Source of the DNA: Spirochaetales bacterium
Lineage (GTDB): Bacteria; Spirochaetota; Spirochaetia; UBA9216
Direction of reading: 5' to 3'
Assembly (NCBI GenBank): GCA_016839055.1
Contig: JAEKNX010000001.1
Span: 62,001-126,000 of the forward strand
DNA length: 64,000 nucleotides
The notes under the pieces are model-generated. The model did not search any database and was not told the origin of the DNA. It worked only from the letters and a program-made list of their open reading frames with translations. Shown here piece by piece: positions 1-64,000 of the stretch (its first letter is position 1; each line of letters opens with the position of its first letter). The translations under genes and the position numbers were made by a program.

Positions 1-1
1 A

Positions 2-103
2 GTGAGAAATGAGTTTAACAGTGTTACATTTGTAAATGAAGAAGGAGATGTCAAACCCGTAAAATATGAGCAGCTTGACGAAGATTTGACTAAACAAGGC
101 TAA
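2..103 (+). CDS. C-terminus of an unidentified protein (5' end outside window)
   Basis: The only frame open from the left edge encodes about 33 residues ending ..EQLDEDLTKQG and stops at TAA 101-103. The stop overlaps the next start in a TAATG junction, so it is translationally coupled to the following gene and belongs to the same operon. The fragment is acidic and too short to classify. In other spirochaetes a DUF342/FapA-type protein often precedes small genes like the next two, but that is context only. Confidence 0.6.
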   Translation: MRNEFNSVTFVNEEGDVKPVKYEQLDEDLTKQG

Positions 104-435
104 TGTCAGTTTCACCATTGGATATGCAGACACTTTTCAGTAATCTCAAAAATGTCGGACAACAGCAGGCTGCTGAACGCAGCGCGGAGATTGCGTCGCA
201 GGATAAGCAGGCCGATGCACTTGTGCGAAAGGCTGATGAAAAAGATCATCAGGTTTCGGAAACTAAAGACATTGAGACGGGTGTAGACAAGGTTAACGAA
301 AAAGGAAAGAAGCAGCATGAGGGATCTTCGCGCGAAGGTAAAGGTAAAGAAAAAGAAGAAGAGAGTGAGGCCGCTTCCAAAGAACAGTTTTTTGAAGATC
401 CGGATATAGGCCATCATATTGATATTTCAGGATAA
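103..435 (+). CDS. Small hydrophilic Lys/Glu-rich protein of a motility operon
   Basis: A 110-residue protein with no membrane segment or signal peptide. The N-terminal ~45 residues look helical (SPLDMQTLFSNLKNV), the middle (about residues 45-90) is low-complexity K/E/G/S and probably disordered, and the end is acidic. Its start is fused to the preceding stop (TAATG) and the next gene begins 5 bases after its stop, so it is a middle gene of an operon leading to a CheA-like kinase. I do not recognise a named family; small proteins of this look are common beside spirochaetal flagellar genes. No function can be assigned from sequence. Confidence 0.75.
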   Translation: MSVSPLDMQTLFSNLKNVGQQQAAERSAEIASQDKQADALVRKADEKDHQVSETKDIETGVDKVNEKGKKQHEGSSREGKGKEKEEESEAASKEQFFEDPDIGHHIDISG

Positions 436-440
436 CCATT

Positions 441-965
441 GTGATTTTTTACATAACAGTTCTTCTGGTTAATATTCTCATATTATCCATTATTTATATA
501 ATTCTAAGAAGACGCATCGACAGACTCACCGATAACGGAAGGGTTACTGATGAGCTGGCTAGGGAACTAGATACAATCCTTGCCGAAATTAATCAGGCCA
601 CCGACCGAAATATATTAATCATTGAAGATAAAATAAAAGAACTTGACCTTATTATCGCGAAAACCGAGCAGCGTATCAGTCTACTCAGAAAGGATGAGCT
701 TAAACGGCCAGAACCGACTGAGTTGAGGAAGACAGATCTGACCTACAGTCATCTTAACAGGATGAATACTATGTCCGCTCTTGTGACGCCGCTGAAAGTT
801 CCGGAAAAAATCATTGAGGAAGAAATCGACGAAAAGCAGAAGGTTATTGAGTTATACCGAAGCGGGCTCAGTGCATCGGTTATTTCTGCAAGTATTGGAT
901 TGAATATGGGAGAGGTTGAATTAATCATATCTCTTTTCAGACAAAAGGAAAACAAGCAGGACTGA
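441..965 (+). CDS. Membrane-anchored coiled-coil protein with DUF2802-like C-terminal helix-turn-helix
   Basis: Starts at GTG 441 behind an AGGAT sequence. Residues about 3-22 form one transmembrane helix, followed by a charged coiled coil (residues ~30-95). The C-terminal ~30 residues (VIELYRSGLSASVISASIGLNMGEVELIISL in character, quoted here only as: ELYRSGLSA .. GEVELIISL) resemble the DUF2802 domain, whose hallmark is a sparse HTH ending in GEVELLLSL, seen in proteins beside chemotaxis genes in other phyla. It ends one base before the CheA-like gene. A role in the chemotaxis or flagellar membrane complex is inferred from position only. Confidence 0.75.
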   Translation: MIFYITVLLVNILILSIIYIILRRRIDRLTDNGRVTDELARELDTILAEINQATDRNILIIEDKIKELDLIIAKTEQRISLLRKDELKRPEPTELRKTDLTYSHLNRMNTMSALVTPLKVPEKIIEEEIDEKQKVIELYRSGLSASVISASIGLNMGEVELIISLFRQKENKQD

Positions 966-966
966 T

Positions 967-2826
967 ATGGCAGAAGAGAAATTATATAATACGTTCGAAC
1001 AGGACACCAGAAGTTTTATTCATCAGATAAATGAGCAGCTGATCAGACTTGAGAACAGCGGCTACAATAACGATGTAATAAACCAGATGTTCAGGTGCAT
1101 CCATTCAATAAAATCTGAAGCGGCATATCTGAAACTTGACGAGATTGCCGGTTCCGCCCACGCGATGGAATCAGCTCTCCAGCCGCTCCGGAATCCGGAC
1201 GGCAAGGCCGCACTCGAGCCTGGACTACTGGCTTTATGTTTTTCGACAATCGATAAAATATCAGAGCAGATGGAGAATATCCGGCTTCCGCAGATGGAGC
1301 CAGCTGAGTCTGAATTCGCTCCTGTTCCAGAGGATGGACTTTCCGCCACCTTAGAAGAAGGCTTCCAGGCAGTCCACAGCGGGTTCTACAATGACTTTGA
1401 ACTGCTTCTTGTGAAAGAGGCCCGGAGTCGGGGGGAACGGCTCTACAGGCTTTCATTTGCGATCTCGCAAGAGGAAAGCATGAAATATCCCCGGGCCTAT
1501 CTTGCCTTAAGCAATCTGGAAATGAATCATAATGTTATCAATGTTTATCCGGAACTCGATGAGATAAGCAGCGGCAAAACGGACAGGACATCTGTGGTTT
1601 TAAGCTCGGCCGCGGGAGAAAAGCTGATTGCAGATGAGGTCAATATTGATCATATTGAAAATATTAAAATATCAGAATTATCATATGACGAAGAGCTCCG
1701 AAATCAGCCGATGGAAAATGAGGGGAGGCGTGAGCATTCTGTTAAAACCCATCAGAGAATAATAAATGTGGAAGCCTCAGAAATTGATGCGATAAGTGAG
1801 TATGTTACCGAAATAAAGAATCGGCTGGCTAATTTATCTTCAGTTGTGAATGACGACGCGGCCAAAGGCAGGCTTGAACTCGATCTGCAGGGACTCGAAA
1901 CCATATCTTCTGGTATTGAGAAAATGATGATCAATCTGCGGACCGTAGATTTTAATAAACATTTTGAGGGATACAGGCGTACGGCAAGGGATCTCGCGGC
2001 AAAACTTGGTAAGAAGATTGAGCTGGAATTTGACCAGCAGAATATAAAAGTCCTCCGTGACTTCGCGGATTTTATAGCTGAGCCCCTGCTGCAGCTGATA
2101 CGGAACGCTGTTGTTCACGGTGTAGAGGCTCCCGAAACGCGGACTACAGCCGGCAAGGCAGAGACCGGACTAATCCGGATAAAAGCCGGGAGAGATGATC
2201 GCGCGCTTACTATATCTGTCAGCGATGACGGGGGGGGCCTTGACCTTGGCCTTGAGAAAGACGGTGATCTGCTTGAAATAATTACTGCTCCGGGTTTTTC
2301 GACTCATGATGGGTCAGCCGAATACGCGGGACGCGGAGTAGGTCTTGATCTTGTCAAGAACAGGATACTGAAGAGAAATGGAAAACTCGTACTTTACAAC
2401 AATCCTGGTGAGGGCTGCGAGTTTAAGATGCTCTTTGATGAAGGGAAATCTGAGGTTCCCTTCCTTGTAATAAGGAATGGGGAGGCTGCCTGCGCAGTTC
2501 GGAACGCTGATGAAGAGCCCGTTTTTAACGTAAAAGTCTCAGATATGCGGGAAAAAGATGGAAATTTCTACATAAATGACGAGCTGCTTTTTACGGTGGA
2601 CGGGCGGCTTACCGATCCTGGTGAAAAGACAGTCTTTCAGGCTTTAAGACTTTCTCATCTCGGGAAAACTGGTATTCTGCTTTTCGATGAATCCCTGTTT
2701 GAGGTACATTACAGCGAAGACTCAATCACCGAGGGATTCGATGTTAACGGCTACTGCAGAGAGCTGATAGTAAACGGCAGGACCGCCGATTATACTCTTC
2801 TGTCTCACCAGGTTCTCTTCGATTAA
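967..2826 (+). CDS. CheA-like histidine kinase with divergent C-terminus
   Basis: A 619-residue cytoplasmic protein built like CheA. An N-terminal Hpt domain has the phospho-acceptor motif HSIKSEA (His46). A helical linker/dimerisation region follows, then a HATPase domain with N-box LIRNAVVHGVE (~377), G1 DDGGG (~420), an F-box-like APGFST and G2 GRGVGLDLV (~455). The segment between G1 and F boxes is shorter than in typical CheA. The last ~120 residues sit where the CheW-like P5 domain belongs but are poorly conserved. It is the last gene of its operon, closed by a terminator at 3081-3117. No receiver, CheW or CheY gene is adjacent, so it may be an accessory kinase rather than the main chemotaxis kinase. 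Confidence 0.8.
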   Translation: MAEEKLYNTFEQDTRSFIHQINEQLIRLENSGYNNDVINQMFRCIHSIKSEAAYLKLDEIAGSAHAMESALQPLRNPDGKAALEPGLLALCFSTIDKISEQMENIRLPQMEPAESEFAPVPEDGLSATLEEGFQAVHSGFYNDFELLLVKEARSRGERLYRLSFAISQEESMKYPRAYLALSNLEMNHNVINVYPELDEISSGKTDRTSVVLSSAAGEKLIADEVNIDHIENIKISELSYDEELRNQPMENEGRREHSVKTHQRIINVEASEIDAISEYVTEIKNRLANLSSVVNDDAAKGRLELDLQGLETISSGIEKMMINLRTVDFNKHFEGYRRTARDLAAKLGKKIELEFDQQNIKVLRDFADFIAEPLLQLIRNAVVHGVEAPETRTTAGKAETGLIRIKAGRDDRALTISVSDDGGGLDLGLEKDGDLLEIITAPGFSTHDGSAEYAGRGVGLDLVKNRILKRNGKLVLYNNPGEGCEFKMLFDEGKSEVPFLVIRNGEAACAVRNADEEPVFNVKVSDMREKDGNFYINDELLFTVDGRLTDPGEKTVFQALRLSHLGKTGILLFDESLFEVHYSEDSITEGFDVNGYCRELIVNGRTADYTLLSHQVLFD

Positions 2827-2842
2827 AATTTGGATAAATGAT

Positions 2843-2876
2843 GCTCTTTTAAAAATCAGCGATTTTTTGAAAGAGC
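2843..2876. repeat. Interspersed hairpin repeat, copy A
   Basis: Outer arms GCTCTTT (2843-2849) and AAAGAGC (2870-2876) and inner arms AAAAATC (2851-2857) and GATTTTT (2861-2867) form a nearly continuous hairpin with loop AGC. No T-run follows, so it is not a standard terminator. The right half matches copy C at 38842-38890 (GATTTTTGAAAGAGC). Confidence 0.7.
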
Positions 2877-2955
2877 TACCATAGATTTAAATACAGTTTT
2901 TTGCAATTTGTTATTATGCATATATTTAATTGTATTCAAGCAAAAACTTTGCAAT

Positions 2956-2990
2956 GGGAATTTTAAAAATAATTGATTTTTAAAATTCCC
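2956..2990. repeat. Interspersed hairpin repeat, copy B
   Basis: A perfect 15-bp inverted repeat (GGGAATTTTAAAAAT at 2956-2970, complement at 2976-2990) with a 5-base loop AATTG. It is followed by TCA, giving the AATTCCCTCA end also found in copy D (48883-48932). It lies about 80 bases after copy A in the gap between the CheA-like gene and its terminator. Confidence 0.7.
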
Positions 2991-3080
2991 TCAATTCTTG
3001 TTAAATTAACGATTTATACTAAAGATTGCATGATAATCGCCGAACATATATTAAAGGTTAATACCTTATTAGAATATTAA

Positions 3081-3117
3081 ACGGTATGCGTAAACGTCCA
3101 GGCATACCGTTTTTTTT
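3081..3117 (+). terminator. Rho-independent terminator of the CheA-like operon
   Basis: A perfect 9-bp stem ACGGTATGC (3081-3089) / GCATACCGT (3102-3110) followed by seven T residues (3111-3117). The T-run overlaps the stop codon of the convergent minus-strand gene. Confidence 0.9.
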
Positions 3118-4969
3118 ATGCCTGTTTCAGCCTATCAATCGACTGCTGTGCGAGCCTCCTGTGGAAAGTGCAGGCTGAGAAAATGTTCTCATAAAGGTTT
3201 CGTGAATTTTCGAATACGTGGGCGTCATTATCAATAATATCATTGAGAGCCGGCTGGATGATGAAGGTAGTCAGATCTTTTGAAGGTGAGGCTGATATCA
3301 GGCCGTCTAGATCAGAGAGCCGGGCGAAGCCCTCAACCGTCAGCGCCTTATTCCTGTTTTCTTCGATACTCTGGAGTATTTCCAGAGCTTCGCCGCATAT
3401 GAGTTCAAGACGCAGACATTCCGCGGTGATTGCCTCAAGAGATTCCCTTATCAAGAGCAGAGCCCCGGTGTTTTTACTGCGGATCGGAGCGGATACGGAG
3501 GCCTTAATCCTGTCTATTTCAGTTCTATTTCCGATTTTTCTCATAATCTGTTCAATGCTGACTAACTCCATACCGTCAATTTTAATACCACGGGAAGATG
3601 TATTTAAAAGGCTGATGGGGCTGCCTGGACTGCTCTTTTTTTGAGCTTTAATCTGCTCCTCAAACCACCATTTATAGATGATAAGGCGCCGGTCGGTCAT
3701 TGTTGTTCCTCCCTCATTGTTCTCCGAAAGGAAGGGGGATGCGTCTTTTATTGACTGGAAGTTGACGGTATCAAGAGGCCGCAGCCTGTTAGCGAGAAGA
3801 TGTGTGACAAGCGGAGACAGACTGCTGCGACAGTGGGTGTTACCTCCTGGGAATCCCAGATCGAGGCCCGAGGTGCAGATTTCAGTGCAGCCAAGTTTTC
3901 GGGCGAAATCCCAGGCAGATGTAGATACCGATCCTCCCGCGCCGAGCTCGGAAGTTATCCCCGCATGCTGTTCCAGCAGTTTGCCGAGAGGAAAAATTGA
4001 TTTAAAGAAGAATATCGGAAGCTTCGATTTCCGGAAAACAGCTGGATGGGTGGAACTCTCGGAAATGAGAATCGACTTATTTTGAAGTGTTTTTGAATCC
4101 AGACAGTTGTCGAGATGCCGGGTGTTGAGATACTGGGGGTCGACTACGACTATGAAATCCGGCGCTATTCCGGATTCAAGAACCGCCCTAAGAGACGTAT
4201 CCACACAGATAATTACATACTTTTCCCGCAGGCTATTTAGTACAGGCAGTATGTCATCAAGACTTGGTCCCGCGGCCAGGACGAGGGCCGGAAAACCGGA
4301 GAATTTACCGTACCAGAGGCCGGCATCCCTGGCCTCACTGAAGAGCTCAACATTTCTGAAGAGGTTTCTAACCCAGGCCTTTCCGAACCTGTTTAGGGTA
4401 TTCATATTCGTTTCTTTCTTTGAAATGAAGGCCTTCACTTCATCATCTATCTGTTCATAGTAGTCGAGGTGGCGGTCATAGAGCGCCCTGAGCTTCAGGC
4501 TTTGAATACCGGCCTTGCTGTAGGAGCTGAGGACTCCCTGAATTACGGATGGTTTCACATCGAGAAGAAAACCGGTTCTCCCGGATGTTATTATCTGTGA
4601 AAAATCTTTTGCGCAAAGAGCCTTCAGGAAGAGCGGGGGATCAGGTTCGATGATGAGGATGCTGAGCTCAGGAAAGGTCTTCATTACAGCCTCTATATGG
4701 TAGCCGAGGCCAAAACCGTAGATCATGCAGAGCCCTTTACCGGACTTTAGACTGTTTCGGATGAGTTTCTCGGCTTCCCGTTCAGGGTTGCGTGATGAAT
4801 GAATCCAGTTGCCGTCAATTTTAGCGCCAGGCAGACCCGCTGCCGTTTCTGTCAGTTCGAGTAAGGGTGACGGAGAAAATTTATCCACGATATCTTTTCT
4901 GAAACTGGGATATTTCTCACTTAAAAGTTCTATATTGCGTGAAAAAAATGATGAATTATCTGAACTCAA
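3116..4969 (-). CDS. Motility-associated MptE-like glycosyltransferase-family protein (DUF115)
   Basis: A 617-residue soluble protein. The central half carries the DUF115/MptE-like signatures: a Gly-rich nucleotide-binding stretch IYGFGLGYH, then LVLAAGPSLDD, then ICVDTSLRAVLESGI followed by DFIVVVDPQ. Proteins of this family are annotated as motility accessory factors that glycosylate flagellin with nonulosonic-acid sugars in Campylobacter and Clostridium, and many copies occur in spirochaetes. Its start overlaps the end of the upstream penicillin-binding protein gene by 14 bases, so the two are coupled. No flagellin or sugar biosynthesis gene lies next to it, so the acceptor is unknown. Confidence 0.8.
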   Translation of the reverse strand: MSSDNSSFFSRNIELLSEKYPSFRKDIVDKFSPSPLLELTETAAGLPGAKIDGNWIHSSRNPEREAEKLIRNSLKSGKGLCMIYGFGLGYHIEAVMKTFPELSILIIEPDPPLFLKALCAKDFSQIITSGRTGFLLDVKPSVIQGVLSSYSKAGIQSLKLRALYDRHLDYYEQIDDEVKAFISKKETNMNTLNRFGKAWVRNLFRNVELFSEARDAGLWYGKFSGFPALVLAAGPSLDDILPVLNSLREKYVIICVDTSLRAVLESGIAPDFIVVVDPQYLNTRHLDNCLDSKTLQNKSILISESSTHPAVFRKSKLPIFFFKSIFPLGKLLEQHAGITSELGAGGSVSTSAWDFARKLGCTEICTSGLDLGFPGGNTHCRSSLSPLVTHLLANRLRPLDTVNFQSIKDASPFLSENNEGGTTMTDRRLIIYKWWFEEQIKAQKKSSPGSPISLLNTSSRGIKIDGMELVSIEQIMRKIGNRTEIDRIKASVSAPIRSKNTGALLLIRESLEAITAECLRLELICGEALEILQSIEENRNKALTVEGFARLSDLDGLISASPSKDLTTFIIQPALNDIIDNDAHVFENSRNLYENIFSACTFHRRLAQQSIDRLKQA

Positions 4970-6815
4970 GATGAATATCCATTCCTGAGGTCACAGGAGT
5001 TCCTGGAGGAGGGCTCTGTTTGAATACCCAGCCTTCTCCTGCTATGTTGAGTTTGAAGCGGCTGTCGTTTAACAGATGCATGAGCTGTCTTTTTGTGAAT
5101 CCGGTGAAATCAGGAATAGTGCCTTCAATCTTGATTGGGGGTCTTTCAGATACCTTTATTTTACCACTGTGGTTTATGACTGTATCAGTATCTCGTTCTA
5201 TTCCGAGATAGGGCACAGTTTCATCGATTATTTTTTTAACAATCGGAGAAGCTATCCTGCCTCCGTAGTAGGAAAAGCCCTTAGGATTCTGAATAACGAC
5301 ATAGACAATAAGCTGGGGGTCATCGGTCGGAAAAATTGCTAAAGCCGAAGCTATGTAATTTTCGTCTGAATAGGTTCCTGTCTTCGGATCTATTACCTGG
5401 CTTGTTCCGGTCTTGGCAGATATGCGCAATCCCTCAGTCTGCATCCGGTGGGCGGTTCCGCCGTCCTGGGTAGCTGTTTCCATCATCAGCAGCATAGCCT
5501 GCGCAGTTTCAGGGCTGAAGACACGGCGAAGCGGTTCGCGGCCGACTTCCTCAATAATATTGCCGTCCGGAGAAAGTATTTTATCGATGAGATGCGGTTT
5601 TAAAAGAACGCCGTTATTGGTAAAAACTGTGGCGGCTGTGGCCATCTGGATGGCCGAGACGAGGATCTCCTGGCCGAAGGCGATAGTAGGTTTTGATCTA
5701 TTCGACCATCTATCAGGACTCCGGAGCAGTCCTGACGATTCACCGGGGAGCGGAAGCTCCGTTTGGCTGCCGAAACCGAGGGCCCGCAACATCTGGTAGA
5801 AGTCATTATTGCTGACTGTATCTGAGGCGTAAGCCGCTCCGACGTTACTCGAATATTTGATTATTCCGGCAAGGGTTAAATCTCCATAGGCAGCAAGGTC
5901 TCCGATAGGTTCCGGTATCGCATCGTTTTCATAATTGCCGTTGCAGTTGAAATGTGAGTTGAGTCCTATTCCTCCAATTTCTAGAAAGGATGCTATGCTG
6001 AAGACCTTCATTATAGAGCCTGGTTCATATGCCGATGAAAACGCCCTGTTCTTGCGCTCTGAATCGGGGAAATTATAGAATGTGTTCGGATCAAAGTCAG
6101 GCATTGTCGCGCACGCCAGGATGTCGGCATTATTGGCATCCATTACAACTATCATCACGGAGTCGGCATCATGTTCTTTCAGGGCTTCCGCTGCGTATTT
6201 CTCGGCAAAAAACTCAATATTCATATCGATTGTCAGAAACAACTGATTACCATATATTTCATCCTGCTCAAAGAGCGAAGGATCGGGTGAGAGGATATCG
6301 TTCAGGGTGTATTCAATTCCGTCAAGGCCGGTATTGTCGGTGCCCGCATAGCCAATAATATGCGAGGCCAACCGCTGCGCCGGGTAGTTTCGGCCGTATT
6401 CCTTTCTGAGATATATACCCTCGAGTTTACCGGCATCTTTCAATTCGCCGACTGCAATGCTCTCGGTAGGAGTTATTTTTCTCTTAATCCACATGCTGCC
6501 GCGGCGGTTTGTGAAATCGGACATCAGCTTGTCATAATCAATTTCGAGAATATCAGAAAGCAGCTGAGCACTCTCCTCGGCATTTCTAATGTAGGGAATC
6601 CAGGTCTCGACAGAATCAAGCTGGTTCTGGATGGCAAGGATTCTTCCGTTCCTGTCAAGAATAGGTCCCCGCTCGACGATCGTACCGGAGACTGAGGGAG
6701 CAGAATTTTCAGGGTGCATAATCATCAGGGAGAAGAATTTTATGAGAATTATTATTGAAATAATACCGGTTACAATGCCGAAGAAAATGAACCGATTCGT
6801 TATGTTTTTATCCAT
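4956..6815 (-). CDS. ftsI: Penicillin-binding protein, class B transpeptidase with PASTA domain (FtsI/PBP2x-like)
   Basis: A 619-residue protein that crosslinks peptidoglycan in the periplasm. It has one N-terminal membrane anchor (residues ~10-32), a PBP dimerisation region beginning IVERGPILDRNGRILA, and a transpeptidase domain with SIMK (active Ser ~267), SSN (~322) and KTG (~468). The last ~65 residues (IPDFTGFTKRQLMHLL .. GTPVTSG) form a single PASTA domain. It is the middle gene of a three-gene minus-strand operon with a small signal peptidase upstream and a MptE-like protein downstream. In most bacteria ftsI lies in the dcw cluster; here it does not, so it could be a second class B PBP. 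Confidence 0.85.
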   Translation of the reverse strand: MDKNITNRFIFFGIVTGIISIIILIKFFSLMIMHPENSAPSVSGTIVERGPILDRNGRILAIQNQLDSVETWIPYIRNAEESAQLLSDILEIDYDKLMSDFTNRRGSMWIKRKITPTESIAVGELKDAGKLEGIYLRKEYGRNYPAQRLASHIIGYAGTDNTGLDGIEYTLNDILSPDPSLFEQDEIYGNQLFLTIDMNIEFFAEKYAAEALKEHDADSVMIVVMDANNADILACATMPDFDPNTFYNFPDSERKNRAFSSAYEPGSIMKVFSIASFLEIGGIGLNSHFNCNGNYENDAIPEPIGDLAAYGDLTLAGIIKYSSNVGAAYASDTVSNNDFYQMLRALGFGSQTELPLPGESSGLLRSPDRWSNRSKPTIAFGQEILVSAIQMATAATVFTNNGVLLKPHLIDKILSPDGNIIEEVGREPLRRVFSPETAQAMLLMMETATQDGGTAHRMQTEGLRISAKTGTSQVIDPKTGTYSDENYIASALAIFPTDDPQLIVYVVIQNPKGFSYYGGRIASPIVKKIIDETVPYLGIERDTDTVINHSGKIKVSERPPIKIEGTIPDFTGFTKRQLMHLLNDSRFKLNIAGEGWVFKQSPPPGTPVTSGMDIHLEFR

Positions 6816-6829
6816 ACTTTATAGAATCC

Positions 6830-7168
6830 TCAATATAACAGAACTATTCCCGTCAGCTCGGCTATGGATATCCTCCCAAAATGACGTGAGTCTGTAGATT
6901 CCGGCAGATTTACCCCTGTTACGAAAACCGATGAATCATCAACCGCACTGCATCTCTTTATATTCAGCTCTCCATCTAGAGGGCTTGGAAAAACCACCAG
7001 ATCTCCGGCGGAGGGCTTTATTTTCAATAATATTGATTTTTTCACTAATACCAGGCTGCCGTCAGTTACCAATGGAGACATCGAGTCACCCGTCACTCTG
7101 AAGACTCCAAAGAAGAGGGGGAAGGCAAAAATTAGACAACTTATTAATAACAGTAAAAACTTCCACAT
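6830..7168 (-). CDS. Short S26-family signal peptidase
   Basis: Only 112 residues, about half the usual length of LepB. An N-terminal membrane helix (residues 4-21) is followed by box B GDSMSPL with nucleophile Ser29, the catalytic lysine region NIKRC (Lys71) and box E STDSRHFG (91-98). All catalytic boxes are present, so it is probably active as a compact signal peptidase or a dedicated processing peptidase of the TraF or SipW kind. It lies 14 bases upstream of the PBP gene and is divergent from the M23 peptidase gene, 44 bases away. Confidence 0.85.
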   Translation of the reverse strand: MWKFLLLLISCLIFAFPLFFGVFRVTGDSMSPLVTDGSLVLVKKSILLKIKPSAGDLVVFPSPLDGELNIKRCSAVDDSSVFVTGVNLPESTDSRHFGRISIAELTGIVLLY

Positions 7169-7212
7169 AATAAAGCAATCTTATAGTAATATGTCATAGA
7201 GAAATTGTCGAT

Positions 7213-8481
7213 ATGAATATTATAAGTATTATGGTTGAATTAATTAATAGGCAAAAAATAGACAAAAGACATACTCATGATGTTCCAAATCGCAAAACCG
7301 CGACGCTGTTAAGTAATGCAGCAACCATCCGGTTAGATCAACAGCGGTTCAACAGGAAAAAGCTACGACTAGGCGGTATTAAAAACCTGCTGATTCATAA
7401 ACCGAGGCGAAGGAGAATTAAAATCTCCAAGGTCACGGAGACTCAGCATAAATCCGTTCAGAAGATTGAGAAGCGAGGCGAGCTGAAAAAGAGGGCGGAA
7501 AATGCTCTTTCTTTTATCAACGGTTTTGTCCGAAAGATAAATGTTAAAATCCTGATTATCTCGGCGTCTGCCGCAGTCGCGCTTTGCGTAGGTATGTTTT
7601 TTCTCTTGAGTTATATTGAAGAGAGAAAACTATTTGACAGTTTTGCCCTACATTCTGATATCAAGATAGAAGACGTACTGTATGAGAGTCTTCCCTCCGA
7701 TTATGACGGTAGAGGTTCTGGTGACATCGCGGGAATAGAGCCGGTGCTGCTTATATCCGGAGAACCCTTGTCATACAAGGTCAAGTCTGGTGATACCCTC
7801 TCCGAGATATCCAAGAGCAACAATATAAAAATCGGAACCCTGATTAGTTTCAATAAGATAACCGATGTGCGGCGGCTGCAGGTAGGAATGGAGCTGAGGA
7901 TTCCTGAGTTTGACGGATTGCCATATGAGGTAAAGGCCGGAGATTCACTTTCGCTGATATCAAAGAAATTCAATATAAGTATAAACAGCATTCTCGATGC
8001 AAATAATCTTGACTCAGAAGTTATCCAGCCCGGTGATGTGCTCTTCATCCCTGGTGCCGCTATGAATGAGTTTGATTACAAGAAGGCCATGGGAACGCTG
8101 TTCATTTATCCGACTTCAGGAAGACTGTCTTCCGGGTTCGGCTACAGGCCTGATCCTTTCACCGGGAAAAGACGTTTCCATAACGGAATAGATCTGGCCA
8201 ACGCTAGCGGAACTAGGATTCTCGCCACCATGGCCGGCAGGGTTGCCGATATTGGCGACAGACCCAGCGGTTATGGAAAATATGTAATTATTAAGCACTC
8301 AAACGGCTATCAGAGTCTTTATGGACATATGGATAAAGTTGTAGTCAGGGAAGGGCAGTATGTTAATCAGGGCGGTAAAATAGGAGAGATGGGGAACACC
8401 GGCCGGAGTACCGGGCCGCATCTGCATTTCTCGGTTTATAAGAATAATGCACCTGTTAATCCGTTGAACTACCTCTGGTAG
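7213..8481 (+). CDS. LysM-M23 cell-wall metallopeptidase
   Basis: A 422-residue envelope protein. It has a basic cytoplasmic N-terminus of ~110 residues, one membrane helix (~114-136), two LysM peptidoglycan-binding modules (~187-233 and ~238-284) and a C-terminal M23 endopeptidase with HNGIDLA (zinc His ~323), YGHMD and HLHF (~403). The motifs are complete, so it should be an active DD- or DL-endopeptidase rather than an EnvC-type activator. No clear ribosome binding site precedes ATG 7213; an in-frame ATG at 7231 is an alternative start. A terminator follows directly. Confidence 0.9.
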   Translation: MNIISIMVELINRQKIDKRHTHDVPNRKTATLLSNAATIRLDQQRFNRKKLRLGGIKNLLIHKPRRRRIKISKVTETQHKSVQKIEKRGELKKRAENALSFINGFVRKINVKILIISASAAVALCVGMFFLLSYIEERKLFDSFALHSDIKIEDVLYESLPSDYDGRGSGDIAGIEPVLLISGEPLSYKVKSGDTLSEISKSNNIKIGTLISFNKITDVRRLQVGMELRIPEFDGLPYEVKAGDSLSLISKKFNISINSILDANNLDSEVIQPGDVLFIPGAAMNEFDYKKAMGTLFIYPTSGRLSSGFGYRPDPFTGKRRFHNGIDLANASGTRILATMAGRVADIGDRPSGYGKYVIIKHSNGYQSLYGHMDKVVVREGQYVNQGGKIGEMGNTGRSTGPHLHFSVYKNNAPVNPLNYLW

Positions 8482-8504
8482 AAGACGAAATACTATAAAT
8501 ATCG

Positions 8505-8539
8505 AAGGGCTGCCCGGGAAATCGGCCGGCCCTTTTTTT
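8505..8539 (+). terminator. Terminator after the M23 peptidase gene
   Basis: GC-rich stem AAGGGC (8505-8510) / GCCCTT (8529-8534) with inner CCG/CGG pairing, followed by a run of seven T (8533-8539). Confidence 0.8.
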
Positions 8540-8582
8540 GTAAAATCGGATTTGGGCTATATTTGCCAATTTTCTTTATAAC

Positions 8583-9371
8583 TTATGCAGGCGGTTCTGT
8601 TAAAATTACTTTTATTCCGAGATCGATCAATCCTTTTATAAACTCCGGATCCAGCTGATAATCGGAAATCAAAGTGTTAATACGGCTTATAGGAGCTGTC
8701 ACATAATCTGAAACCAGTCCAATTTTCCTATGATCGGTAATTACAATTATCTCCCCTATAGTCCTGTCCAGCATTAGTCTACTTGTTTCTGCTGCCTGGT
8801 GTCTCGGTGTGGTCATCCCGTATCTGAGGCTCAGGGCATCAACTCCAAGAATTGCTTTATTTGCGTTAACCTGATTGAGGATATCGGTTGTAAAACCTCC
8901 TACAAAAGAGTTTGACTGAAAGCGGTAATGGCCTCCGGCCACTACGAGTTCAATGTCAGGATTCTTGATCTGGCCTATGCAGCCGGCATTGGTTGTTACT
9001 ATTTTAACATTTTTTTTATCTATATATCTGAAGATGTGGTTTGTTGTAGAGCCGCCGTTTATGAATACCGTATCGCTTTCTTCAATCAAAGCAGCAGCTA
9101 TTCTGGCAATTGAGTCTTTGTTTTCCAGTTCCAGCTTTGATCTATTCGAATAGATCTGCTCTTTGTTTAATCTGGATGTTGAAACGGCTCCGCCGAATGT
9201 TCTCTCAATCATGTTTTTTTTCTCAAGAATGATCAAATCACGGCGAATGGTAATCTCTGATACACCGAGTGTTTCGCCTAATTCTGAGACTCTGACATGC
9301 CCGTCTCTTTGAGTTAATTCAATTATTCTGTCTTGTCTTTTTTCCTGAGTTGATTTGAATTTCTGCTTCAT
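8583..9371 (-). CDS. DeoR-family transcriptional regulator
   Basis: A 262-residue repressor. The N-terminal HTH (residues ~15-60, QDRIIELTQRDG .. VSEITIRRDL) is the DeoR signature, followed by the DeoR C-terminal sensor domain that resembles ribose-5-phosphate isomerase and binds phosphorylated sugars (GGSTTNHIF, VGVDALS-like and ITDHRKIG motifs). It is divergent from the DHH/GHMP/Ugp-like operon, and the 159-base spacer holds two palindromes placed on the operon promoter, so it most likely represses that operon and responds to a sugar phosphate made by it. Confidence 0.9.
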   Translation of the reverse strand: MKQKFKSTQEKRQDRIIELTQRDGHVRVSELGETLGVSEITIRRDLIILEKKNMIERTFGGAVSTSRLNKEQIYSNRSKLELENKDSIARIAAALIEESDTVFINGGSTTNHIFRYIDKKNVKIVTTNAGCIGQIKNPDIELVVAGGHYRFQSNSFVGGFTTDILNQVNANKAILGVDALSLRYGMTTPRHQAAETSRLMLDRTIGEIIVITDHRKIGLVSDYVTAPISRINTLISDYQLDPEFIKGLIDLGIKVILTEPPA

Positions 9372-9451
9372 TAGACCATCCTTTTAACACATTTATAATA
9401 TGCCTTTGATTAACTTTTCACAATATGGAGTCAATATTACTTTGAAAAAAA

Positions 9452-9497
9452 GATTGAGTTCAATCAAAATATGGATGTATAATGAACGAACATGTTC
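9452..9497 (+). promoter_or_regulatory. Promoter with two palindromic operators for the DHH/GHMP/Ugp-like operon
   Basis: TTGAGT (9454-9459), 18-base spacer, TATAAT (9478-9483). A palindrome GATTGA-gt-TCAATC (9452-9465) covers the -35 box and a second, GAACATGTTC (9488-9497), covers the expected transcription start. This placement fits repression, probably by the divergent DeoR protein. Which palindrome DeoR binds is inference. Confidence 0.7.
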
Positions 9498-9530
9498 AAG
9501 CACGTACTAATGTACGCCAAAGAGGCATTT

Positions 9531-10769
9531 GTGAATGATAATTTGATAAAGGCTATTCAAACAGCAGCAGAGACGGTGGTTACATACTCCTCGAAAGAAG
9601 TCAGCCTTTTCCATCATAACGATACCGACGGCCTCTGTTCCGGCGCCATATTATTAAAGGCGTTTACTGATTCAGGTTATAAGGTTAGCAGGTTTTCTCT
9701 GGAAAAACCTTATCCTCAGATCCTTGAAAGAATCTTCTCATCCACCGGCAAAGTTCTCATATTTGCAGACTTTGCGGGCAAGACTGCCCCTCTGATTTCA
9801 ACTTTAAATAAAGGTGCTAATCTTGTAATCATCCTTGATCATCATCCGGCAGAGGATGTAGATGACCCTTTTGTTTTTAACCTTGATGGTGATCTTTTCG
9901 GACTGAAAGGCGACCGGGATATATCTGCCTCTGCTACCTGTTATCTGTTTGCCGAAGCCCTGCTCAGGCAGTCAGGGCTTGATCCGGCTTTCTTGTCTCA
10001 TCTTGGAGTTCTCGGTGCCATCGGGGACGGTTTCCTGGTCGATGGTGCACTATCCGGGATAAACAGAGAAGTGCTGGAAATTGCATTAACGCATAATCTT
10101 ATGAGAATTAAGAGGAGTGAGTCTAAAGAAGATTATTTCGTTTTTTTAGGCGGGCTTGAATATCCCGCGGACCATCTTTGTGAAACCTTGGATACAGTCG
10201 GCGGTGTCGGTTATTATCAGGACGGCCCGTCTTTAGGAATAGAGATCTGTTTGAGTGGTATGAATTCAATAATATCAGAAAAATTTGAACGAATGAAGAA
10301 AATAAAACACGAGATCTTCAGCAGAGAATTAGAAAATCTGGGAAAAAATATAAAGTCGACCGAACATCTTCAGTGGTTCAATGTAGAAGATCGATTTCTT
10401 CCGATGGGAGTGAAAATGATTGGTGTTTTCTGCACTATGATCAGGGATGAGGATTTCCTGGATAAGAAGAAATATCTTGCAGGTTTTCAAATTGTGCCCG
10501 ATGAGGTTCCCGGATTCGGGGCTGTAGAATTTAATTCAACAAAAATATCTATGAGAGTTTCCTCCTATCTGACCGGCAGGATCAGGGCCGGGGAATCTCC
10601 CGGTTTAAGCAGTTTTCTTCCAGACGCAACGATAAACATCGGAGGATTTGTTGATGCCTGCCATAGTTTATCAGCGGCCACCACCGTAAAGATCGGGCAG
10701 GAACAGCTGCTAATTGATGAAGTAGAGAAAGAAATTATAAAAAGGATTAAAGAAGATGGGCAGAGGTAG
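9531..10769 (+). CDS. DHH/DHHA1-family phosphoesterase (RecJ/Nrn-like)
   Basis: A 412-residue predicted Mn-dependent phosphoesterase. It carries motif I FHHNDTDGLCSGA and the DHH motif ILDHHPAE, then a C-terminal region with the glycine-rich GGFVDACH of the DHHA1 kind. I place the start at GTG 9531, five bases after AGAGG, because an upstream in-frame ATG (9492) would fall on the predicted transcription start. Family members act on oligonucleotides, pAp or cyclic dinucleotides. Here it is the first gene of an operon with a GHMP kinase and a sugar/glycerophosphate importer, so a small phosphodiester substrate brought in by that importer is plausible but unproven. Confidence 0.8.
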   Translation: MNDNLIKAIQTAAETVVTYSSKEVSLFHHNDTDGLCSGAILLKAFTDSGYKVSRFSLEKPYPQILERIFSSTGKVLIFADFAGKTAPLISTLNKGANLVIILDHHPAEDVDDPFVFNLDGDLFGLKGDRDISASATCYLFAEALLRQSGLDPAFLSHLGVLGAIGDGFLVDGALSGINREVLEIALTHNLMRIKRSESKEDYFVFLGGLEYPADHLCETLDTVGGVGYYQDGPSLGIEICLSGMNSIISEKFERMKKIKHEIFSRELENLGKNIKSTEHLQWFNVEDRFLPMGVKMIGVFCTMIRDEDFLDKKKYLAGFQIVPDEVPGFGAVEFNSTKISMRVSSYLTGRIRAGESPGLSSFLPDATINIGGFVDACHSLSAATTVKIGQEQLLIDEVEKEIIKRIKEDGQR

Positions 10770-11727
10770 AGGATTTGGGAAAACTATATTAATTGGAGAT
10801 CAGTTTGTACTTTGGGGAATTCCTGCAATTCTTTCTGCTATTCCTTTTGAGACAGAATGCAGGGTTCAGCGGGTGGATTCCGGTTCGGGCTGGGTTCTAG
10901 AGGACAACAGAATTGAGGTTCCGGGATATAAAAAAGCCAAAGAAGAGGACTCTATTGTTTCATTTAACAGGATGGTCGATGTTATGAACCTTAACCTCGA
11001 TGAAAATCCAATCAAGATTATAGTTGAAGGAAATTTACTGGCCGGCAGCGGGGTCGGCGCGAGTGCTGCGATTTGCGTCTCTTTTGCACGAGCCTGCAAC
11101 CAGGAATTCGGACTTGGCATGGATATTATTGATATAAATCATGTTGCCTGGGAGGGGGAGTTCGGGTATCACGGACTCCCGAGCGGTCTGGATAATACGG
11201 TATCAACCTACGGCGGCGTAATTAAATACATGATAGACGGCGGCGTTAAGCAGTTTGAGCGAATTAACATTTCTGAACCTGTCGAAATAGTCCTGGGCAA
11301 TAGCGGAGTTACAACCAATACCGCATCATTAAAGGGATTTCTCGAAGCGCAGGAACGCGAGAATCTACAGCTGTTCAACAGCAGACTCACTCGAATCAGG
11401 ATTCAGGTTGAAGAACTCGCGTCAGCTCTGTCAGGAGAGGATTTAAGGAGCACAGGGCGCATCATGAATGAGAACCATAAAATCTTGATTGAAATGGGGT
11501 TATCGCATGAAAAACTCGAGTATTTATGCAATCTTGCTGGATCTCTGGGTGCCTATGGGGCGAAGGTGACCGGTGGAGGTCGCGGCGGATATATGGTTGC
11601 GCTCACCCCCGGAAAAGAATTGCAGGATAGAGTCGCCTCGGCCTTTGAGGCGGAGGGTATAGCTACAATCAGGGCTTCTATCGGCGGCCACCCGACCGAT
11701 GGCACATTATTCCAGATTCTTAAATAA
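10756..11727 (+). CDS. GHMP-family small-molecule kinase (mevalonate-kinase-like)
   Basis: A 323-residue kinase. Motif 1 is GKTILIGDQFVLWGIPAI, the ATP loop is GSGVGASAAICVSFARA (family consensus PxxxGLGSSAA) and motif 3 is KVTGGGRGGYMVAL. PSGLDNTVSTYGG matches the mevalonate-kinase subgroup. It overlaps the DHH phosphoesterase gene by 14 bases, so the two are coupled. No other isoprenoid gene is nearby and the context is a DeoR-controlled uptake operon, so phosphorylation of a sugar or polyol (as in galactokinase-like or heptose-kinase relatives) is as likely as mevalonate. Substrate unassigned. Confidence 0.8.
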   Translation: MGRGRGFGKTILIGDQFVLWGIPAILSAIPFETECRVQRVDSGSGWVLEDNRIEVPGYKKAKEEDSIVSFNRMVDVMNLNLDENPIKIIVEGNLLAGSGVGASAAICVSFARACNQEFGLGMDIIDINHVAWEGEFGYHGLPSGLDNTVSTYGGVIKYMIDGGVKQFERINISEPVEIVLGNSGVTTNTASLKGFLEAQERENLQLFNSRLTRIRIQVEELASALSGEDLRSTGRIMNENHKILIEMGLSHEKLEYLCNLAGSLGAYGAKVTGGGRGGYMVALTPGKELQDRVASAFEAEGIATIRASIGGHPTDGTLFQILK

Positions 11728-11793
11728 GGAAAAAAATGGTTTTCCAAATTTTGGATTATCGTTTTAAAATATTATTATAGAGAGGAGAAAAGG

Positions 11794-13128
11794 ATGAAGA
11801 AATGGTTACTTATTCTGGTTGTATCTTTACTGGTTATATCCGGATTACTAACATCATGCGAAAAGAAAGTTAAAGTTGATGAATCTGCTCAAGTTGAAAT
11901 TGAGTTCTGGCATGCAATGTCGGGTGATAGAATTGAGCTGATTCAAGGTGCCGTCGACAAGTTCATGGCGGAAAACCCGAACATCAAAGTTGATGTACAA
12001 TACACAGGCTCATATAATGAAACCCTTAATAAGGTTAAATCTGCCTATAAGGCCGGGAATGCGCCTGATGTTTTTCATTCCTATGAAATAGGAACCCTGG
12101 GTCTTATAAACAGCGGTATTATCTCTCCTCTGGATGAGATTGCGAAAAAGTTTAAACGCACAATCCCCTGGGATGATTTTTTCACCCCTGTTCAGTCTTA
12201 TTATAAATATCAGGGCGATCACTACTCAATGCCTTTTAACTCATCAACTCCATTGATCTTTTACAATAAGACCTTCTTCAAAAAAGCAGGACTCGATCCT
12301 GATAATCCGCCGAAGACATATGAAGAGATTAGAGCTGCGGCTGTAAAATTACAGGCTGCCGGTTATAAAACGCCTGTAACCTGGAATCTGCATTCATGGT
12401 ATTTTGAAGAGATGATCTGTCTTCAGGATCAACCCTTTGTTAATGAGAAAAACGGAAGAAGCGGCAAGCTTCCGACTGAAGTTGCTTTTAACGGAGAAGC
12501 CGGAGTTAAGGTTCTTAACTGGTGGATCGGAATGGAAAAAGACGGACTCTTTCTCGATGTCGGACCCGGTTGGTCAAACCATAGAGCAGCCTTCGGTTCC
12601 GGAGAAGCGGCAATCGTAATGTCATCATCATCAGATGTAAACGTACTCACAGCAGCGCTTACGGAAAAGGGCTGGGAAATGGGCACCGGATATATTCCAA
12701 GACCAGAAGGCGCAAAGGGCGGAGTAGCCATTGGCGGCGGATCGCTTTGGATGAGCAATAATCATACACCTGAAGAAGAACTTGCGGCCTTGAAGCTTAT
12801 TACCTATATATCTGAAGACGAATCACAGATCAAATGGCATAAAGGAACAGGGTATTTTCCGGTTCGAAAAACTGCTATGGATCAGCTGAAATCAGAAGGC
12901 TGGTTTGATGATAATCCTAATTATCTGACCGCTTTTAATCAGCTGCTCGACAGTCCTGAGACATTAAATACAGCCGGCGGACTTCTTGGAATATTCCCGG
13001 AAGCAAGAGAGATAGTCGAGTCTGCAATTCAGGAAATGTATGCGGGAAAACCTGTAAAAGAAGGACTTGATGAAGCGGCCGCCAAGGTTAACGCATCCAT
13101 GGCCGAATGGAATGAAGTAATTCAATAA
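11794..13128 (+). CDS. UgpB-like ABC transporter substrate-binding lipoprotein
   Basis: A 444-residue extracellular solute-binding protein (family 1). It has a lipoprotein signal ending LTSC (Cys22) and then the typical UgpB start EIEFWHAMSGDR, GSYNETLNKVKSAYKAG and NAPDVFHSYEIGT. In E. coli UgpB binds sn-glycerol-3-phosphate and glycerophosphodiesters; spirochaete relatives also bind sugars. The ribosome binding site GAGAGGAG lies 7-8 bases before ATG. A hairpin between this gene and the permeases probably raises its expression over them. Confidence 0.88.
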   Translation: MKKWLLILVVSLLVISGLLTSCEKKVKVDESAQVEIEFWHAMSGDRIELIQGAVDKFMAENPNIKVDVQYTGSYNETLNKVKSAYKAGNAPDVFHSYEIGTLGLINSGIISPLDEIAKKFKRTIPWDDFFTPVQSYYKYQGDHYSMPFNSSTPLIFYNKTFFKKAGLDPDNPPKTYEEIRAAAVKLQAAGYKTPVTWNLHSWYFEEMICLQDQPFVNEKNGRSGKLPTEVAFNGEAGVKVLNWWIGMEKDGLFLDVGPGWSNHRAAFGSGEAAIVMSSSSDVNVLTAALTEKGWEMGTGYIPRPEGAKGGVAIGGGSLWMSNNHTPEEELAALKLITYISEDESQIKWHKGTGYFPVRKTAMDQLKSEGWFDDNPNYLTAFNQLLDSPETLNTAGGLLGIFPEAREIVESAIQEMYAGKPVKEGLDEAAAKVNASMAEWNEVIQ

Positions 13129-13154
13129 TTTCAGTTGACTTACAATTTATGGAA

Positions 13155-13174
13155 GCTGCCTTTCTAAAGGCAGC
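13155..13174 (+). terminator. Intra-operon hairpin between binding protein and permease genes
   Basis: GCTGCCTTT (13155-13163) and AAAGGCAGC (13166-13174) form a tight stem, followed by a T-rich but interrupted stretch CTCCTTTTATT. It probably acts as a partial terminator or as an mRNA 3' stabiliser that sets the binding protein to permease ratio. Confidence 0.7.
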
Positions 13175-13195
13175 CTCCTTTTATTGAGGATAATA

Positions 13196-14065
13196 ATGAA
13201 ACAGTCTACCTTTAATAATAAGTATCTTCCCTATGTTCTGCTTGTACCGACAATGGCAATACTCATAATTTTTCTTTTTTATCCGGCAATAGAAACCTTC
13301 AGATTGAGTTTCTTCAAAGTCCATCCTTGGACAGGTGCCGAGAAATTTGCCGGCTTCTATAATTTTATCAAAATATTCAGCGATGCGGAATATCTGAGAA
13401 GTTTTGCCCTTTCTGCCGTTTTTGCCCTCGTTGTTATTGCGGCTGGACTTTCACTTAGTCTGCTTGTGGCCATTTTGTTAAACAACAAGATTGCGGGGAT
13501 CCGATTTTACCGCACAGCCCTGATCTGGCCCTATGCCTTATCTCCGGCTATAGCCGGTGCATTATTCAATTTTCTGTTTAATCCGGCAAATGGGGTAATG
13601 TGCTATTTTACTGGGGTGAGAACCTGGCTGACAAACGATAAAACAGCAATAATAGTTGTCATAATTGCGGCAGTATGGAAGAATCTTGGATATAATATAA
13701 TCTTTTATCTGACGGCATTGCGCAATGTTCCAACCGCGGCCCTGGAGTCTGCATCGATCGACGGGGCAGGCGCGGTGAAAAAGTTTTTCTATATTACCTT
13801 TGCTTTTCTTTCACCTACCACTTTTTTCCTTTTTGTAATGAATACGATCTATGCCTATTTTGCCAGTTTCGGTTTAATAGATGTTTTAACCGACGGCGGG
13901 CCGGCAGGCTCAACAAGGATCCTCATTTATCATCTGTATAAAGATTTTTTTGTTCATTCTAAGATCGGTTATGCTGCAGCTGAGAGCCTTGTATTATTCA
14001 CTCTTGTTGTAGGCGTTACAATCCTTCAGTTCCGGACTACCGGGAAAAAAGTACACTATCAATAA
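13196..14065 (+). CDS. UgpA-like ABC transporter permease
   Basis: A 289-residue inner-membrane permease with six predicted helices. It resembles E. coli UgpA closely at several places: LPYVLLVPT, RFYRTALIWPYALSPA, FNFLFNPANG, SASIDGAGAVKKFFYIT (the EAA loop that docks the ATPase) and a final VHYQ. The start is ATG 13196, six bases after GAGG, rather than an upstream TTG. It lies 18 bases from the second permease. Confidence 0.88.
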   Translation: MKQSTFNNKYLPYVLLVPTMAILIIFLFYPAIETFRLSFFKVHPWTGAEKFAGFYNFIKIFSDAEYLRSFALSAVFALVVIAAGLSLSLLVAILLNNKIAGIRFYRTALIWPYALSPAIAGALFNFLFNPANGVMCYFTGVRTWLTNDKTAIIVVIIAAVWKNLGYNIIFYLTALRNVPTAALESASIDGAGAVKKFFYITFAFLSPTTFFLFVMNTIYAYFASFGLIDVLTDGGPAGSTRILIYHLYKDFFVHSKIGYAAAESLVLFTLVVGVTILQFRTTGKKVHYQ

Positions 14066-14083
14066 AGAAAAGGAGCTCTTGCT

Positions 14084-14908
14084 ATGAAACGGACAAAAAT
14101 AAGAAGTATAGGCATTCATGCCTTATTAGTAATCAGTATCTTAATTATCAGTCTTCCGGTTATTCTGGCACTGATTATCAGTACCCAGACAGAAACTCAG
14201 GTTATGTCTTATCCTCCTGAACTGCTTCCGGGGAAAAATATGGTGAACAATTATGTATCGGCCTGGAACGCGGTAAATCTTGGACGAATGATCTTCAATT
14301 CCGCGGTGATCGCTTTCGGCGTTATTATCGGGAAGATTGCAATGAGTCTTCTGGCAGCATTTGCCTTTACTCATTTTGAATTTAAAGGAAAAAACCTGCT
14401 TTTCGGAATCATACTCATAACACTGATGCTGCCTGTTCCGGTAAGAATTGTGGCACTTTTCGATGTAATAACCAAAATGCATTGGATTGATACCTACATG
14501 GGGCTTATAATTCCTTTCTGGGCAAGCGCCACCAGCATCTTCATCCTCATTCAGAGATTTAAGACCGTTCCTTCTGAATTAATTGACGCATCAAAAATGG
14601 ACGGCTGTCATCCGATGCAGTATTTTTTTAAGGTTCTGCTGCCCCTTACCAGAAGCACTATAGGTGCCCTTGTTGTTATTAATTTTATTTATATCTGGAA
14701 TCAGTACCTGTGGCCGCTTATGGCGACAAATTCGAAAGAGATGAGGGTTGTTCAGATTGGAATAAAGATGCTGATGAATACCGAATCTTCAAATAACTGG
14801 GGAGTGATAATGGCCGGTGTTATCATCACCATGATTCCGCCCCTTTTAGTCTTTATAGTAATGCAGGAAAGTTTTATGAAAGGATTTGCCCTGCAGAGTG
14901 AAAAATAA
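14084..14908 (+). CDS. UgpE-like ABC transporter permease
   Basis: A 274-residue permease pairing with the previous gene, with six predicted helices, the EAA loop IDASKMDGCHPMQYFFKVLLPL and the family ending MKGFALQSEK. AAAAGGAG precedes the ATG. No ATPase gene follows; the operon ends with a decayed lipoprotein gene, so a shared MalK/MsmK/UgpC-type ATPase encoded elsewhere is needed for function. Confidence 0.88.
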   Translation: MKRTKIRSIGIHALLVISILIISLPVILALIISTQTETQVMSYPPELLPGKNMVNNYVSAWNAVNLGRMIFNSAVIAFGVIIGKIAMSLLAAFAFTHFEFKGKNLLFGIILITLMLPVPVRIVALFDVITKMHWIDTYMGLIIPFWASATSIFILIQRFKTVPSELIDASKMDGCHPMQYFFKVLLPLTRSTIGALVVINFIYIWNQYLWPLMATNSKEMRVVQIGIKMLMNTESSNNWGVIMAGVIITMIPPLLVFIVMQESFMKGFALQSEK

Positions 14909-15210
14909 ATGAATAGAAAAAATATGTTTCTTCTGTTAGCCTCATTCTTCATATCATGTGATGATAAAAATACACAAACAGCACCGCAGGCTGATTTAAT
15001 TGCTGCCGATGAGTCCAGATAGGAGTCGCTGGTGTTCTTACTCTTGTTGGAATGGATACTGGAAATCTGGAGAAAACACTTTTTCTGTATAATGCCGATG
15101 AAACACCTCATACCGGTCACCTCGGAGGACTGACCGTTAGCCGGGAGGCGGGTATGAGCTTAATCCTCATGAAAATCTGTTTTAACATCAGGGCTCATCA
15201 TAGTATGTAG
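14909..15210 (+). pseudogene. Decayed lipoprotein gene after the Ugp-like operon
   Basis: An ATG one base after the ugpE-like stop opens a 37-codon frame (MNRKNMFLLLASFFISCDD..) with a lipobox ending FISC, closed by TAG 15020-15022. A different frame then continues protein-like from 15022 to TAG 15210 (GVAGVLTLVGMDTGNLEK .. TPHTGHLGGLTV). This fits an exported lipoprotein broken by frameshift and internal loss; I do not recognise the family. The remaining bases to 15282 hold nothing else that I can see. Confidence 0.5.
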
Positions 15211-15282
15211 AAAATAATTGACTTATAGATTTTCATACAGTAGAGTTTGTTCCTGTTTAAAAAATTAAATGTAGGAAAATAA

Positions 15283-16251
15283 GTGAAGCTTAAAAAAAGA
15301 ATAAAAAAGAATATAAAAGGTTTTTGTCTAATTTCAATTATTATATTGTTATTTTTATCTGCTTGTTCAAAAAAGTACGCCGCAGAAGATTATGCTTCTG
15401 TATCTGTTCCTGATGGGGAGAAAATATTTTCCTTCGGACTTATTGCTGACTGTCAGTATTGTGATAAACCGGGGAATATTTTCAAAAATCGATACTACTC
15501 CGGAGCAAAAGAAAAACTCAGATACTGTACTGAAACGTTAAATTCGATGAACTTAGAATTTACTATTAATCTTGGTGATTTAATAGACAGAGATTATAAA
15601 AGTTATGATGAAATTCTGCCTGTTTTCAATTCTCTGAATATGCCATATTACCATATTTTAGGAAATCATGATTATTCGGTGGCTGATGATGAAAAGTCCA
15701 CTGTTCCCGAAAGACTGGGAATGCCTGGTCGTTTTTACGATTTTTCTAATAACGGGTGGCGTTTTATTTTTCTTGATGGAAATGAAATCAGTTTTTTTGC
15801 ATGGCCGAAAGACAGCCGGGAGTATGAAATCGCAAAGCATTATTATGAAGAGAATAAAATAGACTCTCCGGATTGGAACGGCGCTATCGGGCAGGAACAA
15901 TTAAAGTGGCTGCGGGAAAGGTTGGATATCGCAGTAGCATCAAAGGAAAAGGTGATTGTTTTTTGTCATTACCCGGTTGTCCCCGCCGGCAATAAGCATA
16001 ATCTGTGGAATGCAGATGAATTAGTTTCTATTATGGAGTCTTATGAATGTGTAAAGGCATATATAAATGGTCATGACCACAGGGGAGGTTATGAATTTCA
16101 AAATGGTGTCCATTATCTTACTGTCCCGGGAATGGTAGAAACTAAAAATGAAAATGCCTATGCGGTAATTGATCTATATAAAAATGCAATAGTTGTAGAT
16201 GGTTACGGCCGATGCAGTGGCCGGATTCTGACATATCAAGATTTTGAATGA
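15283..16251 (+). CDS. Calcineurin-like metallophosphoesterase lipoprotein
   Basis: A 322-residue protein from GTG 15283 with a lipoprotein signal ending LSAC and a metallophosphoesterase domain: GLIADCQYCD (D-x-Q variant also seen in ADP-ribose/CDP-alcohol diphosphatases), NLGDLIDRD, LGNHD, FCHYP and NGHDHRGGY. All metal ligands seem present, so it is probably active on a nucleotide-linked or phosphodiester substrate outside the membrane. The first codons are strikingly A-rich (lysine runs). The start of a broken PAP2 gene overlaps its stop codon (ATGA). Confidence 0.85.
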   Translation: MKLKKRIKKNIKGFCLISIIILLFLSACSKKYAAEDYASVSVPDGEKIFSFGLIADCQYCDKPGNIFKNRYYSGAKEKLRYCTETLNSMNLEFTINLGDLIDRDYKSYDEILPVFNSLNMPYYHILGNHDYSVADDEKSTVPERLGMPGRFYDFSNNGWRFIFLDGNEISFFAWPKDSREYEIAKHYYEENKIDSPDWNGAIGQEQLKWLRERLDIAVASKEKVIVFCHYPVVPAGNKHNLWNADELVSIMESYECVKAYINGHDHRGGYEFQNGVHYLTVPGMVETKNENAYAVIDLYKNAIVVDGYGRCSGRILTYQDFE

Positions 16252-16640
16252 CAGTCAAAACAAGATTCCTTATCATGTTTACAATCACCGTATATAACGG
16301 TGATACGATGTTCTACATACTTATTCTTCCTTGGATCTATGACAAGATATTAACACTTAAAATCGGCACTTTATTTTTAATTTCGGCTACCCTGAATGAT
16401 GTGACCAAGGAAATGTTCCGGAATCCAAGACCTGATTTAACAAGACTCCTTGAAGGAGTAAAAGAACTTAAGACGGTGTTTAAACCTCACAGTCCCGGCT
16501 TTCCAAGCGGTCATGCCGCTGATTATTCTTCTTCAAAATAACTATCTGCAAATTTTAAGTCTTGCCGTAATTATGTTTCTTCTATCGGAACAGCCTTCGG
16601 TAAAATCTCGTTCAGGTATATTCTGATAAATATCGCTTAT
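16248..16640 (+). pseudogene. Truncated PAP2-family membrane phosphatase
   Basis: The frame 16248-16541 encodes 97 residues carrying the first two PAP2 signature parts, KEMFRNPRPDL and PSGHAAD, and then ends. Downstream, a shifted frame gives hydrophobic residues (LQILSLAVIMFLLSEQPS) as expected for the next membrane helix, and the final SR..H signature is absent. An intact PAP2 gene at 54655-55566 shows what is missing. It overlaps the phosphoesterase stop codon, so the pair was probably once a two-gene unit. Confidence 0.65.
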
Positions 16641-16690
16641 ACTATAGAATTATCCATTGGATAATTTCCTTATTACAGAGGTTTAAGAAG

Positions 16691-16981
16691 ATGGAAACAA
16701 TCAATAAAATCGAATTGAGAGATGAAAACATCTATCCGGATGAAAACGTTCTTTGTAAGATTTTGGATGAATCGTACGAATCTTACACCAAGCTGTTAGA
16801 ACTGTTTGGAAATAATGACATGAATTATGAATGGCGATACTATCATGATGGAAAGGCCTGGTTATGCAAAGTACAAAAGAAGAAAAGAACGATTGTATGG
16901 ATGTCTGCCTGGAAGGGGTATATGAAGGCTACTCTATTGTCGGCCGCTGCTGTTCGGAAAACTTTCCGATATTGCGGCTGA
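16691..16981 (+). pseudogene. Truncated DUF3788-like protein
   Basis: A 96-residue product with MNYEWRYYHDGKAWLCKV .. RTIVWMSAWKGYMKAT, which matches the start of the DUF3788 family, but the family's C-terminal third (a beta-rich part beginning with a phenylalanine-rich strand) is replaced by an unrelated tail from ~residue 78, as after a frameshift. The family has no established function. RBS AGAGG lies 10 bases upstream. The gap to 17059 holds no further gene. Confidence 0.55.
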
Positions 16982-17059
16982 TTGTTATGTATTTTCATTG
17001 TCCTTTCTAATTAAATTCCAAACCAACTTAAAAAAACTTTATATATCTGGAAAACCGTG

Positions 17060-17096
17060 TATAATAGATTTCAGGTGGTCTGGTGTTCAGAACACC
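17060..17096 (+). promoter_or_regulatory. Promoter and GntR-type operator of the 20-kb catabolic operon
   Basis: TATAAT at 17060-17065 with a weak -35 (CTTTAT at 17037). Downstream, at about +10 to +24, is a perfect palindrome GGTGTTC-A-GAACACC (17082-17096), flanked by CAGGTGGTC. The GT..AC core and position fit a FadR/GntR-type repressor site; the operon encodes one such regulator (28666-29361). Confidence 0.7.
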
Positions 17097-17115
17097 TGAT
17101 GACAGGAGGTGTTCA

Positions 17116-17877
17116 TTGGAAAACATTCTGCGCAAAAAATTAAAAAAAGATAATGCTGTAATAGGTACAATGATTCAGGAGCTTCGATCTCCTGCTGTGC
17201 CCATCCTGCTGGCGAATGCCGGTTATGATTTTATTTTCATTGACATGGAACATGGTGCTCACAACATGGAAACAGTCTCTGATCTGATAAAGGTCTCAAG
17301 AAGTATTGGCCTTTGTCCGCTCGTCAGGGTTCCTGATCTTCAATATCATCTTATCTCTAGATGTCTCGATGCCGGAGCTCAGGGGTTTATGGTCCCCAGA
17401 ATTGAGACAAGAGAGCAGGCACAGAAGGCGGTATCCTACTCTAAGTATCCTCCGATGGGGGAGAGAGGCTGCTCAATAAATAAGGGGCATAATGATTACA
17501 GGGGCGGCGATCTGCTAGAGTTCATCAGCAGTGCGAATAAAGAAAATTTCGTAATTCTCCAGATAGAACGAAGGGCGGCCATCGAAGATCTAGACAACAT
17601 CCTCTCGGTTGAAGGGATTGACGGTGCAATCCTGGGCCCAAATGATTTAGCCGCTTCCTATGGCGTTAAAAACGATCTGAACAGTCAGTTCATGAATGAT
17701 ATTTTTCAGAAAGTGATGGACGTCGGAAAGAAATACGGTGTTTATACGGGAATGCATATCGGAAATCTCGCGAAACTGATCGAATGGAAAAACAAAGGTA
17801 TGCAGCTGATTACCTATAATACTGATCTTGGATTTCTCGGCGCTGGAGCTGCTGCGGGCATAAAAGAATTAAAATAA
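17116..17877 (+). CDS. HpcH/HpaI-family aldolase
   Basis: A 253-residue class II (metal-dependent) aldolase of the phosphoenolpyruvate/pyruvate TIM-barrel family. Motifs are FIDMEHGAHN, PLVRVPD, GAQGFMVPRIET, YPPMGERG and GAILGPNDLAASYG, matching 2-keto-3-deoxy-glucarate or 4-hydroxy-2-oxoheptanedioate aldolases, which cleave 2-keto-4-hydroxy acids to pyruvate plus an aldehyde. The start is TTG 17116, six bases after a strong AGGAGG (17104-17109); a farther GTG would put the operator inside the coding region. It is the first gene of the long operon. Confidence 0.88.
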   Translation: MENILRKKLKKDNAVIGTMIQELRSPAVPILLANAGYDFIFIDMEHGAHNMETVSDLIKVSRSIGLCPLVRVPDLQYHLISRCLDAGAQGFMVPRIETREQAQKAVSYSKYPPMGERGCSINKGHNDYRGGDLLEFISSANKENFVILQIERRAAIEDLDNILSVEGIDGAILGPNDLAASYGVKNDLNSQFMNDIFQKVMDVGKKYGVYTGMHIGNLAKLIEWKNKGMQLITYNTDLGFLGAGAAAGIKELK

Positions 17878-17888
17878 CAGGATTTAGT

Positions 17889-19253
17889 ATGGAAAAGAAA
17901 CTAATTATCAATGGTCTTGTCGTTACAAAAAATAAAAACAACCAAATGATCAGTAAGGGATTTATACAGGTCGATGATAATCTGATAAAAAAAATTGGAA
18001 CAATGAAAGAACTTGATATGACAAGTCTTTCCCCGGATGTAGAGATAATAGACGCCTCGGGAATGATTATAGCTCCGGGTTTTATCAGCCTTCACAGTCA
18101 TCTCTATAGCGCGGTTGTCAGAAGTATTCCCTTCTCCGGATTTGATAATGCTGATTTTTCTTTTATTTCATGGATGGAAAGGTTCTGGTATCCGATGCTG
18201 GAGGACAAGGTCACCCGGAATCAGATGTATATAGGATCCCTTGCCAACATGCTTGGAAATATCCGAAGCGGAATTACGACGACAACCGATACGGCCGAAG
18301 GCTCATACGCCCTGCCCGGCGCTATGGATTTTGTCCTTAAGGCGGCGCAGGAGTCGGGGATGCGCTGCGTATTATCATTTGAAACAACCGGCCGAATAAG
18401 CCCCGAAAATCAGGAAATGGGCTTTCAGGAAAATTTAAATCTGATAAAAAATATTAACCCCTTAAATGACAGAATATCCGCCCGGATTGGCATTCATACA
18501 ACATTCTCCTGTCCGACCGAGCTGCTCATTGAAGCACGGAGACAGGCGGACAATCTGGGCTGCGGAATAATGATGCATATGGCTGACGACAGGTGGCATA
18601 ATTTTGATTCCACACGCCAATACGGAAAGAGACCCACCCGATATCTTGAAGACATAGGTTTTCTGGGGCCTGATCTGCTGCTTTTCCACTGCTCCTATAT
18701 GGACGTCCTTCGTGATCCTGAGATTTTTAAGGCGCATGATGTAAAAATTGCGCATAACGCCGAGTCTAATGCCATATTCGGATTCTGGCCTAATATGATT
18801 CCCTTTATCAAGGAAGGGGTCTGTGTAGGCCTGGGTACTGACGGGCAGACTCATTCGATGTTTGAAATCATGAGGACGACCCAGATGATTCACAGAATCA
18901 GGTATGAAGATCTTGAACTCCTGCCGGACAGTGATGTGCTTTCGATGGCTACAAACAGGGGAGCCGAAGCGCTTCTTATGCCCGATGAGATCGGCTCACT
19001 CGAAATTGGGAAAAAGGCGGATCTGATTCTGCTGAAAGACCGAAGCGCGGTACCAATTTTCGAAGAAAACGTTGAGAATTATATTGTCAGTACCTGTGAA
19101 CGCTCTGATGTTGATACAGTGATAATTGACGGTAAGGTTATTCTGAAAGGCGGAGACTTCGTGACACTTGATGAGAACGCAATCTATGAAGATTCCAGGA
19201 AAGAAGCTCTGGACCTATGGAAGAGAAATAAATGGCCGACACCGCGGGAATGA
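17889..19253 (+). CDS. TRZ/ATZ-family amidohydrolase (SsnA/deaminase-like), first copy
   Basis: A 454-residue metal-dependent hydrolase with the standard split: N-terminal beta-sandwich, (beta/alpha)8 barrel with LHSHLYSAV (metal HxH, ~75), MMHMADD, LLFHCSYM and the catalytic GLGTDGQTHSMFE, then a C-terminal beta strand set with IGKKADLILL. Relatives deaminate guanine, S-adenosylhomocysteine, 8-oxoguanine or triazines; E. coli SsnA of the purine cluster is in this group. It begins 12 bases after the aldolase gene and precedes the BMP transporter genes. The substrate cannot be read from sequence; deamination or hydrolysis of a ring nitrogen is the inference. Confidence 0.85.
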   Translation: MEKKLIINGLVVTKNKNNQMISKGFIQVDDNLIKKIGTMKELDMTSLSPDVEIIDASGMIIAPGFISLHSHLYSAVVRSIPFSGFDNADFSFISWMERFWYPMLEDKVTRNQMYIGSLANMLGNIRSGITTTTDTAEGSYALPGAMDFVLKAAQESGMRCVLSFETTGRISPENQEMGFQENLNLIKNINPLNDRISARIGIHTTFSCPTELLIEARRQADNLGCGIMMHMADDRWHNFDSTRQYGKRPTRYLEDIGFLGPDLLLFHCSYMDVLRDPEIFKAHDVKIAHNAESNAIFGFWPNMIPFIKEGVCVGLGTDGQTHSMFEIMRTTQMIHRIRYEDLELLPDSDVLSMATNRGAEALLMPDEIGSLEIGKKADLILLKDRSAVPIFEENVENYIVSTCERSDVDTVIIDGKVILKGGDFVTLDENAIYEDSRKEALDLWKRNKWPTPRE

Positions 19254-19310
19254 TAAAAACTCTTTTACCGCTGAGAGATTAAAAATAGCGGAATTAATTG
19301 GAGGGACAAA

Positions 19311-20333
19311 ATGAAAAAGGTTTTAAAAACAACTGGAATGGTCTTTCTAATCTTGTTTATTGCAGCAAATATCTGGGCAGGAGGAGAGCAGGAAGTAGAA
19401 AAGGTCGAAAAAAAACTTGTGATGGCTATGGTCACGAACCAGTCGGGACTGGGGGACCAGTCATTCAATGATGCCGCATGGGAGGGATTGGCCCAGGCTG
19501 TAGAAAAATACGGAATAGAACGGAAAGTTCTCGAGGCCCGGGAACAGGCCCAATATGTTCCGAACCTGAGTACCCTTGCCGAGCAGAATGCTGCATTGAT
19601 CGTAGGTGTAGGCTTTATGATTAAAGACGCAGTGAAAGAGACGGCGGAGATGTTTCCCAATACAAATTTTGCAATCGTCGACGGCGGGGTTGATCTGCCG
19701 AATGTAGCGAGTATTCATTTTAAAGAAAACGAAGGAGCCTTTCTCGTCGGAGCGATAGCTGCCAAGGTTTCGAAGACTGGAAAAATCGGTTATGTCGGAG
19801 GAATGTCTACTCCGGTAACAAACAGAATGGAAGCCGGCTACCGAGCAGGGGCTATAACGGTTAATCCTGATATTGAGATATTTATTTCCTATGCGGGAAC
19901 CTTCGCCGATCCGGCCAAGGGTGAAGAGATGGCCGTCCCTCAGTATGATCAGGGCGCAGATGTTATTTTTCAGGTGGCGGGACAGACCGGACTAGGTGTT
20001 ATAAATGCCGCTAAGAAGAAGGGGAAATATGCCATAGGCATCGACCGTGATCAGAATTATTTGGCCCCGAAAAACGTTCTTTCATCGATGATAAAAAGAG
20101 TGGATATTGCAGTCAGCAATGCCTGCGGAATGGTTGTGAACGGTACATTCGAAGGAAAGCATTATTATTACGGTATCAAGGAAGGGGCAATAGATTTTGC
20201 AACAACTGGTAATCTCATACCCCCTGATGTTGTAAATTACGCCAACATGCTTAAAAAGAAGATCCTCAGCGGGGAAATAAATCCGCCCTCAACATATGAG
20301 GAACTAGATGCTTTTACTCCTCCGAAATTATAA
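19311..20333 (+). CDS. BMP/PnrA-family ABC transporter substrate-binding protein
   Basis: A 340-residue binding protein with a Sec signal peptide cleaved near NIWA-GG; unlike most of its family it shows no lipobox cysteine. The domain carries NQSGLGDQSFNDAAWEG, FAIVDGGVD, KENEGAFLVGAIAAKVSKTGKIGYVGG and GIDRDQN, typical of PnrA (TmpC) and BmpA, which bind purine nucleosides in Treponema and Borrelia. GGAGGGAC precedes the ATG. A strong hairpin follows it. Confidence 0.9.
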   Translation: MKKVLKTTGMVFLILFIAANIWAGGEQEVEKVEKKLVMAMVTNQSGLGDQSFNDAAWEGLAQAVEKYGIERKVLEAREQAQYVPNLSTLAEQNAALIVGVGFMIKDAVKETAEMFPNTNFAIVDGGVDLPNVASIHFKENEGAFLVGAIAAKVSKTGKIGYVGGMSTPVTNRMEAGYRAGAITVNPDIEIFISYAGTFADPAKGEEMAVPQYDQGADVIFQVAGQTGLGVINAAKKKGKYAIGIDRDQNYLAPKNVLSSMIKRVDIAVSNACGMVVNGTFEGKHYYYGIKEGAIDFATTGNLIPPDVVNYANMLKKKILSGEINPPSTYEELDAFTPPKL

Positions 20334-20341
20334 TTATTAAA

Positions 20342-20363
20342 TAGAGCCGAATCTTCGGCTCTA
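20342..20363 (+). terminator. Intra-operon hairpin after the BMP binding-protein gene
   Basis: TAGAGCCGA (20342-20350) and TCGGCTCTA (20355-20363) form a 9-bp stem with loop ATCT. There is no T-run after it (AATACC), so it more likely protects the 3' end of the binding-protein message than stops transcription. Confidence 0.65.
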
Positions 20364-20383
20364 AATACCTGAACGGGAATCAA

Positions 20384-21895
20384 ATGGCAGCAATAATTCG
20401 AATGGAGAACATTATAAAGACCTTCCCGGGGGTACTCGCCAACGATAAGGTTTCACTGGAAGTTGAAAAGGGTGAAATCCATTGTCTTCTGGGAGAAAAT
20501 GGAGCGGGAAAATCCACCCTGATGAATATTCTCTATGGTCTTACCTCCTGTGATTCGGGTGAGATTTACATTAAAGATCAGTTAGTTGAATTCTCCGGAC
20601 CGAGAGACGCTATTGCCAGCGGAATCGGCATGGTGCATCAGCACTTCATGCTGATTCCGGTCTTTACCGTGATGGAGAACTTGATTCTCGGTAATGAGCC
20701 TGTAAAGGGGCTGAAGATCGATAAAATCAAGTCTGAAAAAATACTGGCGGATATCTCCGGAAAATATGGAATGGAGATGAACCTTCACGCCTATGTAAAG
20801 GATATCTCGGTTGGGATGCAGCAGCGTGTTGAAATACTGAAGCTCCTGTACCGCGGCGCGGATATAATGATTTTTGATGAACCGACCGCAATATTAACAC
20901 CGCAGGAAATTCTGGAGCTCTATAAGGTTATGGAATCTCTGCGCCAGCGAGGAAAGACCATCATCTTTATCACTCATAAATTGAAAGAAGTAATGGAGAT
21001 CTCCGACAGGGTGACTGTACTGCGTGACGGACGGGTGATTAATAAAATAAAAACCGAATCGACGAATACCCGCGAACTTGCCAAAATGATGGTCGGACGG
21101 GAGGTCCTGTTCAGCACCCGGCGGCCCGAAAAGAGAGCCGGCGCAGAAGTTCTCCGGGTAGAAGACCTCTACGCAAAGGACAAGAGGGGGCAGAAAGGTC
21201 TGAAGGGCCTCTGTCTCAATGTTAAAGCGGGAGAGATTGTCGGGATAGCAGGAGTCGACGGTAACGGCCAGTCTGAGCTTGTAGAAGTATTAACCGGGCT
21301 TCGAAGAACTGACTCGGGAAGCATAAAAATAGAAGACAGAGAGATGGCCCACAGAAATGCGGGCAGGTTTCTCGCCGCAGGAACAGCACATATTCCCGAC
21401 GACAGACTTCTCCGGGGATTAATCCTGGATTTTCCCCTTTATGAAAATATGCTGCTGGGATTTCAGGATCAAAAACCCTTCACTAAGGGTATTTTTATAG
21501 ATTTCAACAAGGTCCGGCAATGGTCAAAGGGCCTTGTTGAGGCCTTCGATGTCAGGGTTCCAAATGTCAATGTTCAAGCCGGTTCTCTGTCAGGGGGGAA
21601 TCAGCAGAAGGCAGTACTGGCCAGGGAATTTGCCAGGGATCCGAAGCTTCTGATAGCATCCCAGCCGACGAGGGGGCTGGATGTCGGAGCTATAGAGTTT
21701 GTTCATGAGCGGATAATGCAGGCCCGGCAGAACGGCAAGGCCGTCCTCCTGGTTTCTCTGGATTTGAGTGAAATAATGAATTTAAGTGACAGAATACTGG
21801 TCATTTACGAGGGGAAAATAATTGCCGAGTTTATGGCAGATGAAGCGGCTGATACCGAAATAGGTTTTATGATGGCCGGCGGAGGAAAAAAGTGA
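20384..21895 (+). CDS. BMP-type nucleoside ABC transporter, ATP-binding protein
   Basis: A 503-residue double ATPase. The first domain has a full Walker A (GENGAGKSTL), signature (SVGMQQRVEILK) and Walker B (IMIFDEPTA). The second has the altered Walker A typical of this family (GVDGNGQSEL), signature LSGGNQQKAVLAR and IASQPTRGLDVGA. Known YufO/NupA/RnsB proteins have this layout. Its stop overlaps the next start in GTGA. Confidence 0.92.
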   Translation: MAAIIRMENIIKTFPGVLANDKVSLEVEKGEIHCLLGENGAGKSTLMNILYGLTSCDSGEIYIKDQLVEFSGPRDAIASGIGMVHQHFMLIPVFTVMENLILGNEPVKGLKIDKIKSEKILADISGKYGMEMNLHAYVKDISVGMQQRVEILKLLYRGADIMIFDEPTAILTPQEILELYKVMESLRQRGKTIIFITHKLKEVMEISDRVTVLRDGRVINKIKTESTNTRELAKMMVGREVLFSTRRPEKRAGAEVLRVEDLYAKDKRGQKGLKGLCLNVKAGEIVGIAGVDGNGQSELVEVLTGLRRTDSGSIKIEDREMAHRNAGRFLAAGTAHIPDDRLLRGLILDFPLYENMLLGFQDQKPFTKGIFIDFNKVRQWSKGLVEAFDVRVPNVNVQAGSLSGGNQQKAVLAREFARDPKLLIASQPTRGLDVGAIEFVHERIMQARQNGKAVLLVSLDLSEIMNLSDRILVIYEGKIIAEFMADEAADTEIGFMMAGGGKK

Positions 21896-22983
21896 AGAAG
21901 AATCCTCTGTTTGATATATTTATTGGCAATGATTCAGTATTTTCCTTTGTGAAGGCAATACTCGCCGTGTTTTTCGCCCTGATCATTGTTTATTTCATTC
22001 TTCTGCTTACCGGTTATAGTCCTTTTCCTGTTTACGGGGCCCTTCTTAAAGGTGCGTTCGGCAGCAGGAGATGTTTTGGCGAATGTCTTGTGTCGACAAC
22101 ACCGCTGCTGTTCAGCGGATTGGGTTTTGCAATCGCATACCGCTGCGGATTATTTAATATCGGCCTTGAAGGGCAGATAACTGTCGGCGGAATTGCAGCG
22201 GCCTTTATCGGATATATTTTTCCCGAGATGAATCCTGTAATTCACGTAAGCGCCTGCATCGCCGCAGGCTTTCTTGCCGGAGCACTCTGGGGGTTTATTC
22301 CCGGTTACCTGAAGGCACGTTTCGGGATCCATGAGGTAATAAGCGTAATAATGCTCAATCATATTGCCTTCAAAATTGCGGCATACCTTGTCTCCATGCA
22401 GGGGCCGATGAAGGACCGTCTGGATGATATGCCTGCATCGCCTTTTATCAGGGACAGCGCTAAAATAGTTCGATTAGTAAATGGTTCGAGGGTACACTGG
22501 GGAATAATACTGGCGGTAATTACCGCCTTTATAATCTGGGTGCTGCTGTTTCGGACAAGGCTTGGTTTCCGAATAAGGGCGGTAGGCAAGAATAAATACG
22601 CAGCCGAGACCGCTGGAATAAATGTCAAACGCCATATAATCCTGACCCTCTCGATAAGCGGAGCACTCGGCGGCCTTGCAGGAGCTGTTGAGATACTCGG
22701 TGTTCATTATCGCCTGTTTGCTGCCTTCTCCCCTGGCTATGGTTTCGATGCTATCGCCGTAGCGCTGCTGGGGATGGTCCATCCCATAGGAATAATTGCA
22801 TCCGCCTTTCTCTTCGGTATACTCAGAAGCGGGTCGGTCTTCATGCAGGCAATGTATGGAGTCAATAAGGATATGGTATCGGTAATTACCGCGATTATTG
22901 TGCTGTTTATGGGCATGAGCGCTCCCATTGGCATCATGATTAAAGACAGGTTTAAGAGGAAAAGTCATGGAACTTCTGTTTAA
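21892..22983 (+). CDS. BMP-type nucleoside ABC transporter permease 1
   Basis: A 363-residue permease with ~9 predicted helices and the family signatures FNIGLEGQITVGGIAAAF, SVIMLNHIAF and GFRIRAVGKNKYAAETAGINV. It corresponds to YufP/NupB. The GTG start overlaps the ATPase stop (GTGA) and its own end overlaps the second permease by 17 bases, so the three are coupled. Confidence 0.9.
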   Translation: MKKNPLFDIFIGNDSVFSFVKAILAVFFALIIVYFILLLTGYSPFPVYGALLKGAFGSRRCFGECLVSTTPLLFSGLGFAIAYRCGLFNIGLEGQITVGGIAAAFIGYIFPEMNPVIHVSACIAAGFLAGALWGFIPGYLKARFGIHEVISVIMLNHIAFKIAAYLVSMQGPMKDRLDDMPASPFIRDSAKIVRLVNGSRVHWGIILAVITAFIIWVLLFRTRLGFRIRAVGKNKYAAETAGINVKRHIILTLSISGALGGLAGAVEILGVHYRLFAAFSPGYGFDAIAVALLGMVHPIGIIASAFLFGILRSGSVFMQAMYGVNKDMVSVITAIIVLFMGMSAPIGIMIKDRFKRKSHGTSV

Positions 22984-23902
22984 ATTATTCAGCATGGCGG
23001 TATTTGCTTCAACTCTGAGGATAGCCACTCCGCTGATCCTCGCGTCCCTTGGCGGCTGCATGTCGGAGCGCTCGGGAGTAATCAACATCGGGCTGGAGGG
23101 CATGATGCTGATGGGAGCATTTACCGCGGTAGTCGGATCTTTTTATCTAGGGCCCTGGCCCGGTCTGATTCTCGGAATACTTGCAGGCGGGATGATGGGA
23201 CTTCTTCATGCCTTCATGAGCGTAACTCTCGGCGCGAATCAGGTAATAAGCTCAACTGCTATCAACATCATGGCCGTTGGGCTGCCGAATATTCTGATTC
23301 CTGTAATTTGGCCTGGGCATTACGGGATATCTCCTACGGTCGGAGTTATAAAGGATATAAATATTCCCTTCATTTCCTCAATTCCTGTTATTGGAAAAGT
23401 ATTAGGGCATCAGAATCCGATAGTCTACGTTGCGCTCATCCTGGTTCCGGTAATTTCATATCTGCTCTTTAAAACCCGGATAGGACTCAGGATACGCTCG
23501 GTTGGGGAACATCCCCGGGCCGCGGATACCCTTGGAATCAATGTTTATAAAATGCGTTATATCGCAGTTACCATGAGCGGCCTTCTTGCAGGCCTGGGCG
23601 GAGCCTTTCTCTCGATATGCTATCAGTCTCAATTTTCGTCGGTTATGACCGCGGGAAGGGGGTTTATAGGCCTTGCTGCAATGATCTTCGGGCGCTGGAC
23701 TCCCAAGGGCGCCATGCTTGCCTGTCTTCTGTTTGGATTCGCGGATGCTTTTCAAGCCGGGGCTCAATCGGCGGGAGTTCCCATCCCTCCTGAAATTCTT
23801 CTTGCCTTCCCCTATGTCCTGACCCTTGTGGCATTGGTAGGACTTCTTGGCAAGACTGCCGTCAGCCCTGCTGCAAACGGAAAACCATATCTGAAAGGAT
23901 GA
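22967..23902 (+). CDS. BMP-type nucleoside ABC transporter permease 2
   Basis: A 311-residue permease, about eight helices, with SERSGVINIGLEGMMLMGAF, GANQVISSTAINIMAVGLPN and RIRSVGEHPRAADTLGINV. It corresponds to YufQ/NupC. The four transporter genes are all present and intact, so import of a nucleoside or a related base is expected. The second amidohydrolase gene begins 3 bases after its stop. Confidence 0.9.
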   Translation: MELLFKLFSMAVFASTLRIATPLILASLGGCMSERSGVINIGLEGMMLMGAFTAVVGSFYLGPWPGLILGILAGGMMGLLHAFMSVTLGANQVISSTAINIMAVGLPNILIPVIWPGHYGISPTVGVIKDINIPFISSIPVIGKVLGHQNPIVYVALILVPVISYLLFKTRIGLRIRSVGEHPRAADTLGINVYKMRYIAVTMSGLLAGLGGAFLSICYQSQFSSVMTAGRGFIGLAAMIFGRWTPKGAMLACLLFGFADAFQAGAQSAGVPIPPEILLAFPYVLTLVALVGLLGKTAVSPAANGKPYLKG

Positions 23903-23905
23903 GTT

Positions 23906-25333
23906 ATGTACGATATCTTGATTGAGAACTGCAGCATCATAAGTATGAACAAGAGAAATGACATCTTCGATCGCTGTTCGATTGGAATAACCGGAGGCAA
24001 AATTGAGTCTATTGGCCCTGATCTTAAGGGCGGAGCCTCGAAGGTAATAAAGGGAAAAGGCACCTATGTGATGCCGGGACTCATCAATTGTCATACCCAT
24101 GTGTATCAGTCTCTAATCGAGGGCGTCGGCTATGATATGCATTTCAACCCCTGGAATATCAGGTATCTGATACCCATCGTATCGAAGATGAAGCCGCATC
24201 ACGCCCGGATTAGCGGTGAACTCGCTGCCATCGAGATGATAAAAAGTGGAACGACTACTTTCTCCGATCACTGGTACCTCCATACTGATTTCAATAATAT
24301 CGAAGAGGAAGCCGAGGCGTTTAATAGGTCGGGACTGCGCAGCCACCTGGTATTCGGATTCCTGAATGAGAGCTTTGCCGGACGAAAGAACGCGAACGGA
24401 AGCGGAGCAGAAGTTTTAAAGGAAGAATCGGAGCTGCTCGAGAGGGCGGAAGATTTTGTCTCCCGTCGGCATGGGCAAAATCTGATTACTGCCGGCCTTG
24501 GTCCCGGCTCGACCGAGGATGTTGGAACTGAGCTGTTCCGGAAGATCATAAGCCTCGCACGGAAACTTGACGTGAGTCTGGTTACTCACATTGCCGGATG
24601 GGTTGAGATAGTCTCGCGGTCAATTGAAAAATACGGAATGAGGGACCTCGAATATGCGCATTCACTAGGATTCACCGGTGATAAATCGATAGCAATTCAT
24701 GGTGTTTGGCTCTCGGAGGATGAGATTGAAATAGCTGCCGTGACCGGTACGGGTATTGCCCATAATCCTGTAGCCAATATGAACTTGGGTTATGGAATTG
24801 CGCCTATCTGCCGCATGAGAAAGGCAGGAATAAAGGTCGGTCTCGGAACTGACGGGGCAGCGAGCTACACCTATGACATGTTTGAAATAGGCAAGGCCGC
24901 GGCTATGCTGCAGAAGGTTCATAAGCTCGATGCCGAAGCACTGACTGCCGAAGATGTGCTGAGTATGCTGACAAGAGAAGGGGCATCCTTATTGGGTATT
25001 GATGAGATAACCGGCTCGATAGAAGTAGGAAAACAGGCTGATTTAATAATGATTAATGCGGACAGTCCCAATATCCTCGGCGGAGGCAGACCCGCACCGC
25101 TAATAGCTTACGGAGCACGAAGTTCGGATGTCATCAATTCGATAATTGGCGGCAGGCTTGTCATGGAAGACCGAAAAGTCCTGACCCTCGATGAGAAATC
25201 TGTCCTCTCTGATGCTAATGATGCCCGAACTGAATTACTCGAGCTCGGCGGTTCTGCGGTGAAGGAGCTGCTCGATGCCCCCTGGCCCGGGCGCGGTGCG
25301 TCATGGAGGAGGCTCGATGGCCAGATTTCATAA
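23906..25333 (+). CDS. TRZ/ATZ-family amidohydrolase, second copy
   Basis: A 475-residue homologue of the 17889-19253 gene with the complete metal site: INCHTHVYQSLIEG (HxH), VTHIAGW, IHGVWLSEDE, HNPVANMNLGYG and GLGTDGAASYTYDMFE. The clear HNPVANMNLG motif and serine/threonine-rich metal Asp motif place it nearer to the S-adenosylhomocysteine/guanine/8-oxoguanine deaminase type than the first copy, whose equivalent region (AHNAESNAIFG) is diverged. Two members in one operon suggest two successive hydrolytic steps. The end overlaps the start of the aldehyde oxidoreductase gene by 17 bases. Confidence 0.87.
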   Translation: MYDILIENCSIISMNKRNDIFDRCSIGITGGKIESIGPDLKGGASKVIKGKGTYVMPGLINCHTHVYQSLIEGVGYDMHFNPWNIRYLIPIVSKMKPHHARISGELAAIEMIKSGTTTFSDHWYLHTDFNNIEEEAEAFNRSGLRSHLVFGFLNESFAGRKNANGSGAEVLKEESELLERAEDFVSRRHGQNLITAGLGPGSTEDVGTELFRKIISLARKLDVSLVTHIAGWVEIVSRSIEKYGMRDLEYAHSLGFTGDKSIAIHGVWLSEDEIEIAAVTGTGIAHNPVANMNLGYGIAPICRMRKAGIKVGLGTDGAASYTYDMFEIGKAAAMLQKVHKLDAEALTAEDVLSMLTREGASLLGIDEITGSIEVGKQADLIMINADSPNILGGGRPAPLIAYGARSSDVINSIIGGRLVMEDRKVLTLDEKSVLSDANDARTELLELGGSAVKELLDAPWPGRGASWRRLDGQIS

Positions 25334-27092
25334 ACTTCTTCGGATAAATCTAAAAAGCCGGACTGCGGTGTCTGAGAACATTCCAGAAGAGATGGAGAGA
25401 CTCTTTCTAGGCGGGAAAACTCTTGCTACAGCCTATCTCTGTAGAGAACTTAAGGCCGGCATAGATCCGCTGGGAGCTGAAAACAAATTTATAATTGCCG
25501 CAGGACCGCTCACCGGGACTATAGCACCGGCTTCCGCCAGATTTGAAATAGTCACTAAATCGCCACTTACAGGGATCTATCTGGACTGTAATTCGGGCGG
25601 GCACTTCGGTTCGGAATTAAAGGCAGCCGGCTTTGATCTCGTAATAATCGAGGAAATCTCTGCGAAGCCCGTTATTCTTTTCATCGAAGATGACGAAGTC
25701 AGATTTATCGACGCCGCGCAGCTATGGGGCCAAACGACCTATGAAACCGAGCTCGGGGTCAGAAAGCTGCTTCAAAAACCAGAGGCCAGGGTGCTTTCAA
25801 TAGGCCCTGCCGGAGAGAATCTTGTAAAGTTTGCCTGCCTGTCGAATGATTTTTCAAGGAATGCCGCCCGTGGCGGAAGCGGGGCTGTTCTGGGATCCAA
25901 ACGACTTAAGGCAATTGCCGTTAAAGGCAGCCGGGACATTCCGGTTGATAATCTGCAGGAATTGAGAAAGGCCGCAGACAAGGCCAAGACAGTCATCTTT
26001 AATAACCCCTGGGTCGAGGGCCAACGGCGCTACGGCACAGTGCGCTCGGTTGGAATTGTTAATACTAACGGCTTCCTGCCGACCGAGAATTTTACGAAGG
26101 GCTGTCTTGACGACGTCGAGGGTATAAATGAAATAGCCTTTGAAAAAAGAATTGGCAAGATCCTCTCCTGCGGCGAATGTCCGGTAGCCTGTTCGAAGGG
26201 TTACAGCAGGAAAAACGTGCAGATGGAAGGACCTGAATATGAGACGGTCGGACTCTTCGGTCCGAATCTCGGAATATCAGACCCCGACCTGATTGCGGGG
26301 TTTAATTTTCAGTGCAATCAGTATGGCCTCGATACAATAACCGCCGGGGCACTGATTGGCAGTCTTCTTTTAACCGATATTTTCGAAGGGAAAACTGAAT
26401 CCAGGGCCGAAATTATTACAGATCTTCTTGAGAAAATTGCGTATCGCAGGGGAATAGGCGATCTGCTTGCTGAAGGCCCGGCAGTTACGGCGAAAGAGAT
26501 GGGGCTCGAATATCAGATGCCTCATATAAAGGGCTTATCGTTTCCGGCCTATGACCCGAGAGTCAGTCCCGGAACTGCCCTGGCCTATATGACCGCCGAC
26601 AGAGGGGCCTGCCATCTTCGGGCATGGCCTGTCGGCCGGGAACTCGGAGGAATGTGGGCCGAAGACGATGTTGATAGCCGGGTCGATTTTGTAAAAAATC
26701 AGCAGGAAGAAAAGGCCGCCGAGGAGAGCCTTACGGTATGTCAGTTTGTCTACGGCATTGGGCTTCTTGATGATGTTCTTGGAGAAATGCTGACCGCATC
26801 AACCGGCGAGAAATGGGATTTAGAGCGGATGAAACTGGCAGGAGAGCGGTGCTGGACACTTAGCAGGCTATTTAATTGCAGGGAAGGAATAAGCCGGAAA
26901 GATGATTATCTCCCCGAAAAGTTTACGCGTGAGGGAATTAAAAACGGACCGCTTGAGGGGAAACTTATCAGCCTTGAAACCCAGGATTATATGCTGGATC
27001 GGTATTACCATCTGCGCGGATGGGATGAAGATGGTATTCCGGGGAAGGAGCTGATAGAGCGGTTGGAACTCGGAGGGTGGACTGATGGTTAA
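25317..27092 (+). CDS. aor: Aldehyde:ferredoxin oxidoreductase (tungsten/molybdenum bis-pterin enzyme)
   Basis: A 591-residue member of the AOR family, which oxidises aldehydes to acids and reduces ferredoxin, or runs in reverse. It has the N-terminal FLGGKTLATAYL and GPLTGT(I)APASARFEIVTKSPLTG pterin-binding region, the [4Fe-4S] ligands CGECPVAC and a distal Cys in LFNCREG. The start is ATG 25317 behind GGAGGAG, not an earlier ATG. It overlaps the amidohydrolase gene upstream and the ferredoxin gene downstream by 8 bases. The substrate is unknown; family members in such operons often act on aldehydes made by aldolases or hydratases. Confidence 0.9.
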   Translation: MARFHKLLRINLKSRTAVSENIPEEMERLFLGGKTLATAYLCRELKAGIDPLGAENKFIIAAGPLTGTIAPASARFEIVTKSPLTGIYLDCNSGGHFGSELKAAGFDLVIIEEISAKPVILFIEDDEVRFIDAAQLWGQTTYETELGVRKLLQKPEARVLSIGPAGENLVKFACLSNDFSRNAARGGSGAVLGSKRLKAIAVKGSRDIPVDNLQELRKAADKAKTVIFNNPWVEGQRRYGTVRSVGIVNTNGFLPTENFTKGCLDDVEGINEIAFEKRIGKILSCGECPVACSKGYSRKNVQMEGPEYETVGLFGPNLGISDPDLIAGFNFQCNQYGLDTITAGALIGSLLLTDIFEGKTESRAEIITDLLEKIAYRRGIGDLLAEGPAVTAKEMGLEYQMPHIKGLSFPAYDPRVSPGTALAYMTADRGACHLRAWPVGRELGGMWAEDDVDSRVDFVKNQQEEKAAEESLTVCQFVYGIGLLDDVLGEMLTASTGEKWDLERMKLAGERCWTLSRLFNCREGISRKDDYLPEKFTREGIKNGPLEGKLISLETQDYMLDRYYHLRGWDEDGIPGKELIERLELGGWTDG

Positions 27093-27474
27093 GTACCTCT
27101 CACTCAATAAAGAGTCCTGTACCGGCTGCAGGCAGTGTGAATCAGTCTGTTCGATGAGCCGCGAAGGTGTTCTAAACAGGGCAAAAAGCAGGATTAAAGT
27201 ATTCAGGACCGATGTCCTTCAATTAAGCCAGAAGTTCTGTAATCAATGCGGAGAGCGCCAATGTATTGCAGCCTGCCCTGAAGACGCAATATACGAAAAA
27301 AAAGATCAGGTAAGGGTTCATCGGGAATTATGTACAGGATGCGGCAGGTGCACGACTGTCTGTGACCGGCTTTTTCTTTCTCCCGAAAACGGGTGGGCAC
27401 TGATGTGTAATCAATGCGGAGCCTGTGTTAAAGCCTGCCCGGAAGCTGCTCTGGAGATTAAGGAGAGGGAATGA
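27085..27474 (+). CDS. Four-cluster ferredoxin partner of the aldehyde oxidoreductase
   Basis: A 129-residue protein with sixteen cysteines in four [4Fe-4S] sets: CTGCRQCESVC, CNQCGERQCIAAC, CTGCGRCTTVC and CNQCGACVKAC. The layout is that of HycB/HydN/DmsB-type electron-transfer subunits. Because it overlaps the AOR gene, it is the probable electron acceptor of that enzyme. Its stop codon lies in the first of three hairpins that fill the gap to the next gene. Confidence 0.9.
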   Translation: MVKYLSLNKESCTGCRQCESVCSMSREGVLNRAKSRIKVFRTDVLQLSQKFCNQCGERQCIAACPEDAIYEKKDQVRVHRELCTGCGRCTTVCDRLFLSPENGWALMCNQCGACVKACPEAALEIKERE

Positions 27475-27563
27475 TAAAAAGTCATCCGTGCCTTTTTATC
27501 ATTTAGAAGTATTAAAAGCGTTGCTTTTTAATACTTCATCTCGTGCACCGCCATCCGTGGCGG
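27471..27563 (+). repeat. Three consecutive hairpins inside the operon
   Basis: Hairpin 1: ATGATAAAAAG (27471-27481) / CTTTTTATCAT (27492-27502), overlapping the ferredoxin stop. Hairpin 2: GAAGTATTAAAA (27506-27517) / TTTTAATACTTC (27526-27537). Hairpin 3: CCGCC (27548-27552) / GGCGG (27559-27563). Loops 1 and 3 share the octamer CATCCGTG (27483-27490 and 27552-27559). They fill the only gap over 60 bases in this operon. Likely roles are mRNA processing or stabilisation, or a small repeat element. Confidence 0.75.
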
Positions 27564-27583
27564 AATTCTTTATAGGAGATGGA

Positions 27584-28654
27584 ATGCTGACAATCGATTT
27601 TCTCGGACAAAGACTGAAAAATCCGCTTATGCTCACCGAGGGGCCGCTTTCGGGAAATGAAACTCTCATAAGAGAGGCTTCTGAGGCGGATATAGGCCTT
27701 ATTTTTACCAAGGGTATAAGAATCAAACCCATTCTCTCACCTGTTCCCTATATGAGTATTCACAACGGCAGCCTGATGAATGCCGACTGGTCATGTATAG
27801 GCATTGAGGAATGGATCCGGATAATAAGCCGGCTGGATAGCTCTGTACTGCTCGTCGCGAGTATAGCCAAGAATTATGTTGATCCCGGGACCGCAGTGGA
27901 GATGGCCGAGCGTCTCGTTAAAGCCGGGGCCAGAATTATTTCCTTTGTCGATTATGATCCGGACCAGCTCGTTGCGACTGTGAAAATGGCCCGGCCGAGA
28001 ATAAAAGTCCCGCTGATGGTTAAATTGCCGCCCTTTCTTCCCCGGCTTGAGGACAACCTAAAGAGTCTGGTGGCTTCCGGTGTAGATGCGATTGCAGCGA
28101 TGGATTCGATAGGGCCGGGTTTATTTATCAATACAGCTGATGCAACCCCCTCTCTCGGAAGTCAGGACGGAAGCGGTTATCTCTCGGGTGCCTATATTCT
28201 TCCGTTTACGTTGAAATATATCTATGAAATTTCAGGATTCGTGGATATTCCCGTTGTGGGTGTCGGTGGTGTTTCTGATACCGATTCGGCTATTCAGATG
28301 ATGATGGCCGGAGCCACAGGGGTAGGAATGGTGACAAGTCCGCTTCTTAATGGGCTTAATATTTACAAGGCAATATCTGGCGGCCTCAGGGCCTTTCTAC
28401 AGGAGGGGAACTATGACCGCATCAGCGATATTTGTGGTTTGACCCGGAAGGCTGCCGGTGAGAGGAAAATTTCTGAGGAATATAAGGCTTCAATTGCAGA
28501 TAATTTATGTATAAACTGCGGAGCATGCAGAGAAATCTGTTATTCAAGGGCTATAAGGGCCGAAGAAGAATATCATGTGGTGAACTGGCACCTCTGTACC
28601 GGCTGCGGTCTATGCAAAGGTGTCTGCCCGGAAAATGCAGTTGAATACTGCTGA
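27584..28654 (+). CDS. PreA/PyrD-like flavoprotein with C-terminal 2x[4Fe-4S]
   Basis: A 356-residue protein. Residues 1-~290 form a dihydroorotate-dehydrogenase-type TIM barrel (VPLMVKLPPFLP, IPVVGVGGVSDTDSAIQMMMAGATGVGMVT) and the last ~60 hold two ferredoxin sets, CINCGACREIC and CTGCGLCKGVC. This layout is that of PreA of bacterial dihydropyrimidine dehydrogenase, but no PreT (NADH/FAD) gene is adjacent, so electrons probably come from or go to ferredoxin. It is shorter than PreA in the barrel. The start is ATG 27584 after AGGAGATGG. It could be a reductase of a reduced N-heterocycle; this is inference. Confidence 0.82.
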   Translation: MLTIDFLGQRLKNPLMLTEGPLSGNETLIREASEADIGLIFTKGIRIKPILSPVPYMSIHNGSLMNADWSCIGIEEWIRIISRLDSSVLLVASIAKNYVDPGTAVEMAERLVKAGARIISFVDYDPDQLVATVKMARPRIKVPLMVKLPPFLPRLEDNLKSLVASGVDAIAAMDSIGPGLFINTADATPSLGSQDGSGYLSGAYILPFTLKYIYEISGFVDIPVVGVGGVSDTDSAIQMMMAGATGVGMVTSPLLNGLNIYKAISGGLRAFLQEGNYDRISDICGLTRKAAGERKISEEYKASIADNLCINCGACREICYSRAIRAEEEYHVVNWHLCTGCGLCKGVCPENAVEYC

Positions 28655-28665
28655 AGGAAATAATT

Positions 28666-29361
28666 ATGATAGATAAAATTGAAACATTGACTGTCGCGGA
28701 CGCGATAGTCGAAAAACTGCTCGGCTATATTTCTTCCGGCAAACTGACATGGGGACAGCAGCTTCCCTCTCAACGAGAGCTGGCAAAGATGCTCAATGTC
28801 GGGGTTTCCTCGGTGAGAGAATCTCTTCAGGTTCTTCAGGCAATGGGTTTTGCTGAAGTCAGGCGGGGACAGGGCACTTATATTACCGAGAATTCATCCA
28901 TTCCGTTAACTAAGAGCATTGAAAGATCTATGTATCAGGACACAAGCGTCCGGGATTTAATGGAACTGCGCGAGGTTCTCGACACGGGCCTGGCCGTACT
29001 TGCGGCAAAGAAAGCGGGTAAGGAAGATATTGAGAAGATGGATGCCTGCGTATCTGATCTGGAAGGCAGCAGGGGCATTGATGATGATAAAACGGCGAAG
29101 AGTGATCTGGCATTTCATATTGCATTGGCCGAGAGCGTGAAGAATCCCCTTCTTGTTCAGTTCTCGTCGGCCATGAGGACTTCCTACGCGAAGTTTTTAG
29201 GTGAGCTGCCTCACACCGAGAAGGGAACCGAACTTCACAGAGAAGTTTTAGATGCAATAAGGGCGCAGGATCCGCTTGGTGCGAGAGACGCGATGATTGA
29301 TTTACTCAAGCATACGAGAGAAATATACCTTAAAAAAACATTTCAACAGGGGGAAGAATGA
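28666..29361 (+). CDS. FadR-subfamily GntR transcriptional regulator
   Basis: A 231-residue regulator: winged HTH at residues ~8-75 (LPSQRELAKMLNVGVSSVRESLQVL, then GFAEVRRGQGTYI) and a C-terminal all-helical FCD ligand domain with metal-binding His (FHIALAESVKNPLL, HREVLDAIRAQD). FCD regulators usually sense carboxylic acids. It lies in the middle of the operon and is the obvious candidate for the GGTGTTCAGAACACC site at the operon promoter, making it autoregulatory. Its stop overlaps the next start (ATGA). Confidence 0.9.
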   Translation: MIDKIETLTVADAIVEKLLGYISSGKLTWGQQLPSQRELAKMLNVGVSSVRESLQVLQAMGFAEVRRGQGTYITENSSIPLTKSIERSMYQDTSVRDLMELREVLDTGLAVLAAKKAGKEDIEKMDACVSDLEGSRGIDDDKTAKSDLAFHIALAESVKNPLLVQFSSAMRTSYAKFLGELPHTEKGTELHREVLDAIRAQDPLGARDAMIDLLKHTREIYLKKTFQQGEE

Positions 29362-30329
29362 ATAAAGTACTTGTTGACAGGCCTCTGCATCCGGATGCGC
29401 ACAGTCTTCTTTCGGCTAATGCGGAAGTTCTCGAAGTTTATGATGATGACAGAACAAGGATTGAGGCTGCGCTTAGGGTTGCCGACGGGGTAATCTGTTC
29501 AGCTGCGCTGAAGATGTTTGAGAAGGAAATCTCAATCGCCGGAAGGCTGAAGGTCATCGGGCGGCCCGGGGTCGGCTATGACAGTGTCGATGTCGCCGCC
29601 TCGAGCAGGCAGGGCATCCCCCTGGTTTATACTCCTGACGGGCCGACTGAATCAGTGGCGGAGCATGTAATTATGATGATGCTCATGGCGGCAAAACGAA
29701 TCAATACAGTTCAGAAGGCATTTCGGGAAGATGGAGACTTTGGTATAAGAACCAGGGTTACAGGCACCGAACTGCTGGGCAAGACTCTCGGCCTGATAGG
29801 TTTTGGAAGAATCGGGCGGCGGACGGCTGAAATAGCATCAAGAGGACTCGGTATGAAAATCCTTGTCCATGATCCTTTTATCGGCTCCTTCGATGATGAG
29901 GCGATTACTGCCTCGGAGACTCTCGAACAACTGCTCAGGATCTCCGATATTATTTCAGTTCATATTCCATTTTCTGAAGAAAACAGAAATCTAATTGGTT
30001 TTAAAGAGTTTTCAATGATGAAACAAGAGGCAGTCTTCATCAATACCGCCAGGGGAGGCGTTGTCGATGAGGAGGCGCTTATCGATGCTCTCCAGACAGG
30101 GAAAATTGCCTCTGCCGGTCTGGATGTTTACCAGAAGGAGCCGCCGGATAAGGACAATCTTCTTCTGAAGCTGGAAAATGTGATAGCAACACCTCATCTA
30201 AGCAGTTTTACCGACGACGGGAAAAGAAAGATGGGAATGATGGTCGTCGAGGGGGTACTTGATGTTCTCTCGGGGAAGAAACCGCAGTTTATTGTAAATC
30301 CGGAAGTCTGGGAAAGACGGAGACGATGA
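29358..30329 (+). CDS. D-2-hydroxyacid dehydrogenase (SerA-like)
   Basis: A 323-residue NAD-dependent dehydrogenase. The Rossmann motif is GLIGFGRIGRR (~150), and the catalytic triad Arg (NTARGGVVDE), Glu (YQKEPP) and His (ATPHLSSFT) is complete. No ACT domain, so it is the short type. Possible substrates are 3-phosphoglycerate, hydroxypyruvate, glyoxylate or a longer 2-keto acid; an FCD-controlled operon with an HpcH aldolase favours a 2-keto or 2-hydroxy acid intermediate. It is joined to both neighbours by ATGA overlaps. Confidence 0.87.
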   Translation: MNKVLVDRPLHPDAHSLLSANAEVLEVYDDDRTRIEAALRVADGVICSAALKMFEKEISIAGRLKVIGRPGVGYDSVDVAASSRQGIPLVYTPDGPTESVAEHVIMMMLMAAKRINTVQKAFREDGDFGIRTRVTGTELLGKTLGLIGFGRIGRRTAEIASRGLGMKILVHDPFIGSFDDEAITASETLEQLLRISDIISVHIPFSEENRNLIGFKEFSMMKQEAVFINTARGGVVDEEALIDALQTGKIASAGLDVYQKEPPDKDNLLLKLENVIATPHLSSFTDDGKRKMGMMVVEGVLDVLSGKKPQFIVNPEVWERRRR

Positions 30330-31480
30330 GTCCGGTCGAAGAGGTAAAAAAACTCATTTCAATAAACTCAGTAACCGGCTCTGAAAAGGTCTTAGGCGTA
30401 TATCTCGAAGAAAGATTCAGAAAGATGGGCTGTGAAACGCGTCTGTTTGAAGCCGATGAAAACAGATTTAATGTATATGCGGAAATCAAGGGACGGAGTT
30501 TAGATATTCCGGGATTATTATTTCACGGGCATCTTGATACCGTTGCCGCCCATGGAATGGAATCTCCATTTATTCCAATTGAGAAAGACGGGAAACTTTA
30601 TGGACGTGGCTCGGTGGATCAGAAGGGCGGAATAGCGGCTGTGATCTCGGCATTTGAAGAAACATTGAGGACAGGGAAGATTCCGGGTAAAACTATTGCA
30701 TTTATCGGGGTTATTGATGAGGAATCAGAGCATCGCGGCAGCATGGCCTTAGAGAACATGGGAATAAAGGCCGAATTTGCTGTTGTAACTGAGCCCACGG
30801 GACTCCGGCTGGGTATCGGCTGTAAGGGGACTATGCCGATCCGCATAAACGTGACCGGACAGGCAGCCCACGGATGCCGCCCATGGCTCGGCCGGAATGC
30901 GGTTGTGGCCGGAATGGATATAACGCAAATGCTAATGAAAGAAGAATTGCCGGTTTTCGAGGTGGAGGGGCTGGGCAGGCTGCAGGGATCTCTTAATCTC
31001 GGGAAAATTGACGGAGGCAGGGCCTATAACATCGTGGCCGACAGATGCAGCATCTGGTTCGATAGAAGGCTTGTGCCCGGTGAGAGTCAGCTTGCTGTGC
31101 TGAAAAGAGTCAAGGCACTGGTTGCCGAGTATTCGGCTCAAAACGGAATATTAGCAGAGGCGGAAATTGCCCGGCCGGATTGGAACTGGGAACCTATAAA
31201 GGCCAGAGGGCTGCTTCCTGCACTCACTGATGTAAGTTCGGCTGAGGTTGACGAGGTGAAAAAGGCTCATAAGATGGAAATCGGCAGCGGACCCGAGCTG
31301 TTTTTTACGGACGGCTATCAGGAAATGGATTTTCTCATTAATGATCTCGGAATTAATTCTGTACAGTACGGCCCCGGTGATTCCAGCCTCTGTCATACTG
31401 ATTCTGAGAATCTTGATTTAGAACAGCTTGAACTCTGCAGCAGGGTTTACCTGAATATGATCAGGCTGCTCTGCGGATGA
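30326..31480 (+). CDS. M20-family metallohydrolase (ArgE/DapE-like)
   Basis: A 384-residue di-zinc hydrolase with FHGHLDTV (metal His, Asp), GRGSVDQKGG (bridging Asp), IDEESEHRGS (catalytic Glu pair), VTEPTG and a C-terminal CHTDSE in the place of the last metal His. The family removes acyl or carbamoyl groups from amino acids; YgeY and allantoate or ureidoglycine hydrolases of purine pathways are relatives. In this operon an amide-hydrolysing step after ring opening is plausible. The start is coupled to the dehydrogenase stop (ATGA). Confidence 0.87.
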   Translation: MSPVEEVKKLISINSVTGSEKVLGVYLEERFRKMGCETRLFEADENRFNVYAEIKGRSLDIPGLLFHGHLDTVAAHGMESPFIPIEKDGKLYGRGSVDQKGGIAAVISAFEETLRTGKIPGKTIAFIGVIDEESEHRGSMALENMGIKAEFAVVTEPTGLRLGIGCKGTMPIRINVTGQAAHGCRPWLGRNAVVAGMDITQMLMKEELPVFEVEGLGRLQGSLNLGKIDGGRAYNIVADRCSIWFDRRLVPGESQLAVLKRVKALVAEYSAQNGILAEAEIARPDWNWEPIKARGLLPALTDVSSAEVDEVKKAHKMEIGSGPELFFTDGYQEMDFLINDLGINSVQYGPGDSSLCHTDSENLDLEQLELCSRVYLNMIRLLCG

Positions 31481-31502
31481 AAATGAATGGCCGGAGGCTA
31501 GG

Positions 31503-34292
31503 GTGGAAATAAATTTAACTGTAAATGGACAAAAATGTTTTTATGAATTTACCGATGAGAATGTCACCCTTCTTTTTTATCTTCGGACCGTGTTAAGGCT
31601 GACGGCAGCAAAAAACGGATGCGGTGAAGGCCATTGCGGAGCTTGTACGGTTATTTTAGATGGCAAGGCTGTACTCTCATGCATGAAAAAGATGAAGGAT
31701 CTTGACCTCTGCAGTGTTCTGACGCTCGAGGCTCTCTCTGATGGAGAAAATATTCATGCGCTGATTTTTTCATTTGCCAGAGAGGGAGCGGTTCAATGCG
31801 GTTTTTGCACGCCCGGCTTCATAATGTCCGCGAAAGCCCTGCTCGATCAAAACCCTGACCCGGATGAGAAAGCAATAAGGAAGGCCCTTGCGAAGAATAT
31901 CTGCAGGTGCACGGGCTATATAAAAATACTCAAGGCCGTCAGGGTTGCCGCCGGAATGATGCGGGAAGGACGAGTCTGGATCAACCGAAATGAGATCCTC
32001 CCTGACAGGCAGAGTTATGCAGGCGAATCTGTGGTTCGAATTGACAGTATTTCAAAGGCTGCAGGAGAGACAATCTTTGCCGATGATATGGTACTTGATG
32101 GAATGCTTCATGCAAAGGTGCTCAGAAGCAGCCTGATGCATGCGGATATTGTAAGTATTGATACCAGCGAGGCTGAAAGAAGCCCCGGCGTCATTAAAAT
32201 TCTTCTCTCGAAGGATATCCCGGGAGACAATAGTTTCGGTCCGATAAAAAAAGACCAGCAGGTTCTGGCAGATAAGAGGGTCAGATATTGCGGAGATGCC
32301 ATTGCTGCTGTCTTTGCCGAAACAGAAAAAGAAGCAGTTGATGCGCTCAGCAAGATTCATCTTGAATACAGGAAACTTCCTGTCTTGACGGGTTTTGATG
32401 AGGCACTCGCGGATGACGCAATGCAGCTGCACGAGGGGGAGAGCAACGTAATTGCCACGATGGTTGCCGGCAGAGGTAATCCTGATGCCGGTTTTTCTGC
32501 CTCTGATCTGGTAATTGAAGAAGAATATGATACCCAGTACATAGAACATGCATACCTCGAACCCGAATCCTGCATTGCGGAACTTAAAGGTTCGGGAGAA
32601 CTCATCATCCATGTTGCCAGCCAGGGGCCGCCGATGGATATTGGTGAGCTTTCTCCTGTTCTCGGTATTGCAGCGGAGCGAATCCACATTGCCGGAATGC
32701 CAATGGGCGGAGGTTTCGGAGGCAAGGAAGACATATCGGTGCAGATAATTGCCGCCCTAGGAGCTCTATTCAGCGGCAGACCTGTGAAGTACACATTCTC
32801 GAGGCGTGAATCCATTATAACAAGCGGAAAACGGAATGCGACCCATCTTCGATATAAAACCGGAGTCACAAAGGACGGCCTGCTTAAGGCCGTGAAGGTA
32901 GACATCTCTGCCAGGGGAGGTGCCTATGCATCGGTCGAAGAGGCTGTAATTCTTCGAAGTACAAGTTTTGCCGCCGGACCTTATACCGTTCCCGCCTCTG
33001 AAATTAAAGCTGTAGCTGTATATCAGAACCATGCTCCAACCTGTGCTATGAGGGGGTTCGGTAATCCCGTTGTAACATTTGGAGCTGAGACCAGCATGAA
33101 CAAGCTATCCGCGAAGCTGAAAATTGATCCCATTGAACTGCGGCTGCGCAATGTACTCGAGGTTGGGAAAACGACGATTACCGGTGACTGCCTGGAGACA
33201 AGTGTCGGCGTGAAAGAATGTCTGATAGCTATACAGAAGGAGCTGGCAGATTATAAAATGCCTGAGGATAGGGACGGTTGGGCAGTCGGAACAGGTATAG
33301 CTTGTTCATACAAGAATGTCGGACTGGGTATCGGAATGGATGACTCAGCGGGCGCCTCCGGGGAAATCTTAAATGACGGCAGACTTATGCTCAGGATAGG
33401 CAGTGTCGATATGGGACAGGGCGCTGATACGGCGATGGCTCAGATTCTCTCTGAAGCTCTCGGCTGGCCCTATAAGAGGATAACTGTACATTCGGCTGAC
33501 ACCAAACTCGACCCCTCCGCAGGTATGACCACGGCATCCCGGCAGACCTTTGTTTCCGGCAATGCAGTTCTTAAAATGGCGAAAAAACTAAATAAGCAAA
33601 TCAGCAACTTCCTGGCCGCAGAGGCAAATACGGAATATGAGGCTGTCAAGCTCATAGATAATTTCTTCTATGCTGATAACGGCAAGCGCAGAATAATGTC
33701 TCTGGATGACTTTATCAAATTGATGAATAAGAGGGACGTTAAAATAAAGGCTGAAGCCCGGTATTCGGCTCCTCCTACGCATTTCAACTTGATTGAGCCG
33801 AGAGAAGGATATCCTGCCCCTTCCGATGGACATCTTCATGCGGCCTACTGTTTTGCCGCTCAGGCAACTGTTCTTGAGGTCAATAAAAAAACCGGCCGCA
33901 TCAATATTCTCGATGTAATCATCGCCTCGGATGCAGGCAGAATAATAAACAAGGCCGCGGTCGAAGGCCAGATGGAAGGCGGAGTGGTCATGGGGCTCGG
34001 TTATGCTCTTTCGGAAGAGTACAAAGAAGAAAACGGGAAGGTGATTACCGATACCTACGGAAAACTCGGTGTCAGGAGGATTGGCCAGACTCCTCCAATT
34101 CGCTGCATCATCATTGAAAATACTCACCAGCACGGTCCCTTCGGCGCGAAAGGGATGGGTGAACTGCCCATATCTCTGAGCGCCCCGTCCGTTGTTCATG
34201 CCGTTTATAACGCAGTCGGTGTCTGGATTAACTCCCTGCCGGTTCTTCCCGGGAAGATCATCAGGGCCATGGAAGAAAAAAAGACGGAGTAA
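31503..34292 (+). CDS. Fused [2Fe-2S]/molybdopterin hydroxylase (xanthine dehydrogenase family, XdhD-like)
   Basis: A 929-residue single-chain enzyme. Residues 1-~155 are the FeS domain with two [2Fe-2S] clusters (Cys40, 45, 48, 60 and Cys99, 102, 134, 136; motifs GEGHCGAC, CGFCTPG, CRCTGY). The rest is the Mo domain: GETIFADDM, PMGGGFGGKED, CAMRGFGNP (the Arg that contacts purines in xanthine dehydrogenase), DMGQGADT and the catalytic base Glu in GAKGMGELP. There is no FAD domain or FAD subunit gene, as in E. coli XdhD. It hydroxylates an N-heterocycle carbon or an aldehyde. Starts at GTG 31503 behind GGAGG. Confidence 0.9.
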   Translation: MEINLTVNGQKCFYEFTDENVTLLFYLRTVLRLTAAKNGCGEGHCGACTVILDGKAVLSCMKKMKDLDLCSVLTLEALSDGENIHALIFSFAREGAVQCGFCTPGFIMSAKALLDQNPDPDEKAIRKALAKNICRCTGYIKILKAVRVAAGMMREGRVWINRNEILPDRQSYAGESVVRIDSISKAAGETIFADDMVLDGMLHAKVLRSSLMHADIVSIDTSEAERSPGVIKILLSKDIPGDNSFGPIKKDQQVLADKRVRYCGDAIAAVFAETEKEAVDALSKIHLEYRKLPVLTGFDEALADDAMQLHEGESNVIATMVAGRGNPDAGFSASDLVIEEEYDTQYIEHAYLEPESCIAELKGSGELIIHVASQGPPMDIGELSPVLGIAAERIHIAGMPMGGGFGGKEDISVQIIAALGALFSGRPVKYTFSRRESIITSGKRNATHLRYKTGVTKDGLLKAVKVDISARGGAYASVEEAVILRSTSFAAGPYTVPASEIKAVAVYQNHAPTCAMRGFGNPVVTFGAETSMNKLSAKLKIDPIELRLRNVLEVGKTTITGDCLETSVGVKECLIAIQKELADYKMPEDRDGWAVGTGIACSYKNVGLGIGMDDSAGASGEILNDGRLMLRIGSVDMGQGADTAMAQILSEALGWPYKRITVHSADTKLDPSAGMTTASRQTFVSGNAVLKMAKKLNKQISNFLAAEANTEYEAVKLIDNFFYADNGKRRIMSLDDFIKLMNKRDVKIKAEARYSAPPTHFNLIEPREGYPAPSDGHLHAAYCFAAQATVLEVNKKTGRINILDVIIASDAGRIINKAAVEGQMEGGVVMGLGYALSEEYKEENGKVITDTYGKLGVRRIGQTPPIRCIIIENTHQHGPFGAKGMGELPISLSAPSVVHAVYNAVGVWINSLPVLPGKIIRAMEEKKTE

Positions 34293-34296
34293 GTAT

Positions 34297-36294
34297 ATGG
34301 GAATTATTAATAAAGAAAATTATGAGAAAATATATACGACAGTAGAAATTGAGTATGCTATTCGGCTTATTAAGGCCAATATGCTGACATCCATTCATTG
34401 CGCCGGATCGGGACATTCAGGAGGTTCGCTGTCCGCGGCTGAGATAGTCGCCACCGCCTATCTGTCGGTGATGAGGCATAAACCCCATGACCCACAGTGG
34501 GCGGATCGCGACAGGTTCTATTTTTCCGCGGGTCATAAGGCTCCTCTCTGGTATTCGGTCCTAGGATTCTGTGGTTATTTTCCCGAAAAAGAAACGGCCC
34601 TGCTTCGGAAATTCGGCAGCAATTTTCAGGGCCATCCTGATAGGTCAAAACTGCCGGGAATAGAGATCTCCTGCGGTTCACTCGGGCAGGGCCTGAGTAT
34701 TGCGGTAGGGGACGCCATTAATGGTTCATTGAAAAAACAGAGCTACAGAGTTTTTTGTCTGATGGGTGACGGCGAACAGCAGGAAGGACAGATATGGGAG
34801 GCTGCGATGGCTGCTTCTCATTATAAGCTGGACAACCTCGTGGGAATAATAGATAAAAACCACCTTCAGATAGACGGAGCAGTCGATGAGGTGATGAATA
34901 TTGATCCGGTTGAAGACAAATATAAGGCCTTCGGCTGGAATGTCATTAAATGCGGTGGAAATTCCGTCGCCGAAATGGCAGCGGCATATAAAGGGGCGGA
35001 GGCCGTAAAGGGAAGGCCGACGGTAATAATTGCCGAGACAATTAAGGGAAACGGCGTCAGCTTCATGGAGAACCAGGCCTCTTGGCACGGGAAGGCCCCC
35101 GATCTTGGGCAGCTTGTATCGGCTCTGAAAGAATTAGGCGCCTCGGATTATGATTATAAGAGGATGATAGACTATGCTGAAGCCAATCAGAAAGGCATCG
35201 ATAATGGGATTGATGATGCTTTGCCGGTGTATTCGAAGGATTACTGGTGGAATCATGACAGGCTGATGAAAGTCGAAATGCGCCCCGGGCGTAAGGGCTT
35301 CGGGGACGCGCTAAAGGAGACTGAGAACGAATCAGTATGCGCCATAGGTTCTGATATTTCGAGTTCAATCTGCATCGATGAATTCTATAAGACCAGACCG
35401 GAGCGAAAGAACAGATGGTTCAATATGGGTATTGCAGAACAATCGGCAACCGCTCTTGCCGCGGGGCTTGCAAAAAACGGAATGATTCCATTTATCGGGA
35501 CCTATGGAGTCTTCTCAGCGGGGAGGGCGTTGGATCAGATAAGAACCACCCTCTGCTATGGAAACTTCAATGTAAACATCGCAGGGGCGCATGCCGGAAT
35601 ATCGGTAGGCCCCGACGGAGCCACGCATCAGGCCCTGGAGGATATCTATCAGATCGCGGGACTTCCCAATATGACAATGTTTTCCGGAATTGATGCCGAG
35701 GAAACGAGAAAGGCAACAGAGGCTTCGATTGGTATCTCCGGGCCGTGTTATATCCGATTTGCAAGGGAGGCGACACCTTTAGTAACAAGCCGTGAAACGC
35801 CTTTCGCGCCGGGACTTGCAACTATTATTAGATATAAAGGAAAGGAAGAGCCGCGGTTTGAAGATGCGTTTGAAACGGTCCTGTCAACGGAGGACGTGGG
35901 CGGACGTGAAGATCTATCCATTGTCGCGACCGGAACCGTCGTCACCGAAGCAATGCGGGCCGCCTGGATACTCAAGAATGAATATAATAAAGATGTCCGG
36001 ATAATTAACATCTCGACAATTAAACCCTTTGACAATGCAGCTGTCATTACAGCTGCCCTCGAGACCGGGGCGGTTCTCACCGTTGAAGAGCATCAGAGGG
36101 GGGCTCTGGGCGGCATTGTGTCATCGACAATTCTCTCATCAGGTAAATTATCAAAGGCAGGCCTGTGCTTTAAGATGATGGGAATAGAAGACAGGTTCGG
36201 AACATCCGGGCAGCCCTGGGAATTGATGAAATATTTTGAACTTACCGCGGAGTATATTGCGGGTGAATCAATGAAGCTCATAAAATCAAAATAG
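34297..36294 (+). CDS. tkt: Transketolase (full-length, single chain)
   Basis: A 665-residue thiamine-diphosphate enzyme. The N-terminal half has HCAGSGHSGGSLS, GSLGQGLSIAVG and the ThDP-Mg motif GDGEQQEGQIWEAA .. DKNHLQIDG. The middle pyrimidine domain has MGIAEQSATALAAGLA with the catalytic Glu and GAHAGISVGPDGATHQALED. The C-terminal domain has TVEEHQRGALGG. The start is ATG 34297, seven bases after GGAG, and 4 bases after the Mo-hydroxylase stop. It would move C2 units; in this operon it may feed ribose from nucleosides into central metabolism or act in a dihydroxyacetone-synthase-like reaction. Confidence 0.9.
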   Translation: MGIINKENYEKIYTTVEIEYAIRLIKANMLTSIHCAGSGHSGGSLSAAEIVATAYLSVMRHKPHDPQWADRDRFYFSAGHKAPLWYSVLGFCGYFPEKETALLRKFGSNFQGHPDRSKLPGIEISCGSLGQGLSIAVGDAINGSLKKQSYRVFCLMGDGEQQEGQIWEAAMAASHYKLDNLVGIIDKNHLQIDGAVDEVMNIDPVEDKYKAFGWNVIKCGGNSVAEMAAAYKGAEAVKGRPTVIIAETIKGNGVSFMENQASWHGKAPDLGQLVSALKELGASDYDYKRMIDYAEANQKGIDNGIDDALPVYSKDYWWNHDRLMKVEMRPGRKGFGDALKETENESVCAIGSDISSSICIDEFYKTRPERKNRWFNMGIAEQSATALAAGLAKNGMIPFIGTYGVFSAGRALDQIRTTLCYGNFNVNIAGAHAGISVGPDGATHQALEDIYQIAGLPNMTMFSGIDAEETRKATEASIGISGPCYIRFAREATPLVTSRETPFAPGLATIIRYKGKEEPRFEDAFETVLSTEDVGGREDLSIVATGTVVTEAMRAAWILKNEYNKDVRIINISTIKPFDNAAVITAALETGAVLTVEEHQRGALGGIVSSTILSSGKLSKAGLCFKMMGIEDRFGTSGQPWELMKYFELTAEYIAGESMKLIKSK

Positions 36295-36303
36295 GGGAGA
36301 TTT

Positions 36304-37092
36304 ATGGAAATAATCGATCTTGAAGAGCGGTATGAGCAGACTTACTGTAAATGTCTTGAGGATTGGTCCGACGAGTTTGACGATGCCGGTGATTTAAAGA
36401 AGAAATGGCTTGCCAGGAAAAAGACGCAGGGGCTTAGGGTGAAACTGGCGCGGAATGAGAAGGATGAGATTGTCGGAATGATTCACTATGTTCCGATAGA
36501 GCATTCCTGGGCAAAGGGAGTCAACCTTTACTTAATATATTGTGTCTGGGTTCACGGTTACAAGGAAGGCGTGGGTAATAATCAGGGCAGTGGTATTGGA
36601 ACACTGCTGCTTGAAGCCGCAGAGGCCGACTGTATGGAACTCGGCGCCGACGGGCTTGCGGCCTGGGGTGTAAGGCTGCCGTTTTTTCTGCGGTCGAAGT
36701 GGTATAAAAAGCGAGGTTACAAGGTAGCCGATACCGATGGCATGCTCGAGCTTGTCTGGAAGCCGTTTAAGGTAGATGTCATGCCGCCGGAGCTTATAAA
36801 GAGGAAGAAGAAACCTCCCGCGAAAAATGAGCTGCCGACGGTAACATGTTTTCGAAACGGCTGGTGCCCGGCTCAGAACATTAGCTGCGAGAGGGCAAAG
36901 AGGGCTGCTTCCGAGCTCGGAGACAGGGTCAGGTTTATTGAGTATGATACTGACAACCCCGAGGTTTTTGAAGAGTGGGGAATTGCCGATGCCGTCTTCA
37001 TCGAAGACAAATGTATCACAAACGGCCCGCCGCTGACCGATGCCAAGGTGAAAAAGCAGCTTGACAGGGCTCTTCGAAGACATAGACGGTAA
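36304..37092 (+). CDS. GNAT acetyltransferase with C-terminal YoaP/thioredoxin-like domain
   Basis: A 262-residue two-domain protein. Residues ~1-150 are a GNAT fold (VGMIHYVPIEHSW, then NNQGSGIGTLLLEAAE as the acetyl-CoA loop and KRGYKVAD near the end). After a basic linker, residues ~180-262 have RNGWCPAQNISCERAK and FIEYDTDNPEVFEEWGIADAVFIED, a thioredoxin-like fold as in YoaP. The cysteine pair is CPAQNISC rather than CxxC. It is the last gene of the operon. A role in modifying or reporting on a metabolite is guesswork. Confidence 0.75.
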   Translation: MEIIDLEERYEQTYCKCLEDWSDEFDDAGDLKKKWLARKKTQGLRVKLARNEKDEIVGMIHYVPIEHSWAKGVNLYLIYCVWVHGYKEGVGNNQGSGIGTLLLEAAEADCMELGADGLAAWGVRLPFFLRSKWYKKRGYKVADTDGMLELVWKPFKVDVMPPELIKRKKKPPAKNELPTVTCFRNGWCPAQNISCERAKRAASELGDRVRFIEYDTDNPEVFEEWGIADAVFIEDKCITNGPPLTDAKVKKQLDRALRRHRR

Positions 37093-37158
37093 AATCAGTA
37101 AAACGCAGATTCGAAATAACTCGGCCGATGCTTCAGGCTGCCGGTTTAGTAAATATTG

Positions 37159-38496
37159 CTATATAATATTCACGCCTTTCTTTTTCTTCATGAAGAACAG
37201 ACTCACTATCATTATCAGAGTAAAAATAATCATGAAATTTAAAAACATGTCCTTTTGAACAGCGCCTGAGATGATATAAATAGATCCTGCACCCGAGAGT
37301 GCAGGCGCGATAAATCTGCTGAATACGTCGAGGTCTTTAAACGTCTTCATAACCCAGACGTAGATTGAAATATATATCACATATAGAATCGCAATCGGCA
37401 ATTCTGAAATATCTAAGAATCCACACCACCAGCCTGCGAAATTACCATGCCAGACGAGCAGCCACACGGCTGAACAAAACAATCCTACTGTCGCCGAGGC
37501 TGCTGTACTGTTGGTTTTCGGGTTCACTCTGCTGAAGAAGACCGGAAAAGGGCCTCTCCCGCGTGCTGCTATCGAAAACATACCGCGTGCAGAACCCATA
37601 ATAAGACCATTAAGGGTTCCGAGGCATGAGATGACGACAAAGACAGTCAAAACTGTTCCGGCGAGACTGCCGAAAATCAGAGAAATTACATGAACGGGGG
37701 CTTCGTCACCGGCTGCTATCACCTCCTGGTTTGAGAGTGTTCCTGAGATACCGAGATAATACAACATGTATATGACAACTACTGCAAAGGCTCCAAGGAG
37801 CAGGGCTTTGGGCAGCGTCTTTTTTGAATCTTTAAGCTCGGCGTTAATAGTTGTTGCGATGATCCATCCCTCGTAGGCAAAGGCCGTTGACAGGGTTGCA
37901 ACCGCCAGCCCTGTGCTGCCTTCCGAGATGGTCTTTGCGGAATTTGTAAAGCTCTCGATTGTCTGACCGCTTATGAGTCCGCTGATTATCCCTATTACAG
38001 CGATAAATCCCAGGGGAACCAGCTTGATCAGGGTCGTCGACACCTGCAACTTGCCCGCAAGAACGGGGGAGGCAATATTCAGGATGAAGAATAAGGCTAA
38101 AAAGATGAATGAAAGCGGAATCACCGCATTGGGGCTTCCGATGAGACCGGCTGAATAATTAGCAGAAACCCATGATAGAACGGCAACGAGGCTCGGATAG
38201 TAAATGAAGGTGAAAAACCATGCAACAAGGTAGGCAGCCCTGGAACCGTATGCCTCTTCAAAATAATCTACCACACCATTTACTCTTTCAATCCTCGTGG
38301 CAATGTTGGCAAAGACGAAGGATGTTATTATCATGATAGTTCCGCCGATGAGCCAGGCCAGAAGGGCTATCGGAAGCCGTCCGCCGGAAGCAAGCAGCAC
38401 ATCGTCAGCCTTGAAGAATACTCCTGAACCGATGACAATTCCGACTACCATTGCGGTTGCAGTCCAGAATCCATATTTCTTTTTTAGTGTTTCCAT
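37159..38496 (-). CDS. APC-superfamily amino-acid permease (SteT-like)
   Basis: A 445-residue integral membrane protein with about 12 helices. The first helix carries the family motif VGIVIGSGVFFKADDV, and later come AYEGWIIATTINAELKDSKKTLPKAL and GLIMGSARGMFSIAARGRGPFPVFF, typical of the L-type/serine-threonine exchanger group. I start it at ATG 38496, which has GCAGG just upstream, rather than a TTG 15 bases earlier. It is convergent with the long operon and separated by 66 bases without an obvious terminator. Confidence 0.88.
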   Translation of the reverse strand: METLKKKYGFWTATAMVVGIVIGSGVFFKADDVLLASGGRLPIALLAWLIGGTIMIITSFVFANIATRIERVNGVVDYFEEAYGSRAAYLVAWFFTFIYYPSLVAVLSWVSANYSAGLIGSPNAVIPLSFIFLALFFILNIASPVLAGKLQVSTTLIKLVPLGFIAVIGIISGLISGQTIESFTNSAKTISEGSTGLAVATLSTAFAYEGWIIATTINAELKDSKKTLPKALLLGAFAVVVIYMLYYLGISGTLSNQEVIAAGDEAPVHVISLIFGSLAGTVLTVFVVISCLGTLNGLIMGSARGMFSIAARGRGPFPVFFSRVNPKTNSTAASATVGLFCSAVWLLVWHGNFAGWWCGFLDISELPIAILYVIYISIYVWVMKTFKDLDVFSRFIAPALSGAGSIYIISGAVQKDMFLNFMIIFTLIMIVSLFFMKKKKGVNII

Positions 38497-38646
38497 AATT
38501 ACCTGCTTCAAATGATTTGCATGATGCTATTCTCCTCAGTTGTAAATGTCAATATTAATTTTGTCGGCTCAATTGTTGGGGGGGCGGTGTTCTGTATTTT
38601 AATCGAAAGAGTCCTCATGATGAACACAGGGAACGCAGCATTACAG

Positions 38647-38805
38647 CTACAGCGCCGGCGAAGCACGCTCACAGATAGGTATTGCAAACAGAATAAGGAC
38701 AGGTGCGGCGAGGGCTGTTATCAGACCCGTGAGCGTTTTGGAGATATCATGGTAGTAGTTTAGAGAAAAAACGCTGAACATCTCACGGAAAAAAGTGGAC
38801 TCCAT
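38647..38805 (-). CDS. Possible small membrane peptide or gene remnant
   Basis: A 52-codon frame encoding MESTFFREMFSVFSLNYYHD.. followed by a hydrophobic stretch (LITALAAPVLILFAIPI) and a stop. It reads like one membrane segment of a real protein, but no ribosome binding site is visible and it lies in a 396-base gap with the repeat copy C, so it may be the end of a decayed gene. The rest of the gap holds nothing else that I recognise. Confidence 0.3.
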   Translation of the reverse strand: MESTFFREMFSVFSLNYYHDISKTLTGLITALAAPVLILFAIPICERASPAL

Positions 38806-38841
38806 AATAAATTGCAAAAAAATGCATGTACATCTTGGGCA

Positions 38842-38890
38842 GCTCTTTCAAGAAATCGGAGATTTCAAATCCCCTGATTTTTGAAAGAGC
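38842..38890. repeat. Interspersed hairpin repeat, copy C
   Basis: Outer arms GCTCTTTCAA (38842-38851) / TTGAAAGAGC (38881-38890) enclose a second small hairpin GAAATC-gga-GATTTC (38852-38866). The right arm GATTTTTGAAAGAGC equals that of copy A apart from one T. It ends two bases before the stop of the minus-strand diguanylate cyclase gene, where it might also act as its 3' hairpin. Confidence 0.7.
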
Positions 38891-38892
38891 CT

Positions 38893-40269
38893 TTATTTCA
38901 AATAATAACTGAATACGTTCTTTCCTTTATTCTTTGATTCATACATGGCCTTGTCTGATGCCTTAAGCAGCTGTTCGTCGTCTGCCCCGTCAATAGGGAA
39001 GCGGCTGATGCCGATGCTGCAGCCCAGGTCTACATCGAGATTAAGTTCAACCGAAACAGAATTGGAGAGCTTGATAATTTTCTCACATAGGTGTTCAATA
39101 TTCTCATCGGTTGCCAACCGGCAGGGCAGGAGTACAAACTCGTCACCTCCCATTCTTGCAAAGATGTCGGTCTTTCGTATATTAGCAGAAATAGATTTCA
39201 CGAACTGTTGCAGGACTATATCTCCGGTTTTATGGCCATGCCGGTCATTGATTTTTTTAAAATTGTCAAGATCGAGATAGAGCATAAAAAGATTAATATT
39301 AGTTCGCTCGGCCTGCATGATCTGCCTTTCGGCAAGAATATGGAAAAGACGCCTGTTCGCAAGCCCTGTAAGAGGATCACGAAGCGCCAGTCGCTTCATC
39401 TTCCTGTGAGACGACAGAAGATGCAGCAGCAGTATACTGATAATTACGCCTAATATTATTCCGATAAGCCATATAATAAAATCCCATTTACCCATTGGAG
39501 GGCTCCACCCCTGGATTGGCGCTGCGGCCATAATCCAACTGCCGGAAGATAGCTGGATAGTCGTTAAAATTGGAGAATCATCGAAAACTTCTTTATTCCC
39601 TTCGATCATGCCGCCGTCGAGGCCGCGTTCGTCTTGGCTTTTAATAGCAATCTTTAGCCAGAGGTCACTATCGTGTATTCTGGCTTTCTGAAGCAGACTC
39701 TTTTTATCTATGATTATGCTCGCCATTCCCCAGTAATTATATCCGCCTTCACCCTGATAAATCGGAACTCTGGATATGAAGACTTCAGTGCCGTCCGGCT
39801 GAATTACCGGACCGGAGAGCGCGCCATTGGGGTTAGAGACTGCTTTCAGGACTTCCAATCTATGAGACGGATGTTCCATAAAATTAAAACCGAGTTTTTC
39901 TTCGTGTCCCTCAAGGGGGTAGACATAAGAAATTATATTATTCGGGGCCATGGTTATGGAAGAAACAACATCAGACTTGCGGAAAATAATTTTTGCGATG
40001 AGTTCGAATTCTTTCTGTGAGAGATCCGGGTGAATACTGACTGTTGCAAGCAGGCCCAGCACCAGATTAGCGGCCGAATATATCTCATTACTAAGAGCAG
40101 ATTGAATAGCCAATGATTTCTGTACAACCTGTTCTCTCTGCCTCTCGGTTCTCTCGTCTCTTAGAATATTCACTGAATATTTCGAGAATATAATGAACAC
40201 AGAAAAAACAAGGAGGCTGACAGAGATCTGTAATATAATGAATGTATATTTTTTAAGTACAATTTTCAT
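38893..40269 (-). CDS. Membrane diguanylate cyclase, CHASE-type sensor plus GGDEF
   Basis: A 458-residue protein. An N-terminal helix (residues ~10-30) and a second helix (~265-285, FIIWLIGIILGVIISILLLHLL) bracket an extracellular sensor with CHASE-like features (VSSITMAPNNIISYVYPLEGHEEKLG). The GGDEF domain follows: DPLTGLANRRLF, LYLDLDNFKKINDRHGH and the intact active-site MGGDEF (~370). There is no EAL domain and no clear RxxD inhibitory site upstream of GGDEF. It should make cyclic di-GMP in response to an external ligand. It lies 24 bases downstream of a chemoreceptor gene on the same strand, so the two may sense related signals. Confidence 0.9.
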   Translation of the reverse strand: MKIVLKKYTFIILQISVSLLVFSVFIIFSKYSVNILRDERTERQREQVVQKSLAIQSALSNEIYSAANLVLGLLATVSIHPDLSQKEFELIAKIIFRKSDVVSSITMAPNNIISYVYPLEGHEEKLGFNFMEHPSHRLEVLKAVSNPNGALSGPVIQPDGTEVFISRVPIYQGEGGYNYWGMASIIIDKKSLLQKARIHDSDLWLKIAIKSQDERGLDGGMIEGNKEVFDDSPILTTIQLSSGSWIMAAAPIQGWSPPMGKWDFIIWLIGIILGVIISILLLHLLSSHRKMKRLALRDPLTGLANRRLFHILAERQIMQAERTNINLFMLYLDLDNFKKINDRHGHKTGDIVLQQFVKSISANIRKTDIFARMGGDEFVLLPCRLATDENIEHLCEKIIKLSNSVSVELNLDVDLGCSIGISRFPIDGADDEQLLKASDKAMYESKNKGKNVFSYYLK

Positions 40270-40293
40270 GAGCTTACAGATGTCTTCCTTTTT

Positions 40294-42402
40294 CTAAAAC
40301 TCTTCGAAGTCATCATCGGATGACTCCCTGGCGGGTGGAGAAATCAAAGTTGCAGGTTTAGTCTCTACGCTCTTTTCCCTTCTGATAACAGGCTTTGCCT
40401 TGTGCTGTTCAGTTCTAAGCTTTACCGCTGTTTCTTTTTTATCTAGGGTCTGCCTCTCGTCAATTTTGAAAAAGTTAATCATTGTCAGTAGTTTCGCGGC
40501 TTGAGAGGATAATTCTTCGGACATCGAAGCCGTCTCTTCTGCCGATGCCGCGTTCTGCTGGATTACCTGATCAAGCTGAATCATTACCTGGCTTACCTGG
40601 TCGGCGCCGCTGTTTTGTTCCATGCTCGTAGCGCTGATCTCCTGAATGAGATCGGCAGTACGTCTGATGTCGGGGATAATGGCCTGGATGCTTTCACCTG
40701 CGGAATCAGCCTTGTGGACGCTCGAGTTTGCAAGTTCAAGAATCTCATTGGCTGCGGCCTGGCTGTTCGCCGCTAGTTTGCCGACTTCCGAGGCGACAAC
40801 CGCAAAGCCCTTGCCGTGTTCTCCGGCCCTTGCAGCTTCTATAGCCGCATTAAGTGAGAGCATGTTGGTACTGCGGGCGATTTCCTCGATAACCCTGATT
40901 TTCTCAGCTATCTGTTTCATTGCATCTACTGCTTCGAGGACGGAGGTTCCGCCAATCTGGGCGTCATCAGCCGCCTTCGAAGCGATCTTTTCAGTCTGTG
41001 AGGCATTATCTGTGTTCTGCTTGATTGAAGCGCTTATCTCTTCCATGGAAGCAGACATCTCTTCGGAAGAGGCAGCCTGCTCTGATGCTCCGGAGGCAAC
41101 CTGCTGGGAAGCAGAGTTGATCTGATTGCTGCTGTCCGAAAGCTGTACACCTGTTTTCTTTATCTCGGTGACTATGCTTCGGAGTGATTCGAGCATCGTG
41201 TTAAGAGATCTTCCAAGATCTCCGATTTCATCTTCGCGGCGCAGGAAGTCTTTGGGTGGAGTCTCGGTCAGATCACCCTTAGAGATTGCCGCAGCGAGAA
41301 TAACAGCCGACTCTATCGGTTTTGTCAGCCTATAGACGAAGAAAAAGATTATTAAAGAGATAATTGCAAGTGAAATAAGGCTTATCAGTATGAACTGGTA
41401 GAGTTGATTTTTAACCGGAGCCATCATCTCGTCCTGGTTCACAACCAGGAATGTAACCCAGCCTGTCTGCCTTATCATCTCGGTGAATATTATAAAATTG
41501 TTGCCTTCTGTGTCGGCATACTCAAGGGCTTCATTATTTCCGTTTTTTATGCCTTTAAAGTTGTTTTTTATTACATCCGGAAAGAGGGAATCTTCAAGAA
41601 TATTGGAATTCAGGATGAGTTCTTTATCAGGATGGGCGATGATGATTCCATTAGCGTCTGTCAGATAGGCATAGCTCTGCACATCTAGTTTAAGTGAATC
41701 CACCTGCTCAAGAATGGTATTAATGGACAGATCGTTTGCCACGGCTCCAAGAAGGATCCCGTTTTTTCGGATTGGCGTAATCGGAGAAACAACAATTTCT
41801 CCGGTGATTCCGTCGATGTACGGACTAGAGATGGACGGATACTCGAGCGCTGTGGCCTCTACATACCATCCCCGGTTGCGGAGAAAGTAGTATTTGTCAC
41901 CTGCATATTCTTCAGGTGTAGCAAAAAACTCCTGTACCTTTTCAGACGCAATATAGCTGAGCATGATTGTATCATCAGTTTTGGTAAGATTTCTAAAGGT
42001 GTTTACAGAAATGTCATAGAGCCTTAAGAGTTCCGGATCTCGAATCATATCCGCCCTTGCTACCTTGATTGAGTCTGCCAGTTGTTTTATCGGTTGAGGA
42101 AGGGAGTCCCATGAAGTTTTCTCCGGGGCTGTTCGAAAATAATCTCTGTATTCAAGTTTTTCCAGGAAATCAATTACCCACTGATTCTTTGATAGTGTCT
42201 CGGAAATAGCAATTTTCTCTGCTAAAAAGCCTTCAACATCGTTTACTGTGCCAGACAGTCTTGCCTGAGCCTCGGCGTAGGTCGTCTCCTGAAGTGTCTT
42301 GCTGAATCTTAGAAAGGTTATAACCCCGTTTGCACTAAACAGTACAAACACAGTTAAGAGAACAACGATTGTAATTTTAACCTTTAAGCTTTTTAATACC
42401 AT
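40294..42402 (-). CDS. Methyl-accepting chemotaxis protein with dCache sensor
   Basis: A 702-residue chemoreceptor: signal anchor helix (~10-30), a large extracellular double-Cache region (~40-335, with [28 protein letters not shown] in character and [11 protein letters not shown]), second membrane helix (~340-362), HAMP ([21 protein letters not shown]) and a cytoplasmic coiled coil ending in the conserved hairpin tip ([20 protein letters not shown]). Glutamine/glutamate methylation sites flank the tip. The C-terminus is extended and acidic (SSDDDFEEF) with no CheR-binding pentapeptide. Confidence 0.92.
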
Positions 42403-42524
42403 TTTTATCCTCCGAAAATTGGTCTGTTTTAATTGTAGGTAAGCAGGTTGCTAAAGTCAAATCAGAGGAGTTTTTTTTAATGTCATCGCTTCGTTTTTTT
42501 AAGAAGGAACCATGCTGCGCTTAA

Positions 42525-42603
42525 GAGCCGCAGACAATGGACATTACTGTGGCTATGAGCCGCATGCAATGGACACTGTTGCGACTAAGAGCCGCAACAG
42601 TGT
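42525..42603. repeat. 32-bp tandem repeat derived from the 3' end of secA
   Basis: GAGCCGCA recurs at 42525, 42557 and 42589, exactly 32 bases apart, and the first two are each followed after two bases by CAATGGACA. On the minus strand each unit holds TGCGGCTC plus a stop (TCTTAG, TCATAG, TCTTAA). The unit nearest secA contains its last codons and stop. A perfect 11-bp stem ACACTGTTGCG (42573-42583) / CGCAACAGTGT (42593-42603) spans the secA stop. Confidence 0.8.
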
Positions 42604-45317
42604 TTGTATTTTTTACCGCTTCCGCAGGGACAGGGATCATTTCTGCCTACCTTGGGAGCAGAGCGTCTTATCTGGATTCCGGTGCCTGACGCTTCAGGGC
42701 GCTCGGCGTTTGCGGCCGCGGGAGCACCGCCGGCAAAGGCGCCGATTGCGGAATGTCTTTCCTGTATTGAGGTGCCCGGAGACGGCCGCCGAACTGCCTT
42801 GTCGTAGCTTTTGATCCGAACCTTGATCACCTTCTGGGCGATATTTGATTTTATATCTACAATTAATTTGTCAAAAATATCAAAACCTTCGAGCTTGTAT
42901 TCCAGTAGCGGGTTTTTCTGAGCATAAGAGCGCAAGTATACCGCTTCGCGGAGAGCCTCAAGATGCTCCAGATGCTCCTGCCACTTCGTATCAATTCTTT
43001 TGAGGTATTCGTAACGGATAAACTGATTGAAATTGTCCTTTCCAAGTTTATCGCTCTTCTCAGTCAGGTCTTTTCTGATGTAGTTCATTACATAATCTTT
43101 TTTATCTTTGAGACTTAGAGCAGTGAAATCATCATGAGATTCGGGTTCGACTAAGAAGTTTAATTTAAGAGCTTCCAGAAGCTGAGAAATTGCGGCGTTA
43201 CTGTCTTTGGATCCTGAAGCATTGAATTGGTCAATAATCTCATCTGTCATCTCCTCGGCAGCGTCAAGAACACGGGCGATGAGATCCGGGTTCTGTGTAA
43301 TATCATCACGCTGAGAGTAAATGAACTTCCGCTGTTCATTGAGTACGTCATCAAAATCGAGCAGATGTTTTCTTATCTCGAAGTTCCGCTCTTCAACCTT
43401 CGTCTGTGCGCGCTCTATTGCCCTGTTTATTAGTGAATGACGAAGCGGTTCGCCGTTTTCCATTCCGGAGCGTCCCATTATCGAGCGCAGGCTGTCCCTG
43501 GCAAAGAGTCTCATTAGATCATCATCGAGGCTCAGAAAGAATCTTGATTCACCCGGATCCCCCTGACGTCCTGAACGTCCGCGGAGCTGGTTGTCAATAC
43601 GTCTTGATTCGTGACGTTCGGTTCCGAGGATATAGAGTCCACCGGCGACCTTTACTCTGGCATAATCATTCTTCCATTTCTCGTATTCTGACTTGTATAT
43701 CTTCCTGTATTCATCTTCGGAGGCCTCGGTTCCGGCCTTTCTTCTGGCTCGAAACTCGGGGTTGCCGCCTAATTTGATGTCAGTTCCTCGGCCTGCCATA
43801 TTAGTTGCTATTGTCACCGAGCCTTCGCCTCCGGCTTCGGAAATGATATGTGCTTCCCTGGAATGGTTTTTGGCATTGAGAACCTCGTGTCTGATGCCCC
43901 GCTTTATGAGCAGCCTTGAAATTCTTTCCGACTTTTCGATTGAGACAGTTCCAACAAGAATCGGCTGACCTTTCTCATGGACTCGCGCAATCTCATCACA
44001 TATGGCCTCATTCTTGAATTCTTCATTGAAATAGATTACATCATCATCATCGAAACGCATAACGGGTCTGTTGGTCGGAATAACTACGACGTCGAGATTG
44101 TAAATGCTTCCGAATTCCTTTGCTTCGGTGTCTGCTGTTCCGGTCATTCCGGAAATTTTGCTGTACATCCTGAAGAAATTCTGAAATGTAATTGTTGCCA
44201 GAGTTCTATTCCTTCTTGCAACCTTTATCCTTTCTTTTGCCTCAATAGCCTGATGAAGTCCGTCGGAATAGCGTCTGCCGTGAAGGATACGCCCTGTGAA
44301 CTCATCTACAATCTGAACCTGCTTGTCTTCGATCACATAGTCAACATCAAGGTTGTAGAGTTTGTGAGCACGTACTGCCTGGGTGAAATAATGAATGTAT
44401 TCAAAGTTTTCATCGCTGTAGAGGGAATCCTTGATTGCCCCGGATTTAATCAGAGCATTCTCGATTGTATTATTTCCCTGTTCGGTGAAAATCACCTTTT
44501 TTGATTTTTCGTCAAGTTTAAAATCTCCAACGGGGTCTTCCGGATAATCACCGGTCTCAGGATCTTTATCACATTCCCTGAGCTGGGAGACCAGAGCGTT
44601 TACCTGGTTGAATTTGGAAGTATCATCATCGGTCGCGCCGGAGATGATGAGAGGCGTTCTCGCTTCATCTATGAGAATAGAGTCAATTTCATCGATAATA
44701 CAGTAATTATGCGGCCGCTGAACCCTGCTTTCAGAGCCCCATTTCATATTGTCCCTGAGATAGTCAAAACCATACTCATTATTCGTTCCGTATGTAATAT
44801 CACATTTATAGGCTTTCTTTCTGGCTTCCGGATCCATATCTGAAAGAACTGTCCCTACAGATAGTCCGAGCATTTCATAGACAGGTTTCATCCATGCAGC
44901 ATCACGTTCGGCAAGGTAATCATTTACTGTGACAACATGAACACCCTTCCCCGTAAGCGCATTCAGGTAAGCGGCTGAAACGCTTGATAGAGTCTTTCCC
45001 TCACCAGTTTTCATTTCCATGATTTTGCCCTGATGAAGTACTATTCCGCCGAGAAGCTGAACGTCATAATGCCGTTCACCCAGGGTTCTTCTAGAGGCTT
45101 CCCTTGCCAGAGCGAAGGCTTCAGGGAGCAGCGAATCCAGGGATTTCCCACTATTCAGTCTGGTCCTTAATATATCGGTCTGAGCCGGAAAGTCGCCGCC
45201 TTCTATACTCATGGCCCAGGCTTCTTTTTCATTGATCCTGTGAAGTAGGGGCAACAGCTCTTTCAGATCCCGCTCGTGTTTTGAGCCGACGATTGAAGTT
45301 AATATATTATTAAACAT
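42585..45317 (-). CDS. secA: Preprotein translocase ATPase SecA
   Basis: A 910-residue motor that drives Sec-dependent export at SecYEG. The DEAD-type motor has [17 protein letters not shown] (Walker A), the DEVD-box region [19 protein letters not shown] and [13 protein letters not shown]; preprotein crosslinking and helical scaffold domains follow. The C-terminal zinc motif [15 protein letters not shown], which binds SecB and ribosomes in other species, is complete. CAGGAGAATATCA precedes the ATG. Its 3' end is duplicated as a tandem repeat. It is divergent from a lipoprotein gene across a 194-base AT-rich spacer containing several TATAAT-like strings. Confidence 0.97.
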
Positions 45318-45511
45318 TGATATTCTCCTGAATAAATGGGCATAACCATTAGAGATTATAAAAATTTTATTTATTATAATATAATATAATTTTTAATGCC
45401 TGTCTCTAAAATTGAATAAAAACAAGTCCTGAATTCTGCATCGGCTTCAGATTCTCTGAAATGAATCAGCCGGTGTTTGACTAAGTTCAATACTGATAGT
45501 ACTATCTTCAC

Positions 45512-46750
45512 ATGAGCATAATGCGTAAAATAATTATAACAGCAGTTGCAGTCTGTCTGACCACGGCACTTTCAGCCTGCCGTGAGAATAATAACCGGCT
45601 TCTCGAAAGAGAGCTGCTTTTTAGTATGCAGATTGGGAAGATGGAGGATCATCTCTATGTTCAGCAGTTTGACGGAGTCAATACCCTTTCAAAAACGCGT
45701 ATTTTTATGCAGGATGGTTTTTTTTATATAGCGAACGGAGAATCTGCCAAGGTTATGGAGTTCAGTTCGTTCGGAGATCTGATTTCTCTCTATTATAACG
45801 AAGATAAAAACCCCGACCCTGTTATTCTGAATTTCGAGAAAAAATCGGACACTACAGTAACAAGGGCTGCTTACAAATATCCACTGAAGGACCCAGGAGA
45901 GGTTGCAAGGACCAGTGACGGAGAGCTTCTGATCGACGACCGAATAGCCGAAATGAGATGGGAATGGGATGCCGAAAGCAAGGTGCTTCTCGACAGAATA
46001 GTTCTGCGGTTTGATGATGAGGGCAGGTTGATGTCCTATCTCGGCCAGGAAGGTCCCGGTGGTACACCTTTTCCCTATATTCAGTCGCTTCATGTCAACT
46101 CTTCTGATGAGGTCATTGTTGTGACAAGGAATTCCGACGGCTGGAGAATCTTCTGGTACACCGAGAAGGGAGATCCTATTTATAAAATAGACTTCAACAA
46201 GGATCTTCTTCCATCAGCCGGTGAATCAGGAAGCCCCTCTATTGAGAGTATTTATCCTGATTATGAGAACCGGATTGTCTATGTTAAAGTGGATTTCTAT
46301 GACAAAGATGCTTCCGGAAATATAAAATTTAATAAGTCCATGATTTTCGGATATGACATAGATAACGAAAAATATTCGGTGAACATTGAAATTCCCAGAA
46401 ATATCGTTAAATCTGATCAGCCGGTAATTTTCAAGGATAAAGAGCATGAGTATCTCTATGAGTTTGCCGGAGTAGCAAGAGGGCCGGCTTTCTTTCTTAT
46501 GAGTCCTTATAAGGGCTCCATTTACAGACTGGCAGTGCTTGATGCCGATGGAAGGGTTAAGGGCCGCGGACTCATCGATTTTTCGGAGGAAGATATATTC
46601 TTTAGAAACTACTATGTTAATCCGGACGGAATCCTTTCGGCCGTTGTCTGTGGTGAATATGATGCCGAGGTAGTCTGGTGGAGGAGCGATATCTTTATTG
46701 AGGAGCAGAAGAATGACTATAGCAAGTTCCTGCCGAATGAAAGAAATTGA
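45512..46750 (+). CDS. Lipoprotein, probably beta-propeller
   Basis: A 412-residue lipoprotein with signal ending LSAC (Cys ~23). The mature part is rich in repeating strand-turn units with Gly/Asp turns (DGFFYIANGESAKVMEFSSFGDL, DDEGRLMSYLGQEGPGGTPFPYIQSLHV, and EKGDPIYKI), which suggests a six-bladed propeller of the NHL/TolB sort. I do not recognise a named family; similar lipoproteins occur in spirochaetes. Its end overlaps the NAD(P)HX repair gene by 38 bases, so they share an operon. No clear ribosome binding site; ATG 45521 is an alternative start. Confidence 0.78.
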   Translation: MSIMRKIIITAVAVCLTTALSACRENNNRLLERELLFSMQIGKMEDHLYVQQFDGVNTLSKTRIFMQDGFFYIANGESAKVMEFSSFGDLISLYYNEDKNPDPVILNFEKKSDTTVTRAAYKYPLKDPGEVARTSDGELLIDDRIAEMRWEWDAESKVLLDRIVLRFDDEGRLMSYLGQEGPGGTPFPYIQSLHVNSSDEVIVVTRNSDGWRIFWYTEKGDPIYKIDFNKDLLPSAGESGSPSIESIYPDYENRIVYVKVDFYDKDASGNIKFNKSMIFGYDIDNEKYSVNIEIPRNIVKSDQPVIFKDKEHEYLYEFAGVARGPAFFLMSPYKGSIYRLAVLDADGRVKGRGLIDFSEEDIFFRNYYVNPDGILSAVVCGEYDAEVVWWRSDIFIEEQKNDYSKFLPNERN

Positions 46751-48182
46751 CCGGCGGACTATTGAAGAGTACGGATTTTCCGATATCATCCTTATGGAGA
46801 ATGCCGGTATAAGAATCCTTGAACTTGGCTGGAAACTTACCGGCTTCACGAAGAATACGCAGCTTGTCTGCCTTGCCGGCGGAGGTAACAACGGCGGTGA
46901 TGCACTCGTAATAGCCCGGCAGCTCTACAGCCAGGGTTATAAGCGGATAAATATAATAAAGGTCTCTGAAAAGGGAAGCGCCGCGCAAAAAACTCATCTG
47001 AACATCTGCCGGAACCTCGGTATTCAAATTATTGATTTTCCTGATGGCGAGGCCGGAGAGGTTATTCAAAACGCGGAAATTATTTTCGACGGCATTGCAG
47101 GAACCGGAATCAGCGGGGCACTGCGGAATCCTCTTCCTGAACTCATCGAATTGATTAATTCAAGCAGGGCTCTTCGGATAGCGATAGACGTTCCCAGCGG
47201 CACAGGAGAGAGCTTTCGGGCGGGTTTTCCGGCGGTTAAGGCTGATTACACTCTGACTGTGGGACTGCCACTACGGTGCCTGTATCTGCCTGACGTCAGA
47301 CCTTTTTGCGGGGAGATTTATACGGTTCCCATTGGGTTTCCGGAAGAATTGAAGGCCGAAAAACAGGAACCGGACGGCATTGAATGTGAGCTCATCACCG
47401 AGGATTATATAGAAAGGCTAATGCCGAAGCTACCGGGAAACTCTTTTAAAAACAGGAGAGGACATCTCGCTGTCTTCGGAGGCAGCAGGGGAACAATCGG
47501 TGCCGCCTCACTCTGTGCCGAGGCGGCACTCCGTACCTCCGCAGGGCTGGTGAGTCTTTATTCCGACGCTGATATCTATGGCATATACGCTTCCAGGCAT
47601 ACCTCGGTAATGGTAAAACCTCTGCCTGAGCCCGAAGATCTTAAAAATAAAATGGCCTCATGGTCAGCCGTCGCTGTTGGGCCGGGGTGGGGTACTGAAG
47701 GCCGGGAAGAGCTTCTTTCGGTTCTTTTAAAAGAAGGCCGGGGAGTGCTTGATGCGGACGGAATAAACACGCTTGCTTTTATGCCCGGCCGCTCTACAAT
47801 TGATCTCGGGGGCCGATGGATTCTGACTCCCCATCCGGGAGAATTCAGAAAATTGTTTCCTGATGCCGATATTATAAACAGGCCATATTCTGAGGTGGTG
47901 GATGCAGCCAGGCTGCTGAACTGTGTTATACTGTTAAAAGGGCATGTCAGCTATATCGCTGACCCTGCCGGACGCTGTGCGGTCCTCGACGGAAATTATC
48001 CGAAGCTTGGAACTGCCGGCAGCGGTGATCTGCTTGCAGGCTTGATTGGCGGTTATGCGGCATCGGGGATGGAGCCCTTTGATGCAGCGGTGCTGGGAGC
48101 AGCGCTGCACCTTCGCGGCGGCAGAAGATGCGGAGCCGAGCATGATTGGTTTTCCAGTGAGGACCTGCTCGAATATCTATAA
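46713..48182 (+). CDS. nnr: Bifunctional NAD(P)H-hydrate repair enzyme (epimerase plus dehydratase)
   Basis: A 489-residue fusion. The N-terminal YjeF domain (~1-215) interconverts R and S NAD(P)HX and shows ENAGIRI, GGGNNGGDALVIARQL, DGIAGTGISG and IDVPSGT. The C-terminal ribokinase-like domain (~230-489) dehydrates S-NAD(P)HX, with GHLAVFGGSRGTIGAASLCAEAALRTSAGLV, AVGPGWGTE, LDADGIN, LTPHPGEF and the catalytic GTAGSGDLLAG. I start it at ATG 46713, seven bases after AGGAG; ATG 46737 is also possible. Confidence 0.93.
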   Translation: MTIASSCRMKEIDRRTIEEYGFSDIILMENAGIRILELGWKLTGFTKNTQLVCLAGGGNNGGDALVIARQLYSQGYKRINIIKVSEKGSAAQKTHLNICRNLGIQIIDFPDGEAGEVIQNAEIIFDGIAGTGISGALRNPLPELIELINSSRALRIAIDVPSGTGESFRAGFPAVKADYTLTVGLPLRCLYLPDVRPFCGEIYTVPIGFPEELKAEKQEPDGIECELITEDYIERLMPKLPGNSFKNRRGHLAVFGGSRGTIGAASLCAEAALRTSAGLVSLYSDADIYGIYASRHTSVMVKPLPEPEDLKNKMASWSAVAVGPGWGTEGREELLSVLLKEGRGVLDADGINTLAFMPGRSTIDLGGRWILTPHPGEFRKLFPDADIINRPYSEVVDAARLLNCVILLKGHVSYIADPAGRCAVLDGNYPKLGTAGSGDLLAGLIGGYAASGMEPFDAAVLGAALHLRGGRRCGAEHDWFSSEDLLEYL

Positions 48183-48193
48183 AGGAGTTTATC

Positions 48194-48730
48194 ATGCCTT
48201 CTAAAGGTGGTCGAATGCCGGAGACACATGACCCCGGCGAACATCATTTTCACTATAATAGGGAAGATCGGGAAGCCTTGCTCTCTGATGAGACTAAAAG
48301 AGTTCTTCAAAAGACCAAACTCTTTACCATGAACCGCCGGAATATGATTATTTTAGCGGATATCGCGATAATTCTACTTTTTACAATGATTTTTGCTCCC
48401 TTTTTTTTGGGCGGAAAGACGCATGCGAAAGTCGACGGATTCAGTACGAATCTGAAGGCCTATGTTTTTGACGGAAACCTTCTGATTAGTATGAAGGTTG
48501 AGGCGAAGGAAGATAATAGTCTTGAAGCGGGCCTTGTGAAAGTAGTATTCACAGCGGAAGGTTCTGATGAAGAAGTGGAAGTGATAGATCTGCTTCCCGG
48601 AAGTGTCGGTGAGCCTAGAGTTCTCCGGGCGGAGATTCCTGCCCCCAATGATAAAAAGGTTAAGGTTTATGCCCTTGTCGAGATTAATGAAAAAACGGGG
48701 AAATTATCAGCCAAGGCTAAACAGGAATAA
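48194..48730 (+). CDS. Single-span membrane protein of unknown function
   Basis: A 178-residue protein. A cytoplasmic N-terminus rich in His and charged residues (PGEHHFHYNREDREALL) leads to one membrane helix (residues ~53-75, IILADIAIILLFTMIFAPFFLGG). The ~100-residue external domain is beta-rich (LKAYVFDGNLLISMKVEAKE). AAAGGAG precedes the ATG, 11 bases after the Nnr stop, so it is in that operon. No family recognised. Confidence 0.75.
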   Translation: MPSKGGRMPETHDPGEHHFHYNREDREALLSDETKRVLQKTKLFTMNRRNMIILADIAIILLFTMIFAPFFLGGKTHAKVDGFSTNLKAYVFDGNLLISMKVEAKEDNSLEAGLVKVVFTAEGSDEEVEVIDLLPGSVGEPRVLRAEIPAPNDKKVKVYALVEINEKTGKLSAKAKQE

Positions 48731-48882
48731 GAAACAAAAATATTTGAGTTGACCCTTGGGCTTGATTGAGATAATCTTAAATATAAGCCTTTATGATAAA
48801 GGCTTTGAAGTGTTTTAGGCAGCTTTACGGTAAATAAGCTGATAAGATGCGCCCTGAAACATTGTTTATATTTTAAGGTAGA

Positions 48883-48932
48883 AATTTCTAAAAATCGGAA
48901 TTTTTAATTTCATGATTTTTGAAATTCCCTCA
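48883..48932. repeat. Interspersed hairpin repeat, copy D
   Basis: AATTTC-T-AAAAATC (48883-48896) pairs with GATTTTT-GAAATT (48914-48926), enclosing GGAATTTTTAATTTCAT. It shares GATTTTTGAAA with copies A and C and the AATTCCCTCA end with copy B. It is close upstream of the next gene's ribosome binding site (GGAGGTAG). The same 224-base gap also holds a smaller hairpin AAGCCTTT/AAAGGCTT at 48785-48805. Confidence 0.65.
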
Positions 48933-48954
48933 TATTAATGGAGGTAGAGACAAA

Positions 48955-49356
48955 ATGGTACAATTATACTTTCTGTCAATTTTATTAAATATTCTTGGGG
49001 GCTTCGGTCTCGCGTCTGAGACAATGGTAGAAAGAATCAGCGGATTCAGGATCTTCTCGGATTTCTTTGAGGGCAAAACTACTCTTAAATTAGTGGTAGG
49101 AATTCTTTCCTTTGTTGTCGGAATTCTTAAGCTGCTATCCTCAATGGATGTCCCTGTAGCAGGCGATCTTCTTCCAGCTCTTTGCAATATTGCCGTAGGA
49201 ATTGCGTTAACGCTAGATTATTATAAAGACAGAACAGAAGCCGGAAGCAGTGAAAAGCTGAATGATTTCTTCGCGAGAAAAAGTTCATTCATCGGAGTTG
49301 GAGCCGTAGTTTTCGGTTTTCTCCACTTTCTGATTCCAAGAGTTCTTCTTCTATAA
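48955..49356 (+). CDS. Small integral membrane protein
   Basis: A 133-residue protein with about four hydrophobic segments (LYFLSILLNILGGFGLA; LVVGILSFVVGILKLL; LLPALCNIAVGIALTL; FIGVGAVVFGFLHFLI) and short charged loops. The start is ATG 48955, six bases after GGAGGTAGAGAC-type ribosome binding site. It is followed 12 bases later by a NUDIX gene. I recognise no family; similar short proteins occur in spirochaetes. Confidence 0.78.
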   Translation: MVQLYFLSILLNILGGFGLASETMVERISGFRIFSDFFEGKTTLKLVVGILSFVVGILKLLSSMDVPVAGDLLPALCNIAVGIALTLDYYKDRTEAGSSEKLNDFFARKSSFIGVGAVVFGFLHFLIPRVLLL

Positions 49357-49368
49357 ACGGGGTTTTCG

Positions 49369-49749
49369 ATGAATATATCTGTAGCCGGAGTTGCTGAGCG
49401 TGACGGCAAATACCTTGTTGCATTGAGGAAGCCGGGAACGAGCATCGGAGTAAGGTGGGAATTTCCGGGAGGCAAACTTGAGAAGGGAGAGACTCCGGAA
49501 GAAGCTGTTATTCGAGAGTACATGGAAGAACTCAATATCTCTGTCAGGGTTAAGGAGAGACTTTGCGAAGGAAGTTTTTCAAACGGCGAAAAATATTACC
49601 GTCTGCTTGCTTATAAAATAGAAATAGGTGATGGTGAAATTACAGCCCCGGAACATCAGCAAATTTTCTGGGCGGCTCTCTCGGAGCTTGGGACTCTAGA
49701 TTTTCCCGTTTCTGATATGATTATTGTTAATTATCTTCTTTCGGCATAG
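49369..49749 (+). CDS. NUDIX hydrolase, MutT-like (8-oxo-dGTP diphosphatase type)
   Basis: A 126-residue single-domain NUDIX protein. The box GGKLEKGETPEEAVIREYMEEL is complete (REYMEEL holds the metal-binding glutamates), preceded by RWEFPGG. Length and start (ISVAGVAERDGKYLVALRKPG) fit MutT/YpwG-type nucleotide pool sanitisers. Its end overlaps the convergent acetyltransferase gene by 19 bases. Confidence 0.88.
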   Translation: MNISVAGVAERDGKYLVALRKPGTSIGVRWEFPGGKLEKGETPEEAVIREYMEELNISVRVKERLCEGSFSNGEKYYRLLAYKIEIGDGEITAPEHQQIFWAALSELGTLDFPVSDMIIVNYLLSA

Positions 49750-50648
49750 GTAATTCTGAATTCACCCGCCGTGCTGAACCCGCAGTTGCTGTAGAGTTTT
49801 AGTGCCGGCAGATTGTCTTTCTTAACAAACAATGTCAAATTTTTCCCAAAATTTCCGGCATAGACGGCCAATTCAGCCATCAGGCGGGCCGATATCCCCT
49901 TTGAGCGGTATTCAGGTCTGGTGAAGACTCCGCCAATCTGATACCAGGCAATGCCTTCGGTATTAATGCAGCAGGTTGCGGCAGGTTTATTCTGAACGGT
50001 GCCGAAGAATACTGCTTTTTCGAGAATTGTTTTTCTGAATCTATTCCTGCTTGCCTGTTCATTGAAATTTGATTTAACAAGCAGAACCTCTTCTATCTCG
50101 TAGGCTTTACGCAGCGGCATGAGGAGGTTGAAATCAGATATTTCAGCCTTTTTTATTAATGATAATTCTATGGTGTTATTTTTTTTGCTTTTAAGATACT
50201 GTTTAACCACCGCAGGAATTAGAGCCGATTCCGCCGAAAGCTGAAAGTAATCGACTGATAATTTACTCCGGTTCCCAAATAATAGTTCCAGTCTGAGAAC
50301 ATCCTCTTTCATGCCCATGAAGGTTAGGTATCTTTTTCTCATTAGGGGGGATTTTTTAAGCAGTTCCTCCGGAATATAGTCAGAACTGCCTGTAGTAAAG
50401 AATGGGGCAATTACGCTGTCAGTTGAAAGTAACAGAAGGCTCACTATCTTCCCGTCTTTTTTTTCGAGATAGACTTCATGATGCTTTAATAAGTTCGGGT
50501 CAGGACGGCCATTCTGCATGAGACGTGATGTTATGCTTATGCAGCTATGTTCCCGCGGAGAGAGAAACGAAATAATACTATCAAATTCCCGGGATACGGC
50601 TCTGGACCAGCCGCTCGGGTTATTGTTTTTTTCCCAAAATGAAAACAC
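49731..50648 (-). CDS. GNAT-family acetyltransferase
   Basis: A 305-residue protein starting at GTG 50648. The C-terminal ~130 residues are a GNAT domain: TCCINTEGIAWYQIGGVFT, then the acetyl-CoA loop RPEYRSKGISARLMAEL, and KKDNLPALKLYSNCGF. The N-terminal half (~1-160) is a diverged second GNAT-like half or an unrelated domain. It lies 3 bases downstream of the GH3 gene on the same strand and its start is probably coupled to that stop. Substrate unknown. Confidence 0.8.
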   Translation of the reverse strand: MFSFWEKNNNPSGWSRAVSREFDSIISFLSPREHSCISITSRLMQNGRPDPNLLKHHEVYLEKKDGKIVSLLLLSTDSVIAPFFTTGSSDYIPEELLKKSPLMRKRYLTFMGMKEDVLRLELLFGNRSKLSVDYFQLSAESALIPAVVKQYLKSKKNNTIELSLIKKAEISDFNLLMPLRKAYEIEEVLLVKSNFNEQASRNRFRKTILEKAVFFGTVQNKPAATCCINTEGIAWYQIGGVFTRPEYRSKGISARLMAELAVYAGNFGKNLTLFVKKDNLPALKLYSNCGFSTAGEFRITYAERR

Positions 50649-50651
50649 TTC

Positions 50652-52328
50652 TCAACGCATCTCCCTGTTGAAATCAAGCGGCAGTACTCCCTGCGGCGAA
50701 ATTGTTCCGCTTAGCGCGGCAAAACCAGCCTGGAAAGACTCTCTTGAGGTACCGTAAACTGCCACGGCATTTTTAATCCAGTTCATTTCTTTCAGGTATA
50801 TTGGAGTGAGTACTGAAAGTACTATTACATCAGCCGTTGTTCCTTCTATCTCCTTCAATACCTGCACGCTGTTCGGGTTAGCAAGGCAGTATATGATTGT
50901 ATCATAGTCATCGGCAGTGTTTTTAAGCCGCTGCCGGGAGTTTCTTGATGAAGTGTAGAATGGAGAATAATCAAATTTAAAGGTGTCAGCATCGGGAAAC
51001 ATTTTGCTGCCTACATCAAAAAATCTGTCGAACTGTCCGGCAAGAAGTATTTTCCCATGGGGCAAAAGCCCTTTCTCGCTGTCTTCCCGGATGACTGTTG
51101 TGCTTCTATATGCCTGGTCGAGGAAAAATGGCTGCCCTTCAGCTGTTGGAATCAGACTATTAAGCTCCCGGATATCCGGAAACAGGGGTACGGAGTCTTC
51201 CTTTGACAGATATTTTAGTTTAGCTCTTAGAATTCGTTCGGCGGATTTTCGTACGGTTGCGGCAAAGGCCTGATCTTTCACCAGTTGTTCGGACAGATAA
51301 TCCCAAACCTGCATCTGTATTTCAGCAGTCCTGGAAACCAGGATAATATCCACTCCCGCGTCTATTGCCGCCTTGCAAATCTCCGCGGTATTCATGGAAA
51401 GCAGCTGGACGCCGTTCATCATAAGATCGTCGGTAACGATGAGGCCGTCGAAGCCGAGTTTGTCGCGAAGGATGCCGGTTAGAATGAGTGGCGAGATACT
51501 TGCCGGAGTATTGTTTCCGGTGATTATTGGGAATGCCAGGTGCCCGCTCATTATTCCGGGAATGCCTTCTCTTATCAGGTACCGATAGGGTAGAAGTTCA
51601 CGCTCCCAGAGAGTGTCCATGTCAACATCTATAATAGGAAGGGCGCCGTGAGAATCTTTGTCGGCATCTCCGTGTCCGGGAAAGTGTTTTGCTGTGCAGA
51701 TAATACCAGCACTGTCCATGCCCTTATAAAAGGCAGTCGACAGTACCGCGGTAAGAAGAGGATCATCGCTGAAGGCACGCGGACCGATTACATGAGCCTC
51801 CGGGTTCGAATAGACATCGACGGTAGGGGCAAAGTTCATGTTCACACCGAGGGCTCGGAGTTCCATCCCTATATAGTAGCCGGTCTTCAGTGCGTCATCG
51901 GGCCGCCTGCTTGCCCCGAGGGACATGTTGCCGGCGGTCTCGGAAGTCTCTCCGCGTACATGACGGACCCATCCGCCTTCCTGGTCGGTTGCGATGAACA
52001 GCGGTATTCTGAACGTCGTCTCAGCGCTCAGCTTCTGCATCTTCGATATGCTTCCGGCAAGGGTCGGAAGGTTCTTCACATTCCAGCCGAAAATCTTAAT
52101 TCCGCCGATTTCTTTCTCGGAGATCCATTCCAGAATCTCAATCGAGGGAGTTCCTCCCATATAACCGAGAAGGAGCATCTGGGCAAGAAGCTGCTCATCG
52201 GTCATCCCGGCCATCAGACGGCTGAGCTGCTCTTCCTCCGGATAGTCATCCCAGAAATCGGTATCGGCGCCGGCGGTAAGTGGTAGTGAAAGAATCAGTA
52301 ATATAATAAATAAATTTCGTAACATCAT
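50652..52328 (-). CDS. Glycoside hydrolase family 3, NagZ-like beta-N-acetylhexosaminidase
   Basis: A 558-residue exported enzyme with a Sec signal peptide (cleaved near TAGA-DT). The TIM barrel has IPLFIATDQEGGWVRHV, the NagZ-type His/Asp loop KHFPGHGDADKDSHGALP and the nucleophile Asp in VTDDLMM. A second alpha/beta domain follows (~390-558). NagZ enzymes cut GlcNAc from anhydro-muropeptides during cell-wall recycling; an exported copy would act outside the cytoplasmic membrane. A GNAT gene follows at once. Confidence 0.9.
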   Translation of the reverse strand: MMLRNLFIILLILSLPLTAGADTDFWDDYPEEEQLSRLMAGMTDEQLLAQMLLLGYMGGTPSIEILEWISEKEIGGIKIFGWNVKNLPTLAGSISKMQKLSAETTFRIPLFIATDQEGGWVRHVRGETSETAGNMSLGASRRPDDALKTGYYIGMELRALGVNMNFAPTVDVYSNPEAHVIGPRAFSDDPLLTAVLSTAFYKGMDSAGIICTAKHFPGHGDADKDSHGALPIIDVDMDTLWERELLPYRYLIREGIPGIMSGHLAFPIITGNNTPASISPLILTGILRDKLGFDGLIVTDDLMMNGVQLLSMNTAEICKAAIDAGVDIILVSRTAEIQMQVWDYLSEQLVKDQAFAATVRKSAERILRAKLKYLSKEDSVPLFPDIRELNSLIPTAEGQPFFLDQAYRSTTVIREDSEKGLLPHGKILLAGQFDRFFDVGSKMFPDADTFKFDYSPFYTSSRNSRQRLKNTADDYDTIIYCLANPNSVQVLKEIEGTTADVIVLSVLTPIYLKEMNWIKNAVAVYGTSRESFQAGFAALSGTISPQGVLPLDFNREMR

Positions 52329-52406
52329 ATAAGCTGGTTAATTTATACAATAGATAGAATCTCTCTTCAAGTTGCTTTTTTCTTTATCTGCTGGTAGGCT
52401 TACAGC

Positions 52407-53450
52407 ATGAAGCTTGAAAGCCGACTTTATTTTAAAAATGCCCTGGAAATGACGGAAGTAGAGGATGAATCGGTAGATCTTGTTGTAACCTCGCCGCCCT
52501 ATCCTATGATTCAGATGTGGGATGAAATATTCACAGGAATTGACGAATCTATAGGGACTGCAATTGATAACCGCGATGGTGGGCAGGCCTGGGAGTTGAT
52601 GAACGCCCAGCTTGATCTTGTCTGGGCCGAATGCCTCAGGGCTCTTAAACCGGGCGGTTTTGCCTGTATCAATATAGGCGACGCTACAAGGAAAATAGGT
52701 GATCAGTTCCGGTTGTATCCTAACCATTCAAGGATAATCTCCGCCTTCGTGGCGCTTGGCTTTGATTGTCTGCCTTCCGTTATCTGGAGGAAGCCGACAA
52801 ACGCCCCGAATAAATTCATGGGTTCAGGAATGCTTCCGTCGGGGGCTTATGTCACCCTAGAGCACGAATATATTCTGATTTTCAGGAAGGGCGCCAGACG
52901 TACGCTCTTTTCAACGGAAGAAAAGCTTGTAAGGCAGAAAAGTACGTTCTTCTGGGAAGAACGGAACGTCTGGTTTTCAGACATCTGGCAGTTTAAGGGG
53001 GCTACACAGCCGATAAACGACCGCGGCGGAAAGGCAGGAAGGGATAGAAGCGGGGCCTATCCCTATGAGCTTGTTCATAGGCTGATTAATATGTATTCGA
53101 TTCAGAAGGATACAGTTCTCGACCCCTTCCACGGTACCGGAACAACTTTGAGCGCATGTATTGTGAACGGACGAAAATGCATAGGTTATGAAATAGACGG
53201 GGGGCTTGCCGAGCTGATATATAGCAATGCGCAGACAGCTTTCAGCCGGAGCGGAGAATTAACTTCTCAGAGGTTGGAGCGGCATAGAGTGTTTGTTGCT
53301 GACTACAGGGAACGAAAGACTGAGCCGAAATATACAAACGAGCATTACGGTTTCCCGGTTATTACCCGGCAGGAGCGGAATATCAGGTTTCCGGCAGCCC
53401 AGAAATTAACAGCAGGAGACGGGAACATTATCATCTGTGATTATTTATAA
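52407..53450 (+). CDS. Orphan site-specific DNA methyltransferase (N4-cytosine/N6-adenine, beta class)
   Basis: A 347-residue enzyme in beta-class motif order: catalytic motif IV TSPPYP comes first (~residue 31) and the AdoMet motif I DPFHGTGTTLSACIVNGRKCIGYEID near residue 235. The motif TSPPY favours N4-cytosine methylation, though DPPY/SPPY enzymes can modify adenine. No restriction gene is adjacent, and no recognition-specificity subunit is seen, so it is either a regulatory orphan or a remnant of a restriction system. It overlaps the convergent neighbour by 10 bases. Confidence 0.88.
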   Translation: MKLESRLYFKNALEMTEVEDESVDLVVTSPPYPMIQMWDEIFTGIDESIGTAIDNRDGGQAWELMNAQLDLVWAECLRALKPGGFACINIGDATRKIGDQFRLYPNHSRIISAFVALGFDCLPSVIWRKPTNAPNKFMGSGMLPSGAYVTLEHEYILIFRKGARRTLFSTEEKLVRQKSTFFWEERNVWFSDIWQFKGATQPINDRGGKAGRDRSGAYPYELVHRLINMYSIQKDTVLDPFHGTGTTLSACIVNGRKCIGYEIDGGLAELIYSNAQTAFSRSGELTSQRLERHRVFVADYRERKTEPKYTNEHYGFPVITRQERNIRFPAAQKLTAGDGNIIICDYL

Positions 53451-54382
53451 AGATTCGAATTATATATTTTTACCATTTCTCCGAGCTTTGCATGGGAGCT
53501 GGATGTCATAATCAAGCCAATTATTTCCATAACAACAAATAATCCGAAGCCGCTGATTGCGGCGATATTCATGACGTTGTCAAAACCAAATTCACTATCG
53601 AGCATTCCTCCGGCTATAGCTCCACCTATGTACCCAAGGCCTAATGCGCCGAGCCCTCCCCATACAAATCCGAAGCTGGTGTCTCGCTCATTCAGATAAT
53701 TATTATAAATAGTTTTGTTTTCGGTTGTATTCGGAATGTTAAGCATGATAATTTTAGCCAGATCAGTAGACTCACTCGAATAATACGGCCTCTTTTTGTA
53801 AATATAGATGGGTGATCCGAACAGTCCCGGACGTGAGCTTATCTGATGCGGGACATCGGCGGCGCTTACGGCTGATGTGGTTGTCGAAGGTTGCTCGACG
53901 GCTGCCTCATGGGCCTCAGCCTGTTCATCGCTTCTGAGCAGAATTGTCATCAGGCTTTTACTGTCATTCACCAGCTCGTCGAGATTTTTATATTTATTGG
54001 AGATGGTTTCGGTGGTCTCTCCCGTTTCGATGTCGACAAGCTGCATGTTCAGGATGTAGGTAGAGCCGATTGAGCCAATTGAACCAACAATGATGTTATT
54101 CGCTGAAAGCAGTTTTCCTATCTCAAGCTGACATTCTTCGTCAGTGCATCCTGAGTTAGAGAATGACAGCTCTTCAAGAATTTTGACTCTCTGTCTGCGA
54201 TCAATAAGCGTATAATTACTATTTTGAGTTATTTCGCTCGCGATATAATCAATAAAAATAAGCATTTCAGCTTCGGAAACCCCGCTGGTTGTAAATTCCA
54301 GCACAGTTATCCGGTTTGCCCCGGAGGCAAAAAGAAGAGTAGTGAGAAGAATCAGATAGATACCTAAAACTAACTTTCTCAT
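53441..54382 (-). CDS. Exported CsgG/LpoB-like protein with C-terminal membrane segments
   Basis: A 313-residue protein with a Sec signal peptide (LLFASG-AN). Residues ~22-140 look like the CsgG/LpoB/FlgP-type fold: ITVLEFTTSGVS, LIDRRQRVKILEELSFSNSGCTDEECQLEIGKLLSANNIIVGSIGS, YILNMQLVDIETGE. The paired Cys in SGCTDEEC is seen in many spirochaetal members. A linker follows and then two hydrophobic segments near residues ~240-300. Role unknown; such proteins often help assemble envelope complexes. Confidence 0.72.
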   Translation of the reverse strand: MRKLVLGIYLILLTTLLFASGANRITVLEFTTSGVSEAEMLIFIDYIASEITQNSNYTLIDRRQRVKILEELSFSNSGCTDEECQLEIGKLLSANNIIVGSIGSIGSTYILNMQLVDIETGETTETISNKYKNLDELVNDSKSLMTILLRSDEQAEAHEAAVEQPSTTTSAVSAADVPHQISSRPGLFGSPIYIYKKRPYYSSESTDLAKIIMLNIPNTTENKTIYNNYLNERDTSFGFVWGGLGALGLGYIGGAIAGGMLDSEFGFDNVMNIAAISGFGLFVVMEIIGLIMTSSSHAKLGEMVKIYNSNLYK

Positions 54383-54593
54383 AGCGATATGATACCACAG
54401 AAAATAAATTTTCTCCAGTTAAGGATATTCGCGAATATTTAAAAATGGTTATGGTGTTAAACGACTTATCTTTTTTTGTACAGCTTTTCCGGGTCGCTAT
54501 AACAGGAATCAGAGAATCTGATGATCTGCTAACGGTTAAAATTGATCAGGATCAACTTTTTTTCATGCGGTAATTAGTGTTGTCGAAAAAGAA

Positions 54594-54622
54594 TTGACAG
54601 AATGAGTTATTGGTTTCATATT
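54594..54622 (+). promoter_or_regulatory. Promoter of the PAP2 phosphatase gene
   Basis: Consensus TTGACA (54594-54599), 17-base spacer, CATATT (54617-54622), ending 32 bases before the start codon. The rest of the 272-base gap shows no gene. Confidence 0.6.
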
Positions 54623-54654
54623 TATGGTGAGATTCAATTAAAAAGAAGGGAAGT

Positions 54655-55566
54655 ATGCAGGAACAGATGCTGTCGTTTTTCAATAAAATTTCGAACCCGT
54701 TTCTCGACAAGGCCGCCGAGATGGTTACAATGCTGGGTGAACAGTATTTCTTTATTCTTGTTATCTCTTTTCTATTCTGGAATATTTCCAAACGTGAAGG
54801 TTTCAAGCTGGCGGCGGCATTTATCTATTCTTCTGTTCTAAATAACATCCTTAAAATTTCTTTTCATACGCTGCGGCCGTTCGAGATGCTCGATTATATC
54901 AGCGGAAAGAGGGTTGAGACAGCGACAGGATACTCATTTCCGAGCGGGCATACGCAAGGGGCAACGACTTTTTTTATAACTCTTGCCCAGATTTTACGGC
55001 GGAAATGGTTTACGATTGCGGCAATTATAGTAATATTCCTAATTGGTTTAACCCGGATATTTCTCGGTGTTCATTGGCCTGTCGATGTAGTCGGAGGAAT
55101 TATCTTCGGAGTAATAATGGCATTTGTATTCTGTACGATTATTGATAATTATTATGATGATCGTAGCGTTCTGCTGAGGAGAATATTTTTTCGGATACAG
55201 TCGGTCATCGTGCTTTTGGCATTTGGATTATATATTTTCGATCTGGTTTACCTGAAAGGTTCGATGAAAATAGATGATTTTTTTAAGATTGCCGGAATTT
55301 CGACAGGGGCTATCTATGGATTCTTCGCCGAAGAATGGTGGGTAGATTTTTCGGCCGAGGATGCCAGCTGGTTTCTGAAGATAACAAGATGGCTCATAGG
55401 CCTTGTTGTTACTGCTGCAATCATGGTCGGGCTTAAGATTGTTCTGCCGCAGCACCATCTTGCCGATTTTCTGCGTTATGGTCTTGTAGGACTCTGGATT
55501 ACATTTCTCTGGCCTGCCGTTGGAGTTAAAATCAGACTTTTTACTAAAAGAAGCCGGGTAGATTGA
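54655..55566 (+). CDS. PAP2-family membrane phosphatase
   Basis: A 303-residue integral membrane protein with the full PAP2 signature: KISFHTLRP, PSGHTQGATTFF and TRIFLGVHWPVDVVGG (catalytic His). Three or four more helices follow the domain, so it is longer than UppP/PgpB types and resembles spirochaetal and firmicute phosphatases with C-terminal extensions. It dephosphorylates a lipid phosphate, perhaps undecaprenyl pyrophosphate or phosphatidylglycerophosphate. It is the intact counterpart of the broken copy at 16248. Confidence 0.88.
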   Translation: MQEQMLSFFNKISNPFLDKAAEMVTMLGEQYFFILVISFLFWNISKREGFKLAAAFIYSSVLNNILKISFHTLRPFEMLDYISGKRVETATGYSFPSGHTQGATTFFITLAQILRRKWFTIAAIIVIFLIGLTRIFLGVHWPVDVVGGIIFGVIMAFVFCTIIDNYYDDRSVLLRRIFFRIQSVIVLLAFGLYIFDLVYLKGSMKIDDFFKIAGISTGAIYGFFAEEWWVDFSAEDASWFLKITRWLIGLVVTAAIMVGLKIVLPQHHLADFLRYGLVGLWITFLWPAVGVKIRLFTKRSRVD

Positions 55567-55633
55567 CAGGAAACTGGAAATTCTGCAATAATCTTTAAAG
55601 AAAATACACTGAAGAGAGTAAAACAAAAACACG

Positions 55634-55724
55634 GTCCGGTAGGTAGTCCGGACAGCCGAAAGGCCAAGTATCCATCAACGTCATGATGTCCGTTTTTACT
55701 CCAGGGAAGATCTATCCTGGAGGA
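55634..55724 (+). promoter_or_regulatory. Structured leader, candidate yjdF-class riboswitch
   Basis: Visible elements: stem GTCCGG (55634-55639) / CCGGAC (55648-55653); GCC-GAAA-GGC tetraloop hairpin (55655-55664); CATCA (55673-55677) / TGATG (55684-55688); and a final stem CTCCAGG (55699-55705) / CCTGGAG (55716-55722) that takes up the Shine-Dalgarno GGAGGA (55719-55724) of the YjdF-family gene at 55729. yjdF RNAs regulate genes of this exact family by hiding the ribosome binding site and bind azaaromatic compounds. The class call rests on gene identity and architecture, not on a consensus search. Confidence 0.62.
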
Positions 55725-55728
55725 AAGA

Positions 55729-56106
55729 ATGGAAGAAACAATATCTACAATTTACTTTAATGGTCAGTTCTGGAAAGCCCTGATTGAAAAATCAAACAGC
55801 TACGGCCCGCGTCAGCTTGCAGAATACACCTTCGGCAGTGAGCCTGCGACCGGAGAGCTCCTAGATTTCTATCTGAATAAGTACCACTTACTCATCTTCG
55901 TGCAGTCTGAGCGAGAAGTCAGAATCAGGAAACACAGAAAAGATAATACAGACAGAATCTCGAAATCACATGATGAATACAAGGAAAAGCAGAAACTGAT
56001 GCTCGATATACGGAAATCAGAGCGGAATTTGCTTATGAAGATTGAGGCTGATGAAAAATACCAGTTGATGAGACTCAAGAAAAAACGGAAGAAAAGAGGA
56101 CATTAA
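55729..56106 (+). CDS. yjdF: YjdF-family protein (DUF2992)
   Basis: A 125-residue protein with the family's landmarks: an N-terminal beta-rich half with IYFNGQFWKALIEK and EYTFGSEPATGEL followed by LLIFVQS, then a highly charged Lys/Arg/Glu helix (~60-115) and the conserved basic end KKKRKKRGH. YjdF proteins have no proven activity; in Firmicutes they are linked by their riboswitch to detoxification of azaaromatic compounds. It is slightly shorter than the usual ~140 residues. It stands alone behind its structured leader. Confidence 0.82.
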   Translation: MEETISTIYFNGQFWKALIEKSNSYGPRQLAEYTFGSEPATGELLDFYLNKYHLLIFVQSEREVRIRKHRKDNTDRISKSHDEYKEKQKLMLDIRKSERNLLMKIEADEKYQLMRLKKKRKKRGH

Positions 56107-56253
56107 CTTCAATGAAATGAGTCTTTTAAAGAACAACAATTTTAATTTTGACCTCCGGAAGCCCCTGAATAATCTTTAAAATGTCTGAATATCTGAATCA
56201 TTCCTCTTTGCCGTGTGTTGAAGAGTTCTAATTCCCGCTTCCGGGACGTCAGT

Positions 56254-56398
56254 GGTTCTAAATTTGGCTGCCTTTGTATGCCGCCGCTGGGGGCCTCGGT
56301 GCCGCCTGAGAAAAATTGAGGTCTTCCGAACCCTAGTCTGATGGTATCGGGGTCAGCAAGGGCTGACTTTCGGGGGAATTGCAGCCAAATTCAGAATT
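56254..56398. ncRNA. Candidate structured RNA of about 145 nt
   Basis: Closing stem AATTTGGCTGC (56261-56271) / GCAGCCAAATT (56381-56391) is perfect over 11 bp and continues outward past one mismatch as GGTTCT / AGAATT (56254-56259 / 56393-56398). Inside are GTCAGC-AAGG-GCTGAC (56352-56367) and GC-rich segments. The 430-base gap between the yjdF gene and the DsrE-like gene has no coding frame here. Strand is uncertain; a 6S-like RNA, a cis-regulatory RNA or a small inverted-repeat element are all possible. Confidence 0.5.
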
Positions 56399-56411
56399 GC
56401 TGGTAAAAGAA

Positions 56412-56439
56412 TTGACAAATTGTATCCAACATCTATAGT
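56412..56439 (+). promoter_or_regulatory. Promoter of the DsrE-like gene
   Basis: TTGACA (56412-56417), 16-base spacer, TATAGT (56434-56439). It lies just after the candidate structured RNA and leaves a leader of about 90 bases before the start at 56537. Confidence 0.65.
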
Positions 56440-56536
56440 TATAAGAGGAAATATATAGTTTTTGCTAAACAGCGGCATGAGGCAGAGCGAAGGGTTTATA
56501 GTTGAAACCGGTAAAGCAATATTCAGGAGAGCAATT

Positions 56537-56875
56537 ATGGTTGATGAATTATTTATTTTATGGACTAATGATAATCTGCAGACGACAGAGAAAATGGTTT
56601 TTATGTACGGAAGGAACAGTCTCAAGAAGGGATGGTGGGATAAGGTAACCATAATAATCTGGGGTGCAACGGCGGTTCTCACAGCTGAAAATAAAGAGAT
56701 TCAGAAACAGATTAAAGAGATGATATCCGAAGGTGTGAAATTCTCTGCCTGTAGGTCCTGTGCCCAGCAGCTTGGTGTAGATCAGAAGCTGGAATCTCTT
56801 GGAGTTGAGGTTATCTACTGGGGCGAGCCTCTGACAAAGATTCTCAAAAGTGGCGGGAAAATGCTCACTGTTTAG
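56537..56875 (+). CDS. DsrE-like small protein
   Basis: A 112-residue protein of the DsrE/DsrF-like fold: MVDELFILWTNDNLQTTEKMVFMYGRN, IIIWGATAVLTAENKEIQKQI, then SACRSCAQQLGV with the family cysteine and GVEVIYWGEPLTKIL. DsrE-type proteins move sulfur or bind persulfides; single-domain orphans have unclear roles. The start is ATG 56537, eight bases after AGGAG; a longer frame upstream has no support. Confidence 0.82.
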   Translation: MVDELFILWTNDNLQTTEKMVFMYGRNSLKKGWWDKVTIIIWGATAVLTAENKEIQKQIKEMISEGVKFSACRSCAQQLGVDQKLESLGVEVIYWGEPLTKILKSGGKMLTV

Positions 56876-57001
56876 AGGATAAATGGGTGATTAATAAATT
56901 CACAGCTATTTTTCCGAGATAAGCGAAGACCGAGTCGCGGTTCAAGTTTTCATCCCTCCCTGCGAGGATTACGTTGAACTTCCCGACCCCGATGTAAATA
57001 G

Positions 57002-57027
57002 AAAAGCCGGCCGAGGGGCCGGCTTTT
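57002..57027. terminator. Bidirectional terminator
   Basis: AAAAGCCGGCC (57002-57012) and GGCCGGCTTTT (57017-57027) form an 11-bp stem with a 4-base loop, with T-runs on both strands. It sits 3 bases after the stop of the minus-strand saccharopine-dehydrogenase-type gene and also serves the convergent DsrE-like gene. Confidence 0.85.
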
Positions 57028-57030
57028 TAA

Positions 57031-58260
57031 CTAATTTATAGTATGCTCTATTATTTCATCGAATGTAATCTCAAGCTTTGCCGCCTCATCAAAGAAGAAC
57101 TTTCTGGCGTCTGCCTCGAGAACTTCCGGGGAAATAAGGCCGGTCTGTGACACCGCATCATTAACAAGCATCTTCGTGAATATGAACGCGCTCTGTCCTG
57201 TCAGATAGGCTTCATGGCTAATACCTGACTTCTCCCATGCTTCGATGAGTCCTGGAGCATTTACATAGACGGTTATTTTAAGCGGTTTTCCGTCCTTCAT
57301 TCCTGTAACAAGAACCTGAAAGGCGCCTTCTTCGGTAACCAGGCCGCCGTCAATAATATCCTTTATCTCATCCTTGTACTTCGGAGCCGGGGGGGCGTGT
57401 TCGATAACAAGGTCGAAGGGTACGTATTCAGCGCCGCTGGTGCTTGTGCGCTTTTCATGAGAAAGAAATCCCATTTTATAGAGAGCTTCGGATAGCTCAA
57501 TATGCGGGCCGCCGTAGCGGAATACTATGTTTTTGGCTCCTTTCAGGTATTTATCCGCATTGAGTCCCATGGTTATCGGCTCTTCATGGGAGTGGTCGAC
57601 CATCCGGATTTCCTTCTTTACTCCGGGAAACTTCATCATGACGGGGTTTGCAAAGGGGCTGGTTTTTACATGTTTGCCCTTATCAAAACGGGTGGGATCC
57701 TCAGCCATGTCGGCAAAGGCTACGTCCGGTGACCACCAGAAGGGAACAAATTTATTAGACCAGACGCCCTCGTAGACATTCATCTCAATAGTGTCGACTG
57801 AATCGAACTTTTCAGCTGTTTCACGAACTACAATATTTACCAGTCCCGGTGCTGAACCTGTATTTGTTATTGCCAGAACTCCGGCATCTTCGAACTTTTT
57901 ATTTTGTTTGGTGAACATGTACTCTGTCGACTCTATAGAGTCCATACCGGCAATCTCGGTCATACAGAGATCCTGGTAGTGTGCCTTAAGCCTTATTGCC
58001 GCTTCCATTACAGTTATGTTGAAACTGATGGGCAAGCCGTTCACGATGATATCCGCGCCCTTGCCGGCTTTCACTATATCCTCTACGTCTTTCGCGTTCA
58101 CCTTTACGGCCCTTGCCTTTGAAAGACTGTTTCCAAGGTCCTCAGCGGCCTTTAAATCGTAGTCGGCACAGATTATTTCGGTAACATTTGGTTCCTTGTC
58201 CAGAAGCCTTGCTACGGCGCTTCCTTGAGCTCCTGTGCCCATTATCATTACTCTTTTCAT
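57031..58260 (-). CDS. Saccharopine-dehydrogenase-family oxidoreductase
   Basis: A 409-residue NAD(P)-dependent enzyme with the N-terminal Rossmann motif MGTGAQGSAVARLL, GADIIVNGLP and ITNTGSAPGLVNIVVRE, followed by the saccharopine-reductase-type substrate domain (VEYVPFDLVIEHAPP-like region, LVTGMKDG). Relatives include carboxynorspermidine dehydrogenase, lysine epsilon-dehydrogenase and lysine 6-dehydrogenase; the sequence alone does not separate them. It stands alone on the minus strand, closed by a strong terminator. Confidence 0.83.
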   Translation of the reverse strand: MKRVMIMGTGAQGSAVARLLDKEPNVTEIICADYDLKAAEDLGNSLSKARAVKVNAKDVEDIVKAGKGADIIVNGLPISFNITVMEAAIRLKAHYQDLCMTEIAGMDSIESTEYMFTKQNKKFEDAGVLAITNTGSAPGLVNIVVRETAEKFDSVDTIEMNVYEGVWSNKFVPFWWSPDVAFADMAEDPTRFDKGKHVKTSPFANPVMMKFPGVKKEIRMVDHSHEEPITMGLNADKYLKGAKNIVFRYGGPHIELSEALYKMGFLSHEKRTSTSGAEYVPFDLVIEHAPPAPKYKDEIKDIIDGGLVTEEGAFQVLVTGMKDGKPLKITVYVNAPGLIEAWEKSGISHEAYLTGQSAFIFTKMLVNDAVSQTGLISPEVLEADARKFFFDEAAKLEITFDEIIEHTIN

Positions 58261-58281
58261 TTTATATCCTCGATATTTTAG

Positions 58282-58464
58282 TTAGGTTTTTGGCGTTATA
58301 GAGCTGACACCCGGCAGCAAATTCGAAGTGATATTGACAATGTGTTTAAAAAGTATGGTGAAACTGTCAAAACAACTCCGATATGTATCGATGCGGCAAC
58401 TGCTGCATTGATACGTCGGTTGAGTTATTTAGTAAGTTCTCACCTCCAGAAACCCCCGGTTTGA
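58282..58464 (+). other. Coding-like fragment without a start
   Basis: One frame stays open for 61 codons between TAG 58279 and TGA 58462 and reads like protein (YRADTRQQIRSDIDNVFKKY, IDAATAALIRRLSYLVSSHL). It has no ATG, only a mid-frame GTG at 58342, and no ribosome binding site. It could be the end of a lost gene or chance. The rest of the 421-base gap holds a hairpin GTATCGATGC/GCATTGATAC (58385-58413), a GCCGG/CCGGC hairpin near 58482-58496 and a TATAAT at 58642. Confidence 0.3.
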
Positions 58465-58681
58465 CGGGCAGGCCGATTTGCCGGTAAAAATCCGGCTTGT
58501 GACTATTCTAAGGCTAAAACTGAAATAACGCAATCGAAAAGAATTATTGTGTCACTGACCTTCATGAATGAAAATGATGGAGGGCCTGGGCGCTTCAGCC
58601 GTAGAACTAATCGGAAATTTGTAATATTCAATAGCCGGGTATATAATTAGTTCATCAGAGAACCGGAGGAGATGTGTAAAG

Positions 58682-58894
58682 ATGAAATATAGAGTGCATC
58701 GTCTTGATGCTAAAAACGGCATTCTGCTGGAGAAACTGGAAAAAGCTTTAAATGAGATTGATGGTGAGGTTATATCGATAGTTCCCAATGTTCAGCCGAC
58801 TTTTCAGCTTATGGGTGCTACTGCAAAAACCAATTACCTTATGATAGTTGAAAAAATCCCCGAGCTCGGCCCGGGGATGCATATTACAAAATGA
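58682..58894 (+). CDS. Small conserved-looking protein
   Basis: A 70-residue protein preceded by GGAGGAG (58666-58672) and a TATAAT at 58642-58647, so it is likely expressed. The sequence (MKYRVHRLDAKNG, LEKALNEIDGEVISIVPNV, KTNYLMIVEKI) has a strand-helix-strand-strand pattern like the DUF4177 group of small proteins. No function known. It faces ilvC on the opposite strand, 8 bases away. Confidence 0.65.
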   Translation: MKYRVHRLDAKNGILLEKLEKALNEIDGEVISIVPNVQPTFQLMGATAKTNYLMIVEKIPELGPGMHITK

Positions 58895-58902
58895 GTTTAT
58901 TA

Positions 58903-60366
58903 TCAGATGATTGTTTTCATCGCTGTCATATAGCCGCGGAGTTCGCGTCCGATTTTTTCAACCGGATGGTTTCTTATCTCATCGTTTACTTTGATGAGCT
59001 CGATATTATCGACATCAGTTTTCCCAAGCTCTGCCTTGCCGATGACATCGGTTTTGATGTTCTTCATGAAATCGCCGAGAAGCGGAACACATTTATTAGC
59101 AAAGAGATAACAACCGTATTCTGCTGTATCAGAGATTACCTTGTTCATCTCATATAGCTTCTTGCGGCTGATGAGGTTTGCAATTAACGGTGTCTCGTGG
59201 AGTGACTCGTAGTAGGCGGACTCCGCCTTGATGCCCGATGCTGTCATTGTCTCGAAGGCAAGCTCAACACCTGCCTTGATCATGGCAACCATCAGAATTC
59301 CGTTGTCGAAGTACTCCTGTTCTGAGATCTTCATGCTGCCGGGTGGAGTCTTCTCGAATTCTGAGGCTCCTGTTTCTTCTCTCCATGTAAGAAGGTTTTT
59401 GTCATCATCGGCCCAGTCTTTCATCATGGCTGATGAGAACTCTCCGGTGATAATGTCATCCATATGTTTCTGATAGAGCGGCGCCATGATTTTTTTCATC
59501 TCGAGTGTAAGTTCGTTTGCCTTTATCTTGGCGGGATTGGACAGCCTGTCCATCATGTTTGTAATTCCGCCGAGCTTCATTGCCTCGGTGATTGTCTCCC
59601 AGCCGAACTGGATAAGCTTTGATGCATAGCCTGCGTCAATTCCTTCTTCGATCATCTTGTTGAAGCAGAGGAGTGAGCCGGTCTGCAGCATTCCGCAGAG
59701 AATTGTCTGCTCGCCCATCAGGTCCGATTTTACCTCGGCAACGAAGGATGAACCAAGAACACCGGCCCTGTCAGCTCCTGTACCCGCGGCATAGGCCTTT
59801 GCGTAATCAATACCGTCGCCATTTGGGTCGTTCTCAGGATGAACAGCAATAAGGGTCGGGACGCCGAAGCCTCTCTTGTATTCTTCGCGTACCTCGGAAC
59901 CCGGTGACTTTGGGGCAATCATTATTACAGTGATATCGCTACGAATTTTCATTCCCTCTTCAACGATGTTAAAACCGTGGGAGTAGGAGAGTATCGAGCC
60001 CTTCTTCATTAGCGGCATTATTGTATTAATAACATTGGTATGCTGCTTGTCCGGTGTAAGGTTCGCAACCAGGTCAGCCTTAGGAATCATCTGTTCATGG
60101 GTTCCTACATCGAAGCCGTTTTCAGAAGCGTTCAGGAAAGACTGCCTCTTCTGTTCAATCGCGCCGGCTCTGAGGGCATAGCTTACATCGAGGCCAGAAT
60201 CTCGAAGGTTGAGTCCCTGATTCAGGCCCTGCGCTCCGCAGCCGACTATTACTATTTTTTTGCCCTTGAGTTTTTCGACTCCGGAGAATGCCGACTTATC
60301 GAGGAAATCACAGGTTCCAAGTTGTTTGAGCTGTTCTCTTAATGGTATAGAATTAAAGTAGTTCAT
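58903..60366 (-). CDS. ilvC: Ketol-acid reductoisomerase, class II (E. coli type)
   Basis: A 487-residue enzyme of isoleucine/valine synthesis that isomerises and reduces acetolactate or acetohydroxybutyrate with NADPH. The start [19 protein letters not shown] matches the E. coli protein; [24 protein letters not shown] is the Rossmann loop, followed by [39 protein letters not shown] and [15 protein letters not shown]. Two C-terminal knotted repeats are present, as expected for the long class II. A frame extending 105 bases upstream would cross the promoter, so ATG 60366 is right. No other ilv gene is nearby. Confidence 0.95.
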
Positions 60367-60394
60367 GTAGAATCCTTGTATAATTGTTTTTAGT

Positions 60395-60423
60395 AGAATA
60401 TAACTGTTCCCGGATGCTGTCAA
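60395..60423 (-). promoter_or_regulatory. ilvC promoter
   Basis: On the minus strand TTGACA (60423-60418), a 17-base spacer and TATTCT (60400-60395), ending 29 bases before the ilvC start codon. Confidence 0.75.
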
Positions 60424-60425
60424 CC

Positions 60426-60472
60426 TTGCGTATATTGCAAATAAAACCATAGATTGTTGCAATAATTGCAAC
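60426..60472. promoter_or_regulatory. Two operators upstream of ilvC
   Basis: A perfect 17-bp palindrome GTTGCAATAATTGCAAC (60456-60472) and a weaker copy TTGCGTATATTGCAA (60426-60440) have centres 31 bases (three helical turns) apart, just upstream of the ilvC -35 box. The TTGC-N7-GCAA pattern and tandem arrangement fit a LysR-type activator such as IlvY, which activates ilvC in E. coli. The regulator gene is not in the window. Confidence 0.65.
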
Positions 60473-60498
60473 GTGGTTATTTTTTGGAGGAAAGTTCG

Positions 60499-61932
60499 GT
60501 GGTGAATGAAAGAATTATTGAACTCAAAAATATCAGTAAATCAATAAAGCATAAATTGATAATAAACGATCTCAGTCACAGGATAGACAGGGGAAGTTTC
60601 TCCGGTATTTACGGAATGAACGGTTCGGGAAAGAGCCTCCTGTCGGAAATCATGGCCGGCCGGATAGAACCAGACAGCGGGCGGATAATAAAGAAGGCCG
60701 GCGGCTGCAGGGTCTCGGTTGTCTCCTCATCGGAGGAACGCAGGCTCCTTGAGGAGGAACGTCGGAATGATGATACTGACTTCATGCAGGGGAAGATTGA
60801 TCCGGGGCGTTCGGTCCGGCAGTTTATCCGGGCCGGGATCTGGACTTCGGAAATTGATTTCGATGATCTGGCCTCAGAGTTTGAAATGACGAATGTATTG
60901 GACAGGGGGCTGAGGTTTCTGTCGACAGGTGAGTTCAGGAAATGTCTTCTTCTCCGGGCAATTCTGGAGGCCCCTGATCTTCTTATTCTGGATGATCCTT
61001 TTGCCGGGCTCGATCTCGTAATGAGGAAAGAACTACGGAAGCTTATAGGCAGGATAGAGGGCGCTATTGAGGCTGTTCTGATAATTTCAGGACGAATGAG
61101 TGATTTTGACGGTCTGACTTCGGATATCAGAATACTCGGGGACGGCGCCACCATTGAGGGCCGGGCGGGAAAGATGGAAGTAAGGACTGCGGTACCGGAT
61201 GAAGTCTCGACGGAGCCTGAAACTGAACCCTGTCCAGCGATGGAGCTTGTCCGTCTGGAAGGAGTTTGTCTCAGTTATTATGATCTTAAGGTATTAACGG
61301 ATATCAATTGGAAGATTGTATCGGGTGAGCATTGGCAGATCAGGGGGCGAAACGGAAGTGGAAAGTCAAGTCTCCTGAGTCTTGTTAACGGTGATAACCC
61401 AAAAGCTTACGGACAGAAAATTGACCTTTTTGGCCGTAGGCGGGGAACCGGTGAAACTGTCTGGGATATTAAAAAACGGATTGGAACTGTTTCCGGTACC
61501 CTCCAGCAGAATCACAGGATCAGTCAGAGCGTACTGTCGGTGGCAGTCTCGGGCTTTTTCGACTCTATAGGCCTTTATGAAAAGCCCAATCTTCACCAGC
61601 TTGAGACGGCCGAACACTGGTGCTTGCAGTTCGGGTTGAAAGACTGCCTGAAAACCTCGTTCTCAGATTTATCTGAGGGGTTTAAGCGAAAAGTCCTGAC
61701 GGTGAGGGCGGTAATAAAAAAGCCTGACCTTCTGATTCTCGATGAACCCTGTCAGGGTCTGGATGACTACAACGCGGCGGTTGTCCTTGAGACCGTTGAG
61801 CTTCTGCTTGAGAAAAAGCATTCCACCCTCCTGTATGTAAGCCATGACCCTGAACATAATATGAAATCAATCACGAATATCATGGACCTTGTTCCTCATG
61901 AAGACGGCGGTTATACGAACCGGAACAGCTGA
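60499..61932 (+). CDS. Double ABC ATPase, ModF-like
   Basis: A 477-residue cytoplasmic protein with two ABC domains in tandem and no membrane part. Domain 1: [33 protein letters not shown]. Domain 2: [47 protein letters not shown]. The [23 protein letters not shown]-type stretch is characteristic of ModF (PhrA) of enterobacteria, linked to molybdate genes by position only. The start is one of two adjacent GTG codons (60499 or 60502) behind GGAGG 60486-60490. It is divergent from ilvC and shares its operator region. Confidence 0.83.
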
Positions 61933-62093
61933 CTTCGTAATATCCTCTTAATCTCTACTATGCTCGACCCTTTTTCGCATCCGCGGCTATAAATATTAAG
62001 AAAATCAGGCTTGGACTCTTCTGTTTTCACTTTTTTAAAATTCTCCTAAATAACTTTTCTCAGATTCCGAATATAAAAATGAGGTGTAGGCTG

Positions 62094-62594
62094 ATGAAAC
62101 TTGATGCTTTAGGTATGAAACTTGCGAAATTGATGGATGCGGAGACTGAGCTTCTAAATATTATCTGCTTTGAAGAAGAAAAGCTTCAGAAAGCCCTTCG
62201 AGCAAATAACTGGAATGAAATGGAAGTCGTTATTAACAAACTTGCACCAGTGTCCGAGCGCATGGAGACTATAGAAGCAGATCGTGATTCAGTATATCAG
62301 TCTATGAAAACAAAGCTAGGCAAGAAACAGTCTGACGGATTTTATTCAGTGGCGGCTCATATGGACGGCCGTACCCGTGAAGACTGCCTTTCCGGATATC
62401 GAAAGCTGAAAATAGCGCTGCTTCGGATGCGCGGTCTGACCTCCGGAATTGATCAATATGTCCGCACGGTCGGAGATACCAGCAGGGCTGTACTAAATGA
62501 GGTTTTTCCCCATCGAAAGGGCAGCATTTACTCAAGCACCGGAAGTACCCGGCCGGTTCAGTCAGACCCGATGGTCCTGAACCGCCATCTTTAA
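62094..62594 (+). CDS. flgN: FlgN-like flagellar chaperone
   Basis: A 166-residue all-helical protein (LAKLMDAETELLNIICFEEEKLQKAL, then a heptad-rich coiled coil) with the length and character of FlgN, the export chaperone of FlgK and FlgL. The following gene is flgK, 11 bases on, which supports the assignment. The start is ATG 62094 behind GAGGTG; an ATG 15 bases upstream would place that site inside the gene. The 161-base gap before it has no strong promoter or terminator that I can name. Confidence 0.8.
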   Translation: MKLDALGMKLAKLMDAETELLNIICFEEEKLQKALRANNWNEMEVVINKLAPVSERMETIEADRDSVYQSMKTKLGKKQSDGFYSVAAHMDGRTREDCLSGYRKLKIALLRMRGLTSGIDQYVRTVGDTSRAVLNEVFPHRKGSIYSSTGSTRPVQSDPMVLNRHL

Positions 62595-62605
62595 AGGAGC
62601 ATTGT

Positions 62606-64000
62606 ATGCAGTCAACTTTTACAGGAATTGAAATTGGAAAGAGAAGTCTCGTAGCCCATACTCAGGCGCTTGCAACAGCGGGTCATAACATCAGCAATGC
62701 CTCAGTAGATGGTTATTCCAGGCAGCGGGTTGAGATGGGGGCGGTTGATCCCCTCTATATGCCCGGTCTGAACAGGGAGAATACTCCCGGAATGATAGGT
62801 CAGGGAGTTGCTGTTAACAGGATTGAGCGGATACGCGATATGATCCTTGAAAATAAAATTGTAGGCCAGGCAAAAGATCAGGGTTGGTGGGGAGCCAGAG
62901 ATAACTACATCCTGATGGTCGAGCAGGTCTATAATGAACCCACCGACGCATCGGTAAGAACTCTGATGGATAAATTCTGGGATTCCTGGCAGGAACTGTC
63001 ACTGCATCCAGATGAGCTGCCTGCAAGACAGGCAGTCATAGAGCGTGGTAATGCCCTTGCCGATGGAATGCAGAACAGGTTTGAGTCGCTTAAGGAAATT
63101 AGGTCGATGATTAATGAGGATGTCCAGGTGACTGTAGACCGGGTGAACGCTATTCTCAATGATGTATCATCCCTTAATGAACAGATTGTGAAAATTGAGG
63201 CCATCGGTGACAATCCGAATGATCTATATGATTCACGTGACCGTTTAGTGCGCGATCTTTCATCGATTATAAATATTACAACCGACGGCCGTGACCCTGA
63301 TGAGTTCACTATTCATACCGGCGGACTCCATCTCATGCAGGGTGATCTTGTTCACGGCCTAAAGGCTGAGCCTGATCCGAAGAATGAAGGCTATCTGAAT
63401 GTGCTATGGGCCGATTCAGGTGAAAAAGCCTGGTTCGGAGGCGGACGGCTTGCTTCCCTGATACAGCTTCGTGATGGGGATGTTAGGGGTGAGATTCAGA
63501 ACTTTGATATGATGGTCGTTAATTTTGTAGACCTTGTAAACGAAAACCACAGCGCAGGCTATGGTCTTAACGGAAAAACCGGAGTGGATTTTTTCAAGGA
63601 ATATCCGTTTATTAACAATATAGCCGGAAACTATGACCGCAACGGTGACGGTGATTATGATTCAAGCTGGATCTACCGGATTAACGGTAGTAACAGTCTC
63701 GAGGGGCAGGAGCAGGTCGGAGTCAAGGGAACTATTACCCTCTCGGCCGCAGAGGGTAACAATACGATTGAATATTTTCCTACCGACAGTGTTCAGGATA
63801 TAGTAGACCGGATCAATTATTCCGGCAGCGAAGTGACCGCCGGGCTAAACCGGCTCGGACAGTTGACTCTAAAGGCATCACCGGCAGCTCAGATTGATAA
63901 TCCCGACTTTGTTATAAGACATGTAGAGGACTCAGGACAGTTTTTAACTGGTTATGCCGGAATACTCGCGGCCTCCGGGGAAGCCGGAGCCTATGACTGG
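62606..64000 (+). CDS. flgK: Flagellar hook-associated protein 1 (3' end outside window)
   Basis: The frame is open from ATG 62606 (AAAGGAG 9 bases upstream) to the window edge, 465 residues. It begins with the rod/hook-type N-terminal domain STFTGIEIGKRSLVAHTQALATAGHNISNASVDGYSRQRVEM, then GQGVAVNRIERIRD, a helical D0/D1 region and LMDKFWDSWQELSLHPDELPARQAVIERGNALAD, all typical of FlgK, which joins hook and filament. From ~residue 330 comes the variable surface domain with NYDRNGDGDYDSSW, a calcium-loop-like stretch. Confidence 0.92.
   Translation, partial: MQSTFTGIEIGKRSLVAHTQALATAGHNISNASVDGYSRQRVEMGAVDPLYMPGLNRENTPGMIGQGVAVNRIERIRDMILENKIVGQAKDQGWWGARDNYILMVEQVYNEPTDASVRTLMDKFWDSWQELSLHPDELPARQAVIERGNALADGMQNRFESLKEIRSMINEDVQVTVDRVNAILNDVSSLNEQIVKIEAIGDNPNDLYDSRDRLVRDLSSIINITTDGRDPDEFTIHTGGLHLMQGDLVHGLKAEPDPKNEGYLNVLWADSGEKAWFGGGRLASLIQLRDGDVRGEIQNFDMMVVNFVDLVNENHSAGYGLNGKTGVDFFKEYPFINNIAGNYDRNGDGDYDSSWIYRINGSNSLEGQEQVGVKGTITLSAAEGNNTIEYFPTDSVQDIVDRINYSGSEVTAGLNRLGQLTLKASPAAQIDNPDFVIRHVEDSGQFLTGYAGILAASGEAGAYDW

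Follow-up and report, generated by a model that had tools for sequence, protein, structure and literature searches.

What compound is degraded by the products of sixteen consecutive genes in a Spirochaetales genome, lying within a window of 64,000 nucleotides (the whole stretch of DNA analysed), which the initial annotation had read as one catabolic operon for a nucleoside or N-heterocycle? The reading preferred here, at a probability of about 0.5, is that the operon encodes a reductive pathway, anaerobic and driven by ferredoxin, which breaks down a nucleoside-like N-heterocycle that is not uric acid. As such it looks like a previously undescribed route, alongside, and not instead of, the reductive uric acid pathway, itself first described only in 2025.

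Extent, regulation and inheritance of the operon

The operon architecture is well supported. All 16 open reading frames exist on the + strand between positions 17083 and 37092, fall by profile matches into the families named in the initial annotation, and are as closely packed as it had described, neighbours being spaced by -17 to +57 bp with the sole exception of the 109-bp gap between g9 and g10. Four starts are to be read as follows: translation of g1, the frame of which opens at 17083, most likely begins at TTG 17116, with the ribosome-binding site AGGAGGTG ahead of it; the corrected starts of g8, g10 and g15 are 25317, 27584 and 34297, respectively. The claim of a sixteen-gene operon stands for g1 to g15 as a unit; the last gene, g16 (36304..37092, + strand), a GNAT acetyltransferase, is not conserved, being present in 0 of the relatives' clusters with a readable end, and by this comparison is probably not an operon member.

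A promoter-like -35/-10 pair, TTTATA-16-TATAAT, is predicted at 17038..17065 (+ strand). Taken alone, a consensus promoter scan does no better than chance; in the relatives, a -10-like box is found at the same place ahead of a palindrome. In the window this perfect palindrome, GGTGTTCAGAACACC (17082..17096), lies just after the -10 box and is likely the operator recognised by the GntR/FCD-type regulator g11 (28666..29361, + strand; profile match). Genome-wide searches returned one site per genome in the window's own genome (G000), a congener (G004) and a member of a second genus (G001), each time upstream of g1; this favours a single, regulated promoter, in line with the one promoter originally proposed. 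No further regulon members were found in these three genomes. The site is absent from a congener lacking the operon, its core is half-conserved in Spirochaeta sp. UBA2779 (GTTCAGAACA), and a site with one mismatch in the host of the partial copy L028 falls on an unrelated contig (G400:C196). Within the unit, terminator-like matches number 37 versus 19.9 in shuffles, so that attenuation is possible; a terminator-like hairpin (27548-27563) sits inside the g9-g10 gap.

A search across genomes for this gene combination found the gene order kept in relatives: G004 and UBA2779 carry g1 to g15 arranged as in the window, G001 carries g1 to g14 and has no transketolase g15, and partial or rearranged copies occur in further metagenome-assembled genomes (L027, L028, L029, L030 and L032). 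A set of scattered, unrelated neighbours is ruled out by the synteny and the unique operator; the former speaks for co-inheritance and the latter for co-regulation, and the idea of one catabolic unit is thereby borne out. The operon is rare (1 of the 393 Spirochaetota genomes drawn), and a phylum-wide search of the 393 genomes drawn returned no g10 orthologs beyond the window's own genome. Its hosts are uncultured sediment spirochaetes, several carriers coming, as per their record names, from cold-seep or deep-sea sediment metagenomes. The host of L029 is labelled Atribacterota, a label which may reflect a binning error.

Importer and putative ring-acting enzymes

The importer, encoded on the + strand, comprises a BMP/PnrA-type substrate-binding lipoprotein (g3, 19311..20333; PF02608) and, by profile matches, an ABC ATPase (g4, 20384..21895) and two ABC permeases (g5, 21892..22983; g6, 22967..23902). 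When aligned with BMP/PnrA proteins, the nucleoside-binding residues of which were used as reference (PMC7093131, PMC13325309), g3 keeps the Phe of the aromatic sandwich, DRDQ, and the ribose-binding Asp and Lys; the PnrA Asp27/Ser28 position reads Asn/Gln, and the base contact Asp27 is replaced by Asn also in the four orthologs read. Judging from sequence, the importer retains a nucleoside-binding scaffold with altered base-contact residues, and the Bmp domain together with the retained residues supports the nucleoside-type importer of the initial annotation. None of the operon genes in the window encodes a nucleoside-cleaving enzyme, which counts against the main reading; in G001, a pyrimidine-nucleoside phosphorylase follows g14 by 213 bp and may be a chance neighbour.

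The enzymes expected to act on the ring, all on the + strand, are distant members of their families. The SsnA-like TRZ/ATZ amidohydrolase g2 (17889..19253; HxxE motif HMAD) has SsnA as its best NCBIfam match, yet it scores below both SsnA family cut-offs (284.5 bits versus 444; 267.3 versus 455.5) and forms its own clade in the tree, separate from canonical SsnA. The second TRZ/ATZ amidohydrolase, g7 (23906..25333), is nearest to MTA/SAH and 8-oxoguanine deaminases and retains the metal ligands, the loss of the deaminases' HxxE glutamate (HIAG) counting against the main reading. g10 (27584..28654), a PreA/UacX-like DHOD/DPD-type FMN barrel with two 4Fe-4S motifs, is nearest to DPD in its predicted structure (mean pLDDT 72) and carries ferredoxin motifs, an NAD(P)H domain being absent; it shows a UacX-type domain layout, with VDY in place of the PreA motif NFSCP, and a clade separate from the canonical ones in a comparison that did not include C. 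difficile UacX itself. The M20 hydrolase g13 (30326..31480) is ArgE/DapE/YgeY-like, below all cut-offs (160.8 bits versus 321 for YgeY). Finally, g14 (31503..34292) is a fused 2Fe-2S and Mo-binding xanthine-dehydrogenase-like enzyme with no FAD subunit. It groups with a fused Orenia enzyme, which adjoins canonical SsnA; g14 and its orthologs lack Glu606 of EcXdhD, and so does the Orenia enzyme, so that this loss separates g14 only from the E. coli type. A selenium-dependent Mo hydroxylase was rejected for g14, which reaches 694.6 bits on TIGR03311 versus a cut-off of 830.45, no YqeB being encoded in G000, nor in 6 of 9 hosts.

Relation to uric acid and pyrimidine degradation

The reductive uric acid set of E. 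coli is ygeW-ygeX-ygeY-hyuA-ygfK-ssnA-xdhD; in the UacX/UacY variant of C. difficile, the PreA-type enzyme UacX takes the place of YgfK (PMC12507026). As in this pathway, the operon encodes an XDH-type Mo enzyme, a DHOD/PydA-type ring reductase, an SsnA-like amidohydrolase, an M20 hydrolase and, in its relatives only, a hydantoinase-type enzyme; the ferredoxin-type g10 and the FAD-less g14 recall the C. difficile variant, for which an XDH-type enzyme without FAD subunit and a ferredoxin-type ring reductase have been described (PMC12507026). The resemblance to the E. coli purine cluster seen earlier is upheld (Mo enzyme, SsnA-like enzyme and M20 hydrolase in common), and all members shared with the reductive uric acid pathway lie outside canonical clades or below family cut-offs. 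Unlike that pathway, the operon lacks YgeX and YgeW/UacY (profile searches of its 16 genes) and a uric acid permease, and adds an aldehyde:ferredoxin oxidoreductase (AOR) with a polyferredoxin, a second TRZ/ATZ enzyme, a BMP nucleoside importer, an HpcH aldolase, a 2-hydroxyacid dehydrogenase and a transketolase. The earlier argument from missing genes remains valid for YgeX and YgeW, but is unsound for ygfK, since a PreA-like enzyme type replaces YgfK in C. difficile; it falls for hyuA, for a dihydropyrimidinase-like 17th gene ends the operon in G004 and UBA2779, so that the absence of a dihydropyrimidinase/HyuA-type hydantoinase from the window's copy is local to its genome.

A canonical uric acid cluster, with canonical YgeW, sits elsewhere in the window's own genome (G000:C26), and others are found in G004, G001 and the L028 host; in the L030 host a YgeW scores above the cut-off, and a YgeW fragment is present in the L032 host. 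A separate canonical cluster or YgeW marker is thus present in the window's genome and at least four other operon hosts, which rules out that the operon replaces the canonical pathway and sustains the proposal that its substrate or chemistry differs. The same coexistence, in at least five hosts, makes it unlikely that the operon is a diverged paralog of the canonical cluster, serving as a second route that takes uric acid or another plain purine base (xanthine, hypoxanthine, 8-oxopurine) through the same chemistry as far as diaminopropionate: the core enzyme types are identical in kind, g14 has its Orenia partner beside canonical SsnA and g2 its best match in SsnA, yet YgeX-type lyase and YgeW are missing, g14 lacks Glu606, g2 and g10 leave the canonical clades, and the importer is of nucleoside type, not a base permease.

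Reductive pyrimidine degradation (PydA/PreA-PydB-PydC) shares with the operon a PreA-like reductase, an M20 hydrolase and, in the relatives, a dihydropyrimidinase-like enzyme, and differs from it by the operon's XDH-like and SsnA-like steps, AOR, aldolase and transketolase, as well as by the catalytic NFSCP motif, not retained in g10. A Pyd-like route for a modified pyrimidine nucleoside (phosphorolysis, deamination or dehydroxylation, PreA-type reduction, dihydropyrimidinase, M20 ureidopropionase, AOR on the semialdehyde) would accommodate the DPD-like g10, the 17th gene, the phosphorylase of G001 and the thymidine bound by BMP proteins related to g3 (PMC13325309); it is nevertheless doubtful, as known Pyd pathways have no enzymes such as g2 and g14, the NFSCP motif is missing and the phosphorylase adjoins the cluster in one genome only.

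A second cluster of the same genome (G000:C10; L021/L018/L022) likewise combines ferredoxin, AOR, XDH, SsnA-like and PreA-like enzymes and a BMP importer. It alone has an ATP-type hydantoinase A/B, a carbamoyltransferase, a glycine-reductase-like complex, a sugar kinase and a DeoC-type aldolase, and its BMP protein, unlike g3, lacks the nucleoside-binding motifs.

Proposed electron flow, carbon fragments and biological meaning

The AOR g8 (25317..27092, + strand; PF02730 and PF01314) belongs to the true AOR branch: its best match is the Pyrococcus AOR (1aor), BamB being far weaker, which rules out a BamB-type ring reductase. It is followed by the polyferredoxin g9 (27085..27474, + strand; profile match). 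The window's genome holds nine AORs, hence AOR linkage alone is weak evidence, and a literature search returned no paper that connects AOR to a purine cluster. The likely carbon-handling enzymes, also on the + strand, are the HpcH/HpaI-type aldolase g1 (17116..17877; PF03328), below cut-off for the HpaI, GarL and RhmA models and nearest to structures 3qz6, 1dxe and 2vws, the D-2-hydroxyacid dehydrogenase g12 (29358..30329; profile match), and the transketolase g15 (34297..36294), an extra copy dedicated to the cluster.

For the preferred reductive reading, I infer electron-flow direction, step order, substrate and the aldolase/transketolase/dehydrogenase tail as follows. The importer would take up a nucleoside; g14 would remove or add a ring oxygen, and g10 (DPD/UacX-like) would dearomatise the ring with electrons from ferredoxin, after which g2 and g7, in some relatives together with the dihydropyrimidinase-type enzyme, would open it and g13 would take off an N-carbamoyl-type group. 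An aldehyde set free along the way would be oxidised by g8 and g9, its low-potential electrons going back to g10 and g14, neither of which has an NAD(P)H-binding subunit of its own. g1, g12 and g15 would dispose of a short carbon fragment and/or the sugar, g11 controlling the unit via the palindrome at 17082. A hydroxypyruvate-level C3 intermediate would suit g1, g12 and g15; this is a guess, and nothing was found in the literature joining hydroxypyruvate, transketolase and purine. A more specific version appears improbable, namely a distinct nucleoside pathway that pays for dearomatisation internally, a tungsten-type AOR and polyferredoxin passing the electrons of the product aldehyde back to two ring reductases, and that finishes with a C3 (hydroxypyruvate-like) unit for transketolase, HpcH aldolase and 2-hydroxyacid dehydrogenase.

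Hydroxylation is the reaction of most XDH-family enzymes characterised so far, and the direction of g14 and AOR is not readable from sequence. The flow could be oxidative: g14 would hydroxylate the ring, with AOR/ferredoxin and g10 serving as dehydrogenases or as an outlet for electrons, in the manner of nicotinate- or xanthine-type fermentations. This is very unlikely, since the g10 family acts reductively on rings and the nearest known pathways first reduce the ring, then open it hydrolytically (PMC12507026).

The reductive nucleoside reading draws on the conserved gene order, the shared operator, the DPD/PreA-like g10, the FAD-less g14, the residues of g3, the 17th gene, the phosphorylase of G001, the coexisting canonical clusters and the pairing of AOR and ferredoxin with XDH/SsnA/PreA also in G000:C10; counted against it are the lack of a dihydropyrimidinase in the window's copy, the rarity of the operon and the weakness of AOR linkage.

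To sum up, the operon suggests that Mo enzyme, DPD-like reductase, amidohydrolase and M20 hydrolase form a general module re-used for other nucleosides, three versions of which lie side by side in the window's own genome. In cold-seep and deep-sea sediment, the nucleic acid of dead cells is a source of both carbon and nitrogen.

Gene order, conservation and a candidate operator

Sixteen open reading frames fill positions 17083-37092 of the forward strand. By domain search they encode, in order, an HpcH/HpaI aldolase (g1), an SsnA-like amidohydrolase (g2), a BMP lipoprotein (g3), an ABC ATPase (g4), two permeases (g5, g6), a second, TRZ/ATZ amidohydrolase that has lost the glutamate of HxxE (g7), an aldehyde:ferredoxin oxidoreductase (AOR, g8), a polyferredoxin (g9), a PreA-like DHOD with two 4Fe-4S motifs (g10), a GntR/FCD-type regulator (g11), a 2-hydroxyacid dehydrogenase (g12), an M20 hydrolase (g13), a fused FeS/Mo xanthine-dehydrogenase-like enzyme (g14), a transketolase (g15) and a GNAT protein (g16). 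Roles for g7 and for the aldolase, dehydrogenase and transketolase tail are conjectural. Intergenic distances range from -17 to +57 bp, the sole exception being the 109 bp between g9 and g10 (window 27474-27584), which contain a weak, GC-rich hairpin; where read in relatives, this distance is about -12 to +27 bp.

The reading of these genes as a single unit, put forward in the initial annotation, is borne out by comparison: g1-g15 keep order and strand in the congener G004 (the SZUA-414 contig) and also in Spirochaeta sp. UBA2779, as do g1-g14 in G001 (MAG2, another genus). The proposed sixteen-gene membership holds for g1-g15, but g16 was not found in the relatives' clusters, several of which lie on MAG contigs broken off inside the cluster. 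Partial copies occur in sediment MAG contigs (L027, L029, L030, L032), and in L027, L028 and L029 the transketolase is relocated between g10 and g11. Protein identities are about 50-85%; flanking proteins gave no match, save one chemotaxis-receptor-type protein that matched weakly. The operon is rare and accessory, for a scan of the whole genome collection found orthologs in eight contigs only, and 1 of 393 phylum genomes, the window's own (G000), had one at the strict cut-off. It is absent from G003, a complete congener.

Positions 17082-17096, directly past the predicted -10 box, form a perfect palindrome of 15 bp, GGTGTTCAGAACACC (0.08 chance matches expected in the window at two mismatches). 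With at most one mismatch, this position is the sole site in each of G000, G001 and G004, and G003 has none; the reversed control pattern gave zero matches in the same search. UBA2779 carries a degenerate copy, core GTTCAGAACA, past its -10. The regulator g11 is the best candidate to bind the palindrome, which overlaps the annotated GTG start of g1; the true start is likely TTG 17116, preceded by AGGAGGTG.

Comparison with the reductive uric acid pathway

The enzymes of the reductive uric acid pathway are XdhD, YgfK or UacX, SsnA, HyuA, YgeW or UacY, YgeY and YgeX (PMC12507026). The operon resembles it in having counterparts of XdhD, UacX, SsnA and YgeY, but each falls under the family cut-off or, in small trees, into a separate clade, and the operon lacks both YgeW and YgeX. 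Coexistence is what decides the matter. Contig C26 of the window's own genome (L088) bears a canonical-type cluster with XdhD (38% identity to E. coli), SsnA, a PreA-like protein, YgeY (48%), a PLP lyase and YgeW (62%); further canonical-type clusters lie on G004:C259 (L020/L024), on G001:C85 and on C138 of the L028 host, while the L030 host encodes a YgeW above cut-off and the L032 host a YgeW fragment. Because canonical clusters or YgeW occur in the same genomes, the operon most likely acts on a different substrate, as had been proposed against the E. coli cluster. In the G004:C259 and C26 clusters, a threonine-synthase-like PLP enzyme takes the place of YgeX.

Electron flow and other loci of the genome

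Within the cluster, g10 and g14 both lack an NAD(P)H-binding partner; g10 bears ferredoxin motifs, and g8, of the Pyrococcus AOR branch, stands with the polyferredoxin g9. The AOR would oxidise an aldehyde formed downstream and would return ferredoxin to g10 and g14, the redox directions being guesses. Weak support comes from AOR and ferredoxin within a second XDH/SsnA/PreA cluster (G000:C10) and from transketolase adjoining AOR at two further loci (C16 and C10:268k), a pairing spotted after the fact in a genome with nine AORs. At these loci (L103 6771-10374; L104 6028-9764) a split transketolase is followed directly by AOR, with a nucleoside hydrolase, a ComA-like enzyme, a LarA-like protein and an FCD regulator as neighbours in L104; in this lineage the two enzymes may work together.

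The second cluster (L021 5951-15000, L018, L022 1-1610) is larger than the operon. It comprises an FCD regulator, ATP-type hydantoinase A/B, a carbamoyltransferase-like gene, glycine-reductase-like GrdB/E/A/CD with thioredoxin, ferredoxin, AOR, a three-part XDH, SsnA-like and PreA-like proteins, a BMP importer, an alcohol dehydrogenase, an FGGY sugar kinase and a DeoC-type aldolase, and looks like a different ring-breakdown route with a glycine-reductase-type last step.

Clues to the substrate

The nearest relatives of g3 are Lbp and PnrA, and it retains three nucleoside-holding residues, a stacking Phe, the DRDQ Asp and the MIKR Lys (PMC13325309); the base contact at PnrA Asp27/Ser28 (PMC7093131) is Asn/Gln in all five proteins read (g3 and orthologs). 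The fold of g10 is closest to DPD (model mean pLDDT 72), with VDY at the position of PreA NFSCP. In two relatives the operon's last gene, directly after the transketolase, is nearest to dihydropyrimidinase/D-hydantoinase (L011 12183-13589, reverse strand; L025 18716-20146, forward strand; 51% identity to each other); it has no close ortholog in G000, and the window has the GNAT gene in its place. In G001 a pyrimidine-nucleoside phosphorylase lies 213 bp past g14 on the same strand. The substrate of the operon may be a purine nucleoside or a modified-pyrimidine nucleoside.
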